This document shows positions 1 through 46,992 of a stretch of 46,992 bases of DNA, piece after piece; position 1 is the first letter of the stretch, and each line of letters begins with the position of its first letter. Under the pieces are notes generated by a model. The model made no database searches, had not been told where the DNA came from, and saw only the letters and a program-made list of their open reading frames with translations. Both the position numbers and the translations under genes were made by a program. The stretch comes from Streptacidiphilus anmyonensis. GTDB lineage: Bacteria; Actinomycetota; Actinomycetes; Streptomycetales; Streptomycetaceae. The stretch is taken from NCBI RefSeq assembly GCF_000787855.1, contig NZ_BBPQ01000066.1, positions 1-46,992 on the forward strand, in the 5' to 3' direction.

Positions 1-2
1 CT

Positions 3-371
3 GATCATCCCCGCGCAGCCGACGTGATGTCCCCCGCCGACCTGCAGGTCAGCGACCACACCGCCGTCGACAAGGCGCTGGACATCCTGCACAGCGCCCA
101 CGTGGAACACCTGCTGATCCGGGGCGACGACGGCCACTGCGTCGGCCTCGTCACCAAGGACGACCTCAGCGGCTACCTGTCCCAGCCCTGGTACAGCCAG
201 CACGCCCGACTGCGCGACCTCGCCCGCCCGCTCGAGCCCTTCGCCCACCCCGACACCCCGATCGACGCCGTCGCCACGACCATGCGCGAACACGACGCAC
301 ACGTCTGGCTGGTCGTCGACGCCGACGGATTCGCCCTGGGCGTCATCACCGCCGGGCAGCTCGGCAGCTGA
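3..371 (+). CDS. CBS-domain protein, 5' end outside window
   Basis: The reading frame is open from the window edge and reads as a CBS pair: an RAADVMSP-like segment that normally opens a CBS domain, then a second motif ending GFALGVITAGQLGS. CBS pairs bind adenine nucleotides and act as energy-sensing regulatory modules in the cytoplasm. A GTG at 24 and an ATG at 27 are available, but both fall inside the conserved DVMSP opening and no Shine-Dalgarno sequence precedes them. The gene therefore probably begins upstream of the window. About 120 residues are visible. Family is certain enough; the partner protein is unknown. Confidence 0.75.
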   Translation, partial: DHPRAADVMSPADLQVSDHTAVDKALDILHSAHVEHLLIRGDDGHCVGLVTKDDLSGYLSQPWYSQHARLRDLARPLEPFAHPDTPIDAVATTMREHDAHVWLVVDADGFALGVITAGQLGS

Positions 372-424
372 CCGCCGGGCGACGGGTCGTGAAGAGGAGT
401 CGTCGAGGCACACGCGGATCAGCG

Positions 425-979
425 ATGAAGCCTCGGATCGTCGCGGGGACAACCCACCGGGCCCTGGCGGAGGCCGTCGCGGCAGCGCTCGGCACCGAAC
501 CGGTGACCTGCGAGACCGAACTGTCCCGGGCCGCCGTGCTGGCCGCAACCGACCTCGGCGCGGTCAAGCTCGTCGAGCACTACTGCCGCCTGCTACGCCT
601 CCGGTGGCCGTGGTCCGCAAGACACGCGTGTCCGGCACGCAGGTGCTGGCCGAGGAACTGGTCGGGCAGGTCGCGGAACGACCCGCGGCGATCATCGACG
701 ACATGATCAGCACCGCAGGCACCGTCGAGACCGCAGTTCGGGTCCTGCTCGCCCACGGCGCCGTTGCCGACATCACTGTGGCCACGACCCACGCCCTCCT
801 CGTGGGCGGCGCCCGGGGACCGACACGAGCGGCTTCCGATCCACCGCCTGGTCGTCACCGACACCCTTCCCGTGGAGACTGCCGGAGCGTCGCTGCTCCA
901 GGTGTGCTCCGTGGCTCCGCTGCTCGCCGATGCCGTCGACCTGCTGCACGGCGACGAGTTTCCGCAGAACCGGCCCTGA
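425..979 (+). pseudogene. Decayed ribose-phosphate pyrophosphokinase-like gene
   Basis: Three frames together spell pieces of a PRPP synthetase-type protein. The first is an N-terminus MKPRIVAGTTHRALAEAV. The second is ATDLGAVKLVEHYCRLL, then VAVVRKTRVSGTQVLAEELV. The third is the PRPP-binding loop IIDDMISTAGTVE, followed by IHRLVVTDTLPV and CSVAPLLADAVDLLH. Frameshifts lie near 600 and near 815. Roughly the middle third of the protein is missing after residue 25, where the text jumps from TCETE to the ATDLG segment. The intact family is about 300 residues. The product cannot be functional. Family assignment is by recognised motifs only. Confidence 0.7.
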
Positions 980-990
980 GGGGTCAGGGG

Positions 991-1386
991 TCAGCGTCGG
1001 TCGTCGGCGGCGGCGGAACCGTCGATCTCTTGGAGGACCACCAGGCGCACCGTACCGTGTGCGGATGCGCGGTCGCTGTCCGGCGACGTCGCGTACACGG
1101 TGCCGACGTGCCTCCGGATCACGTCGAGCAGCGCCAGATCATGGGAGACGAGTTCGAGCCGGGCTACGTCGTCCGAGGGTTGCCCTGACTCGGTCTCCTC
1201 GTGCTCCTGGGGGAGGGCGGAGTCACCACTGAGCAGGACCGGAGCGTAGGCCTCCCGGACCAGGGCGGCGATCCGCCCCACTGTCCCGGCGTCCCCGGTG
1301 ATCCGGACGTCCAGGACCGCGTCGGCCGCGGGATCGTCCTCACGGACGGTAATCCGCGTCTCCACGTGGCTGGCCGTCGTGCCCAT
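991..1386 (-). CDS. Hypothetical protein, 131 aa
   Basis: Intact minus-strand frame with strong G/C third-position bias. The ATG at 1386 is preceded by AGGAGA five bases upstream, which favours it over the TTG three bases earlier. The protein is acidic, with no signal peptide or membrane segment. It has an N-terminal half resembling an alpha/beta fold (DVRITGDAGTVGRIAALVREAY) and a second similar half ending VRLVVLQEI. I do not recognise the family. It sits alone between the broken pyrophosphokinase and an uninformative stretch, so context gives no function. Confidence 0.6.
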   Translation of the reverse strand: MGTTASHVETRITVREDDPAADAVLDVRITGDAGTVGRIAALVREAYAPVLLSGDSALPQEHEETESGQPSDDVARLELVSHDLALLDVIRRHVGTVYATSPDSDRASAHGTVRLVVLQEIDGSAAADDRR

Positions 1387-1515
1387 CAATGTCTCCTGTC
1401 ATGGCGTCCCCGGTCCAGGGTGGGGCGGGTGGCGTCCGGGCGCACCCGGGGTGACCTGAGTGGGTAGGTCGTCTCGTGTATCCGGGGCGAGCCGCGCAGG
1501 CTGGGGTGCACGACG

Positions 1516-1659
1516 ATGGACATCGACCTGGAGGCCCTGACGGACCGGATCATGGACGACAGGTCGAGCGGCCGCTCGATCACGCGAGGGCGAACGGGGC
1601 CATGCCGGAAGCGCTGAAGTGGCTCCAGGAACAACTGGAGGGGCACGGCCCCCGGCAGG
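1516..1659 (+). pseudogene. Possible frameshifted small hypothetical gene
   Basis: ATG at 1516 opens MDIDLEALTDRIMDD. After a one-base shift near 1590 the text continues as ANGAMPEALKWLQEQLEG. The two parts look like one small helical protein split by a frameshift, and the first frame stops at 1614. No clear Shine-Dalgarno sequence precedes it. The continuation beyond about 1660 has no recognisable content. Function unknown. Confidence 0.3.
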
Positions 1660-2019
1660 CCAGCGCCGCCGTGGCGTCTGCTTCCGGCGCCCGGGAGCCC
1701 GGCGCGGGCGTCGTCAGCGCTGGGCCTGGCGCCCCGATCGCCTCCAGCGCCAGCGCAGGTCAGCGCAAGGACTGGCTATTACCGGAACGGCGGGGGTGGC
1801 CCTTGGCCCGCGCTGGAGGCCCGGTCCCCGTCCAGTCGACCCACCGCCGCGCCCACGAGGAATCACTCTGCGTCATGGCAGAGATACTCTCTCTGCACTC
1901 GGTGGCCTGTCGGCACCATGCGCGGCTTCGTCGCATGTGAAGGTTCAGCGCGCCGACCACACCCGGATCGCGGGTCAGAGGCCGAATCCTCAACATGACG
2001 GACTGGAAGGTGAAACATC
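1660..2019. other. Stretch without recognised genes
   Basis: I see no conserved protein text, strong hairpin or dormancy-type box here on either strand. Open frames exist only as GC-driven shadows. Confidence 0.4.
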
Positions 2020-2274
2020 GTGCTGATCGGAGTCACCCACACCATCACCGACCCGGCGAAGTTCTTTGCCGGTGCCCAGGAGCTTCTCGGAAACCTCCCG
2101 GCCGGCCTGGCGTGCCACCAGGTGCTCCCGGCCGTTGACGGCAGCCACGCCCACTGCCTGTGGGAGGCCGCATCGGTCGACGAGGTCCGCAACCTGATCG
2201 ACCCGGCCACTGCCGGCATCGCCGACAACGACTACTTCGAGATCAACGCCGAGAACGCTATAGGGCTCCTCTGA
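2020..2274 (+). CDS. Hypothetical protein, 84 aa
   Basis: GTG start at 2020 with GGAAGG about ten bases upstream. The protein begins MLIGVTHTITDPAKFFAGAQ and has the pattern of a small dimeric alpha/beta-barrel or DUF3303/DUF4242-like protein: a short strand, a helix with FF.GAQELL, then CLWEAASVDEVRNLID. There are two cysteines (CHQV and HCLWE) and no membrane segment. It stands alone, followed by a strong hairpin at 2602-2641. Function is not known. That it is a real gene is supported by start context and codon bias. Confidence 0.6.
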   Translation: MLIGVTHTITDPAKFFAGAQELLGNLPAGLACHQVLPAVDGSHAHCLWEAASVDEVRNLIDPATAGIADNDYFEINAENAIGLL

Positions 2275-2601
2275 GGACGCCCGGGGTGACGCATGCGCCC
2301 CGGCTGCGGAGCAGCCCACCGCCGGGCTGGTGGCCGACGCGGAACAGGGTCAGTCCGAAGTTCGGCGGCCCCGCACCGTCGGGCCGACACACTGGGCGTG
2401 GCCGTTCCTGATCGGGGAGAGGTCGCGCCACCGACCACTGCCGAAAGCCTCTCGCCTGGGCAGCTCGGCAGGGGCCGAAACTGAGGCTCGTACGTGCTGG
2501 CCCTCAAGCGCCGCATGATCCCCTAGGCAAGCACCAGCTTCTGGCCGACTTCTGCGAAGGAGCCCGAGACCTCCTGTCGGCCGCCTGAGGCTGGTCAGTA
2601 C
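2275..2601. other. Intergenic stretch, possible gene tail only
   Basis: No convincing gene. Near 2530-2589 the plus strand reads KHQLLADFCEGARDLLSAA and stops, which could be the tail of a lost gene, but nothing upstream supports it. Confidence 0.35.
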
Positions 2602-2641
2602 AAGGGCCCGCCCACCAGATGACACCGGTGGGCGGGCCCTT
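2602..2641. terminator. Strong bidirectional hairpin
   Basis: A perfect 15-bp inverted repeat, AAGGGCCCGCCCACC at 2602-2616 and its complement at 2627-2641, is separated by a 10-base loop. It lies between the plus-strand small gene ending at 2274 and the minus-strand gene ending at 2660, the position expected of a shared terminator for convergent genes. A short T run is provided by the CTT end only. Confidence 0.75.
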
Positions 2642-2659
2642 GGCGTTGCGAGGCGGCCT

Positions 2660-3001
2660 TCAGCCTTCCACCGCTTGTCTGTGTGTACCGGCCGTCAGGG
2701 CCCAGATCACGAAGCCGTCAATGGCGATGAGCACGATGGCCCAGAACGGGTAGTAGGGCAGCCACAGGAAGTTGGCGATCATGCCGAGGCCAGCGGCGAT
2801 GACACCGATCACCCGAGCCCAGACAGCCCCGGTAAAGAGTGCACAGCCAGCGAGGAAGATCAGAAGGCCCAGACACAGGTGCAGCCAGCCCCAGCCGGTG
2901 ACGTTGAAGCTGAAGACGTAGCTGCCGGTGACCACGTAGCGGGTGTTGTTGACGATCGCGCCGATTCCCTGCAGAACCGCCATCGCGCCGCCGAAGATCA
3001 T
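2660..3001 (-). CDS. DUF7144-like four-helix membrane protein, N-terminus altered
   Basis: Small integral membrane protein with about four hydrophobic segments. It carries the family pattern of an N-terminal helix MAVLQGIGAIVNNTRYVV, then VTGWGWLHLCLGLLIFLAG, VIGVIAAGLGMIANFLWLP and a last helix before TAGTHRQAVEG. Conserved text continues upstream of the ATG at 3001 as FAAGWTLFAACL up to about 3040, where it runs into the remnant of a phosphatase gene on the other strand without a start codon. The natural N-terminus therefore appears lost or replaced, and translation may begin at 3001. Function of the family is unknown. Confidence 0.6.
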   Translation of the reverse strand: MIFGGAMAVLQGIGAIVNNTRYVVTGSYVFSFNVTGWGWLHLCLGLLIFLAGCALFTGAVWARVIGVIAAGLGMIANFLWLPYYPFWAIVLIAIDGFVIWALTAGTHRQAVEG

Positions 3002-3082
3002 GAGGCACGCGGCAAAGAGGGTCCAGCCAGCCGCGAACGGCTTCCGGTACGGGCGCCCGCCCCGAACACGTCCCCCGACCCG

Positions 3083-3247
3083 AAGCGGAGGAGACCTTCA
3101 CTCCCGGCGACACCCTCGTCCTGTACACCGACGGCCTGATCCACCGTACCTCTCGAACCCGACCAGCTCGCCGACCTCCTCCTGCTCGACCTGCTTTCCG
3201 CCGCCGGCGCCAGCGAAGACACCGCCCTGGTCGTCCCGCGGCCGTGA
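3083..3247 (+). pseudogene. C-terminal remnant of a PP2C (SpoIIE/RsbU-type) phosphatase
   Basis: The frame reads EETFTPGDTLVLYTDGLIHR, the hallmark end of PP2C-type serine phosphatases of the RsbU/SpoIIE group. After a one-base shift near 3155 it reads LADLLLLDLLSAAGASEDTA and ends LVVPRP. Everything upstream of GDTLVLYTDGL is missing, and the segment between LIHR and LADLL is shorter than normal. It abuts the damaged DUF7144 gene on the opposite strand, so a deletion joined the two. Confidence 0.65.
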
Positions 3248-3339
3248 AGCCCACGCCCGCCACCGCCTTCCCGGCTTCTCCCGTCGCTGGGAAGGCGATG
3301 GCGATTCCTCGATCCACCAGTCCAGATCTGCTTCCCCAG

Positions 3340-4113
3340 TCAGTCCCGGCTGAAGAGCCACAGCGCGGGGAGGCCGGCAGCGATCGCATAGGCAGCGAGG
3401 ACGGCGAGATCGGCACCGGCCCACCCGAATCCGAACCATGCGTTCTGCACCGCCGTGACGAGGTGGGTGAGCGGCAGCGCGCTGCCGACGTCGCGCAGGC
3501 CCGTGGGCAGGACAGCTCGGGGCGGCGCGGTGCCCGAGATGAGCCATAGCGCGAAGAAGAGCATCAGGCCGATGCCCTGGGCTGAGCGGCTGGTACGCAG
3601 CAGTGTTGCGAGCAGCAGTCCGATCGCTCCGAAGGCCGCGGTTCCGGCCAGGAGAGCGACGGCGACTCCGAGGAAGTCCTTCGGGAGCATGGCGTGGTAG
3701 GCGAGTCGTGCGACGAGTGCCATCACGAGGGTGCCGGCCACGAAGGTCGCGAGCGCGACCGTGAGCAGCGCGCTGACCAGGATCCATGGGGGGACCGAGG
3801 ATGCGCGGAACCGGCGCAGGATCCCGCGCTCGCGGTAGCTGGTGAGGGTGATGGGGAGGGTCATGAGTCCGATCGCAGCGACGATCACGGCCACCGATGC
3901 GGCCGTGTAGTAGTTGGCAGGGGTCACGCCCCGCCACACGAGCATGCCGTTCTGGATCTCTCCCGCCTTGGCCTGGTTGTTCCCGAACACCGCCGCGAGA
4001 AGCACCATCATCATGAGCGGGAAGGCGAGCACGAACACGACTGAGAAGGGCTCACGGCGGAAGAGGCGGAACTCGGTGCGTGACATCGCGAGGTAGCCGT
4101 GCATGGTGGTCAC
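3340..4113 (-). CDS. ABC-2 type exporter permease
   Basis: 257-residue integral membrane protein with six hydrophobic segments. It has the ABC-2 pattern: an N-terminal EFRLFRREPFSVVFVLAFPL segment, and an amphipathic RERGILRRFRASSVPPW stretch typical of daunorubicin-type exporters between the second and third helices. The GTG at 4113 follows AGGAGG seven bases upstream and overlaps the ATPase stop codon by four bases. The two subunits are thus translationally coupled and form one transporter, expected to export a lipophilic compound or lipid. The substrate cannot be told from sequence. Confidence 0.85.
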   Translation of the reverse strand: MTTMHGYLAMSRTEFRLFRREPFSVVFVLAFPLMMMVLLAAVFGNNQAKAGEIQNGMLVWRGVTPANYYTAASVAVIVAAIGLMTLPITLTSYRERGILRRFRASSVPPWILVSALLTVALATFVAGTLVMALVARLAYHAMLPKDFLGVAVALLAGTAAFGAIGLLLATLLRTSRSAQGIGLMLFFALWLISGTAPPRAVLPTGLRDVGSALPLTHLVTAVQNAWFGFGWAGADLAVLAAYAIAAGLPALWLFSRD

Positions 4114-5015
4114 CGCCTGACCTCCTGCCCGGTCAGCGCCAGGAACGCGTCCTCAAGGGTGGGGCGCTCCACCTGGAGGTCGGACGGGACGATCTGGTGC
4201 GCGACGAGCTCGGACGCGACGAGTGCAAGCACCGGGCCGGTGCCCCGGAGCTCGATCGACTCCCCGTCCCGAGCCATGGACTCGACCGCGTCGAGCTTTT
4301 CCAGCCATCCAAGGTCGGGCTCGGATGTGCTGAACCGCACGACTGACGGCAGCCCCAACCCGTTGATGAGCCTCTGCGGGGTGTCGAGCGCGACGATCCT
4401 TCCGTGGTCGACGACGGCAATCCGGTCGCAGAGGTGTTCCGCCTCGTCCATGAAGTGCGTCACCAGTACGACGGTCATGCCGCCTTGCCTGATCTCCCGG
4501 ATCAGCTCCCAGGTCGCCCGGCGGGTCTGGGGATCGAGCCCTTGCGTCAGCTCGTCGAGGAAGACCACTTCGGGCGAGTTGACGAACGCCAGCGCGATGA
4601 ACAGGCGCTGACGCTGACCGCCCGAGAGATTGTCGAAAGCCTGAGCACGCAAGTCGTCCAGACGCCAGCGGGCGAGGAGCTCGTCGCGGTCGACGGGATG
4701 GCGGGCGAAGGCGGCGAACAGATCGATCGCCTCGGCGACCCTGAGCCGACCGGGCAGCGAGGAGTCCTGCAGTTGCGAGCCGATGCGTTGCCGCAGCTGG
4801 GCCGCCTGGGTGGTCGGATCGAGACCCAGCACCTGGATCGCCCCGGCGTCGGGGCGGCGAAGACCCTGGATGCACTCCACCGTCGTGGTCTTGCCAGCCC
4901 CGTTCGGGCCGAGGATGCCGAAGATCTCTCCCGCCTCGACGTCGAACGACACGTCGTCCACGGCCACCAGCCGACGGTAGGTCTTCCGGAGGTGATTCAC
5001 CTTGATCACTCCCAT
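4110..5015 (-). CDS. ABC transporter ATP-binding protein (DrrA-like)
   Basis: 301 residues. Walker A GPNGAGKTT lies near residue 37, signature LSGGQRQR near 130, Walker B VVFLDE followed by TQGLDP near 150, and the switch histidine in LVTHFMDEAEHLCDR. The C-terminal 80 residues form the extension usual in DrrA-type exporters. The ATPase energises the permease encoded directly downstream with a four-base overlap. Two dormancy-type inverted repeats lie 37 and 69 bases upstream of the ATG, so induction with the stress genes of this window is plausible but unproven. Confidence 0.88.
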   Translation of the reverse strand: MGVIKVNHLRKTYRRLVAVDDVSFDVEAGEIFGILGPNGAGKTTTVECIQGLRRPDAGAIQVLGLDPTTQAAQLRQRIGSQLQDSSLPGRLRVAEAIDLFAAFARHPVDRDELLARWRLDDLRAQAFDNLSGGQRQRLFIALAFVNSPEVVFLDELTQGLDPQTRRATWELIREIRQGGMTVVLVTHFMDEAEHLCDRIAVVDHGRIVALDTPQRLINGLGLPSVVRFSTSEPDLGWLEKLDAVESMARDGESIELRGTGPVLALVASELVAHQIVPSDLQVERPTLEDAFLALTGQEVRR

Positions 5016-5051
5016 ACGACCATGCTCAAGCTGTTGCCACGATGGCTCCTA

Positions 5052-5065
5052 GGGCCGAAGGGCTC
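5052..5065. promoter_or_regulatory. DosR-like box, one mismatch
   Basis: GGGCCGAAGGGCTC fits the recurrent GGGNC-N4-GNCCC pattern with one mismatch. It lies 37 bases before the ABC ATPase start and 18 bases from a perfect box, so the two could form a tandem site. Confidence 0.3.
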
Positions 5066-5083
5066 CGCGTCGGGGGCCAACGG

Positions 5084-5097
5084 GCCCACCGTGGGGA
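5084..5097. promoter_or_regulatory. DosR-like box, perfect half-sites
   Basis: GGGCCAACGGGCCC, a 14-bp inverted repeat with GGGCC/GGCCC halves and a 4-bp centre, lies 69 bases upstream of the ABC ATPase start. It matches boxes before the stress genes elsewhere in this window. A role as an operator is inferred from recurrence and spacing. Confidence 0.45.
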
Positions 5098-5328
5098 ACC
5101 GATCGGAGCAGCTGTGCCCCGCCAGGTGACCACTCCAGGGAGGTCAAATCTCCCCATCAACGCGTCGGCACGCGCTGCATGGTGGTGTGATCAGTGCGGC
5201 CACAAGGCGTTCTTGAGGACCTTCGGCGCTGCCACTGGGACGAGGCGGCCCACGTGACATCCCGTACAGGACAGCAGGCTGAAGACGGGGGCGGACATGT
5301 CAACACACCGCAGAAGGAGCTGAGGGCG

Positions 5329-6058
5329 ATGGTGGACCATGTCCCCGCCTGGCCACCTGGACCGGTACGCGTGGAAGCACGGTTGGACGCACCGTTGTCG
5401 GTGTCTGTGGCTGGTGAAATGGCTGCTCGCGATCCCCCACTACATCGTGCTGGCCTTCTTGTGGATCGCCTTCTGCGTGGTCACTGTGGTCGCCTTCTGC
5501 GCGATCCTGTTCACCGAGCGGTACCCGCGGGACCTGTTCGATTTCAACCTGGGTGTGCTGCGCTGGAGCTGGCACGTCGCCTACTACGCCTACGGCGCCC
5601 TGGGCACTGACCGGTACCCGCCTTCAGCCTGAAGGAGGAGCCGGACTACGCGGCGAGGCTCGACGTCGACTATCCGGAGCACCTCTCCAGGAAGCTGGTG
5701 CTGGTCAAGTGGTGGCTGCTGGCCCTCCCGCAGTACCTGGTCGTTGGGCATCCTGATGGGCAACAGCGAAAGCTCCTGGCTCTCCGCTGGGCTCGTGGGC
5801 CTGCTCGTCCTCTTCGCGGCCATCACCCGCGCCTTCACCGCCGAATATCCAGCTGGGATCTTCGACTTCGTCATCGGTCTGGACCGCTGGACCCTGCGCG
5901 TCGTCGCCTACGCGGCGCTGATGACGGACGCGTACCCGCCGTTCCGGCTCGACCAGGGCGGTACCGAACCCCGCACGGCCGCCACCGGTCCCCAGCCCGA
6001 CGGCCCGCCTGCCACCGTCGGCCTGTACAACCACCATGAGGAAGGGGGCCGACGATGA
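5329..6058 (+). pseudogene. Frameshifted DUF4389 membrane protein
   Basis: ATG at 5329 has AAGGAG ten bases upstream and opens [20 protein letters not shown]. The same protein continues in other frames as [19 protein letters not shown], then ARLDVDYPEHLSRKLVLVKW, then LVGLLVLFAAITRAFTAEYP. Frameshifts therefore fall near 5400, 5628 and 5745. DUF4389 proteins have two copies of a unit with [11 protein letters not shown] and a GLFDF-like segment, and both are visible here ([26 protein letters not shown]). Function of the family is unknown. The stop codon overlaps the ATG of a flavodoxin fragment by four bases, indicating a former operon. Confidence 0.75.
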
Positions 6059-6117
6059 ATCACGTCGCGATCGCCCACGGGAGCCTGTTCGGCAACACCC
6101 GCCAGATCGCCGAGGCG
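6055..6117 (+). pseudogene. N-terminal fragment of a flavodoxin
   Basis: ATG at 6055 overlaps the preceding stop (ATGA) and reads MNHVAIAHGSLFGNTRQIAE. This is a flavodoxin FMN-phosphate loop segment, where S/T-x-x-G-N-T binds the FMN phosphate. Homology ends after about 21 codons, where the text becomes unrelated. The rest of the gene, about 130 residues, is missing. A second, longer flavodoxin-like gene lies at 8896-9406. Confidence 0.6.
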
Positions 6118-6562
6118 AACCGGGAGCGAGCGTCGGCGTCCCACCGTACGGGCAGCCGGCATCAGGTCGTGTCCAGCAGTACCGTGTGCGTGCTTGTCCC
6201 TTAGCCGGGATGGTCCGCCGTCAGCCGTGGAGCCCGAGGCCGTGTCTTCGTCCCTCCATCGCGCTTGCTCCGACTGGCGTAGCGCTCTCCGAGGAGTCGG
6301 GACGACAGGCCGAACAGCCCACCACACGGGGCATCGGGGCTCGGCACCCGGCCCTCAGGGCCGGCGCTCATACGATCGGGGGAAATCGGAGCCGCGCAGA
6401 ACGTCTGGCCCGGCAAGGTCGAATAAGCTGGCAATGAAATCGACCTGGTGGCTTCGCGCCGCTCCAGGATCAGTGAAAAACATTCAGCTTTCGTTTCGGC
6501 GTCGCCCCCGATGCGTCCCGTGCGCTGTGCTCGCCCACCGGTTCGCCGAAAGAAGGTGAAAC
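6118..6562. other. Non-coding stretch before the cytochrome b-like module
   Basis: No recognisable gene. It contains a 17-base palindrome (6348-6364), and a Shine-Dalgarno sequence GAAGGTG at its end serves the gene at 6563. A promoter for the 6563-8668 genes must lie here. Confidence 0.4.
6348..6364. repeat. Perfect 8+1+8 palindrome
   Basis: CCGGCCCT-C-AGGGCCGG lies 199 bases before the first gene of the cytochrome b-like module. It may be an operator or simply GC-rich chance symmetry. It does not fit the GGGNC-N4-GNCCC box. Confidence 0.3.
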
Positions 6563-6754
6563 ATGATCAATCAGCTGTGGGGGCCAGTGTTCGACCTGGT
6601 GGGTGACGGCGGATTCCACGCCGCCACCTTCAGCTGGTTCACGCTCAAGGTCGGCAATCTCATCGAGATGATCCTGGTCGTACTGATCTTTCTTGCCGGA
6701 ATGTTCATCAGGCTTCCTAGCGGGAAAGCCGAATCGCCGGAGGAGAAGCGATGA
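6563..6754 (+). CDS. Small single-helix membrane protein, 63 aa
   Basis: ATG at 6563 follows GAAGGTGAAAC. The protein begins MINQLWGPVFDLVGDGG, has one hydrophobic helix (LIEMILVVLIFLAGMFIRL) and ends in a charged tail KAESPEEKR. It is the first gene of a chain joined by four-base ATGA overlaps that leads to the cytochrome b-like gene. A small accessory or assembly subunit of that membrane complex is plausible. I do not recognise the family. Confidence 0.6.
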   Translation: MINQLWGPVFDLVGDGGFHAATFSWFTLKVGNLIEMILVVLIFLAGMFIRLPSGKAESPEEKR

Positions 6755-6804
6755 CCAGCCCGACCACCACATCCCGTCACCTTGGCACCCGGAGTGCCCG
6801 ATGA
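6751..6804 (+). CDS. Possible 17-codon coupling ORF
   Basis: ATG at 6751 has a strong GGAGGAGAAGCG ribosome site and overlaps the previous stop by four bases. The frame reads MTSPTTTSRHLGTRSAR and stops at 6802-6804, again overlapping the next ATG (6801) by four bases. The cytochrome b-like gene itself lacks a good ribosome site, so ribosomes may reach it by termination-reinitiation through this peptide. It could equally be a relic of an altered start region. Confidence 0.4.
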   Translation: MTSPTTTSRHLGTRSAR

Positions 6805-7514
6805 GCGACGACGGCGCAGGGCCGTACCGGGAGCCGGACCCGGTCACCGGTTCCACGGGGACCGAACCCTTCTCCTGGGTGAGGCCCAGCCCGTGGCTCC
6901 GCAGTTACCTGGTACGCAATCTGCCGCTGCGCAAGCTGCTGCCCGACCGGGAGCCGGCGTACGTCTCATCGGTGCTGTACACGATGGGTGTGCTGACCCT
7001 GGCGGCGCTCATCGTCACCATCGTCAGCGGCACGGTCATCGCGCTCGGCGGAGTCTCGTTCTGGCACACGAACTCCTTCGGGGCGTTCATGAACAGCATT
7101 CACTTCTGGGGGGTGCAGGCCATGTTCCTATTCATGGCCGTGCACTTCATCACGACCTTCTTCACCATGAGCTGGCGGGGCGGACGCGGTTGGACCTGGG
7201 TCACCGGCGTCCTCGCTTTCATCGTGAGCATCCTGACGGCTTTCACCGGTTTCCTGATGATGACGAACTGGGACAGCCAGTGGATCGGCCAGCAGGCCAA
7301 GGACGCGTTCAACGCGATCGGCATCGGTGCGATCTGGAACGTCATGAACGCGGGCCAGCAGTTCACCCTGCATGTGGTGGTCACGGTCGCCGTGCTGCTG
7401 TTCATCGTCTCGGTCCACATCGGTCTGATCCGGCGTCGTGGCGTTGCGCCACCACCCGGTGCCGAGGCACTGGAGGTCCCCGACGTGCCGATCCACGCGT
7501 CGGACCGAGGCTGA
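6801..7514 (+). CDS. Cytochrome b6-type diheme membrane protein
   Basis: 237 residues with four transmembrane helices and the cytochrome b N-terminal domain. Two histidine pairs should ligate two b hemes: SIHFWG with AVHFIT (14 apart, helix 2) and TLHVVV with SVHIGL (15 apart, helix 4). The 14/15 spacing is that of cytochrome b6 rather than mitochondrial-type cytochrome b. In a quinol oxidoreductase this domain passes electrons across the membrane. No Rieske protein or cytochrome c is encoded nearby; the next gene is an unfamiliar membrane-anchored protein. Start chosen by the ATGA overlap and the position of conserved SPWLRSYLVRNLPL. Confidence 0.8.
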   Translation: MSDDGAGPYREPDPVTGSTGTEPFSWVRPSPWLRSYLVRNLPLRKLLPDREPAYVSSVLYTMGVLTLAALIVTIVSGTVIALGGVSFWHTNSFGAFMNSIHFWGVQAMFLFMAVHFITTFFTMSWRGGRGWTWVTGVLAFIVSILTAFTGFLMMTNWDSQWIGQQAKDAFNAIGIGAIWNVMNAGQQFTLHVVVTVAVLLFIVSVHIGLIRRRGVAPPPGAEALEVPDVPIHASDRG

Positions 7515-7525
7515 GAGAGGCGACG

Positions 7526-8668
7526 ATGGCAGCCCCGACGTACAGGCCGGCCGGACCGCGGGCCAAGCGCCATCCGCTCTCCAGCTGGCAAGGCCCCGAG
7601 CGTCGCTTCGACCTCATCACCGAGGGCACCGTCGCGGTCGTCGCGGTGGCCCTGCTGTGCGTCCTCGCCGCAAGCCTGTGGGGGTCCCCCGACGGCGGCC
7701 TCACCTACCCGAAAGCGCCCGCCTCGCCGCCCGGACAGGCCTTCAGCGCCAGGTACTGGGACACCAACGACCCCTCCGACCTGACCCAGACAGCAGTACA
7801 GGAACTGCTCGGCGGCAGCGAGACAGCCGGCTACGGCCCGCCGTTCAATACCACCTCCGGGGCATCACAGGAGTTCATCGGGATCCACCCCGCGGACATC
7901 GCGAAATCGATCTTCGGACTCACCCTCCCGATCAACACCGCCAACGACTTCGTCCTGGCCCCGGTCTCGCAAATCGTCGCGCCCTACAACCCCGCCGTCG
8001 CGGTGGCGGTCCGCCAGTACAAGCGGGCCGGTGGCGACCTGTCACCAGGAGCCTCCGCCGACCAGCTGGCGTCACCGCAGCAGGCGACCTGGCTGAACAA
8101 CTACGCCAAGGCCCTGGCCGCGTCCACCGCGAAGTTCACCCCCACCACGATCACGGTGCCGCCGGGCGACTACGGCCCCGTCCCCGTGATCATCCAGGCG
8201 GAACAGCTCATCGCCGCCAACGGCAGCCTCGACGGCTTTCTCCAGGGCAGCGACAACCAACTGGGCACTGACACCACCAACGGAACCATGTTCTTCGGAG
8301 ACGGCACCCTCTGGGGCAACGTCGCGACCGCGCAGGGCGTCGCCGGCGACCAGTGGGGCGTGATGAACGAACTGTGGGACTACCCGGGTCAGGTGTGGCT
8401 CTGGCTGTACGCAGGGATGTACCAGGTCCCCGCGTTGGACCCCTCTGGGAACGCCAACCTCGACCTTGACGTCGGCCTGCTCATGATTCTTCTCGGCTTC
8501 CTGTTGCCGTTGTTCGCGCCGTGGATCCCTGGCGTCAATCGGATTCCACGGTGGATCCCTCTCTACAAGATCATCTATCGGGACTACTACCGCAACGCAA
8601 GCACCAAGCAACCGCCTGCCCCGGCCCCTCACAAGCCGGACGCCGAACCACCGGCCCCCGCGACGTAG
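7526..8668 (+). CDS. Membrane-anchored partner of the cytochrome b6-like protein, 380 aa
   Basis: ATG at 7526 lies 11 bases after the cytochrome stop, with GAGAGAGG upstream. One hydrophobic segment near residue 35 (VAVVAVALLCVLAASLWG) is followed by roughly 280 probably extracytoplasmic residues and a second segment near 320 (GLLMILLGFLLPLFAPWIPG). The tail is proline-rich (PPAPAPHKP). The external domain has no CxxCH heme motif and no Rieske motif. The C-terminal WIPGVNRIPRWIPLYK stretch recalls subunit-IV-like partners, but I cannot assign it. Operon position implies a joint complex with the diheme protein. Confidence 0.65.
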   Translation: MAAPTYRPAGPRAKRHPLSSWQGPERRFDLITEGTVAVVAVALLCVLAASLWGSPDGGLTYPKAPASPPGQAFSARYWDTNDPSDLTQTAVQELLGGSETAGYGPPFNTTSGASQEFIGIHPADIAKSIFGLTLPINTANDFVLAPVSQIVAPYNPAVAVAVRQYKRAGGDLSPGASADQLASPQQATWLNNYAKALAASTAKFTPTTITVPPGDYGPVPVIIQAEQLIAANGSLDGFLQGSDNQLGTDTTNGTMFFGDGTLWGNVATAQGVAGDQWGVMNELWDYPGQVWLWLYAGMYQVPALDPSGNANLDLDVGLLMILLGFLLPLFAPWIPGVNRIPRWIPLYKIIYRDYYRNASTKQPPAPAPHKPDAEPPAPAT

Positions 8669-8895
8669 CCCGGCCGGGCCAAGTGCCGCACATCCTGCTC
8701 GAGAAGGCCCCCGCGACTGGCGGCAGCGACGCATGGGCCGCGTCCGGTGGTGCGCCGACCCCTGCCAGACCTCGACGCCGGCACGGGCACGGGATGCTCC
8801 TGGCCCCCGCACGCGCTTTCGCCGCACAGGTGGCTCACCTGGTCGGTGAAGCGGGGAGCGCAAGACCCTCGCTGGAAGTCCGCGTCGCCACCGCC
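8669..8895. other. Intergenic
   Basis: Lies between convergent genes and contains no recognisable coding text. Confidence 0.35.
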
Positions 8896-9406
8896 TCACA
8901 CCCTGCGGCCGAGCGCCGTGGCGATTTCGCCCGCCCAGGCGTCGACGGCCTGCCAGTCCCGATAGTCACCGAAGCGGCCGCCGAGCAGGCGGAACATCAA
9001 TGCCCCTGTCCTGCCGATGTGCTCGGGTGCGATGGCGCCAGAGAGGAGGCAGTGACCCCGCAGGCTGGGCGGTAGTGCGAGCGCGTCGAGGATGACCGCC
9101 TCCTCCTCCCGCGAAGCGGCACCACGGGCCACGGAGGGCAGCTGGGATGCCAACGCTGAACGCCCACAACGGCCGCTCGGCGAGAGCGTCCCGGTGTGCG
9201 CGGACGAAGTCCTCGGCGGCCAGGAGCCAGCGTTGACTTTGGACGGCGCTGCCGAGGACGACTGCAGCGTACGCCTCTGGGTCGGCATCGCTATCGAGGG
9301 GCATCGCGTCTGCTGGGCAGCCGAGTTCGGACAGTCGTTCGGCGAGCCGCTCGGCGATCCCTCGGGTGGAGCCGTGAGCGCTCGCGTATCCGACAAGGAC
9401 AGTCAT
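8896..9406 (-). pseudogene. Frameshifted flavodoxin-domain protein
   Basis: ATG at 9406 follows AGGAGG and reads MTVLVGYASAHGSTRGIAE, a flavodoxin-like fold with an SAHGST phosphate loop, then VVLGSAVQSQRWL. Near 9120 a one-base shift moves the protein to another frame, where it continues ASREEEAVILDALALPP and ends FGDYRDWQAVDAWAGEIATA, the usual tail of this actinobacterial family. Without the shift the protein would be about 170 residues. Such proteins bind FMN and may serve low-oxygen redox chemistry. The frameshift makes this copy probably inactive, unless it is a sequencing error. Confidence 0.7.
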
Positions 9407-9449
9407 CACGCCACCTCCTGTCTTGGTGCGAGTCGCGGCGTCATCCCTC

Positions 9450-9672
9450 AGTGACCCTGTGAGGTTGAGGCCGACGGCACCGGCGAGCACGAGGCCGACG
9501 TTGACGAGCTTGACGACGGAGGCGGACCCGCCGAGGAAGGCGATGCCCCTGGGCTGTACCCGCGGCACCGGTGCCGGTCCAGACCGCATAGGCGGAGCCG
9601 ACCCCCAGGCAGTGCAGAGCCGGTTGAACAAGGCGAAGCTGATCACGGCGCACGCGGCGAAACCGTGGTCAC
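9450..9672 (-). pseudogene. C-terminal remnant of an SMR multidrug efflux protein
   Basis: Two frames give the SMR (EmrE/QacE/SugE) C-terminal half: HGFAACAVISFALFNR, then GVGSAYAVWTGTGAAGTA, then GIAFLGGSASVVKLVNVGLV and VGLNLTGS. Frameshifts lie near 9620 and near 9550. The N-terminal half, with the essential membrane glutamate, is absent. It sits between the flavodoxin-like pseudogene and the hemerythrin tail, all on the same strand. Confidence 0.65.
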
Positions 9673-9783
9673 AGCCTGGTGAAGTTGTGACTCTGCTCGT
9701 GCATCCGGCCAGGACGAGCAGAAACCAGCTCGTCGTGTGCTCCCGTCGGGTCGTGTAGGTGGTGACCGTGTGGTTCTTCGCGG

Positions 9784-9812
9784 TCAGCGGGTGGCAAGTG
9801 AGAAGTAGTTCT
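9784..9812 (-). pseudogene. 3' end of hemerythrin gene cut off by the IS element
   Basis: Reading leftward from the IS boundary, the minus strand gives KNYFSLATR and a stop. This completes the hemerythrin-type ending NFTQEEEN-YFSLA that is interrupted at 12093. The 5-bp GTTCT duplication lies at 9808-9812. Confidence 0.75.
9808..9812. repeat. Left target-site duplication of IS21-type element
   Basis: GTTCT immediately precedes the element's TGTCG end and is repeated at 12093-12097 on the other side. Removing the element and one copy restores the hemerythrin reading EEENYFSLA. Confidence 0.85.
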
Positions 9813-9899
9813 TGTCGTCGACGGGTGAAACGAGGACCACGGACGGCGGATCAAAAGCGGGTCACTGCGTGATCTCTTGATCATCCTGACTTCATTGGT

Positions 9900-11186
9900 A
9901 TGGGAGTCAGGAGGGAAGAGGTGATCGGAGTGGAGGACTGGGCCGAGATCCGGCGGCTGCACCGGGCCGAGGGCCTGTCGGCACGGGCTGTGGCCCGTCA
10001 GCTGGGGATCTCCAGGGGCACCGTGGCACGCGCTCTGGCCTCGGACCGGCCGCCGGTCTACCAGCGGCCGCTGAAGGGATCGGCCGTGGACGCCTTCGAG
10101 CCCGCCATCCGCGAGCTGCTGCAACAGACCCCGACGATGCCGGCCACCGTGATCGCCGAGCGGATCGGCTGGACGCGCGGACTGACGATCCTCAAGGAGC
10201 GTGTGCGCGAGCTGCGGCCCGCCTACCTCCCGGTGGACCCCGTCTCGCGGACCGTCTACGAGCCGGGCGAGCTGGCCCAGTGCGATCTATGGTTCCCCGC
10301 GGTGGACATCCCCCTCGGCTACGGCCATTCCGGCCGCCCGCCGGTGCTGGTCATGGTGTCCGGCTACTCCAGGATGATCACCGCGAGGATGCTGCCCTCC
10401 CGGCGGACCGCCGATCTCATCGACGGCCACTGGCGGCTGCTTTCCGGCTGGCAGGCCGTCCCCAAGACGCTGGTCTGGGACAACGAGGCCGGTGTCGGCC
10501 GGGGCAGGCCGACCAGCGAGTTCGCCGCCCTGGCGGGCCTGCTCGCCACCCGGCTGCTGTTCTGCCGCCCCCGCGACCCGGAGGCGAAAGGGCTGGTGGA
10601 ACGGGCCAACGGCTACCTGGAGACATCCTTCCTGCCCGGCCGCACGTTCACCGGACCAGGCGACTTCAACACCCAACTGACCGCATGGCTGCAGATCGCC
10701 AACCGGCGCCGGCACCGCACGATCGACGCCCGACCCGTCGACCGGTGGGAGACGGACAAGGCGGCCATGCTGGCGATCCCGCCGGTCGATCCGCCCAACT
10801 GGTGGCCGCTTCGCACCCGACTGGGCCGCGACCACTACATCCGCGTGGACACCTGCGACTACTCCGTCCACCCCCGCGCGATCGGCCACCTCGTCACGGT
10901 CCAGGCGGACACCGAACAGATCACCGTGACCTGCGGCGACGACATCGTCGCCCGCCATGCCCGCTGCTGGGCCCGACACCAGTCGATCACCGACCCCGAG
11001 CACACCGCCGCGGCCCAGCTCCTTCGCGGCGAAGCGATCCACCAACGGGCCGCCCGCGCGGCCACCGCCCGCACCGCGCTCCTGGCCGCCGACGACCTCG
11101 GCGTCACGGTCGAGCAACGCGAACTGACCACCTACGACCGCATCTTCACCCTCATCGAGGGCGGCGCCGCAAAGGAGGACCCCTGA
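9900..11186 (+). CDS. istA: IS21-family transposase IstA
   Basis: 428 residues. An N-terminal helix-turn-helix (GLSARAVARQLGISRGTVAR) at about residues 22-42 binds the element ends. The DDE catalytic core follows: D in AQCDLWFP near 130, D in LVWDNEAG near 195, and E in KGLVERANGYLE near 235. A C-terminal Mu-transposase-like domain carries VDTCDYSVHPRAIG. It cuts and joins DNA ends together with IstB. The stop codon overlaps the istB start (TGATG), with AAAGGAGG just upstream, so the two are translationally coupled. The ATG at 9900 is the first start in a short leader. All catalytic residues are present. Confidence 0.93.
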   Translation: MGVRREEVIGVEDWAEIRRLHRAEGLSARAVARQLGISRGTVARALASDRPPVYQRPLKGSAVDAFEPAIRELLQQTPTMPATVIAERIGWTRGLTILKERVRELRPAYLPVDPVSRTVYEPGELAQCDLWFPAVDIPLGYGHSGRPPVLVMVSGYSRMITARMLPSRRTADLIDGHWRLLSGWQAVPKTLVWDNEAGVGRGRPTSEFAALAGLLATRLLFCRPRDPEAKGLVERANGYLETSFLPGRTFTGPGDFNTQLTAWLQIANRRRHRTIDARPVDRWETDKAAMLAIPPVDPPNWWPLRTRLGRDHYIRVDTCDYSVHPRAIGHLVTVQADTEQITVTCGDDIVARHARCWARHQSITDPEHTAAAQLLRGEAIHQRAARAATARTALLAADDLGVTVEQRELTTYDRIFTLIEGGAAKEDP

Positions 11187-12019
11187 TGGCCCCGACCTCC
11201 GCCCCCACCGGCAAGGACACCGCAACCCCCGACGGCAAGGGGTCCCGCACCGACCGGCAGACCACCGCCGACCTGGCGTTCTGCGCACGCGCCATGAAAG
11301 CGCCCGCCCTGTTGGATGCCGCCGGGCGGCTGGCCGAACGCGCCCGCACCGAGTCCTGGACCCACCTCGAATACCTCGTCGCCTGCCTGCAGCGCGAGGT
11401 CGCCGCCCGCGACGCCCATGGCGGCGAGGGCCGCATCCGGGCCGCCCGCTTCCCCGCGATCAAGACCATCGAGGAACTCGACCTCACCCACCTGCGCGGC
11501 CTGACCCGCCAACAGCTCGCTCATCTGGGCACACTGGACTTCATAGCCGCCCGGGAGAACGCGATTTTTCTGGGGCCGCCGGGCACCGGCAAGACGCACC
11601 TGGCCACCGGGCTCGCCATCCGGGCCTGCCAGGCCGGCCACCGGGTCGCGTTCGCGACCGCCGCCCAGTGGGTCGACCGCCTGGCCGCCGCCCACCAGGC
11701 CGGCCGGCTCCAGGACGAACTGGTCAAGCTCGGCCGCTACCCGCTGATCGTGATCGACGAAGTGGGCTACATCCCGTTCGAGGCCGAGGCCGCGAACCTG
11801 TTCTTCCAGCTGATCTCGAACAGATACGAACGAGCAAGCGTGATCGTCACCTCGAACAAGCCCTTCGGGCGCTGGGGTGAGGTCTTCGGCGACGAGACCG
11901 TCGCCGCGGCCATGATCGACCGACTCGTCCACCACGCCGAGGTCCACTCCCTCAAAGGCGAGTCCTACCGCATGCGGGGACGCGAACTCGGACGCATCCC
12001 CACCGACGACAACGACTGA
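11186..12019 (+). CDS. istB: IS21-family helper ATPase IstB
   Basis: 277 residues, a DnaC-like AAA+ ATPase. Walker A is GPPGTGKTHLA near 133, Walker B LIVIDEVGYIPF near 192, sensor text VIVTSNKPFGRWGEVFGDE follows, and the C-terminal SYRMRGREL is typical. IstB assembles on target DNA and stimulates IstA-mediated strand transfer. The start overlaps the istA stop, with AAAGGAGG in front. A run-in of about 25 polar residues precedes the conserved domain. Confidence 0.93.
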   Translation: MAPTSAPTGKDTATPDGKGSRTDRQTTADLAFCARAMKAPALLDAAGRLAERARTESWTHLEYLVACLQREVAARDAHGGEGRIRAARFPAIKTIEELDLTHLRGLTRQQLAHLGTLDFIAARENAIFLGPPGTGKTHLATGLAIRACQAGHRVAFATAAQWVDRLAAAHQAGRLQDELVKLGRYPLIVIDEVGYIPFEAEAANLFFQLISNRYERASVIVTSNKPFGRWGEVFGDETVAAAMIDRLVHHAEVHSLKGESYRMRGRELGRIPTDDND

Positions 12020-12092
12020 CGCACCACAGCGAGACCGCGACTGGCCCACAACTGAACCGTCGAGACCGGCCCGTTTTCAACCGCCGCCGACA

Positions 12093-12097
12093 GTTCT
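12093..12097. repeat. Right target-site duplication of IS21-type element
   Basis: GTTCT follows the element's terminal CCGACA and matches 9808-9812. Confidence 0.85.
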
Positions 12098-12400
12098 CCT
12101 CCTCTTGGGTGAAGTTCAGGCGCAGGACGGTGTACAAGCCGTAGAGGCAGGCGCGCAGGTCGTCGAGCTGATCAGGCTGGACGCCGCCCTGGGCGCGGGC
12201 GAGAGTGAGGTGGGTGTCCAGGCGAGGCGGTCGATCTCGGTGTGGGCGCGGCTCATGGTGGCGGTCGCTTCGGGGCCGCCGAGGGTGGGGCCAGGGCGGG
12301 GTGGAGCTCGTGTTCCTCAGCGTGCTCGTGCGGCAGCAACGGTCCGTCAGCAGCCGGTCGAGGCTTTCCAAAGCATCGAGTGTGCGCCGGTCACCGTCGG
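12093..12400 (-). pseudogene. Hemerythrin-domain gene, frameshifted and split by IS21-type element
   Basis: The minus strand reads LDALESLDRLLTD, then LLPHEHAEEHELHPALAP, then GGPEATATMSRAHTEIDRLA, then LRACLYGLYTVLRLNFTQEE, and ends at the IS boundary. The metal-ligand pattern HEHAEEHELHP, a later HTEID, and the TQEEENYF ending are those of hemerythrin HHE di-iron domains, which sense or store oxygen or nitric oxide. Three one-base frameshifts, near 12325, 12275 and 12215, accompany the insertion. The N-terminus is unclear because the sequence joins a DUF1876 remnant near 12400. Confidence 0.75.
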
Positions 12401-12404
12401 TGCT

Positions 12405-12533
12405 GAGGAGGCCTCCATCCCGGAGATCGGCGACGAGTACGCCGCGGGCCGGGCACTGCTGGAGCTCGGTCGACAGCTGCTGCGCGCCGGGGAGACCGAC
12501 GCCGCCAGCGAGGGCGACGGCCGCTTCGGCTGA
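12405..12533 (+). pseudogene. C-terminal remnant of a DUF1876 protein
   Basis: The plus strand reads EASIPEIGDEYAAGRALLEL, then GRQLLRAGETDAASEGDGRF and a stop. It matches the tail of the intact DUF1876 gene at 23618-23905 (PVPEIGDEFAAGRALVDLGY, LLRAGNTD). Only this C-terminal half survives. It shows that a second copy of this family once stood next to the hemerythrin gene. Confidence 0.7.
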
Positions 12534-12868
12534 CCTCGTACCGGTCGGTCGCGCGACCGGGGCGGTACATCGCGCGCACCCACAACCAGCCACTCGTCAC
12601 CCGTGAAAGCGAAGAAGGTGCGTGCGTCGTTCCCGTCCGGCGCCGACGATTCCGGGTGCTCGGGCCCGCCGGCGAGCGCTTCGGACCCCTATGACGCTCC
12701 GCCGCGCTGACCGGCGCCGCCGTGCCACCGCTGACCGGCCCCGCCCGCTGAGGGCCTGTCGGCTCTGGGAGGCTCCGGAGCGAATCCGCTAACGCTCACG
12801 GTCGATCCGATGCGGCACCTGGTCCGGGCTGCGCAGGACATGCCGCCGACGCTCGAGGTCTGACGGGA
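12534..12868. other. Intergenic
   Basis: No convincing gene. A plus-strand string MRHLVRAAQDMPPTLEV ends at 12859, but it has no upstream context and may be chance. Confidence 0.35.
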
Positions 12869-13894
12869 TCACAGCACGACGCGGGCTTCGGCCAACTGAT
12901 CCGGCGGAACGGTCCGCAGCCGGCCCACGATCTCGGCCAGCGGTGCCAGCTCGATCCGGGTTCGGCGCAACGCGGTGAAGTGTCCGAATACTCCCGCATG
13001 GGCGGCCTCTACCGCGTTCCAACCGAATCGTGTCGCCAGGACCCGGTCCAGCGCGGTGGGGGTGCCCCCGCGCTGCACGTGCCCCAGCACGACCGGCCTC
13101 GCCTCCTTGCCGAGCCAGTGCTCGATCTCGGCGGCCAGCCGGTGTCCGATCCCGCCGAAGCGCTGGTGGCCGTAGACGTCGACGCCGCCATGGTGAAACT
13201 CCATGGTGCCGGGCGCGGGGGTGGCGCCTTCGGCGACAGCGAGGACGGTGAACTTCTTCCCCCGGGCGAAGCGTGCTTCGATGAGGCGGCAAACCTCCTC
13301 GATGTCGAAGGGCCGCTCGGGTATCACGATGCCGTGCGCGCCGCCCGCCATGCCGGCGTGCAGCGCGATCCACCCGGTGTGGCGGCCCATCAACTCCACA
13401 ACCATCACGCGCTGATGCGATTCGGCCGTGGTCTTCAGCCGGTCGACGGCCTCGGTCCCCACCAGCACCGCCGTGTCGTGGCCGAAGGTCGCGTCGGTGG
13501 CCTCGACGTCGTTGTCGATGGTCTTGGGCACCCCGACGACGGGCAGCCCGGCCTGGCTGAACAGCTCCGCCGCGGTCAGGGTCCCGTCGCCGCCGATCGC
13601 GATCAGGGCGTCGATTCCCAACGCGGAGGCGAGTTCCGCGCTGCACCCGACCCCCTCACGCACCCGTGCCGGTTCGACCCGGGCCGAGCCGAGAATGGTG
13701 CCCCCGCGCGCAAGGATGCCGTGCACGTCGGCCAGGCCGAGCGGTCGCGCCTCGCCTTCCAGCAGGCCGCGGTAGCCGTCCAGAATCCCGACCACGGAGT
13801 CGCCGTAGCCGGTCACCGCGCGATGGACCACCGAGCGGATCACGGCGTTCAGTCCGGGGCAGTCGCCGCCGCTGGTCAGGACACCGATGTGCAC
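12869..13894 (-). CDS. pfkA: ATP-dependent 6-phosphofructokinase
   Basis: 341 residues from the GTG at 13894, which gives the family-typical start MHIGVLTSGGDCPGLNAVIR; a GTG ten codons upstream is possible but adds nonconserved sequence. Motifs seen: GGDCPGLN (nucleotide loop), GGDGTLTAA near 95 (glycine after GGD indicates ATP rather than pyrophosphate as donor), PKTIDNDV with the catalytic aspartates near 118, MGRHTGWIAL, and LGHVQRGGTPTALDR near 275. It phosphorylates fructose 6-phosphate in glycolysis. It lies downstream of, and is probably co-transcribed with, the damaged E1 and acetyl-CoA synthetase genes. It appears intact. Confidence 0.93.
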   Translation of the reverse strand: MHIGVLTSGGDCPGLNAVIRSVVHRAVTGYGDSVVGILDGYRGLLEGEARPLGLADVHGILARGGTILGSARVEPARVREGVGCSAELASALGIDALIAIGGDGTLTAAELFSQAGLPVVGVPKTIDNDVEATDATFGHDTAVLVGTEAVDRLKTTAESHQRVMVVELMGRHTGWIALHAGMAGGAHGIVIPERPFDIEEVCRLIEARFARGKKFTVLAVAEGATPAPGTMEFHHGGVDVYGHQRFGGIGHRLAAEIEHWLGKEARPVVLGHVQRGGTPTALDRVLATRFGWNAVEAAHAGVFGHFTALRRTRIELAPLAEIVGRLRTVPPDQLAEARVVL

Positions 13895-14289
13895 GGCTGC
13901 CGCCCTCGCGTCCCGGCGGACCACTGCCCGGTCATCCGAGCCCCCTGTTCGACGTCAGTGTCACGGCTGACCACCAGGGGCGCCACCGATGGGCTTCCCG
14001 CACCGGCCAACCGGCACAGCGCATCTGCTTCCCCACCAATGTCCGCCACAACCGCGGGATCCGCCCACCGCAACCGGGTCGCTTGTCGCCGGCACCGCGA
14101 GCCCGGCGCCGCGTCCCGGACGGCTCGGGCACCGGGGGCGGGCGAGCACGCCGAGCGGCTGGGCCAGGGCCAATCCACGGGCTTGGACAGGGTCGGTTCA
14201 CGGACCCGGGCTCGCTCGCCCACCGCCGACCGGGCGGTGGGGGCGGGCAGGGCAGCGCAGAGAAGGGGATGCAGGTGTCGGCTTCCACC
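13895..14289. other. Spacer between pfkA and the broken E1 gene
   Basis: On the minus strand the E1 frame stays open here but its text (proline- and arginine-rich) has no likeness to any E1 C-terminus, so it is treated as non-coding debris. Nothing else is recognised. Confidence 0.4.
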
Positions 14290-15100
14290 GCCGTGGCACC
14301 CCAGGCGTCCTTCCGGGGTGCGGATGGAATCAGCGACGCACGCTCGGTGATGCGCGCGGCGACCTCGGCCGACACGCCTCCGCTGCGCCAGCCCTCGTCG
14401 ACGACGACGGCCCAGTGTGTCCGGCTGACCAAGCCGGCCAGCGTCGCGTCGTCGAGCGGGCGCAGCGTGCGCAGCGTGCGCAGATCGACGACCTCCGCGT
14501 CCACTCCGTGCTCGGCCTGCAGGCGCTCCGCGGCCTCCAGCACCTTGCCGAGCGAGCCGCCGTAGGTGATCAGGCTGACGTCCCCGCCGGACCGGCGCAC
14601 CGCCGCGCTGTCCAGGTCGATGCCGTCCGGGCCGTGGCCCACGGTTCCCGACATGTTGTAGAGCGAGCCGTGCTCGAAGATCACCACCGGGTCCGGGTCG
14701 GCGAGCGCGGGCGCGAGCAGGTACCGCGCGTCCTCCAACGTGGCCGGGGCAAGCACCCGGATACCCGGGATGTGCGCGTAGAAGGCTTCCAGGCTGTGCG
14801 AGTGCTGTGCGGCGAGCTGACGTCCCGCCCCGGTGGTCATGCGGATCACCAGCGGCACGGCAACCTGACCGCCGGACATGTGCAGCAGGGTGGCCGCGTT
14901 GTTGAGGATCTGGTCGAGCGCCAGCAGGCTGTAGAGCTCGACACAGCGCTCCTCGAAGCGCCGGATCCGCACCATCTCCCGCAGCAGGGCGAGGCGGTGG
15001 TCACGCTGGACATCGGCGCGGGCGGAGGCGGAGCGGTTGCGGGTGCGGCCGACCGAGGCGACGGATCCGCCCGCTCCCTTGGACGCCGGGGCAGGTGGTC

Positions 15101-15104
<4 letters not shown>
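14290..15104 (-). pseudogene. Pyruvate dehydrogenase E1 alpha-beta deletion chimera
   Basis: The ATG at 15104 overlaps the upstream stop by four bases. The first 60 residues match an E1 alpha N-terminus ([20 protein letters not shown]). The frame then passes without a break into the middle of an E1 beta subunit: [71 protein letters not shown] and [20 protein letters not shown]. Most of E1 alpha, including its thiamine-diphosphate site, and the first part of E1 beta are missing. The E1 beta C-terminus is replaced by unrelated text after ITERA. A catalytic product is not possible. Confidence 0.75.
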
Positions 15105-16899
<1,795 letters not shown>

Positions 16900-17352
16900 G
16901 ACGGCTCCTCGCTCGGCCCCGCCCGGCCCGTCCCCCAGAGGCGGCATGCAGACCAGCGGCTTCGGAGACGTGGCGGTCGCCAGGACCGTCGCGGGCGCGT
17001 GCGCCCGGCCTCGGCGGTTGCGGAGCAGCTCTCGATCTGGGACACGGCGCGCCTCCTGCCAACCGCACACTCTTCGTCGGAACCAGCCTCCCGCCCTCAG
17101 CCTGGCATCCGAAGGGGGACGCCGCAGTTCTACTCCGGAGGGCGTCAACTCCGGCTTGTCCCCGTGACGGATCACGCCAACCATGCCGTTCAGGGGCCCT
17201 GCCTGCGGAAAGGCTTCTGCGGGAACTGCAGGCAGGCACGACCGGCGGGGGACCTCCGGCGGCTCCGCTCGGCCCGACCGGCCCTGTCGGCTGCGGGTAC
17301 GACGGCGCGAGGTTGGACTGGAATAGGACCCTCGCCGCCCAGGAGGCGGACC
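16900..17352. other. Divergent intergenic region
   Basis: Lies between the leftward acetyl-CoA synthetase gene and the rightward HTH-PPOX gene. No gene recognised. Contains a one-mismatch dormancy-type box at 17271-17284 and an AGGAGG ribosome site at 17341-17346. Confidence 0.4.
17271..17284. promoter_or_regulatory. DosR-like box, one mismatch
   Basis: GGCCCGACCGGCCC lies 69 bases before the HTH-PPOX start at 17353, the same distance as the perfect box before the ABC transporter. It has one mismatch in the first half-site. Confidence 0.35.
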
Positions 17353-18069
17353 ATGTCGAACCACGAATCAGCCCACACCAGGGAAACCCATGCGGACCCC
17401 GGCGACGTGGGACGCCGCGTCGCACAGCGCCGCGAGGAACTCGGCCTCACCCGCGAGGAGACGGCAGCCCGGGCGCAGATGGATCCGCACTACATCGCGT
17501 ACCTGGAGACCACCGCCATACCCGTCGATCTCAGCGCACTGATGCGGCTCTCCCGCGCCCTGCAGACCTCGGTGAGCGCGCTGCTGGGCGGCGAGGGAAA
17601 CCTGGCCCCGGGCTCCGCGACGGCAACCGAGCGGCCCACGCTGGTGGAGCTCACACCCGAGGAGTGCTGGGCCAGGGTCGCGACCCGGGGCGTCGGCAGG
17701 GTGGTCCTGGTGACCCCGGACGGTCCGGCAGCGCTGCCGGTGAACTACAGGATCGTCGACCGTACGGTCGTCTTCCGCACCAGCGCGGAGGGCGTCCTCG
17801 CACATGCCGTGGGCCACGAGGTCGGCTTCGAGGTCGACCGGGTCGACGACGGGCGCAGCTCCGGCTGGAGCGTGCTAGGAATCGGCGTCGCCGAGCGGAT
17901 CACCGATCCGAACCGGCTGGACAGCCTCACGGGACAGATGGAGCCGACGCCGTGGGCGGGCGGCGACCGGCCCGTGTGGGTGAGCATCCGTCCGACCCGG
18001 CTCACCGGGCGGGACGTCCGGACGGGGGAACCTGACCCCCTGCCCCGCAGCCGAGGCGGGACACGCTGA
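17353..18069 (+). CDS. HTH plus PPOX (flavin-reductase-like split barrel) protein
   Basis: 238 residues. An N-terminal XRE-type helix-turn-helix (VGRRVAQRREELGLTREETA, then ALMRLSRALQTSVSALLGG) is followed at about 95-220 by a pyridoxamine 5'-phosphate oxidase-like barrel: LVELTPEECWARVATRGVGR, ALPVNYRIVDRTVVFRTSAE and GWSVLGIGVAERI. PPOX barrels bind FMN or F420, so this may be a redox-responsive DNA-binding protein; that is inference. AGGAGG lies six bases before the ATG. It is paralogous to the gene at 21913-22620. Mycobacterial relatives with this barrel occur among hypoxia-induced genes. Confidence 0.8.
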   Translation: MSNHESAHTRETHADPGDVGRRVAQRREELGLTREETAARAQMDPHYIAYLETTAIPVDLSALMRLSRALQTSVSALLGGEGNLAPGSATATERPTLVELTPEECWARVATRGVGRVVLVTPDGPAALPVNYRIVDRTVVFRTSAEGVLAHAVGHEVGFEVDRVDDGRSSGWSVLGIGVAERITDPNRLDSLTGQMEPTPWAGGDRPVWVSIRPTRLTGRDVRTGEPDPLPRSRGGTR

Positions 18070-18327
18070 GCGATTCAGCCACGGCGGGCGCGTCCGGTCG
18101 CTCAGGCAGGACCGCAGGTTCCCGAGGACGCCCTGCATCCGCGGCCCGCCCCGCACCCCGTAGCTTCGAGAATCGTTGGAGGCGCGGATGCCCGCCGCAG
18201 GAGGGGACCGACACGACGGGACGCCCCCGCCGCAACCGGCCGCGGACAAGGACGCCCCCGACCCGCGTGAGCCGCCCGCCCTGTTCTTCGGCGATCTGCC
18301 CACCTCGCCCCTGGGGCTGACCGAGCG
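18070..18327. other. Intergenic between convergent genes
   Basis: A plus-strand frame from about 18176 gives a proline-rich string that I do not recognise and do not call. No clear terminator stem seen. Confidence 0.35.
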
Positions 18328-18876
18328 TCAGCCCGGCGCAGTTGGCGATCGTCGCCCGTTCCCGCTCATCGCCTGGAGCAGCGACGAACTGCGCCGCGCC
18401 TTGCTGTGCCGGCCCGCCTCGCACTCAGCCTTCACCGTCGTGATGGAGTGCTCGGCGCGCTCCGCGCCGTCCCACTCGTAGACGCCCCGGTAGCGTCCGT
18501 GCTCGTCGGCGGCCAGCCAGAGCTTGGACCGGAATCCCGGAAAGCCCACGAACAGCGGGGTGTTGAGGAGGCTCTCCCAACGGCCGAGCGCGCACGCGTC
18601 CACGGCCGTGCCGCCACCGAGCCGGGTCTCGCGGTACACCAGTGCGGACGAGCCGTCCGCGAACCTCATCCGGCTGCCGACCTGCCCGCCGGCGAGCCGC
18701 ACACGTCTGCGGGCGAGCAGCACCGCGCTGACGGCGACGCACCGCGCTAGCGCGGGCCATGCTCCCGTGTGCGGCGCGGGCCGCTGGGGCGGCATGCCGT
18801 CGCCCCGCCGGTGGTCGGCTCGGTGAGACATGCGCGTCATCCGAGCGGCCAGAGCTCGGCTGTGGGTGGCTGTCAT
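18328..18876 (-). CDS. Hypothetical protein, probably C-terminally altered
   Basis: ATG at 18876 follows AGGAG by eight bases and lies five bases after the SPFH stop, so it ends that operon. About 182 residues: a basic N-terminus, a probable helix LARCVAVSAVLLARR, then RFADGSSALVYRETRLGG and LLNTPLFVGFPGFRSKLWLA with YRGVYEWDGAERAEH. This centre looks like a conserved actinobacterial family of unknown function in which the text would continue beyond AEH. Here it switches to unrelated residues (SITTVKAECEAG), suggesting an indel or deletion of the tail. Confidence 0.5.
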   Translation of the reverse strand: MTATHSRALAARMTRMSHRADHRRGDGMPPQRPAPHTGAWPALARCVAVSAVLLARRRVRLAGGQVGSRMRFADGSSALVYRETRLGGGTAVDACALGRWESLLNTPLFVGFPGFRSKLWLAADEHGRYRGVYEWDGAERAEHSITTVKAECEAGRHSKARRSSSLLQAMSGNGRRSPTAPG

Positions 18877-18880
18877 GGTG

Positions 18881-19734
18881 TCACTCCTGCTGCTTGCTGC
18901 CACCGCTCACGGCCCCGAATGCCGTCATCTCGGCTGCTGTGCGCGGTCCTGCGGCACGGTCCTCACCGGTGGAAGCACCCGCCGGGGTCGCACCGGCCGG
19001 GGTCGCACCGGCCGGGGTCGTGCCGGCCAGCCGGGCCGCCGCCTCGTTCTCGACGAAGCGGCCGAGGGCGCGGACGCTCTCCAGGAACTGCGCCGGGAAC
19101 ACGATGGTGGAGTTCTTCTCCGCCGCGATCTCGCCGAGGATCTGGAGGTTGCGCAGTTGCAGGGCGATCGGGTGCTCCGCGATGACGTCGGCTGCCTCGG
19201 CCAGACGACCGGCGCTCAGCGCCTCGCCCTCCGCTGCGATGATCTTGGCACGCTTCTCCCGTTCGGCCTCGGCCTGGCGGGCCATGGCGCGCTGCATGGT
19301 CTGCGGCAGTCGTAGACACCCCACTGCTGGGTGAGCTCGTCGAGGATCTCCTTGATCTGCTCGTTCAGTGTCTCGGTGTCGGTCAGCACCTGGTCCAGCA
19401 GCGAACGGCCCACCACGTTGCGGACCGTCGTCTGCGCGATCTCGACGATGGCCGTAGACACGTCCTCGATCTCGACGATGGACTTCACCGGGTCGACCCG
19501 GCGGAAGTACGTCACCGCCGCCACCCCGATGGAGACGTTGTCACGCGTGATGACCTGCTGCGAGGGGATCGGCATGGTCACGGTCCGCAGCGTCACCTTG
19601 GTCATCCGGTCGGCCAGCGGGATCATGAACCGGATCCCTGGCTCGCGGACACTGCGCAGCCGCCCGAACCGGAACACGACACCGCGCTGGTACTGCCGCA
19701 CGATCGCGACTCCTAGGCTCGGCATCGCCACCAC
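18881..19734 (-). pseudogene. SPFH/band-7 (slipin-like) protein, internally deleted
   Basis: GTG near 19734 behind GGGGAAAGG begins MPSLGVAIVRQYQRGVVFRF, followed by [40 protein letters not shown] and [20 protein letters not shown]. At about 19320 the text breaks after TQQWGV. It resumes in another frame as [20 protein letters not shown], lacking the usual ten or so residues between and shifting frame. The tail contains a repeated [10 protein letters not shown] run. Slipins scaffold membrane microdomains and often accompany proteases. This copy is probably non-functional. Confidence 0.75.
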
Positions 19735-19780
19735 GTTCCTTTCCCCGTTGCCAGGACTCGTCTGATCCCACGGCTCCCGC

Positions 19781-20238
19781 TCACACGGGCTGCCCCAACG
19801 GCCCCTCGTCCAGCGGCTCGTCGGTGAGGGTGCTCCAGGAGACGGGGCCGAGCAGGTCCGCGTAGCGCTGGAAGACGTCGAGGAACAGGTCGTCGACGGC
19901 CAGCAGCCCGACCACCCGCCCCTGGACGACGACCGGCAGCCGGCGGCGGCCGCTGCGCCGGAAGGCCCGGTAGGCGTCGGCGAGGTCCGCATCGGCGTCC
20001 ACGGTGACGACGGGCTCGGACATGACCGTGGCCACCGGCGCCTCCAGGTCCCGGCCGGGCGCGACCGCCCGCACCGTCACGTCCCGGTCCGTGACGACGC
20101 CAACGGGCACCCCGCCCCGTCCGCCGTCACCAGGACGCAGCCCGCATCGTGCGCCCGCAAGGACTCCGCGGCCCGTCGGACCGTGTCGCCAGGGCCGACG
20201 GTGACCGTCGGGCACTTAATCACGTCGCGCACGCGCAT
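19781..20238 (-). pseudogene. CBS-domain protein with one frameshift
   Basis: ATG at 20238 begins MRVRDVIKCPTVTVGPGDTV and continues to AHDAGCVLVTADG. A one-base shift near 20112, in a G-rich run, leads to the second frame GGVPVGVVTDRDVTVRAVAP, then PVATVMSEPVVTVDADADLA, LPVVVQGRVVGLLAVDDLFL and the end. The reconstructed protein is a complete CBS pair of about 152 residues. It lies eight bases after the CBS-BON gene, in one operon with it and the SPFH gene. The lesion is a single base and could be a sequencing error. Confidence 0.7.
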
Positions 20239-20245
20239 GACCGGG

Positions 20246-20920
20246 TCACCCCACCGCGTGGGGGGCGCGGAGGTCGTCCTCGACGAAGCCCAGCTGCGAC
20301 TGCAGGCCGACCACGCCGTCCGTGCCCCGGCACAAGCGCTCGACCACCGGCACCAGACTGTGGCGCGGCACCCGGCCGGCGAGGGTCACCACGCCGTCCA
20401 CGACGTGCACCTGCACGGCGCCAGGGTCCAGCGCCAGCGTCTCACGCAGCACGTCGTACTCGATCTCCTCACGGATGGCACGATCGGTGCGGACGAAGAC
20501 GCGCAGCAGGTCGCGGCGGCTGACCATGCCGACCACGCGGTCCGTGTCGTCCACCACGGGCAGCCGCTTGACGCCGTGCAGCTTCATGGCACGGGCCGCC
20601 TCCACCACGCTCCAGCCGGAGTGCGCGGTGAACACCGGAGTGGTCATCACGTCTCTGGCGGTCGCCGCCGCCACACCAGGCTCGAACTCGGACGCGGAGC
20701 GCGGCGCGGGTCCGCGCCCCTCAGGCTCGGCCTGGGCGGCCTGCTTGCGGAGCAGGTCCCCCTCGGAGACCAGACCGACCAGCCGCCCGGAACCGTCGAG
20801 CACCGGCACCGCGCTGATCTCCTTCTCCGTGAGGATCTCGGCGATCTCCTTGAACGGCGTGTCCACCTGGACGCTGACCACCTCGCGCGTCATCAGGTCG
20901 TCGACGATGCGGTGTCTCAT
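20246..20920 (-). CDS. CBS-CBS-BON domain protein
   Basis: 224 residues. CBS 1 spans about residues 5-75 (DDLMTREVVSVQVDTPFKEI, GLVSEGDLLRKQAA) and CBS 2 about 90-145 (RDVMTTPVFTAHSGWSVVEA, GMVSRRDLLRVFVRTD). A C-terminal BON domain at about 150-215 carries DPGAVQVHVVDGVVTLAGRV. CBS pairs sense adenine nucleotides; BON domains may bind membranes or phospholipids. It is closely paralogous to the gene at 25118-25831, including the SEGDLLRK and RDLLRVF motifs. First gene of a leftward operon, with a perfect dormancy-type box 133 bases upstream. Confidence 0.85.
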   Translation of the reverse strand: MRHRIVDDLMTREVVSVQVDTPFKEIAEILTEKEISAVPVLDGSGRLVGLVSEGDLLRKQAAQAEPEGRGPAPRSASEFEPGVAAATARDVMTTPVFTAHSGWSVVEAARAMKLHGVKRLPVVDDTDRVVGMVSRRDLLRVFVRTDRAIREEIEYDVLRETLALDPGAVQVHVVDGVVTLAGRVPRHSLVPVVERLCRGTDGVVGLQSQLGFVEDDLRAPHAVG

Positions 20921-21052
20921 CTCGATCTCCCTTCCCGAACGGAAGCCTCCTGCCCCCGCGCCGAGTCGCTCTCGCGCTGGGAACCGGTCATCCGACTCCA
21001 GCGTCGGCCCCAGGACGTATGTGACGCATTGGCCGGGCGGGCCACAACGGAG

Positions 21053-21066
21053 GGGCCGATGGTCCC
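21053..21066. promoter_or_regulatory. DosR-like box, perfect half-sites
   Basis: GGGCCGATGGTCCC. The right half GTCCC is the complement of GGGAC, the half-site of the mycobacterial DosR box. It lies 133 bases before the CBS-BON start at 20920. Confidence 0.5.
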
Positions 21067-21080
21067 GCTCGAGCTAGGAG

Positions 21081-21401
21081 TCAGGCCCGCACGACGCCGA
21101 GCCTGGTCCGTTCTCCTAGCCTGGTGGCGAACGCAGTGCGTTTCGGCCCCACCTCCGTCGAACGCCCGGCAGCCGTGCGGGCAGGACCGGAGAACACGGC
21201 ACGGTAGACGCCGCGGCACTGCTCACACCGGCCCTGACGTGACAACGCGCAGTAGGCGGAGAGTGGACGTACCTCGGCCACGGGAGCGAGCAAACGACCG
21301 CACAGACCCACGGCCCTTCCCGCTCGCACGATGCGCCAGATCTGGATGCCGCGGACGTCGAAGGCTGGAGGGTACTGGGCGTGCAGCTGGTAGTCGGTCA
21401 C
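21081..21401 (-). CDS. Small putative zinc-binding protein
   Basis: GTG at 21401 has GAGG upstream and begins VTDYQLHAQYPPAFDVRGIQ. The centre IWRIVRAGRAVGLCGRLLAP, with EVRPLSAYCALSRQGRCEQC, gives a Cys-x-x... plus CxxC arrangement suitable for one zinc ion. The gene at 34599-34835 has the same pattern (W-V-LC-RLL-E-RP-CxxC), so they form a family in this genome. About 106 residues with a basic tail that may be non-conserved. Function unknown. No membrane segments. Confidence 0.5.
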   Translation of the reverse strand: MTDYQLHAQYPPAFDVRGIQIWRIVRAGRAVGLCGRLLAPVAEVRPLSAYCALSRQGRCEQCRGVYRAVFSGPARTAAGRSTEVGPKRTAFATRLGERTRLGVVRA

Positions 21402-21596
21402 GATGGTCCTCGCAGTGGCACCGGCGGTTCCGTCCCCCTCGTGCTGTCCACGTTCACCCCGCCGGCAGCCTTTCACAACGGCCGATCGGCCTGCGGCGCG
21501 GCGCCGCCCGGTCCGGTCCGTGCCCGTGGGGGACACGAACGAGGTCACGCCCGCCCGCCGTGCCGCCCCGGCCGGTGGGTCCTATGCTGCGGCCGT

Positions 21597-21880
21597 GCTG
21601 TCGATCGAGGAGAATGCTTCTTCGAGAGCTCGGCCCAGGCCGAACTGGAGACCCACTGCGCGCAGGTCGCCGCGAAGTACCGCGAGTTGATTCCTGCTCC
21701 TCCGCAGTGGACCGGCCCGGCGCCCGACCCGGAGCCGAGCGGGCACGGACACGAGCGGTGTCGGATGCCGAACGGGCGAAGACGGCACGGTTGCGGCTGG
21801 CCGCGATGGAAGCCTCGCTGCTGCTGGCCAGGGCGCGCATGGCATCGAGGCTGGAGGGTGGCGGCCGAGCCGACCGGTGA
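21597..21880 (+). pseudogene. Frameshifted small helical hypothetical protein
   Basis: Three frames give one coherent helical protein: VLSIEE, then CFFESSAQAELETHCAQVAA and KYRELI, then DAERAKTARLRLAAMEASLL and LARARMASRLEGGGRADR before the stop. Frameshifts lie near 21612 and 21760. No domain recognised. The family may be a small charged coiled-coil protein. Low certainty. Confidence 0.35.
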
Positions 21881-21912
21881 CCCCAGCCCGTCGCCCGGAC
21901 TGGATGTACGCC

Positions 21913-22620
21913 TCACTCGGCGCGCGTCTGCTCGGAATGCGCGGGGCCGGGTCGGAGCTCCCGCCCTGTGATCCTCGACGCGTGGATCCGGACCAGCAGG
22001 TCACGTGGCCCACCGGCCCAGGGCTGCGGTTCCTCCTCACCGGTACCGGGGCGGTCGACGTCCCGGCGGTCTTCCTCGGCGACGCCCGAGACCAGGACGC
22101 TCCAGCCCTGGGCCAGCACCTCGTCGAGGCGGTCGACCTCGAGTACGACCCGCCGTCCCACCACCCCGGCCAGCGCTCCGCCGGGCTGGGTGCGGAAGAG
22201 GACGAACCCGTCCGCCACACGGTAGTTGACGGGGCGGACGATGAGTGCTCCTCCCATCTGGAAGACCACGCGGCCCACCCCCTGCCGACCCAGACGGCTG
22301 CGGCACTCCGCGTCGGTCAGCTCGACCAGGACCACCCGCCGATCCGGTCCAGTGCGGCCCGGTGGAGCGCTCTGGTCACCGCCCAGCAGCTCCTGGCGCG
22401 AAACACCGAGGGCGGCGGCGATGCGGGCGATGGCCCCTGTGCCGAGTTCCGCCGGACGCGTCTCCACCCACTGCACGAAAGCGGGCGCCATGCCTGCGCG
22501 TTCGGCCAGATCGTCGACGGAGAGCCCGAGCTCCCGGCGTCGGCTCGCGATCCGGCGGCCAAGATCCCCGGGATGGTCAGGGCGAGGGGAATCCGGTGCT
22601 CCTTCGGATGCCGCGAACAT
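21913..22620 (-). CDS. HTH plus PPOX protein, paralogue of 17353-18069
   Basis: 235 residues. HTH: LGRRIASRRRELGLSVDDLA, then TGAIARIAAALGVSRQELLG. Split barrel from about residue 95: LVELTDAECRSRLGRQGVGR, ALIVRPVNYRVADGFVLFRT and GWSVLVSGVAEED. ATG at 22620 follows GGGAGG. It starts 25 bases after the universal stress gene stop, so it is probably read from the promoter in front of 23499. Predicted flavin- or F420-binding, possibly a DNA-binding redox sensor; not proven. Confidence 0.8.
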   Translation of the reverse strand: MFAASEGAPDSPRPDHPGDLGRRIASRRRELGLSVDDLAERAGMAPAFVQWVETRPAELGTGAIARIAAALGVSRQELLGGDQSAPPGRTGPDRRVVLVELTDAECRSRLGRQGVGRVVFQMGGALIVRPVNYRVADGFVLFRTQPGGALAGVVGRRVVLEVDRLDEVLAQGWSVLVSGVAEEDRRDVDRPGTGEEEPQPWAGGPRDLLVRIHASRITGRELRPGPAHSEQTRAE

Positions 22621-22644
22621 GGTTGAGACCTCCCTCTCGGTTCG

Positions 22645-23499
22645 TCACCAGTGCGGGACGACGGCGACGGGGCAGGGCGCGTGGTGCAGGACGGCGTGGA
22701 CGACGGGCCCCAGCGCCGAGACGGGACGGTGCCGACGCCGACCCACGACCAGCAGCGAGGCCTTCTCGGCCTCGTCGACCAGCACGATCGCCGGCGGACC
22801 CGACATCTCCGCGCTGGTCGTCTCGACCGCGGGGAAGCGCGTGTGGGCGGACGCGACGGATTCCCTCAGGGCGAGGGCCCGCTGGTGCTGAACCGCGCGC
22901 CGCTCAGCCTCACCGGGCTGCACCGGGCCCGCGCCCCACAGCGCGGGCGGCTGCCAGGCGTGGACCGCGCGCAGCACGACTCCGTGTTCCTGCGCGGCGC
23001 CAAGGGCGTACTCCAGCACCGGTCGGCAGCCCTCCGCGGGGTCCACACCGACCACGACGCGGTAGCCGGGCTCGGCCACAGCGGCACGGGGCGGCACCAG
23101 GATCAGGGGGCGCTCGGCCCGCGCGGCGACCGACTGGGCGACCGAGCCGAGCATGAGCGCGGCGAAGCCGCCGTTTCCCCGGGTGCCGAGCACCAGCGTG
23201 CCGGCCTCATCGGCGGAACGAAGCAGCGTCAGGTCCACGGGACCCGTCACCGTCTCCGCGTCGACACGCAGCCCTGGATGCTCCTGGCGCAGATCGGCGG
23301 CCAGGCTCGCCATGGCGTGCAGGGCGTGCTCGTCGACGTCGACGCGCCGGTCGTCATCGGGGCGGGTCCAGAAGTCATCCGGACGGACGTACAGAAGTCG
23401 CAGGCGGCGGTCGGTCACAGCCGCCTCCCGACCGGCCCAGTCGGCCGCCCCGAGGCTCGTGTCCGACCCGTCGATCCCGACGATCAGCGGAGGGTTCAT
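22645..23499 (-). CDS. Universal stress protein, two UspA domains
   Basis: 284 residues. Domain 1 begins PLIVGIDGSDTSLGAADWAG and holds an intact ATP-binding loop GTRGNGGFAALMLGS. Domain 2 begins YRVVVGVDPAEGCRPVLEYA and ends VVGRRRHRPVSALGPVVHAV, where the glycine-rich loop is degenerate. Only domain 1 is therefore likely to bind ATP. A perfect dormancy-type box lies 79 bases upstream. Tandem universal stress proteins are hallmark hypoxia-induced genes in mycobacteria and streptomycetes. Probably co-transcribed with the HTH-PPOX gene downstream. Confidence 0.9.
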   Translation of the reverse strand: MNPPLIVGIDGSDTSLGAADWAGREAAVTDRRLRLLYVRPDDFWTRPDDDRRVDVDEHALHAMASLAADLRQEHPGLRVDAETVTGPVDLTLLRSADEAGTLVLGTRGNGGFAALMLGSVAQSVAARAERPLILVPPRAAVAEPGYRVVVGVDPAEGCRPVLEYALGAAQEHGVVLRAVHAWQPPALWGAGPVQPGEAERRAVQHQRALALRESVASAHTRFPAVETTSAEMSGPPAIVLVDEAEKASLLVVGRRRHRPVSALGPVVHAVLHHAPCPVAVVPHW

Positions 23500-23577
23500 C
23501 GTCCCGTCCTTTCCGACGGCCGTCGCTCCGGCGTCCCGTCTCCCTTGCAGCTTCGGGCACCGTCCGGGCGGAAGACA

Positions 23578-23591
23578 GGGCCGACCGACCC
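23578..23591. promoter_or_regulatory. DosR-like box, perfect half-sites
   Basis: GGGCCGACCGACCC lies 79 bases before the universal stress gene start at 23499, in the gap after the DUF1876 gene. Confidence 0.45.
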
Positions 23592-23617
23592 GACTCCCGC
23601 TTCTCCCGTCGCAACGT

Positions 23618-23905
23618 TCACTTCGGGACGTCGACGGTGTTGCCCTGGGAGTCGGTGTTTCCGGCGCGCAGCAGCTGGTAGCCGAGGTCGACGAGTGCGC
23701 GGCCGGCGGCGAACTCGTCGCCGATCTCGGGAACCGGCCGGTCGACCGGGTCGCGCCGCGAGGCCGAGGAGGCCTGGAGGCGGTTGTCACCGGTGTCGAG
23801 CGAGGCGTGCACCTGGGTGATGTCGCCCTCCTCGAAGATGTCGATCCGGACGTTCCACGTCTTGGTGTGGTAATCGCCCGACATCGGGCGGGGTTCGGTC
23901 TTCAT
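23618..23905 (-). CDS. DUF1876 (dsRBD-fold) protein
   Basis: 95 residues. The ATG at 23905 is favoured over one five codons upstream because GAAGGAG lies eight bases before it. Motifs: KTWNVRIDIFEEGDITQVHA, then RPVPEIGDEFAAGRALVDLG and YQLLRAGNTDSQGNTVDVP. The family has a double-stranded-RNA-binding-like fold and no known function, and it recurs in mycobacterial and streptomycete hypoxia clusters. It lies 52 bases downstream of the universal stress gene stop and is probably co-transcribed with it. A decayed second copy is at 12405-12533. Confidence 0.85.
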   Translation of the reverse strand: MKTEPRPMSGDYHTKTWNVRIDIFEEGDITQVHASLDTGDNRLQASSASRRDPVDRPVPEIGDEFAAGRALVDLGYQLLRAGNTDSQGNTVDVPK

Positions 23906-23957
23906 GACGCGCTCCTTCATGCTCGCAGGGCCTTCTCGACCGGTTCTCCGGTCCGGA

Positions 23958-24854
23958 TCAGTCCGGAACGACGCAGACCGGACACGTGGCGTGGTGCAGC
24001 ATGCCGAGGGCGACCGAGCCGAGCGCCAGGCCGGAGTAGCCGCCGGTACCCCGGGCGCCCACGACGATCAGGGACGCGCCACGGGCGGCGTCCAGCAGGG
24101 CACGGACCGGGTGGTCCCGGACCACCCGGGTCTTGACCGCGACCTCGGGGAACCGCTGTCCCTCCCCCGCCAGTGACTCGGAGACCAGGAGTTCGTGGGA
24201 GACCTCGTCGGCCCGGAAGCGCCGCTGCTGCGCGGCGGCCGTGGCCGACAGGCCGCCGGGCACCGCGTGCCAGGCGTGCACGACCACGACGGTGCGGCCG
24301 TGCAGGGACGCTGCCTCCATGGCCTGCCGCAGTGCCGCCTCGCCGTGCGGGGAGCCGTCGACGCCGACGACCACCGGCCCCGGCGCAGTCGGGGTCCCGG
24401 TCTCCTTCGGCGAGGGGACGATCACCACCGGGCAGGCGGCCTGGCCCGCCAACGCCGTGCCGGTCGAGCCGACCACCAACTCACCCAGCGCGCCGGTCCC
24501 CCGCGTCGCCACGACCAGCAGACAGGCCTCGCGGGCGGCGTCCAGCAGCACCTCGATGGGCGCGCCCTCGCGGACCTCGCCGCTGACGAACACGCCCGGC
24601 TCCGATGTAGCGGTGTCGGCCACCGCTCTCATCATGGCCTCACGAGCGACCTCGCGCAGGTGGTCCTCGCCGAGCTCGGTCGCGGAGTCGTAGAACGGGA
24701 GCAGCGGCGGCGGGTACTCGTAGGCATGCACGAGTTCGACCGCCACCTTGCGGCAGGCTGCCTCGTCCATCGCCCAGCCCGCCGCATGGCGGCTTTCGAG
24801 GGTGCCGTCCATGCCGACCACGACGCGGCCTGGACCACCGTCTGCGTAGGCCAT
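23958..24854 (-). CDS. Universal stress protein, two UspA domains
   Basis: 298 residues from the ATG at 24854, which has GAAGGAGG upstream. Domain 1: RVVVGMDGTLESRHAAGWAM, with loop ATRGTGALGELVVGS (first loop glycine replaced by alanine). Domain 2: PVVVGVDGSPHGEAALRQAM, with intact loop GARGTGGYSGLALGS. Cytoplasmic and probably ATP-binding through domain 2. A perfect dormancy-type box with GGGCC/GTCCC halves lies 76 bases upstream. It is the first gene of a leftward group including DUF1876, and divergent from the CBS-BON-hydrogenase operon. Confidence 0.9.
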   Translation of the reverse strand: MAYADGGPGRVVVGMDGTLESRHAAGWAMDEAACRKVAVELVHAYEYPPPLLPFYDSATELGEDHLREVAREAMMRAVADTATSEPGVFVSGEVREGAPIEVLLDAAREACLLVVATRGTGALGELVVGSTGTALAGQAACPVVIVPSPKETGTPTAPGPVVVGVDGSPHGEAALRQAMEAASLHGRTVVVVHAWHAVPGGLSATAAAQQRRFRADEVSHELLVSESLAGEGQRFPEVAVKTRVVRDHPVRALLDAARGASLIVVGARGTGGYSGLALGSVALGMLHHATCPVCVVPD

Positions 24855-24929
24855 GACTGCCTCCTTCGTCAGGACGCTCACATGCTCTCGCCCTGTGTCC
24901 AGTGCGCCACGGAGGGCCGGACCCGGGAA

Positions 24930-24943
24930 GGGCCGGACGTCCC
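24930..24943. promoter_or_regulatory. DosR-like box, perfect half-sites
   Basis: GGGCCGGACGTCCC lies 76 bases before the universal stress start at 24854, in the divergent promoter region with the hydrogenase operon. Confidence 0.5.
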
Positions 24944-25000
24944 TGTGGGCTGTGCCGAGTGTCCCGGGCACCGGCATGTGCCTCCCGGGCCCCGCGACAG

Positions 25001-25014
25001 GGCCCGTTCGGCCC
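25001..25014. promoter_or_regulatory. DosR-like box, one mismatch
   Basis: GGCCCGTTCGGCCC lies 104 bases before the CBS-BON start at 25118. The flanking G makes a 15-base version GGGCC-N5-GGCCC. It is the only such site found in front of the hydrogenase operon. Confidence 0.4.
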
Positions 25015-25117
25015 ATCACACGACATCCGGTGCGGGCGCACCGTGGAACCAGGGGCCGCAGCGCCCGACCGACACGCCCCGCGCCGTCCGGACGCGTCCC
25101 GCAAACAGGAGCACCCG

Positions 25118-25831
25118 ATGGAGCACCGCACCGTCGGCGACGTGATGACCCACCACGTCGCCACCGTCCGCCGTGACACCTCCTACAAGGCCCTCGCGGC
25201 GCTGCTGGCCGAGCACGACGTGAGCGCCGTGCCGGTCGTCGACGACGCCCACCGGGTCCTCGGCGTCGTCTCCGAGGGAGACCTGCTCCGCAAGGAGTCC
25301 GGTCAACCCGACCCCGAAGGGCACACGCCATCGGTGTGGATGAGCCCGAGCAACCGGAAGCGGGTGCGCGCCGAGGACGCCTCGGGGCTGATGTCCCGCA
25401 CCGTGTTCACGGCCCGGCCGCAGTGGTCCGTGGTGGAGGCCGCCCGCATGATGGACCGCCACCACGTCAAGCGGCTGCCCGTCGTCGACGAGACGGACCG
25501 CCTCGTCGGCATCGTCAGCCGGAGCGACCTGCTGCGCGTCTTCCTCCGCGCCGACCGGGCCATCCGCGAGGAAGTGGTCCGCGACGTGCTGCGACGCACC
25601 CTGCTGATCGACCCGGCCACCCTCTGGGTCGACGTCGAGGACGGCGTGGTCACGTTGCGCGGTCAGCTGGAGCGCAAGAGCATGATCCCGATCGTGGAGC
25701 GGCTGTGCCGGTCCGTGGACGGCGTCGTCGCCGTGCATGCCGGACTCACGTTCGCCTTCGACGACACCCGCACGGACCTCGAACCCCCGGCGGTCCGCCC
25801 CGTGACGCAGCCGCGTCACGTCCACCGCTGA
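25118..25831 (+). CDS. CBS-CBS-BON protein leading the hydrogenase operon
   Basis: 237 residues from the ATG at 25118, with CAGGAG upstream. CBS 1: GDVMTHHVATVRRDTSYKAL and GVVSEGDLLRKESG. CBS 2: LMSRTVFTARPQWSVVEAAR and GIVSRSDLLRVFLRAD. BON-like C-terminus: DPATLWVDVEDGVVTLRGQL. Paralogue of the gene at 20246-20920. It ends 27 bases before the ATG of the hydrogenase iron-sulfur subunit, with no terminator between, so the two are probably co-transcribed. A nucleotide-sensing partner for the hydrogenase or its operon is a testable idea, not established. Confidence 0.87.
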   Translation: MEHRTVGDVMTHHVATVRRDTSYKALAALLAEHDVSAVPVVDDAHRVLGVVSEGDLLRKESGQPDPEGHTPSVWMSPSNRKRVRAEDASGLMSRTVFTARPQWSVVEAARMMDRHHVKRLPVVDETDRLVGIVSRSDLLRVFLRADRAIREEVVRDVLRRTLLIDPATLWVDVEDGVVTLRGQLERKSMIPIVERLCRSVDGVVAVHAGLTFAFDDTRTDLEPPAVRPVTQPRHVHR

Positions 25832-25858
25832 ACGGCGGCCCCAGGAGGTGTGAACCCC

Positions 25859-27058
25859 ATGGCACCGGACACCGGCACGGCGAAGACACCTCCCGCGAAC
25901 GACGCGGACGCCCGCGAGCTCGCCCAGGAGGACCTGCAGGCCCTGTTCGACGCCCTGACCGCGCGGGGCTGGACGGTCGTCGGCCCCACCGAGCGCGACG
26001 GCGCGGTGGTCCTCGCCGAACTGGCCTCAGCCGACAAGCTCCCCTACGGCGTGGGCGTCGCGCTCGCCCCGGGCGGGTACCGCGTGCGGCGACGCGAGGA
26101 CCGGGCGGCGTTCGCCCATTCGGCCGGTCCCCAGTCGTGGAAGACCTTTCTGCACCCGGAGCGGGCCAGGCTGTGGCAGGCGGACCGCGACGGGGACGGG
26201 ACGGTGACGTTCACCCCCGACGCCGAGGAGAAGTCCCCCGTCCCGCGCTACGCGCTGCTCGGCGTGCATCCGTGCGATCTGGCCGCGATCGCCCGGCTGG
26301 ACCGGGTCCTCACCGGTGGGGCCTTCCGCGACCCGGTCTACACACCGCGCCGGGAGGCGGCGTTCGTCATCGCCGTCGCCTGCGGCGAACCAGGCGAACT
26401 GTGCTTCTGCGCCTCCGTCGGCACCGGCCCCGGCCTGCGCGACGACGCGCCCTGCGATCTGGCGGTCCACGAGATCGCCGGCGACGACGACGTGCGGCTG
26501 CTGATCTCCGCTCACAGCGCCCGCGGCGCGGAGGTGCTCGCCGACCCGCGGCTGCCCGTGCGCGATCCGGATCCGCAGCTTCCTGAGCTGGCCCGGTGTC
26601 AGACCGAGGCTGCCGAACGGCGGATGGGGCGCGAGCTGGAGGCCGAGGGACTGCGTGATGTGCTGGCGGAGACGCTCGACTCGCCGGTCTGGGACGAGGT
26701 CGCCTCCCGCTGTCTGACCTGCGGGAACTGTACGATGGTGTGCCCGACCTGTTTCTGCACCACCACCGAGGACACCACCGATCTGACGGGAGATCACGCG
26801 GAGCGGTGGCGGCGCTGGGACTCCTGTTTCGACCTCGACTTCTCCTACGTCCACGGAGGCTCCGTCCGGACCTCCGGGAGGAGCCGCTACCGCCAGTGGC
26901 TCACCCACAAGCTCGGCACCTGGCACGACCAGTTCGGCAGCAGCGGCTGTGTGGGCTGCGGCCGGTGCATCGTCTGGTGCCCCGTCGGCATCGACCTGAC
27001 CGTCGAGGCCGCCCGCCTGCGCGAGGAGGCCGGAGCATCCGAGGAGGGCACAGCATGA
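25859..27058 (+). CDS. [NiFe] hydrogenase iron-sulfur (beta) subunit
   Basis: 399 residues. The ATG at 25859 lies ten bases after AGGAGG; a GTG at 25850 is too close to it. The C-terminal third holds two 4Fe-4S motifs: CLTCGNCTMVCPTC near residue 285 and CVGCGRCIVWCPVG near 363. The long N-terminal part (FDALTARGWTVVGPTERDGA, RYALLGVHPCDLAAIARLDR) is that of the HydB/HyhB subunit of group 3b sulfhydrogenase-type enzymes. It should relay electrons between the hydrogenase module and the flavoprotein subunit. It overlaps the next gene by four bases. Cytoplasmic: no signal peptide. Confidence 0.9.
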   Translation: MAPDTGTAKTPPANDADARELAQEDLQALFDALTARGWTVVGPTERDGAVVLAELASADKLPYGVGVALAPGGYRVRRREDRAAFAHSAGPQSWKTFLHPERARLWQADRDGDGTVTFTPDAEEKSPVPRYALLGVHPCDLAAIARLDRVLTGGAFRDPVYTPRREAAFVIAVACGEPGELCFCASVGTGPGLRDDAPCDLAVHEIAGDDDVRLLISAHSARGAEVLADPRLPVRDPDPQLPELARCQTEAAERRMGRELEAEGLRDVLAETLDSPVWDEVASRCLTCGNCTMVCPTCFCTTTEDTTDLTGDHAERWRRWDSCFDLDFSYVHGGSVRTSGRSRYRQWLTHKLGTWHDQFGSSGCVGCGRCIVWCPVGIDLTVEAARLREEAGASEEGTA

Positions 27059-27945
27059 CCGACACCGTCGCCGTCGCGGACGGCGCCCCCGACGTCGTCA
27101 CGCCTCTGCCCTACCGGGTCCGCCACCGGCTGCGGGAGACCGCCGACACGGTCACTCTCGACCTCGTCCCGGTGGGCACGGCGCTGCCCCGCTACCGCCC
27201 CGGCCAGTTCTCGATGCTCTACGCCTTCGGGGTCGGAGAGATCCCCGTGTCCGTCAGCGCCGTCGCATCCGGCGGTGACGCCATCGCCCACACGATCCGC
27301 GCCGTGGGCAAGGCCAGCGAGGCACTGTGCCGGCTGCGGCCGGGCGAGGTGGTCGGCGTGTGCGGCCCGTTCGGCAACGACTGGGCCCTCGGCATCCGGC
27401 CGGCCGGAGCGGACGATCCGGTCACCCCCTTGGGCACGGCCCCGGGCGAGGACCTGATCGTCATGGGCGGCGGTCTCGGGCTCTCCCCCCTGCGTCCCGT
27501 CGTCCTGCATGCGCTGTCCCGACCCGGGTTCTACGGGTGGCTGACCGTCCTGGCCGGCGCCCGCACTCCGCACGAGCTGGTCCACCGCGCGGACCTGATG
27601 CAGTGGCACGCACTCGGCGAGGCGAAGATCACCGTGGACCGCGCCGAAGCCGGCTGGACCGGCCCGGTCGGACTGGTCACCGATCTCCTGCGGCACGCGG
27701 TCTTCCGCCCCGAGCGCACCACCGCGTTCGTCTGCGGCCCGGAACCGATGATGCGGGCGAGCGCCGAGGCGCTGATGGACCGCGGCGTCGCCCCCGACCG
27801 GATCCGCCTCTCGCTGGAGCGCAACATGCGCTGCGCCACCGCCTGGTGCGGCCACTGCCAGCTCGGTCGGGTCCTGGTCTGCCGCGACGGACCGATCTTC
27901 ACCTGGGACCAGGCCGCCGCCCTGCTCGCCGTCCACGAGCTGTGA
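27055..27945 (+). CDS. Hydrogenase NAD(P)H-binding flavoprotein (gamma) subunit
   Basis: 296 residues of the ferredoxin-NADP reductase-like family. The FAD site [20 protein letters not shown] is followed by the pyridine-nucleotide loop [19 protein letters not shown] and the C-terminal CGPEPMM. It ends in a 2Fe-2S ligand set, [19 protein letters not shown], near residues 257-275. In group 3b hydrogenases this HydG/HyhG subunit exchanges electrons with NADPH or NADH. The start overlaps the previous stop (ATGA). Which nucleotide is used cannot be told securely. Confidence 0.9.
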
Positions 27946-27961
27946 CCGGAGGTCCGCCCTG

Positions 27962-28774
27962 ATGTCCTGCGCGCCCCGGCCCAAGCTCGCCGTGTGGAAG
28001 TTCTCCTCCTGCGACGGCTGTCAGCTGACCCTGCTCGACTGCGAGGAGGACCTGCTCCCCCTGGCCGATCGGGTCGAGATCGCCTACTTCCTGGAGGCGT
28101 CCCGGGCCACCAGCCCCGACCCCTACGACCTCTCACTCGTCGAGGGGTCCATCGCCACGAAGGACGACATCGACCGCATCCGCGAGATCCGGGCGCAGTC
28201 ACGCGTCCTGGTGACCATCGGCGCCTGCGCGACGGCGGGCGGCATCCAGGCGCTGCGCAACGCGCGCGACTTCGAGCAGCTGCGCTCGGTGGTGTACGCA
28301 CAACCGGAGTACATCGACGAGCTGGCGACCTCGACGCCGATCGCGGACCACGTCCGGGTCGACTTCGAACTGCGCGGCTGCCCGATCGACAAGCGCCAGC
28401 TGCTGGAGGTGATCACCGCCTTCCTCGCCGGCCGCAAGCCCGACATCCCGGACCACAGCGTCTGCTTCGAATGCAAGCGACGCGGCGTCACCTGCGTGAC
28501 CGTCGCCCACGGCACGCCCTGCCTCGGTCCGGTCACCCAGGCCGGCTGCGGGGCGCTCTGCCCGGCCTTCGGGCGCGGCTGCTTCGGCTGCTTCGGCCCC
28601 AAGGCCGATCCCAACACCCGCGCACTGCTGCCGCTGCTGCGTACGGACGGCCTCGCCGACCAGGACGTGGCCCGGCTCTACCGGACCTACAACGCGGAGG
28701 CCCCGGCCTTCCGCGAAGCCGCACGCGAAGCGACCGACACCGTCAAGGAAACAGCCGAGGAGACCCGTCGATGA
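27962..28774 (+). CDS. [NiFe] hydrogenase small (delta) subunit
   Basis: 270 residues. Proximal 4Fe-4S ligands are in [12 protein letters not shown] (Cys17, Cys20), with [10 protein letters not shown] and [10 protein letters not shown]. Further cysteines in [32 protein letters not shown] and FGCFGP provide medial and distal clusters. No twin-arginine signal peptide, so it is cytoplasmic, as in group 3. ATG at 27962 with GGAGG upstream. It overlaps the large-subunit gene by four bases. It passes electrons from the nickel-iron site to the beta/gamma subunits. Confidence 0.92.
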
Positions 28775-30087
28775 CCCACCGCAGCCACCGTCTGCTCAGC
28801 GTCTCCTCCCTCGCCCGGGTCGAGGGCGAGGGAGCGATGCAGGTCCACGTGGTCGACGGTGAGGTGGAGAGCGTCCGGCTCAGCATCTACGAGCCACCGC
28901 GCTTCTTCGAGGCGCTGCTGCGCGGCCGCCGCTACGACGAACCGGTGGACATCACCTCGAGAATCTGCGGAATCTGCCCCGTCGCCTACCAGATGACGGC
29001 CTGCCAGGCGGTCGAGGACGCCTGCGGCGTCACCGTCGACGGACAACTCGCCGCGCTGCGGCGGCTGCTCTACTGCGGCGAGTGGATCGAGAGCCACTCC
29101 CTGCACATCTACCTGCTGCACGCCCCCGACTTTCTCGGCCTGCCGGACGCACTCGCGCTCGCCCGCGCCGACCGCGCGCTGGTCGAACGCGGACTGCGGC
29201 TCAAGCAGGCGGGAAACCAGATCATGGAGGTGCTCGGCGGACGCGCCGTGCACCCCGTCAACGTCAGGCTCGGCGGCTTCCACCAGCTACCCGAGCGCGA
29301 GGAACTGGACCGGCTCACCGCGCTGCTGCGCACCGCCCGCCACGACGCCGAGGCCACCGTGGCCTGGGCCATCGCCCTGGACTTCCCCGAGCTGCACATC
29401 CGGCACGCCACGCTCGCCCTGCGTCCGACCGACTCCTACCCGCTGGATGCGGGAACCCCCACCCTGCACCACGCCTTCTCCGACGCCGCGCCCCCGACCG
29501 TGTTCCCCGTCGAGGAGTTCGAACAGCACGTGGTCGAGGCACAGGCACCGCACACCACCGCGCTGACGGCCACGGCCGACGGCCTCCGCTACCTCACCGG
29601 CCCGCTGGCCCGCTGGCGCACCGCCGCCGACCTCCTGCCGCCGGACCTTCGCGACCTGGGGTCGACGGCCGGCCTCGACACAGCCTGCGACAATCCCTTC
29701 CGCAGCATCGTGGTGCGGGCGATCGAGGTGCTCTGGGCCGTACGCGAGGCCCAGCGCCTCCTGGACGCCTACGAGCCGCCGCCTGCCCCCGCCGTCCCAG
29801 TGCCGCCTCGCGCCGGCGTGGGCCGGGCCGCGACCGAGGCGCCGCGCGGACTGCTCTACCACCGTTACGAACTCGCCGCGGACGGCACCGTCCTCGACGC
29901 GAACATCATCCCGCCCACCGCGCAGAACCAGTCCGCCATCGAGGCGGACCTGCGCGACTTCGTCCAACAACGGCTGCATCTGGACGACACGGAGCTCACC
30001 CGCCAGTGTGAACAGGCGATCCGCAACTACGACCCGTGCATCTCCTGCGCCACACACTTCCTTGACCTGACCGTCGAGAGGAGGTGA
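28771..30087 (+). CDS. [NiFe] hydrogenase large (catalytic, alpha) subunit
   Basis: 438 residues. Both nickel-binding pairs are present: [10 protein letters not shown] (Cys66, Cys69) and DPCISCATH (Cys423, Cys426). Nine residues after His429 form the C-terminal extension removed by a maturation endopeptidase. N-terminal [15 protein letters not shown] is typical. The order Fe-S subunit, flavoprotein, small, large is that of group 3b bifunctional NADP-linked hydrogenases (sulfhydrogenases). These are oxygen-tolerant to some degree and are hypoxia-induced in mycobacteria. All key residues are intact. Only one endopeptidase and a HypC-like gene follow; hypA, B, D, E and F are not in the window. 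Confidence 0.93.
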
Positions 30088-30094
30088 CGGGCCC

Positions 30095-30574
30095 GTGGGC
30101 GGCACCGTCGTGATCGCCATCGGCAACGAGTACCGCCAGGACGACGGTGCGGCGCCCGCCGCGCTGCGTCTTCTGCACGACACGTGCGCGCCCGCCGATC
30201 GCTTCGCCCACACCGATGGCGAGGCGAGCCGACTGCTGAGGCTCTGGCAGGGGCGCAATCTGGCCGTGGTCGTCGACGCCGTCCACGCCCATCCGGGCTG
30301 CCCCGGCCGCATCCACCGCCTCGATCTCGCCGGCACCGCGCTGCTGCGCGGCGGCGCGAACACCCATGGGCTGGGCCTCGGCGAGGCCGTGGAACTCGGC
30401 CGGATACTGGACCTGCTGCCGGACCGACTGGTGGTTCTCGGGATCGAGGGCGAGCACTTCGGCTGGGGCGACGGGCTCTCCCCGGCCGTGGCCGAGGCGG
30501 TTCCGAAGGCAGCCTCGCTGGTGCACGACCTGCTCGTGGAAGCGGCTTCGGGTCAGTTGCGGAGACCGGTATGA
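30095..30574 (+). CDS. Hydrogenase maturation endopeptidase (HycI/HybD family)
   Basis: 159 residues from the GTG at 30095, behind GAGGAGG. The family opening IAIGNEYRQDDGAAPAALR places a nickel-sensing glutamate at residue 12. VVVDAVHAHPGCPGRIHRL follows, then THGLGLGEAVELGRIL (His of the metal site) and VLGIEGEHFGWGDGLSPAVA. It cleaves the nine-residue tail of the large subunit after nickel insertion. It overlaps the HypC-like gene by four bases. Its usual acidic metal-binding positions appear conserved. Confidence 0.88.
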   Translation: MGGTVVIAIGNEYRQDDGAAPAALRLLHDTCAPADRFAHTDGEASRLLRLWQGRNLAVVVDAVHAHPGCPGRIHRLDLAGTALLRGGANTHGLGLGEAVELGRILDLLPDRLVVLGIEGEHFGWGDGLSPAVAEAVPKAASLVHDLLVEAASGQLRRPV

Positions 30575-30882
30575 GCGGCACTCCGTACGGACGGGGTGCG
30601 AGTCCGACCCTCCTGGCCGTTCCAGGACGGATCACCGAAATCCGCGACGACGCGGAACTGCGCATGGCCCAGGTCGACTTCGCCGGGGTGGTCCGCGAGA
30701 TCTGCCTGGCCTGCGTGCCCCAGGCCGAGGTCGGCGGCCGCGTCGTCGTCCACCTCGGGTTCGCGGTCTCGGTCGTCCACGAGGCCGAAGCACAGCGCAC
30801 CCTCGGTCTGCTGCGCGCCATGGACGCCGTCCGCGAAGCAGAAAGTCGAGCTGCCGATGCGACCGACCAAGGCAGGCCGTGA
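30571..30882 (+). CDS. HypC-like hydrogenase chaperone lacking the N-terminal cysteine
   Basis: 103 residues. HypC proteins begin M-C-L-x-V/I-P-G and use Cys2 to carry the Fe(CN)2CO unit. Here a 12-residue extension (MSGTPYGRGASP) precedes TLLAVPGRITEIRDD, so leucine occupies the cysteine position. The rest, VDFAGVVREICLACVPQAEV and GGRVVVHLGFAVSVV, is normal. Two other cysteines, in EICLACV, are present. No alternative start restores an MC motif. The protein may act with another HypC, act as a structural chaperone only, or be impaired. Last gene of the operon. Confidence 0.8.
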   Translation: MSGTPYGRGASPTLLAVPGRITEIRDDAELRMAQVDFAGVVREICLACVPQAEVGGRVVVHLGFAVSVVHEAEAQRTLGLLRAMDAVREAESRAADATDQGRP

Positions 30883-31001
30883 CGCACTCCGTGCGACCGG
30901 CCGTTCCGTCGATCCGTGGAATTGAGTCGTCCGGAGCGGCCGCCCTGCACCGGGGGTCCGGGTCAGCGGACGCCGTCCTACAGGGCGCGCCCCCCGGGGG
31001 G
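30883..31001. other. Spacer after hydrogenase operon
   Basis: Contains a CCCCCCGGGGGGG run near 30989-31002 that is self-complementary but without a loop, so it is not called a terminator. No gene seen. Confidence 0.3.
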
Positions 31002-31107
31002 GTGTTGACCGCCGCCGTCGTCGAGTTCTGCCTCGTCCCGCTGTGCGGCGCCGTGTCCGATCGGTCGGCCGCAAACCCGTCTACCTCGTCGGCTCGGCGG
31101 CATGGGT
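31002..31107 (+). pseudogene. Fragment of an MFS transporter (MHS family)
   Basis: One frame reads VEFCLVPLCGAVSDR and a second, after a one-base shift near 31063, reads VGRKPVYLVGSAAW. Together they give the loop 2-3 signature G-x-x-SDR-x-GRKPVY of major-facilitator permeases, best known in the metabolite:H+ symporter group. Nothing of the rest of the protein is visible. Confidence 0.55.
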
Positions 31108-31196
31108 GCGGAAGAGTGCAGCAGGCCAGAGCAGAAACGACGCTCAGCCCCCCGCGTCGCCGCTCGCTTCCGCGCCGACACGATCCTGCTCCATCG
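31108..31196. other. Spacer
   Basis: Transition from GC-rich debris to the AT-richer gene at 31197. No feature seen. Confidence 0.3.
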
Positions 31197-33191
31197 CTAC
31201 TGGCGCCTCGCAACTCGGGCAACAGCCGTGACAACAGTTGCAGTGAGAAACCATCCAAAAATGGTGAGGATGGCCCCCAGGATGACGCCCCCGCCACTCG
31301 GCCGCCAATTGCTGGCAGTAAGATTGAGGCCCGGAATAATCAGCTTCATCGGGAACGTAAGATGATCCCATACGCCCATGGCACCGGGAGCCTTTTGACC
31401 CGGCGAAACAATCGCGGCAGGTGGAAAGTAGACCCAGAAGAGCCAAACGCCAATTGACCAAAGTATCAATAGCCAAAAAGCCGCCAACGCCGGCAGATAG
31501 CCGAATCCTATAGAGACCCTTTGCACCTGTCCCCACAGCCATAGACCGAGATCCGTGAGCCATGCCCAAGCACGTCGCCAAACGGGCTCCCTCGGGGCTC
31601 TTTCTCCAAGATTCCGAATGCGATACTTCTCTGCGTCACTGTGCTTACGGTAGAGAATCTGTCGCGCCTGTACGCCAAAACCTGCCGCCCTGTAAGCGGA
31701 TGCCAATTGATCATATGCCTGCGGGGCGGGTGGCCCCTTGGCATATACGACAACGTCAGGATCATCAACATCCCTGGAACGCGAGAAGGACGCTGCAGCC
31801 GAAATCCACTTCAGACGCTCACTGAGTCGAAAATCCCCCATGTGAATGGCGTTGTACTTCATGCCTTTGACTGCCGCAGAGGCGTATCCCACCCCCCGAT
31901 TGTGTTCCGAATTCCATACCCTCTTTTCATCCCACAGAACTCCGACTTCTGCGCTGGTCAGGTCAATCAGCCTATCTAGAGAATGAGGCTGCGGGGTCCC
32001 AGAAATGAGAAGGAAGGGGGTCTTCAATCCCCTACAGTCGGCAATCAGAAGACACTTCTGCTGGTCTCGGGGACCGCCCAGAGCATGTTCAGTCCCGCAG
32101 ATGCAAGCAACATTCAGGCTCGCTTCCCGCCTGGCCTCCATGTCGTGCAGGCTGACCTCGCCACATGCTCGGAAGTCTTGGGCACTCCGATCTGCCGAGA
32201 GGCCGGAGCGAGGACACACATGCTTGACGGCCTTGGAATCCGCACCCTCGCTCGAGACCTGCAATGCTCTGCAAGAGAGATAAAGAGCTCCGTCGATAAC
32301 GCTTCTGTCCAGCCGGAGAGCCGCGCGCCCCCTATTCCCTTCTGACATGGCCGACAGGTCTGCCCCCTCAAAGTAAGCCGAACCAGATACTTTGCACCCT
32401 ATGGCCTTCATAGGTCCTTCGCAGGTGAACCGATCGGTGCAGAATAGACTACCTCCAATTACGCTTCGATCAAGAACAAAGGCCGAATAATCGCTATTCG
32501 ATCCCGTATCGTAAATTTTTGCCCTTTGGAACTCGAAGGATCCACTGATGGTAGCGCCTATTATGTGAACTTGCCCCCGCGCGACAAGATCATACGCATA
32601 CAGCGAGCCGCCGACCTTCATGCCATCGCCGTAAAATGCTTGCGCTCCGCATGTATTAAAGTGTGCACCTACCAAGTAGACCGACCCTCCGATCCGCGAA
32701 TCGCTCAGGTCAATCTTTCCCCTGCATTTAAAGACCGACTCTGGATCCCTCTTCGACGCACCCACTGGACCCAGCGCTAGATTGCCGCCGATATCGAGGT
32801 TCGGCGCATGGAGCGAACATCCATTTCGATCGCTTCGATGGATTATAGCGCCTTCCATGTGCAAGTCATCTCGTATGTGCGCCCCCTGGAGGTCAATCCA
32901 ACCATATCCACCCTCAAGACGAAGATCTCCTCCGGATATACTCAGATGAGAGGCGTCAAGTTTTCCGTAAACCCCACTTTCGCCGGTGAGTGAAAACTGT
33001 GGAAACTGAGCCTCTCGGATGATCAAATCCCGTCCGAACTCACAATTGGCAAACCTGAGCGGATAGGGGTGTTGAAGTTGCGAAAGGTCGACAGTATCAA
33101 GGATGAGCATATTCGAAAAGCGACAACTCACTCCCCCAGGATTTGCAAAGATCATTTTCATCAATTGGGATGCGGTCACTTTTTGCTTCAT
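31197..33191 (-). CDS. Beta-helix membrane protein of AT-richer composition
   Basis: About 664 residues from the ATG at 33191 (MKQKVTASQLMKMIF), with AAGG upstream; the frame is open 93 codons further, but that text is not conserved-looking. The first 400 residues repeat a strand pattern of about 20 residues (DLRLEGGYGWIDLQGAHI, GKIDLSDSRIGGSVYLVGA, GMKVGGSLYAYDLVARGQ), as in right-handed beta-helix or pentapeptide-type proteins. The C-terminal 130 residues have two or three membrane helices (GYLPALAAFWLLILWSIGVW, GAILTIFGWFLTATVVTAV). Streptomyces relatives are labelled membrane-associated oxidoreductases without visible cofactor sites. Codons are clearly less GC-biased than in neighbours, suggesting transfer. 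Confidence 0.65.
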   Translation of the reverse strand: MKQKVTASQLMKMIFANPGGVSCRFSNMLILDTVDLSQLQHPYPLRFANCEFGRDLIIREAQFPQFSLTGESGVYGKLDASHLSISGGDLRLEGGYGWIDLQGAHIRDDLHMEGAIIHRSDRNGCSLHAPNLDIGGNLALGPVGASKRDPESVFKCRGKIDLSDSRIGGSVYLVGAHFNTCGAQAFYGDGMKVGGSLYAYDLVARGQVHIIGATISGSFEFQRAKIYDTGSNSDYSAFVLDRSVIGGSLFCTDRFTCEGPMKAIGCKVSGSAYFEGADLSAMSEGNRGRAALRLDRSVIDGALYLSCRALQVSSEGADSKAVKHVCPRSGLSADRSAQDFRACGEVSLHDMEARREASLNVACICGTEHALGGPRDQQKCLLIADCRGLKTPFLLISGTPQPHSLDRLIDLTSAEVGVLWDEKRVWNSEHNRGVGYASAAVKGMKYNAIHMGDFRLSERLKWISAAASFSRSRDVDDPDVVVYAKGPPAPQAYDQLASAYRAAGFGVQARQILYRKHSDAEKYRIRNLGERAPREPVWRRAWAWLTDLGLWLWGQVQRVSIGFGYLPALAAFWLLILWSIGVWLFWVYFPPAAIVSPGQKAPGAMGVWDHLTFPMKLIIPGLNLTASNWRPSGGGVILGAILTIFGWFLTATVVTAVARVARRQ

Positions 33192-33485
33192 TGGGCAGCC
33201 TTGCTGGTGAGGACTTCTTCTCAAAATCCCTTCGAGCCATGGGAAGTTGCCACTTGCGTTGCGGTACGTCACTGTGAGATGCCGTCGCGCACAACGCGAC
33301 GGCCTCGGACTCGCAGCGGCGCCTTGCGGCGTTCTGGCCGACCGCGCCGCGTATTGCCCAGGTAACATCCCCGGCGGATTGACCACCCGAGCACGGCGAC
33401 ATCCGTCCGACTCACCCCGGTCCCGGTACCGGGTCCACCCGAAGTCGTCGTAGTGGTACCGATGTGTCACCGGCCCGGCGTGGCC
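33192..33485. other. Intergenic upstream of the AT-richer gene
   Basis: AT-richer near the gene, GC-rich beyond about 33290. Presumably contains its promoter; no motif recognised. Confidence 0.35.
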
Positions 33486-33593
33486 TCAGGTGCGGCTGTA
33501 GATGCGGGCAGGGACGGCGTCGACCAGGCCGTACGTGAGCTGCCGGCCCCAACCTGGCCAGCTGAGCGGCTGGTTCATGCCAGTTGTGCTCAT
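33486..33593 (-). CDS. Possible 35-residue protein
   Basis: ATG at 33593 opens MSTTGMNQPLSWPGWGRQLT and ends AVPARIYSRT. It has good codon bias but no clear ribosome site and no recognised domain. It may be a small gene or the tail of a gene displaced by the adjacent transposase wreck. Confidence 0.3.
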   Translation of the reverse strand: MSTTGMNQPLSWPGWGRQLTYGLVDAVPARIYSRT

Positions 33594-33619
33594 AGATCCA
33601 CACTACGACCGTCGCAGCA

Positions 33620-34445
33620 GCTCAGCGTGTCGATCTTCAACCGATGACGCAGGCCTTTGAGGGCGGCGGGCTGCTGCTGGTCGGCGCGGCCGTGCCGGTC
33701 CCGGCTTGGCCTCGCGGTACCCATTGGGAGGTGTACGTCGAGGCGCTCAGCGACGCGCCCCCAACGGGGGCATTCTCGTACCTTTGGCGACCAGTCCTCG
33801 CGATGAGACGGGTACACCCACATGAGCTCCACTGAGAGTTGGGGTTGCTGTCGTAGCCCTGGTCGCCGAGCGACGCGTCCGGGCGCTTGCGGGGGTGACC
33901 GACTCAGCCGGCGACCAGTGGGACGCCGTCGACCAGGGCGAGGGTCTGGGTGACGTCGTTGACGTTTGCCGCAGTGGTGATCACCTTGAGCGGGATGCCG
34001 CCGTCGGTGATCAGGTGGTGCTTGCTGCCGGTCTTGCGCCGATCGACCGGCGACGGGCACGTCGCGGCACCCCCTTTCCGCGCGAACGTGGGAGGCGTCC
34101 ACGCACGCGCGGCTCCAGTCCGACTCATTGGCCACGTTCAGCTCCGCCAGCAGTATCCGATGTAGCTGGTCAAAGCCCCCGGAATCCTGCCATCGCTTCA
34201 GACGCCTCCAGCAGGTCTGCCCTGAGCCGAAGCCCAGCCCCAACGGCAACTGCTGCCATGGGATCCCCGTGTGGGATGCCCTGCAGGCACAGCCGGTCTG
34301 GTATTGGCTTGGGCCCGGGCGAACGCTCAGGCCAGGGCAGTAGCAGCGACTCGACCTTTGCCTACAACTCGTCGTCCACGACCCACGGCTTGACGCTCAC
34401 GTCCTCACGAACGGCTCAATCGTCAGACCGGTTACGGCTGACCTG
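33620..34445 (-). pseudogene. Degenerate IS5-family transposase
   Basis: Fragments in several frames follow the order of an IS5/IS427-group transposase. They read KPWVVDDEL, then LLLPWPERSPGP, then GFGSGQTCWRRLKRWQDSGG with FDQLHRILLAELN, then SRACVDASHVRAE (first catalytic D), then SPVDRRKTGSKHHLITDGG and LKVITTAANVNDVTQTLALV (second D region), then DASLGDQGYDSN. The C-terminal catalytic glutamate region is scrambled. At least four frameshifts and an internal stop are present. Terminal repeats were not identified, so exact ends are uncertain. Confidence 0.75.
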
Positions 34446-34598
34446 CACCGCCCCACGTGATCATGTTACGAGCTCTACAGGTACCCAGGGCCGGTCGGCG
34501 TTGGAGCCGAGGACGTTTGGCCCACGCGGAGTATCTCGGCCGGGAAGCAGTGTGGACGGAGAGCCAGCAGGTTCGTCGTTGCGAGGCAGGTGACCGTC
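34446..34598. other. Spacer
   Basis: Transposon flank and presumed promoter of the small gene at 34599. GGGCCGGTCGGCGT near 34490 fits the dormancy box with two mismatches and is not called. Confidence 0.3.
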
Positions 34599-34835
34599 AT
34601 GGTCGCGTTGAAGGCCGAGTACGAGGTCGGGTCCGGCGTGCGGTGGCACGTCGTCCCGGACTTCGACGGCGCGGCCCTGTGTCGCAGGCTGCTGTCGGCC
34701 ATCGCGGAGATGCGGCCGATCACCGACATGACCCGTAATGGCATCCCCCACGAGCAGTTGTGCCGGCTGTGCCTGACCGCCTTCGAGCGCGGGGTGGAGA
34801 CGGCGCCCGGCCGGGAGCAGATCAACGCGGCGTGA
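34599..34835 (+). CDS. Small putative zinc-binding protein, 78 aa
   Basis: ATG at 34599 has GAGGCAGG upstream; an in-frame GTG at 34590 is possible. The sequence RWHVVPDFDGAALCRRLLSA, then EMRPITDMTRNGIPHEQLCR and LCLTAFERG carries an LC...CxxC arrangement. It aligns by eye with the gene at 21081-21401 (IWRIVRAGRAVGLCGRLLAP...CEQC). A zinc-ribbon-like fold is likely. Function unknown. It lies beside a transposase remnant, away from any operon. Confidence 0.5.
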   Translation: MVALKAEYEVGSGVRWHVVPDFDGAALCRRLLSAIAEMRPITDMTRNGIPHEQLCRLCLTAFERGVETAPGREQINAA

Positions 34836-35237
34836 CACCCAGGCCTGCTGGTCGCGGCTGTGGGAGTGGCCGCGGCGTGTGGTGCCGGCGCGGGCGCCCC
34901 GCGCCCGGTGCAGGTTCTGCGCGCCCGCCCATGCGAGCGACAGGCCGTGCGGTGACCTCGACCGGCTTCGTTGAATCGGCGTGACCACTGCGGGACCGAT
35001 GGGGGTGCGCTCTTCGCGGGGTGCGGGGAGCCCGGGCGACACGCCATTGTTTGCGACCATGGCCGCGGCGTGGGCGGCGCAGGGCCGCATGGTCCCAGGG
35101 CAGCCGGATCCGGAGTGGGACCGTCTGGTCGCCGGCGGCCGGGCCGGCGCCGTCAGCGGTCTTGGCCGTCCGCGCCTGGGTTCGTTCCGTGGGCGCCGAC
35201 GGCGTCGGGCTGCTGCCGCCGGTTCGTCAGCAGCTGG
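34836..35237. other. Stretch with at most a gene fragment
   Basis: A plus-strand frame from the GTG at 34981 reads TPLFATMAAAWAAQGRMVPG and QPDPEWDRLV to about 35130. It looks like part of a small actinobacterial hypothetical protein, but the frame then degenerates. Nothing else recognised. Confidence 0.35.
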
Positions 35238-35507
35238 TCAGGCGGGCGGCATCTGCGGGTCGTCGCCGTGGCGCTCGAGTGCTTCGACGGTCTCGGGAAG
35301 CGCGAGTTCCTCGTCGGTGGTGTTCGGGCCACTGGTGCGGCCGAACCAGAAGGCGCCGTCGTGGGTGAAGAACGCGCGGACCGTCTGGTCGCCCCGCGAG
35401 ATGCGCACGCTGCCGTCCGGCTCCCAGGCCATATCCCAGCGGTAGAGCCCAGCGGTGTTCTCCAGGTAGGAGGCGTCATTGCTCAGCGGGACCTCGTCGT
35501 GGGTCAT
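35238..35507 (-). CDS. Hypothetical protein, 89 aa
   Basis: Codon third positions are almost all G or C, and the frame runs from an ATG at 35507 (MTHDEVPLSNDASYLENTAG). The text contains LYRWDMAWEPDGSVRISRGD and TVRAFFTHDGAFWFGRTSGP, suggesting a small beta-rich cytoplasmic protein. No cysteine, no membrane segment, no recognised family. It stands alone on the minus strand. Confidence 0.55.
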   Translation of the reverse strand: MTHDEVPLSNDASYLENTAGLYRWDMAWEPDGSVRISRGDQTVRAFFTHDGAFWFGRTSGPNTTDEELALPETVEALERHGDDPQMPPA

Positions 35508-35535
35508 GGGCCGATGTTCTCCCGTGCGTGGAGGT

Positions 35536-35832
35536 TCAGCGTGCGGACCACGCCGGGCAGTCGGGGTGGTGCGTGGCGATCACGAAGACGGTCTGTCCGA
35601 CCCGCTCCCGCTTGCGTTCCACCAGGCAGCAGGACGGCGCCTGCGGGCGCTGCGTCTGGCGTGCCAGCTCGAGTACCGGCGGCTGGAATGGACCTGGTGC
35701 TGCCGGGTTGGTGTCAGCCGACGGGGGCGAAGGTGTGCCGTCCTGTGCGGCAAGCGCGCGGAGCAGAGCTTCCCGGTGCTGTCGCAGGCCGTACCCGGCG
35801 GGGCGTCGCCGTCGTCTTCCCATAGGGCCCAT
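35536..35832 (-). CDS. Hypothetical basic protein, 98 aa
   Basis: ATG at 35832 (MGPMGRRRRRPAGYGLRQHR), with a second ATG three codons on. The C-terminal half, LVERKRERVGQTVFVIATHH then PDCPAWSAR, has strong codon bias and looks conserved. The middle is proline-rich. Basic N-terminus, no membrane segments. Not recognised; the start is uncertain. Confidence 0.45.
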   Translation of the reverse strand: MGPMGRRRRRPAGYGLRQHREALLRALAAQDGTPSPPSADTNPAAPGPFQPPVLELARQTQRPQAPSCCLVERKRERVGQTVFVIATHHPDCPAWSAR

Positions 35833-35996
35833 GGTGGCGCTGCCGGTGTCGACCGATGCCGTGCGACACTCGCCCAGCGCCAATCACCGCCCGATCTGCG
35901 GGCCGAAAGTCACTCCGCGGTGATCTGTGCCGTGATCTTCGCTGGGCGCCGCGCTGAACGCGCTCCCAGCGACTGCCCCGGGGCTTGCACGCTGGC

Positions 35997-36293
35997 CTAG
36001 GAGGTCACCACATTGAACGCCTCGTAGATCTTGGGCTCCGCCTGGGGCATCCCGGCTGCCTGCATCAGTGGCCCGAGTTTCTCGGCGAACCGCTGGAACG
36101 CTTCGGTGGACTCCCAGACATCCGTGACATGCCAGCCGTCCGGGGTGGGTCCGGCGCAATGGGAGATCAGGCCGGGTACCGGCGAGTCCGAGCGCGCCGT
36201 CACGCCTCCGCGTCCCCCGGTCATCTTGTCGGTGACCTCCTCGTACTGGGCCTGGGTGGCGCCCGGGATCTCGAGCACGATGATGCCGGCCAT
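35997..36293 (-). CDS. Dimeric alpha/beta-barrel (monooxygenase-like) protein
   Basis: 98 residues from the ATG at 36293 (MAGIIVLEIPGATQAQYEEV). It has the pattern of antibiotic-biosynthesis-monooxygenase-like barrels: a first strand, a helix, then WHVTDVWESTEAFQRFAEKL and a final GPLMQAAGMPQAEPKIYEAF. Such small proteins often act as dimers on aromatic or unknown substrates. The substrate is unknown. It lies directly downstream of a truncated SMI1/KNR4 gene whose sequence runs into it. Confidence 0.6.
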   Translation of the reverse strand: MAGIIVLEIPGATQAQYEEVTDKMTGGRGGVTARSDSPVPGLISHCAGPTPDGWHVTDVWESTEAFQRFAEKLGPLMQAAGMPQAEPKIYEAFNVVTS

Positions 36294-36311
36294 GAAGTCG
36301 ACAACACTCCA

Positions 36312-36546
36312 GCGGTATGAGGCCGTAGAACGGTGCCGCGCCTGAGCCGCCGATGTGCGTGAGGAACTGCCGATAGACATCGGGCAGGACGATGTCGTGT
36401 TCGGCCTCGAACGCAGCGATGCGTGCTCCCGCCAGCTTCGGCCCGAGGCGGAACTTGTGCTGCTCTTCCCCGAAGGAGTGGCTGCGCAACGGTTGGAACG
36501 GGATCGCGGCCAGCTTGCGTCGCAGGCGGGGTATGCGGGGATCCAT
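36312..36546 (-). pseudogene. N-terminal fragment of SMI1/KNR4-family protein
   Basis: ATG at 36546 reads MDPRIPRLRRKLAAIPFQPL. It continues with FRLGPKLAGARIAAFEAEHD and IVLPDVYRQFLTHIGGSGAA then PFYGLIPLE, which is the conserved SMI1/KNR4 opening (SUKH-type fold, often immunity proteins of contact toxins). Homology ends at about 36312, and the remaining two thirds are missing. Probably a deletion junction with the gene at 35997-36293. Confidence 0.6.
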
Positions 36547-36631
36547 GAGGAATCTTCTCGTCCCCGCCACCCTATGGGTGGCTGTGGTCAGCTGGCCAGA
36601 AGAGCTCTCTTCCGCAGGAGCGCGAAGCCTC

Positions 36632-36820
36632 TCACTGAAGCCTGACCGCCGCCCACCACCGCCCGCACTTGCACAAGAGGCCGATCGACCCGATGGCCTC
36701 CCGCCCATACGGCAGGGGCCAGTTGCACGAGTTCCCGGTCTGTTCGAATGCCTTGAAGTTCAGCTGGTGCTCAAACTCCGTCCCGCTCCGCCCGGTTGGA
36801 ACCCCACCCCTGGGGCCCAC
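36632..36820 (-). CDS. Doubtful small ORF, possible gene tail
   Basis: The C-terminal part, FEQTGNSCNWPLPYGREAIG then LCKCGRWWAAVRLQ, has GC-rich third positions and a CxC pair. The N-terminal part has not. It may be the tail of a lost gene. No start signal seen. Confidence 0.25.
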   Translation of the reverse strand: MGPRGGVPTGRSGTEFEHQLNFKAFEQTGNSCNWPLPYGREAIGSIGLLCKCGRWWAAVRLQ

Positions 36821-36974
36821 TCCGGCCGAGCCCTACGCTGCCTGACCGTCCGTACCCGCAGCCATGTGGGCCGACCACACGAGGAGGGGGTTCCGTGGTC
36901 CGGCGCACGCTCGGTCGCTCACTCGGCCCTCCATCCGCCTGCGGTACCAGGGGACGAACACGGGCGGAGGCAAT

Positions 36975-37216
36975 CTAGATCTGAGCGATCTCACTGTCGG
37001 AAAGCCCCTTGCGGCGCAGTGCCTCCTCAAGCCGAAGACTCGGCCTTCCAGTCCGTGCGGCTCGACGTCGTCCTCGTCGTCGACCAGCCTCGGGCTGTAC
37101 TGACCATGGCCGATGGCGATGCCCCAGGCTCGCTGCACGACTTCGCGCACGGCGTTGCGGTCGATCGGCTCGGGCCACGTGTCGATCTCGGCCAGCAGGT
37201 CGTTGAGAGTGCTCAT
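36975..37216 (-). pseudogene. Frameshifted small hypothetical protein
   Basis: ATG at 37216 opens MSTLNDLLAEIDTWPEPIDR and runs through AVREVVQRAWGIAIGHGQYS to GLEGRVF. A shift near 37040 leads to RLEEALRRKGLSDSEIAQI and a stop at 36975. The two parts read as one acidic helical protein of about 80 residues. No recognised domain. The lesion is a single-base indel. Confidence 0.45.
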
Positions 37217-37378
37217 GCCCTCATGCAACGGCCGCAGCGGACCCACGGTCACCCGGGGCGTCCCCCGGGAGGTAGCCGGGTAGTCAGAGGGCCGCGGCAA
37301 GAGCTGGTGAGGTCACGCGTCGCGCTGCGCGAGCTGCTTGGCGGACCTCATGCGCGGTGCCGACCGGGCACGTTCCGG

Positions 37379-37392
37379 GGGACCAACGGCCC
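37379..37392. promoter_or_regulatory. DosR-like box, perfect half-sites
   Basis: GGGACCAACGGCCC. The left half GGGAC is identical to the mycobacterial DosR half-site. It lies 77 bases before a 31-codon ORF (37469) and 227 bases before the universal stress gene (37619). Confidence 0.5.
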
Positions 37393-37468
37393 AGGCGCAC
37401 ACGTGCCGACTCGGGGAGGGTGGATACCGGAACAAGCGCGGGCACCAGAGAGTCCGGAGGTGGCGACA

Positions 37469-37564
37469 ATGGAACGGATCATGGTCGCCAAGCGCCCAGG
37501 TCGCCCGCCGCAGTCGCCGCCCCTGGACCTGCGGACACCTTCCGGCCGTCCGCTGCCGTACTGA
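37469..37564 (+). CDS. Possible 31-residue peptide gene
   Basis: ATG at 37469 follows CGGAGG by eight bases and encodes MERIMVAKRPGRPPQSPPLD then LRTPSGRPLPY. It sits between a perfect dormancy-type box and the universal stress gene, 54 bases before the latter's ATG. The spacing of the box to this ATG (77 bases) matches that before other stress genes. It could be a real small protein or a leader. Confidence 0.4.
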   Translation: MERIMVAKRPGRPPQSPPLDLRTPSGRPLPY

Positions 37565-37618
37565 GGCCGGCAGGTCCTTCGCCGTGACGAAAGGTCGCTC
37601 GGCCACAGGAGAAGCCAT

Positions 37619-38497
37619 ATGTACACGTTGCTGTCGGACACGAGGCAATCGGGTGCAGTGATCGTCGGCGTGGACCCGTCCTCCGGCGCGAAGGCCGCCC
37701 TGGACTGGGCCGCCCGCGAAGCACAGCTGCGCGGCGCGCCCTTGCTGATCGCCCACTCCTGGGGCCACCTTGACTACGAGCTGCCGGAAGCAGTCACGCG
37801 GACTATCGGAGACTCCGCTTTCCGCACCGCTGCGACGTTCCTCGAGGGCACCGCCGCTGGGGTGCGGGCGGCGGCACCGGAGCTGAAGCTCGACACGGTC
37901 CTGCTGTCCGAGGCACCCACGGAGGGCCTCATCGGGCTGGCCGAGAGGGCCGCCCTGCTGGTGGTCGGCCGACGGGGACGGGGCGATCTCCTGGCACCGC
38001 TGCTCGGATCGGTCAGCCACCGCCTCGTGGCCCACGCACCGGTCCCCGTGGTGGTGGTGCCGAGCACCAGCACGATGACCGCCCCAGCCGACGGCCCCGT
38101 CGTCGTGGGCGTCGCCCGGGAGGCACCCGCCCCGATCGGATTCGCTTTCACGGAGGCCGAATCCCGAGGCACGCCGCTGGTCGCCGTGCGCTCCTGGACG
38201 CTGCCCAGCCCCTACATCGTCGCGTCGGCGGAGGCCGCCGCCCAACTGGACGCGGACGAGGGCGCCGAGTTGGACAGCTTGCTCGCCGACGCCCGCATCA
38301 TGCGTCCAGCCGTGCCCGTCACCACGCGGGTCACCTCCGGCGCGCCGGATCAGGTGCTGCTCGAAGCGGCAGAGGGCGCCGCCGTGATCGTGCTCGGTCG
38401 CCATCGTCGGCACCACCGCACCGGGCTCCTGCTCGGAAGCGTGCCCCAGCGCGTTCTGCACCGGGCCGAGGTTCCGGTGGCCGTGGTGCCGAACTGA
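37619..38497 (+). CDS. Universal stress protein, two UspA domains
   Basis: 292 residues from the ATG at 37619. Domain 1: AVIVGVDPSSGAKAALDWAA with intact ATP loop GRRGRGDLLAPLLGS. Domain 2: PVVVGVAREAPAPIGFAFTE, ending GRHRRHHRTGLLLGS, in which the second loop glycine is replaced by arginine. Domain 1 should bind ATP. Preceded by a small ORF and a perfect dormancy-type box. Followed by a hairpin terminator shared with the convergent gene. Confidence 0.9.
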   Translation: MYTLLSDTRQSGAVIVGVDPSSGAKAALDWAAREAQLRGAPLLIAHSWGHLDYELPEAVTRTIGDSAFRTAATFLEGTAAGVRAAAPELKLDTVLLSEAPTEGLIGLAERAALLVVGRRGRGDLLAPLLGSVSHRLVAHAPVPVVVVPSTSTMTAPADGPVVVGVAREAPAPIGFAFTEAESRGTPLVAVRSWTLPSPYIVASAEAAAQLDADEGAELDSLLADARIMRPAVPVTTRVTSGAPDQVLLEAAEGAAVIVLGRHRRHHRTGLLLGSVPQRVLHRAEVPVAVVPN

Positions 38498-38546
38498 CCC
38501 ACCCTGCTGCCCTTCCCGGGCCGCGCGTGCGGAAGCAGGGCGTGGG
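38498..38546. terminator. Hairpin between convergent genes
   Basis: CCCACCCTGCT (38498-38508) pairs with AGCAGG-GC-GTGGG (38534-38546), an 11-bp stem with a two-base bulge and a 25-base GC-rich loop. It begins one base after the universal stress stop codon and ends three bases before the convergent gene's stop at 38549. Confidence 0.55.
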
Positions 38547-38548
38547 TC

Positions 38549-39298
38549 TCAGGCGTGACCGACGTCGCGGCCGAGCTCGATGCCGAGCACCCGGTCCAGC
38601 CACACGAACGCCTCGAACCGGGCTCCGTCAGGCTGGCCTGGGTCGTCCGCCACCTCACCCAGGAGTCCCAGGAGACCGGGGGTGTCCAGGTCAGCGTCGA
38701 GCAACCCCCGGGCACGATCCCGGACCGCGGGCGGCACGGGCGCGGACGGGGCCTGGGACCAGTAGGCCACGTAGGCGCGCCACCCTGCCAGAGTGTTCGC
38801 GGCGTCCGCCAGGACGGCCGCGCTGACGGACAGCGGCTCGCGACACGGCGTGGCGAGCAGCGCGCAGCGTCGCACCGCCGCGTCATGGTCCGTCGGATCC
38901 GCAGGCAACGGCGGTATCGGCGCGCTGGCGCTCGTGGGCCCGACGCGCAGGACGACTCCCGGCCCGCGAGGATCGCCGCCCCCGCTGGTCAGCACGTGGA
39001 CATCGGCGTACAGGTCGTCATCCGCGTCAGGAGCGCGGAGGTTGTAGCTGGCCAGGAGTCGGTCCAGCCGCTTCGCCTCCAGGGGCGGCAGGTCGGGCGC
39101 CTCGATCGCCGGAAAGACCTGGACCCCTTCCATTTCCAGAGCGCGGAACAGCACGTCGGCGACGACCAGTGCCCGCGCCTCGTCCCATCCCGCCACCAGG
39201 CCAGGGCACTCCAGATGCACGCGGAGCCGAAGCGCGCGCCGCCCGGCCGGCGGCAGCGCGATCAGGCGTCCTTGGACCGCGTCGAAGACTTGCACCAC
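38549..39298 (-). CDS. Protein resembling a cysteinyl-tRNA synthetase-like fold
   Basis: 249 residues. The N-terminal part, ALRLRVHLECPGLVAGWDEA then VVADVLFRALEMEGVQVFPA, follows the layout of the CysS/MshC nucleotide-binding opening. It has no HIGH motif and no zinc cysteines. The C-terminal part, ARGLLDADLDTPGLLGLLGE and FEAFVWLDRVLGIEL, resembles the helical end of CysS. It is too short to be an active synthetase. I infer a degenerate paralogue of unknown role. It lies downstream of the phosphoenolpyruvate synthase gene, separated by a hairpin. Confidence 0.5.
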   Translation of the reverse strand: MVQVFDAVQGRLIALPPAGRRALRLRVHLECPGLVAGWDEARALVVADVLFRALEMEGVQVFPAIEAPDLPPLEAKRLDRLLASYNLRAPDADDDLYADVHVLTSGGGDPRGPGVVLRVGPTSASAPIPPLPADPTDHDAAVRRCALLATPCREPLSVSAAVLADAANTLAGWRAYVAYWSQAPSAPVPPAVRDRARGLLDADLDTPGLLGLLGEVADDPGQPDGARFEAFVWLDRVLGIELGRDVGHA

Positions 39299-39574
39299 AC
39301 ACCGACGCTATCCCGGCTCACCCGTGGTCGCAGCGCAGACACCGGGCGAGCAAGCCCACGCCGTTCGGACCTGCCCGGGCACGCCCGAGTCGAAGGCAGC
39401 CGAGGGAACCGGCGTCCGGCTGCGCCGGACGCCGACCTGGGCGTCGGCCGATCCCGACGTCCTCGCAGGGCCGGGGGAACCCTGCGCTTCCCATACTCCC
39501 TACCGGGCCGCGCATGGCACTTGGGCCTGCGGGCCCCGCTGGGCGGCCGGAAGGCTCTTCTCAACCCGCGGGCT
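39299..39574. other. Intergenic with hairpin
   Basis: Holds the 10-bp hairpin at 39411-39433 and otherwise no recognised feature. Confidence 0.4.
39411..39433 (-). terminator. Perfect 10-bp hairpin after ppsA
   Basis: GGCGTCCGGC, loop TGC, GCCGGACGCC. It lies 142 bases downstream of the ppsA stop in its direction of transcription and 113 bases before the next leftward gene. No T tract, as is common in actinobacterial terminators. Confidence 0.5.
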
Positions 39575-41950
39575 TCAGCTGAGTTCCTGTTCGGCGGCGG
39601 CCACGTTCTGCTTGACGACCACGAAGCTGTCGGGCGCGACCGAGATCGAGTCGATGCCCGCCTGAACCAGGAACCGGGCGAACTGCGGGTCGTCACTGGG
39701 TCGTTGCCCGCACAGGCCGACCGGCACCCCGGCGGCGTGAGCGGCGGCGATCAGCGCTTCGATACTGCGGGTCACCGCATGGTTGCGTTCGTCGAACAGC
39801 TCGGCCAGGGCGCTGGAGTCGCGGTCGACGCCGAGGGTGAGCTGGGTGAGGTCGTTGCTGCCGATGGAGAAGCCGTCGAAGCGCTCCGCGAACTGTTCGG
39901 CCAGGATGATGTTGGACGGGATCTCCGCCATGACGTAGACCTTGAGGCCGTTCGCTCCTCGTGCCAGGCCGTTGTCGGCCATCACGGCGAGCACGCGGTC
40001 CGCTTCCTCGGGGGTGCGGCAGAAGGGGATCATCATGACGACGTTGGTGAGGCCCATGTCCTCACGCACACGTCGCAGGGCCTGACACTCCAGGGCGAAG
40101 GCCTCGCGGTAACCGGGGCTGTAGTATCGGCTGGCCCCGCGCCAGCCGATCATCGGGTTGGCCTCCTCGGGTTCGAAGGGGCGTCCGCCGAGCAGGCGTG
40201 CGTACTCGTTGGTCTTGAAGTCGCTGGCCCGCACCACGACCGGGTCGGGCCAGCGGGAGGCGGCGATGCGCGCGACGCCGTGCGCGACGCGGTCGGTGAA
40301 GTACGCGCGCCGGTCGGCGTAGCCGTCGGTGAGTTCGTCGACGAGGCGGCGGTCCTCGGGGTCGAGCCGCTCGGGGTGGAGCAGGGCCATGGGGTGGATC
40401 CGCACGTCGTGGGTGACCATGAACTCCATCCGGGCGAGCCCCACACCGTCGGCCGGAAGCCGCCACCAGCGGAAGGCACCCGCGGGAGCCGCCAGGTTGA
40501 GCATCACCTTGGTGCGGGTGTGCGGCAGCCCTTTGACGTCGACCTCGCTCTCCTCGAAGTCGAGCCGACCGTCGTAGACGTGGCCGGTCTCGCCCTCGGC
40601 GCAGGAGACCGTGACCTCCCGGCCTCCCGCCAGCCGTGTCGTGGCGTCGCCGGCGCCGACGACGGCCGGCACTCCGAGCTCACGGCTGACGATGGCGGCG
40701 TGCGAGGTGCGTCCCCCATGGTCGGTCACGATCGCGGCGGCCCGCTTCATGATCGGTTCCCAGTCCGGGTCAGTGATCCGCGTGACCAACACTCCACCCT
40801 GCGGGAACCGCTCCAGGTGCTCGGGGCTCTCCATCGGGCACACCACACCGGCGCCGATCCCGTCGCCGACCGCCAGGCCGTCCACGAGCGTCTCCCCTCG
40901 CCCGGTGAGCCGGTAGGTCCGCAGCACGGATCCGCGCCGACGCGACTGCACGGTCTCCGGGCGGGCCTGCACCACGAAGATCTCCCCGGAGCGGCCGTCC
41001 TTCGCCCACTCGATGTCCATGGGAACGCCGTAGTGCTGCTCCACGGCGACCGCCCACCTGGCCAGCGTCAACACCTCGGCGTCTTCCAGCACCCGGGCGC
41101 GCCGCTCCTTCTCGGCGGTGTCCATCGTGTCCGTGCCCTGTTCCCCGGCGTAGACGGCCTTGCAGCGCTTCGCGCCGATGCCGACGTGGATCACCGGATC
41201 CCGCCCCGGCTCCTCCAGCAGCGGCTTGAAGACCAGGTACTCGTCCGGGTCCACCTGCCCGCTGACCACGGTCTCGCCCAACCCCCAGGCGGCGTTGACC
41301 ACCACGACACGCGGAAAGCCGCTCTCGGTGTCGAGCGTGAACATCACCCCGGCCCCTCCGAGGTCCGCCCGGACCATGCGCTGGACCCCGATCGACAACG
41401 CCACGGCGGACTGGTCGAACCCCATCCGTTCGCGGTAGTCGATCGCCCGGTCCGTGAACAGCGACGCGTAGCATCGGCGGCAGGCGTCCAGCAGCTCCTG
41501 CTCGCCGCGCACGTTGAGGAACGACTCCTGCTGTCCGGCGAAGCTCGCGTCGGGCAGGTCCTCCGCGGTGGCGCTGCTGCGCACCGCGACCTCCGGGTCG
41601 TCCCGTCCGGTACGACGGCTGAGCTCGCGGTAGGCCGCCACCAGTTCGCCGCTCAGACACTCCGGCAGCGCCGTCCGCAGGACGGCGGAGCGGATCGCTT
41701 CGCCAGCGTCCCGCAGGTCCGCGCCGGCCCGGAGGCGGTCGACCTGCTCGCTCACCACGCCCTCCAGCCCGCTCTCCCTGAGGTGCTCGCGGTAGGCGGC
41801 GGCCGTGGTGGCGAAGCCCTCGGGCACGCGAACCCCGGCGGGACCCAGATGGCGGATCAGCTCGCCCAGGGAGGAGTTCTTGCCCCCGACCACGGCCACG
41901 TCGCCACGGCCCAGCTCGTCGAACCAGATCACGCGAGCGTTCTCCGTCAT
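39575..41950 (-). CDS. ppsA: Phosphoenolpyruvate synthase
   Basis: 791 residues, the usual length. The ATG at 41950 follows GGGAGG and gives MTENARVIWFDELGRGDVAV. Pyruvate-phosphate dikinase ATP-binding domain: GGKNSSLGELIRHL, VAVRSSATAEDLPDASFAGQ and IFVVQARPETVQS. The phosphohistidine domain, with GGRTSHAAIVSRELGVPAVV, places the catalytic histidine near residue 415. The C-terminal TIM barrel has IGWRGASRYYSPGYREAFAL, FSIGSNDLTQLTLGVDRD and VGLCGQRPSDDPQFARFLV. It converts pyruvate and ATP to phosphoenolpyruvate, AMP and phosphate for gluconeogenesis. A perfect dormancy-type box lies 96 bases upstream. Confidence 0.93.
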   Translation of the reverse strand: MTENARVIWFDELGRGDVAVVGGKNSSLGELIRHLGPAGVRVPEGFATTAAAYREHLRESGLEGVVSEQVDRLRAGADLRDAGEAIRSAVLRTALPECLSGELVAAYRELSRRTGRDDPEVAVRSSATAEDLPDASFAGQQESFLNVRGEQELLDACRRCYASLFTDRAIDYRERMGFDQSAVALSIGVQRMVRADLGGAGVMFTLDTESGFPRVVVVNAAWGLGETVVSGQVDPDEYLVFKPLLEEPGRDPVIHVGIGAKRCKAVYAGEQGTDTMDTAEKERRARVLEDAEVLTLARWAVAVEQHYGVPMDIEWAKDGRSGEIFVVQARPETVQSRRRGSVLRTYRLTGRGETLVDGLAVGDGIGAGVVCPMESPEHLERFPQGGVLVTRITDPDWEPIMKRAAAIVTDHGGRTSHAAIVSRELGVPAVVGAGDATTRLAGGREVTVSCAEGETGHVYDGRLDFEESEVDVKGLPHTRTKVMLNLAAPAGAFRWWRLPADGVGLARMEFMVTHDVRIHPMALLHPERLDPEDRRLVDELTDGYADRRAYFTDRVAHGVARIAASRWPDPVVVRASDFKTNEYARLLGGRPFEPEEANPMIGWRGASRYYSPGYREAFALECQALRRVREDMGLTNVVMMIPFCRTPEEADRVLAVMADNGLARGANGLKVYVMAEIPSNIILAEQFAERFDGFSIGSNDLTQLTLGVDRDSSALAELFDERNHAVTRSIEALIAAAHAAGVPVGLCGQRPSDDPQFARFLVQAGIDSISVAPDSFVVVKQNVAAAEQELS

Positions 41951-42045
41951 GGCTGCCTCCCGGTCAGCGGCGCGGGTGGGGTGGTCGATCGCCTGCTGGA
42001 GCCCTCTACCCATACACCGTGCGGCCCCAGGTGACCGCTGCGCAT

Positions 42046-42059
42046 GGGCCGTTCGGCCC
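42046..42059. promoter_or_regulatory. DosR-like box, perfect palindrome halves
   Basis: GGGCCGTTCGGCCC lies 96 bases before the ppsA start. Its right half is also the left arm of a separate 11-bp hairpin (42055-42080). Confidence 0.5.
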
Positions 42060-42080
42060 ACGGCTCGCCAGCCGTGGGCC
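42055..42080. repeat. Perfect 11-bp hairpin overlapping the box
   Basis: GGCCCACGGCT, loop CGCC, AGCCGTGGGCC. It shares GGCCC with the dormancy-type box and could terminate the leftward universal stress transcript (stop at 42308) or affect the ppsA promoter. Confidence 0.5.
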
Positions 42081-42307
42081 CGACTACTCAACACGGTCTC
42101 GACCGTTCATCCGTCCGGGACCGCCACCGAGTTCCACCAGCACCTGCACGCCGGACTGGTCCTGCGCGGAGCGGCCGATCGCCCCGCGGACCGCGCCGAC
42201 CAGTCGCCGCCGTGATCCTCGAACTGATCCGCGCGGGTGAGCCGGATGCGACGCCCACGTCCGGAGGGTGAGACTCAGGTGGAGATGGACGACTGCGGCC
42301 GAACCGG
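42081..42307. other. Intergenic
   Basis: No recognised gene between ppsA and the universal stress gene. Short GC-rich frames show no conserved text. Confidence 0.35.
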
Positions 42308-43204
42308 TCAGCCGTGCGGGACGACCGCGACGGGCCCCAGCGCGTGGTGCAGCACCGAGTGAGCGGTCGAACCCAGTCCGGCCGTGCCCGGTCCCGCCGA
42401 CCCGCCCGTCCCCGAGCGGCGGCCCAGGACGAGGAGGGCCGCGTCCTGCGCCTCCTCGACCAGCAGCGCAGCCGGATGCCCCACCCTCACCAGCCTGAGA
42501 ATGCCACCCCCCTCCCCCAGCCGCGCTGCCTCGAGCGCCCGGAACAAAGCCTTCTCCTCCCGGTCCGCGAGCTCGATCCGCCGCTTCTCACCGCGCCCGT
42601 GCCGCGCCGGACGCCACGCAGGGGGCCACGCGGCGACCGCGAAGGCGTGCAGAGCCGTACCGCGGTCATGCGCGGCTCTGAGCGCGAACTCCAGCACGGC
42701 GGCCGGTTCCGGGTCCCGGGTGTCGACGCCGACCACGACAGGAGGCGGCTCGTCCGGCTCGATACCGGCGTCCACGTGCCGGGAGGCAAGACCCTCAGGC
42801 CGGACCACGACAACCGGCCGGGTCGCTTCGCCAGCCACCCCCCGGCTGGTCGATCCCAGCATCAGGCCCCGGAAACCTCCCAAGCCCCTCGACCCCACAA
42901 CCAGGAGCTCGGCGTCGTCCTGCGCGGCCAGCAGCGCCCCGACGGGCCAATCCGCAACCGTCTCGAAGCTGACCTCCACCTCCGGGAAGCGGTCGGATTC
43001 CTCCGCCGCCATCGACGCCAGCACCGCCCGGGCCCGCGCCTCGGTGTCGGCGTAGTCCTCGCCGGACTCCGGCATCCGCCCCAGGTGATAACAGGCCGCC
43101 AGCAACAGCAATCCGGTGCCCCGACGCGCGGCCTCCGCCGCACCCCAATGCGCCGCCGCCACACTGTGCACCGAACCGTCCACCCCGACGACCACGGCAG
43201 TCAT
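42308..43204 (-). CDS. Universal stress protein, two UspA domains
   Basis: 298 residues from the ATG at 43204, with AAGGAG about nine bases upstream. Domain 1: AVVVGVDGSVHSVAAAHWGA, with intact ATP loop GSRGLGGFRGLMLGS. Domain 2: PVVVGVDTRDPEPAAVLEFA, ending GRRSGTGGSAGPGTAGLGS, an expanded and probably altered loop. Domain 1 should bind ATP. A perfect dormancy-type box lies 128 bases upstream, shared with the divergent protease gene. Confidence 0.9.
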   Translation of the reverse strand: MTAVVVGVDGSVHSVAAAHWGAAEAARRGTGLLLLAACYHLGRMPESGEDYADTEARARAVLASMAAEESDRFPEVEVSFETVADWPVGALLAAQDDAELLVVGSRGLGGFRGLMLGSTSRGVAGEATRPVVVVRPEGLASRHVDAGIEPDEPPPVVVGVDTRDPEPAAVLEFALRAAHDRGTALHAFAVAAWPPAWRPARHGRGEKRRIELADREEKALFRALEAARLGEGGGILRLVRVGHPAALLVEEAQDAALLVLGRRSGTGGSAGPGTAGLGSTAHSVLHHALGPVAVVPHG

Positions 43205-43331
43205 GACCGCTCAACTCCTTGGAGATCCACCTGAGGAGTCCGCTCCGGGTTCGCGCGACGACGGCCCGAAACGGGAGTTTGAATGTGCAAGCTCTGTTCC
43301 CATGCTGATCGGGTGACCGCGCGGATGGAAT

Positions 43332-43345
43332 GGGCCGACCGGCCC
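43332..43345. promoter_or_regulatory. DosR-like box between divergent genes
   Basis: GGGCCGACCGGCCC lies 128 bases before the universal stress start (43204) and 116 bases before the protease start (43461), near the centre of their shared upstream region. One site could serve both. Confidence 0.5.
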
Positions 43346-43460
43346 CCGCATCACGACCCGGAAGGACGGCGCTGCGGGCGGATCGGCCCTGCCGCTCGGC
43401 CACGGGCGCGACGGAACCTGGAATCACGTCAGTCATGGGGTTCCGAAGGACGGTGCCGTG

Positions 43461-44651
43461 ATGTCGGAGTTCAGGAGCCCGACCCAGGGCCGTGGCGGAG
43501 AGCGCGGACCGTTCCGCTCGGTGGTGCCCTTCGGGCGCGTCTTCGGCGTCCCTTTGCGTCTTCACTGGAGCGCGCCTCTGCTGGTCGTCGTGTTGGGGCT
43601 CAGTCTGGGCGCGGGTACGCTGCCGGGCTGGGCACCGGGTCGTTCCCACGCCACCTACACGCTGGCTGGCATCGCCGGAGCGCTGCTGCTCTTGGCGAGC
43701 CTGCTGTTGCACGAGGGAGCGCACGCCGTCGTCGCCCGGCGCGCCGGGGTCGAAGTACAGGACATGACAGTCTGGGCGCTGGGCGGCGCTACGCTGATGG
43801 GCCGTGCCGACCGGCCTCGCGCGGCCTTCAAGATCGCCTTCGCTGGCCCGTTGACCAGCCTGCTGCTCGGCGGACTCGGTCTGGGGGCAGCTGTGGGTCT
43901 GCTGCGCGGTGCGCACTGGACCGTTCCCGGCGACGTCCTGCTCCGGTGCGGCTGGGCCAACCTGCTGCTCGCCGGGTTCAACCTGCTCCCCGCGGCGCCG
44001 CTGGACGGCGGCCGCGTGCTGCAGGCAGCAGTGTGGTGGCGCACCGGCGACCGGTCCCGCGCCGAGCGGGCCGCCGGGCGGGCCGGACAGCTTGCCGGAG
44101 CGCTCCTCATCGGCATCGGTGTCCTCGTCCTGCTGCGCGGCGGCCTGGCAGGTCTGTGGCTCATGCTGCTCGGCTTCTTCATCACCGCCACAGCGTGGGC
44201 CGAGGCGCAGCAGGCCACGGTCCGGACCCTGCTGCACGGGGTGCGGCTGTCCCAGGTGATGTCCTCGCCCGTCGCCACCGGACCCGACTGGCTGACCGTG
44301 GACCGCTTCCTCGAGGACGTGGCCCTGACCAGTCACCACACCCATCTCCCGGTCCTCGGCCTCGAGGGACGCCCGACCGGTGTCGTCTCAGTGCGCCGAC
44401 TGGCCCAGGCCCCGTCGGCGGCCCGGTCTGTCACCCGGGTCTCCCAGGTGGCACAGCCGATCGAGCACACACCGCTCGCAGGCCCGGAGGAGGACCTGGC
44501 GGACGTGCTGCAACGCCTGACGCCGGGTATGCCGATGCGGATCCTGGTCATGGACGGCGGGCGACTCGTCGGCATCGTCACCGCGCACGACGTCTCGCGT
44601 CTCCTCCAGCAGCGCCTGACGGTCACCGGCCGCGGCTCCGGCGCGTTCTGA
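43461..44651 (+). CDS. Rip3-like site-2 protease with CBS pair
   Basis: 396 residues. The ATG at 43461 is preferred over the adjacent GTG. Five or six membrane helices enclose the M50 zinc site HEGAH (His83, Glu84, His87) and the third ligand in LLPAAPLDGGRVL (Asp near 181). A CBS pair fills residues 255-390 (LSQVMSSPVATGPDWLTVDR, GVVSVRRLAQAP, GIVTAHDVSRLL). It matches mycobacterial Rip3 (Rv2625c), a DosR-regulon intramembrane protease. The substrate is unknown; anti-sigma factors or membrane regulators are typical for the class. All catalytic residues are present. Confidence 0.9.
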   Translation: MSEFRSPTQGRGGERGPFRSVVPFGRVFGVPLRLHWSAPLLVVVLGLSLGAGTLPGWAPGRSHATYTLAGIAGALLLLASLLLHEGAHAVVARRAGVEVQDMTVWALGGATLMGRADRPRAAFKIAFAGPLTSLLLGGLGLGAAVGLLRGAHWTVPGDVLLRCGWANLLLAGFNLLPAAPLDGGRVLQAAVWWRTGDRSRAERAAGRAGQLAGALLIGIGVLVLLRGGLAGLWLMLLGFFITATAWAEAQQATVRTLLHGVRLSQVMSSPVATGPDWLTVDRFLEDVALTSHHTHLPVLGLEGRPTGVVSVRRLAQAPSAARSVTRVSQVAQPIEHTPLAGPEEDLADVLQRLTPGMPMRILVMDGGRLVGIVTAHDVSRLLQQRLTVTGRGSGAF

Positions 44652-44694
44652 CTCCGTTACGGCCATCTGTTACCGCCGGTCTCGGGGCGACCGG

Positions 44695-45290
44695 TCATGC
44701 GGGCTCACCTCCGGTCGACGACGAGTCGCCCTCGGCGCGCGACAGCCGCCGTCCCCAATTCGGCGCAGGCGGCGGTGAACCGTTCGAAATCCACTCCCGT
44801 TCCTCCCCGTCGGCAAGCCGGGTGCGGCAGTCCTCGATAACGAGCGGCAGCGCCTCCAGCCGGACCGGCGTCGCCGGAGCGCGGCCGCAGCTGGGAGGCC
44901 CGTCGAAGTTCACCAGGACCAGCAGGCCGAGGTCGTTGCGCAGCTCCGGGTGGACCGCGCAGTCGTCCACGAACTCGCCCATGTCGTAGAAGATCCGGTC
45001 GGCGACGCCGTGGAAGACCTGCGCCGAGCGACCTGCGACCAGCGTGACCCCGCAGGTCAGCAACTGCTGTGCGGTCGCGCGCACATAAGCGGGCGGTCGG
45101 GCGGTCAGGTTCGGCCCCAGTGCCCCGTCACCGGCCCCGCGTCCGCCGCCCGTATGGCTTCGGCGACCAGCGGGCGCAGCCAATCGGGGACCCCCGACGC
45201 GAGGTCGGCCCAGGCGACGCCGGGTTGGTCCGCACGGGAGGCCCACGCGGGCGGGTGGTCGGTCAGGCATCCGACCCGGCCGGTTCCACG
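44695..45290 (-). pseudogene. Frameshifted hypothetical protein
   Basis: Upstream frame: DHPPAWASRADQPGVAWADL, ASGVPDWLRPLVAEAIRAAD and AGPVTGHWGR. After a shift near 45112: PPAYVRATAQQLLTCGVTLV, then VFHGVADRIFYDMGEFVDDC, RNDLGLLVLVNFDGPPSCGR and a tail ending at 44695. The reconstructed protein of about 200 residues has strong codon bias throughout, so it was a real gene recently. No domain recognised. The start is unclear; an ATG at 45271 is one base out of frame. Confidence 0.5.
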
Positions 45291-45352
45291 CGAGTCCCGC
45301 GACCGAGGTGCCGCTGTCCGAGCAGCCGGCTGCCGAAGCCGGATGCAGCGGA

Positions 45353-45366
45353 GGACCTACGGTCCC
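45353..45366. promoter_or_regulatory. DosR-like box, one mismatch (tandem, distal)
   Basis: GGACCTACGGTCCC. GGACC-TAC-GGTCC within it is a perfect 5+3+5 inverted repeat. With the site at 45374 it forms a tandem pair, 21 bases apart, upstream of the gene at 45503. Confidence 0.35.
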
Positions 45367-45373
45367 TGCAGAC

Positions 45374-45387
45374 GGGACCGGTCGCCC
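45374..45387. promoter_or_regulatory. DosR-like box, one mismatch (tandem, proximal)
   Basis: GGGACCGGTCGCCC lies 116 bases before the UspA-like start at 45503. Two DosR sites separated by about two helical turns are common in mycobacterial hypoxic promoters. Confidence 0.35.
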
Positions 45388-45502
45388 CTGCACAGGCACC
45401 GTGTTCGGCGGCAGGCTGAGGTCGTGACTCCGGACATCCTGGAAGGGGGCCGCGAACCGGGGGTCTCTGGAGCCGCCTGACGAGCAAGGACGGTGGTCGA
45501 CC

Positions 45503-46072
45503 ATGCGGGATCAGGAGCTCGGGCGGGTCGTCGTCGGTGTGGAGGACTCGCTGGCCGGGCTGCGGGCGCTGCGCGAGGCTGTCGACCTCGCGCAGCGTCG
45601 AGGCACGGAGGTGCTGGCGGTCCGCAGCTACCGCCGACCCTCTGACACGGCCGTCGACTTGTGCTGTCCGGCGATGAGTCCGCAGGCTCTCACCGCAACC
45701 GACGACCTCCGGTCGTCACTCAGGCGGGAAGCCCTGGCGGCCGTGAGACGTGTCTTCGAGCTGGCCATGGGGGGCGTTCCACAGGATGTCGTGGTGCGGG
45801 CCGTCCCTGAGGACGTCCCGCTCCACGAGGCGTTGCCGGCGACCGCCTGCCGGGAGAACGACGTCCTGGTCGTGGCCGTGCCCGCGCGGTCCCACTGGTG
45901 GTGGCGGCCCGGGCGGGCTCTCGCTGGACGCTGCCTCGACCGCGCGGTGTGCCCGGTCCTGGTGGTCCCGCCCCCGCAGGCGGCCCGGGAGCTTGGAGGC
46001 CGCTGGGTGCCGTGGCGCCGCTGGCAGCGCCGCCGCGAACTGACCGCCGTACTCGACAAGCTCGCCGCCTAG
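45503..46072 (+). CDS. Single-domain UspA-like protein without ATP loop
   Basis: 189 residues from the ATG at 45503. The opening GRVVVGVEDSLAGLRALREA and core strand ENDVLVVAVPARS are UspA-like. The position of the G-x2-G-x9-G-S/T loop reads VPARSHWWWRPGRALAGRCL, so ATP binding by the usual loop is unlikely. The end CPVLVVPPP is typical, followed by an extra basic tail WVPWRRWQRRRELTAVLDKL. Only one domain, unlike the other four in this window. Two one-mismatch boxes lie upstream. Confidence 0.8.
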   Translation: MRDQELGRVVVGVEDSLAGLRALREAVDLAQRRGTEVLAVRSYRRPSDTAVDLCCPAMSPQALTATDDLRSSLRREALAAVRRVFELAMGGVPQDVVVRAVPEDVPLHEALPATACRENDVLVVAVPARSHWWWRPGRALAGRCLDRAVCPVLVVPPPQAARELGGRWVPWRRWQRRRELTAVLDKLAA

Positions 46073-46332
46073 CGTGCTCCGCCTCGGCGGATGGGCAGGC
46101 GGCACCCGAGCTCAGGCTCGTTCAGATCGGGAGCCTCCCCGGTCGGCCGGGACAGGCCATCGGAAGGCGGCTGCGAGTCCGCAGCCCGCCGCATCCCCTC
46201 CCAACTGGACCGGCGCGCGAAGGGGCCCTTCGGCGGATCCCAGGGACCCGAGCGGCCCTCTGCCGAGCACGTGGCTGGAGGCAGGCTCGGAACTACAGGC
46301 GCCACCGCCGTGCCCGGCCAGAGGAGGTCGCC
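46073..46332. other. Intergenic, imperfect box only
   Basis: AAGGGGCCCTTCGGCGG near 46220-46236 contains a GGGCC half-site, but its partner half has two mismatches, so it is not called. Ribosome site GAGGAGG at 46321-46327 serves the next gene. Confidence 0.4.
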
Positions 46333-46992
46333 ATGACACCCGCAACCCTGGACGCCACCGTCCTGGAGGACCCCGTCTCCGCCGCCGTGGCCGCACCGTC
46401 GATGCACAACACCCAGCCCTGGCGCTTCCGGCTGCGCCCGGAGACGTGCACCGTCGAGATCCGAGCGGCGCTCGACCGCGAACTGCGGGCGGAGGACCCG
46501 GACGGACGGGCGCTGCACCTCTCCGTGGGCGCCGCCGCGTTCAATCTGCGGCTCGCCGTCGCCCACCACGGCTGGGAACCGGTGCTGCGCCTGCTCCCAA
46601 ACCCGCGCGAACCCCAGCTCCTCGCCTCCGTCCGACTGGCCGGACGGCGGCCGTCCACGACCCCGGCCCTGTACGACCAGATCTGGTGCCGCCACACCAG
46701 CCGCAGCCCCTTCTCCGCCAAGCCCCTGCCGGGACCGCTGTGGGCGGAGATCGTCGACGCCGCGCGGGTCGAGGGCGTCCACCTGCACCTGCCTGACCAG
46801 GACGAGACGCGTCGGCTGCTGGGCCTGACCTACGAGGCCGAGGCCCGCACGATCATGGACCGGGGCCGCCGCGAGGAGAGCCGACATTGGATCCGCGCCC
46901 GGGCGGACACGGAGTTCGGCATCCCGCCGGAGGCACTGGGGCCGCAGGACGCGGCCGGGCGCCTCCCGATGCGGGACTTCTCCGCGCTGCAC
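46333..46992 (+). CDS. Acg-like nitroreductase-family protein, 3' end outside window
   Basis: 220 residues visible from the ATG at 46333, behind GAGGAGG; the frame is open to the window edge. The opening PVSAAVAAPSMHNTQPWRFR, with the SxHNxQPW FMN-site motif, then DRELRAEDPDGRALHLSVGA and AAFNLRLAVAHHGWEPVLRL are characteristic of the Acg (Rv2032) family. These have a duplicated nitroreductase fold with FMN sequestered under a lid. Mycobacterial members belong to the DosR regulon. A full-length protein would be about 330 residues. No frameshift seen. Confidence 0.88.
   Translation, partial: MTPATLDATVLEDPVSAAVAAPSMHNTQPWRFRLRPETCTVEIRAALDRELRAEDPDGRALHLSVGAAAFNLRLAVAHHGWEPVLRLLPNPREPQLLASVRLAGRRPSTTPALYDQIWCRHTSRSPFSAKPLPGPLWAEIVDAARVEGVHLHLPDQDETRRLLGLTYEAEARTIMDRGRREESRHWIRARADTEFGIPPEALGPQDAAGRLPMRDFSALH

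What the first reader, a model, noticed from the sequence alone, without database searches (positions are those of the whole stretch)
5052..45387. A DosR-box-like 14-bp inverted repeat recurs before stress genes
Seven sites fit GGG(A/C)C-N4-G(N)CCC exactly: 5084, 21053, 23578, 24930, 37379, 42046 and 43332. Five more have one mismatch: 5052, 17271, 25001, 45353 and 45374. They precede the ABC exporter, both CBS-BON operons, all five universal stress genes, an HTH-PPOX gene, ppsA and the Rip3-like protease, mostly 69-133 bases from the start codon. The core of the mycobacterial DosR box is GGGAC-N4-GTCCC, so a DevR/OsdR-type regulator is the natural candidate. Caution: eight fixed G/C positions at about 70% GC would be met roughly ten times by chance in 47 kb, and I did not scan coding regions exhaustively. 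The evidence is placement, not count.
Basis: partly seen in the sequence, partly recalled or inferred. Interest (0 to 1): 0.75.

Follow-up and report, generated by a model that had tools for sequence, protein, structure and literature searches.

The report
OsdR dormancy boxes before stress genes
A recurring DNA palindrome in this soil actinomycete matches the published binding site of OsdR, the Streptomyces counterpart of the tuberculosis dormancy regulator, and probably switches on a set of low-oxygen and stress genes, here including a hydrogen-metabolising enzyme.

Summary
All 12 listed sites exist (5084 is really 5074). A matrix built only from published (mostly predicted) S. coelicolor OsdR sites finds 13 sites of >=10 bits in the window against 2.3 expected from 1.04 Mb of the same genome. 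In this genome's stress islands, boxes pair mostly at 22 bp (two helical turns), as cooperative DevR-type binding would need. The genome encodes three close OsdR proteins (88-90% identical to one another), each gene with its own box, a fourth at 69% without one, and OsdK-type kinases, all on other contigs. The boxes precede five universal stress genes, two CBS-BON genes, HTH-PPOX, ppsA, an M50 protease and an ABC exporter. One CBS-BON gene heads a group 3b-like [NiFe] hydrogenase operon. Strong boxes stand at hydrogenase operon heads in 19 of 55 Streptomycetaceae loci, against 4 of 486 control heads. This is a new member of a known kind (OsdR/DevR regulon); the hydrogenase target, the triplicated regulator and the phasing are the fresh points. 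No binding or expression was tested.

The parts
5051..5066 (.). OsdR-type box, 22 bp from the next one; before the ABC exporter (4110-5015, -)
   Evidence: matrix score 10.4; centre 43.5 bases from start
5073..5088 (.).
   Evidence: score 8.0
12751..12766 (.). OsdR-like site with no clear target gene (3' side of the phosphofructokinase gene)
   Evidence: score 10.7; possibly chance
17270..17285 (.). OsdR-type box before the HTH-PPOX gene (17353-18069, +)
   Evidence: score 14.0; centre 75.5 bases from ATG 17353
21052..21067 (.). OsdR-type box before CBS-BON gene 1 (20246-20920, -)
   Evidence: score 12.5; 139.5 bases from ATG
21478..21493 (.).
   Evidence: score 12.0; outside the genes of the curated list
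23577..23592 (.). OsdR-type box before universal stress gene 1 (22645-23499, -)
   Evidence: score 11.6; 85.5 bases from ATG
24929..24944 (.). strongest box; divergent region between universal stress gene 2 (23958-24854, -) and CBS-BON gene 2 / hydrogenase operon (+)
   Evidence: score 18.8; 82.5 bases from the USP2 start, 181.5 from the CBS-BON2 start
25000..25015 (.). proximal box of the CBS-BON2 / [NiFe] hydrogenase operon
   Evidence: score 13.0; aligned box in Streptacidiphilus pinicola scores 12.7
34487..34502 (.).
   Evidence: score 12.8
34509..34524 (.). 22-bp partner of 34487
   Evidence: score 8.2
37378..37393 (.). OsdR-type box before universal stress gene 3 (37619-38497, +)
   Evidence: score 11.7; 233.5 bases from ATG, 83.5 from a short upstream ORF
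42045..42060 (.). OsdR-type box before ppsA (39575-41950, -)
   Evidence: score 14.9; 102.5 bases from ATG 41950
43331..43346 (.). OsdR-type box between universal stress gene 4 (42308-43204, -) and the M50 protease gene (43461-44651, +)
   Evidence: score 15.6
   Evidence: score 15.2; 78.5 bases from the protease ATG
45352..45367 (.). box before universal stress gene 5 (45503-46072, +)
   Evidence: score 7.9
45374..45389 (.). 22-bp partner of 45352
   Evidence: score 9.1
25118..25831 (+). CBS-BON protein 2, first gene of the putative operon
   Evidence: Pfam CBS x2 and BON
25850..30574 (+). group 3b-like [NiFe] hydrogenase: beta (Fe-S), gamma (NAD-binding), delta (small), alpha (large), maturation protease
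   Evidence: Pfam; NCBIfam sulfhydrogenase-type models, under cut-off for the four subunits

Best explanation
The motif is the OsdR/DevR operator. Inferred mechanism: when oxygen falls (or NO rises), a GAF histidine kinase of the OsdK/DosT/DevS type, encoded on another contig, phosphorylates one or more of three close OsdR response regulators. OsdR~P binds the 16-bp palindromes upstream of the window's stress genes, often as two dimers 22 bp (two helical turns) apart on one DNA face. In relatives a -10-like element starts about 31 bp past the centre of the promoter-proximal box, which puts the box next to the -35 region, so bound OsdR would recruit RNA polymerase and activate the gene. The three close osdR copies carry the same box and so probably activate themselves. 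Targets here are universal stress proteins, CBS-BON proteins, an HTH-PPOX protein, ppsA, an M50 protease, an ABC exporter and a group 3b-like [NiFe] hydrogenase operon that could re-oxidise NAD(P)H by evolving H2 under hypoxia. Shown: motif, placement, enrichment, phasing and presence of the regulator genes. Inferred: binding, activation, signal and direction of the hydrogenase.
For: Matrix from 25 distinct published S. coelicolor sites (most are predictions, and by the passage on section 9 the predicted targets tested by gel shift were all bound), scanned here: 13 sites >=10 in the window against 52 in 1.04 Mb control (2.3 expected); >=12: 9 against 0.63 expected. 13 of 13 non-coding. 0 of 100 matrices with permuted half-site columns reach 13 (mean 2.1, max 9). 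Pairs 20-23 bp apart: 14 in the window plus own islands (11 at exactly 22) against 1.6 expected; control 0 against 0.32; 80 against 7.6 in 80 hydrogenase loci of other organisms. OsdR: best solved-structure match is DevR 3c3w, E 9e-79, with EKTVKN of the recognition helix and the phospho-acceptor region conserved. OsdK: GAF domain best matched by 2vzw (DosT by recall) and DevS entries, with the HPPM histidine aligned. Paralogues. GGGACCGTTCGGCCCT, score 16.2, upstream of all three close osdR copies. YANNNT at +31 from the box centre in 17 of 119 proximal promoters of the related loci, mean 0.86 per position. uspA, osdR and SCO0207 promoters are poorly or not expressed without osdR in S. coelicolor (PMC5069765). 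M. smegmatis Hyd3, same gene order, rises 7.6-67-fold at 0.6% oxygen (PMC2799521).
Against: No binding or expression data for this organism. Sites 12751 and 21478 have no evident target, and 34487 precedes only a small ORF without a Pfam match. The one-mismatch pattern is not enriched. The controls are uneven: 4 sites >=10 in the first 12 stretches, 48 in the later 40. The window contig carries no osdR or osdK hit. In the organism's own 23 proximal promoters YANNNT at +31 occurs only twice. With looser pairs (>=8 and >=4) the control also has 2 at 20-23 bp, at chance (2.08), against 17 in own islands (2.2). 36 of 55 Streptomycetaceae hydrogenase heads lack a box of 12 bits and 24 lack one of 8.
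Confidence: 0.86

Rival explanations
1. The boxes are bound by a different NarL/LuxR-type regulator (for instance the 69% OsdR-like on C150) rather than by the three close OsdR copies.
For: A fourth OsdR-like protein with the same EKTVKN segment exists, and the genome has many NarL-type regulators. OsdK of S. coelicolor also partners SCO3818 (PMC5069765 discussion).
Against: The three close osdR genes carry the box; the C150 gene has none in the 400 bases before its start (best score -0.2). Other regulators are 45% identical or less, apart from two short partial matches at 46% and 53%.
Confidence: 0.06
2. The motif is a by-product of 70% GC DNA: generic G+C-rich palindromes, or terminator hairpins between genes.
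For: Loose matches are as frequent as chance. One strict match, 39523, lies 3' of ppsA and scores under 6.5 with the matrix.
Against: Same-genome control, permuted matrices and 22-bp phasing; the sites with assigned genes lie upstream of start codons.
Confidence: 0.02
3. OsdR boxes are real but act as repressor or silent sites in this organism, so the genes are not hypoxia-induced.
For: In the S. coelicolor osdR mutant some genes go up as well as down (PMC5069765).
Against: uspA, osdR and SCO0207 promoters need OsdR; in relatives the box position relative to the -10-like element fits an activator.
Confidence: 0.06

Closest known systems
OsdR regulon of Streptomyces coelicolor (Urem et al. 2016, PMC5069765)
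   Same: Same 16-bp palindrome; universal stress and PPOX-type targets; a PEP/pyruvate enzyme (PPDK there, PEP synthase here); box upstream of osdR; clustered targets
   Different: Here three close OsdR copies; no nitrate reductase among the window ORFs scanned; targets include CBS-BON genes and a [NiFe] hydrogenase; osdRK not on this contig
DevR/DosR regulon of mycobacteria
   Same: Palindromic box; closely packed boxes with the proximal one overlapping -35 (PMC3029386 passages); universal stress targets; an Rv3131/Acg-family gene at the window's right end (198.4 bits, cut-off 199, cut by the contig end)
   Different: Here most boxes have the GGGCC rather than the GGGAC half-site; the organism is a streptomycete
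Hyd3/Hyh [NiFe] hydrogenase of M. smegmatis (MSMEG_3931-3927)
   Same: beta-gamma-delta-alpha-protease order and hypoxic induction (PMC2799521); Hyh described as dos-regulated (PMC8125079 passages; that Hyh is Hyd3 is recalled)
   Different: Here headed by a CBS-BON gene; no expression data; group 3b assignment not proved

Membership tests
OsdR/DevR regulon | 16-bp palindrome AGGGCCGATCGGCCCT in promoters | tested here: met
   13 sites >=10 bits, all non-coding
OsdR/DevR regulon | density above the same genome's background | tested here: met
   13 against 2.3 expected
OsdR/DevR regulon | an OsdR/DevR orthologue in the genome, recognition helix and phospho-acceptor region kept | tested here: met
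   which residues contact DNA is recalled
OsdR/DevR regulon | GAF kinase of DosT/DevS type | tested here: met
   by sequence only; heme binding and its ligand are recalled, not tested
OsdR/DevR regulon | box upstream of osdR itself | tested here: met
   three of the three close copies; the fourth, 69% copy has none
OsdR/DevR regulon | closely packed boxes on one face of the DNA | tested here: met
   14 pairs at 20-23 bp against 1.6 expected
OsdR/DevR regulon | proximal box next to the -35 element | tested here: inconclusive
   -10-like element at +31 in 17 of 119 promoters of relatives, in 2 of 23 own promoters
OsdR/DevR regulon | binding by OsdR~P; induction in hypoxia | not testable with these tools
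   needs bench work
group 3b [NiFe] hydrogenase | sulfhydrogenase-type alpha, beta, gamma and delta subunits | tested here: inconclusive
   best NCBIfam models are HydA, ShyB, a cytochrome-c3 hydrogenase gamma model (HydG/ShyC lower) and HydD, all under cut-off
group 3b [NiFe] hydrogenase | four subunits plus maturation protease in one operon | tested here: met
   Pfam; operon inferred from spacing and strand

The most novel reading that the evidence does not exclude
In Streptomycetaceae the OsdR dormancy switch drives fermentative H2 metabolism: a group 3b-like [NiFe] hydrogenase operon sits under OsdR boxes, in this strain governed by three close OsdR copies fed by two close kinases. This would give obligately aerobic filamentous actinomycetes a way to dispose of reductant when oxygen runs out.
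Probability: 0.5. Interest if true: 0.6.

Novelty: new member of a known kind. Interest (0 to 1): 0.45.

Why it matters
Streptomycetes carry many anaerobic genes yet cannot grow without oxygen, the 'anaerobic paradox' named in PMC5069765. OsdR boxes at the head of about a third of the streptomycete hydrogenase operons examined (19 of 55) give a concrete, testable route: OsdR-controlled H2 metabolism during hypoxic survival, parallel to Hyd3 of M. smegmatis. The 22-bp phasing may give a stricter rule for predicting OsdR targets than the single palindrome.

Tried and rejected
Counting the loose one-mismatch pattern: rejected as evidence, since it is at chance.

TANNNT as a -10 probe: almost absent in this GC-rich DNA; YANNNT was used instead and peaks only in the relatives' set.

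Mean matrix score by distance was dominated by self-overlap at 8-10 bp; counting pairs of peaks was used instead.

Boxes (>=12) around the hydrogenase gene in 55 Streptomycetaceae loci: the 500-bp bin just before the operon is the highest (18 sites in -3500..-3000), but bins further upstream are nearly as high (16 and 14). 23 loci have a site in -3600..-2000, against 22 in -8400..-6800. These loci are OsdR-rich islands throughout. The operon-head test against 486 heads of the window's own genome is therefore clearer but still mixes an island effect with a head effect. 5 of the 80 loci failed the head finder and were dropped, leaving 55 Streptomycetaceae and 20 others; the others give 4 of 20 at >=12. 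The loci share ancestry, so the counts are not independent trials.

The crude gene caller missed several Pfam-supported genes. The window's final coding count uses a hand-made list of Pfam-supported and caller genes; control counts use the caller alone.

Full report
Observation. The exact pattern is enriched in the window (20 strand-matches against 6.8 in shuffles; seven tighter palindromes against 1.2 expected from the genome-wide count of 235). The one-mismatch version is not (113 against 130). Genome-wide the tighter pattern is rarer than its reversed control (235 against 381), so the enrichment is local.

Independent test. The OsdR box is published: 5'-AGGGCCGATCGGCCCT, with a table of predicted sites of which some were tested by gel shift (PMC5069765, section 7 read in full; section 9 seen as a passage). 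The control is 52 stretches of 20 kb (1.04 Mb) from 12 of the larger contigs of the same genome, picked by position; one search had by then listed some strict-pattern places, and one stretch holds a universal stress gene. Against it the window has 13 sites >=10 bits where 2.3 are expected and 9 >=12 where 0.63 are expected. The control is uneven: 4 sites >=10 in the first 12 stretches and 48 in the later 40; single 20-kb stretches hold 0 to 5. None of the window's 13 lies in a coding sequence of the curated list, although 61% of the window is coding. In the control, sites >=10 run at 0.4 per 10 kb in coding and 0.98 in non-coding DNA; the window's non-coding DNA runs at 5.8 with the same automatic gene calls. 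Matrices with permuted half-site columns give 2.1 on average and at most 9 (n = 100).

Architecture. Pairs of sites stand 22 bp apart: 5051/5073, 34487/34509 and 45352/45374 in the window, and 43331/43375 at 44 bp. Weak 22-bp partners (score 0.4-3.6, chance level not computed) flank 17270, 21478, 24929 and 37378. Over the window and stretches of three other contigs that carry universal stress genes and osdR copies, 14 pairs fall at 20-23 bp, 11 of them at exactly 22, where 1.6 are expected from other distances; the control has none, against 0.32 expected. In 80 hydrogenase loci of other organisms it is 80 against 7.6, with peaks at 20 and 22. Closely packed sites, cooperative binding and overlap of the proximal site with -35 are described for M. 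tuberculosis DevR (PMC3029386, passages). In 119 proximal promoters of the related loci a YANNNT hexamer starts 31 bases past the box centre in 17, against a mean of 0.86 per position; in the organism's own 23 it does so in 2, so the -10 placement is an inference from relatives.

Regulator. The genome encodes OsdR at C129:63181-63900. Its best solved relative is DevR (3c3w, E 9e-79; VraR next at 7e-42), with the EKTVKN segment of the recognition helix identical. Two more copies lie on C147 and C127; the three are 88-90% identical to one another. A fourth is 69% (C150). Kinases with DosT/DevS-like GAF domains lie on C129 and C147 (85%) and, more distantly, on C150 (42%). Each of the three close osdR copies has GGGACCGTTCGGCCCT upstream (score 16.2); the C150 copy has no such box (best -0.2 in 400 bases). 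Of 14 genomes of the genus (own included), 13 have an OsdR-type match at E <= 1e-80, one to four per genome; counting only matches of 78% identity or more, this genome alone has three, two have two, eight have one and three have none. Two devR copies are described in M. smegmatis (PMC2799521 passages), so several copies are not unique. The window is the whole of contig C88 and has no osdR or osdK hit; the regulator would act in trans.

Targets. Downstream genes, with Pfam support: ABC exporter, HTH-PPOX, two CBS-BON genes, five universal stress proteins (the fifth weak, E 3e-6), ppsA (NCBIfam phosphoenolpyruvate synthase above cut-off) and an M50 protease with a CBS domain. The CBS-BON2 gene is followed by five genes of a [NiFe] hydrogenase in the order beta, gamma, delta, alpha, protease, the order of M. 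smegmatis Hyd3, whose genes rise 7.6-67-fold at 0.6% oxygen (PMC2799521, section 8 read). NCBIfam's closest models for the subunits are sulfhydrogenase-type or near kin but under cut-off, so I call it group 3b-like.

Conservation. In the aligned promoters of the two the proximal box is kept (score 12.7 in S. pinicola) with an ACCGTGGA stretch downstream, and the distal box too (11.7). At hydrogenase operon heads a box >=12 occurs in 19 of 55 Streptomycetaceae loci and 4 of 20 others, against 4 of 486 operon heads in control DNA of the window's own genome. Five loci could not be analysed, the loci are related by descent, and they lie in OsdR-rich surroundings, so this is support rather than proof; 36 of 55 fall below 12. 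In the genus, 3 of 14 genomes have this hydrogenase; in one it lies about 11 kb from an osdR copy.

What is known. OsdR binding of such boxes, and dependence of the uspA, osdR and SCO0207 promoters on OsdR, are shown in S. coelicolor (PMC5069765: abstract, sections 7, 10, 12 and 16 read, other passages seen). The dos regulon of M. smegmatis is described as including the hydrogenases Hhy and Hyh (PMC8125079 passages). A link between OsdR and a hydrogenase in Streptomyces was not found in the papers searched: 'Streptomyces + OsdR + hydrogenase' gave one paper, whose one mention is an aside on NuoF; 'Streptomyces + group 3b + hydrogenase' gave eight, seen as a listing only. That library holds only openly licensed PMC papers. 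I saw no statement of a 22-bp spacing rule in the passages read; two searches for one returned no paper, which in this library proves little.

Verdict. It is a known kind of system. The hydrogenase target, the triplicated OsdR and the 22-bp phasing are the parts worth following.

Noticed in passing
13932-15104 (-): ORF that by eye starts like a dehydrogenase E1 alpha subunit and continues as an E1 beta-type transketolase part (Pfam Transket_pyr, partial, and Transketolase_C): looks like a deletion fusion.
   Followed up: partly
[quoted passage not shown] likely split or frameshifted.
   Followed up: partly
9900-12019 (+): Two adjacent ORFs that look by eye like an IS21-type insertion element (istA/istB); not scanned.
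   Followed up: no
46333-46992 (+): Acg/Rv3131-type nitroreductase cut by the contig end; by eye a close relative sits next to osdR on contig C129.
   Followed up: partly
37469: Short ORF with a ribosome-binding-like site between the box at 37378 and USP3; possible leader peptide.
   Followed up: no
L042, L043, L045 (contigs C147, C127): Other OsdR-box islands: 8, 16 and 12 sites >=10 bits in 20, 19 and 20 kb.
   Followed up: partly
39523-39536: Strict palindrome GGGCCTGCGGGCCC 3' of ppsA that scores under 6.5 with the OsdR matrix; may be a hairpin.
   Followed up: no
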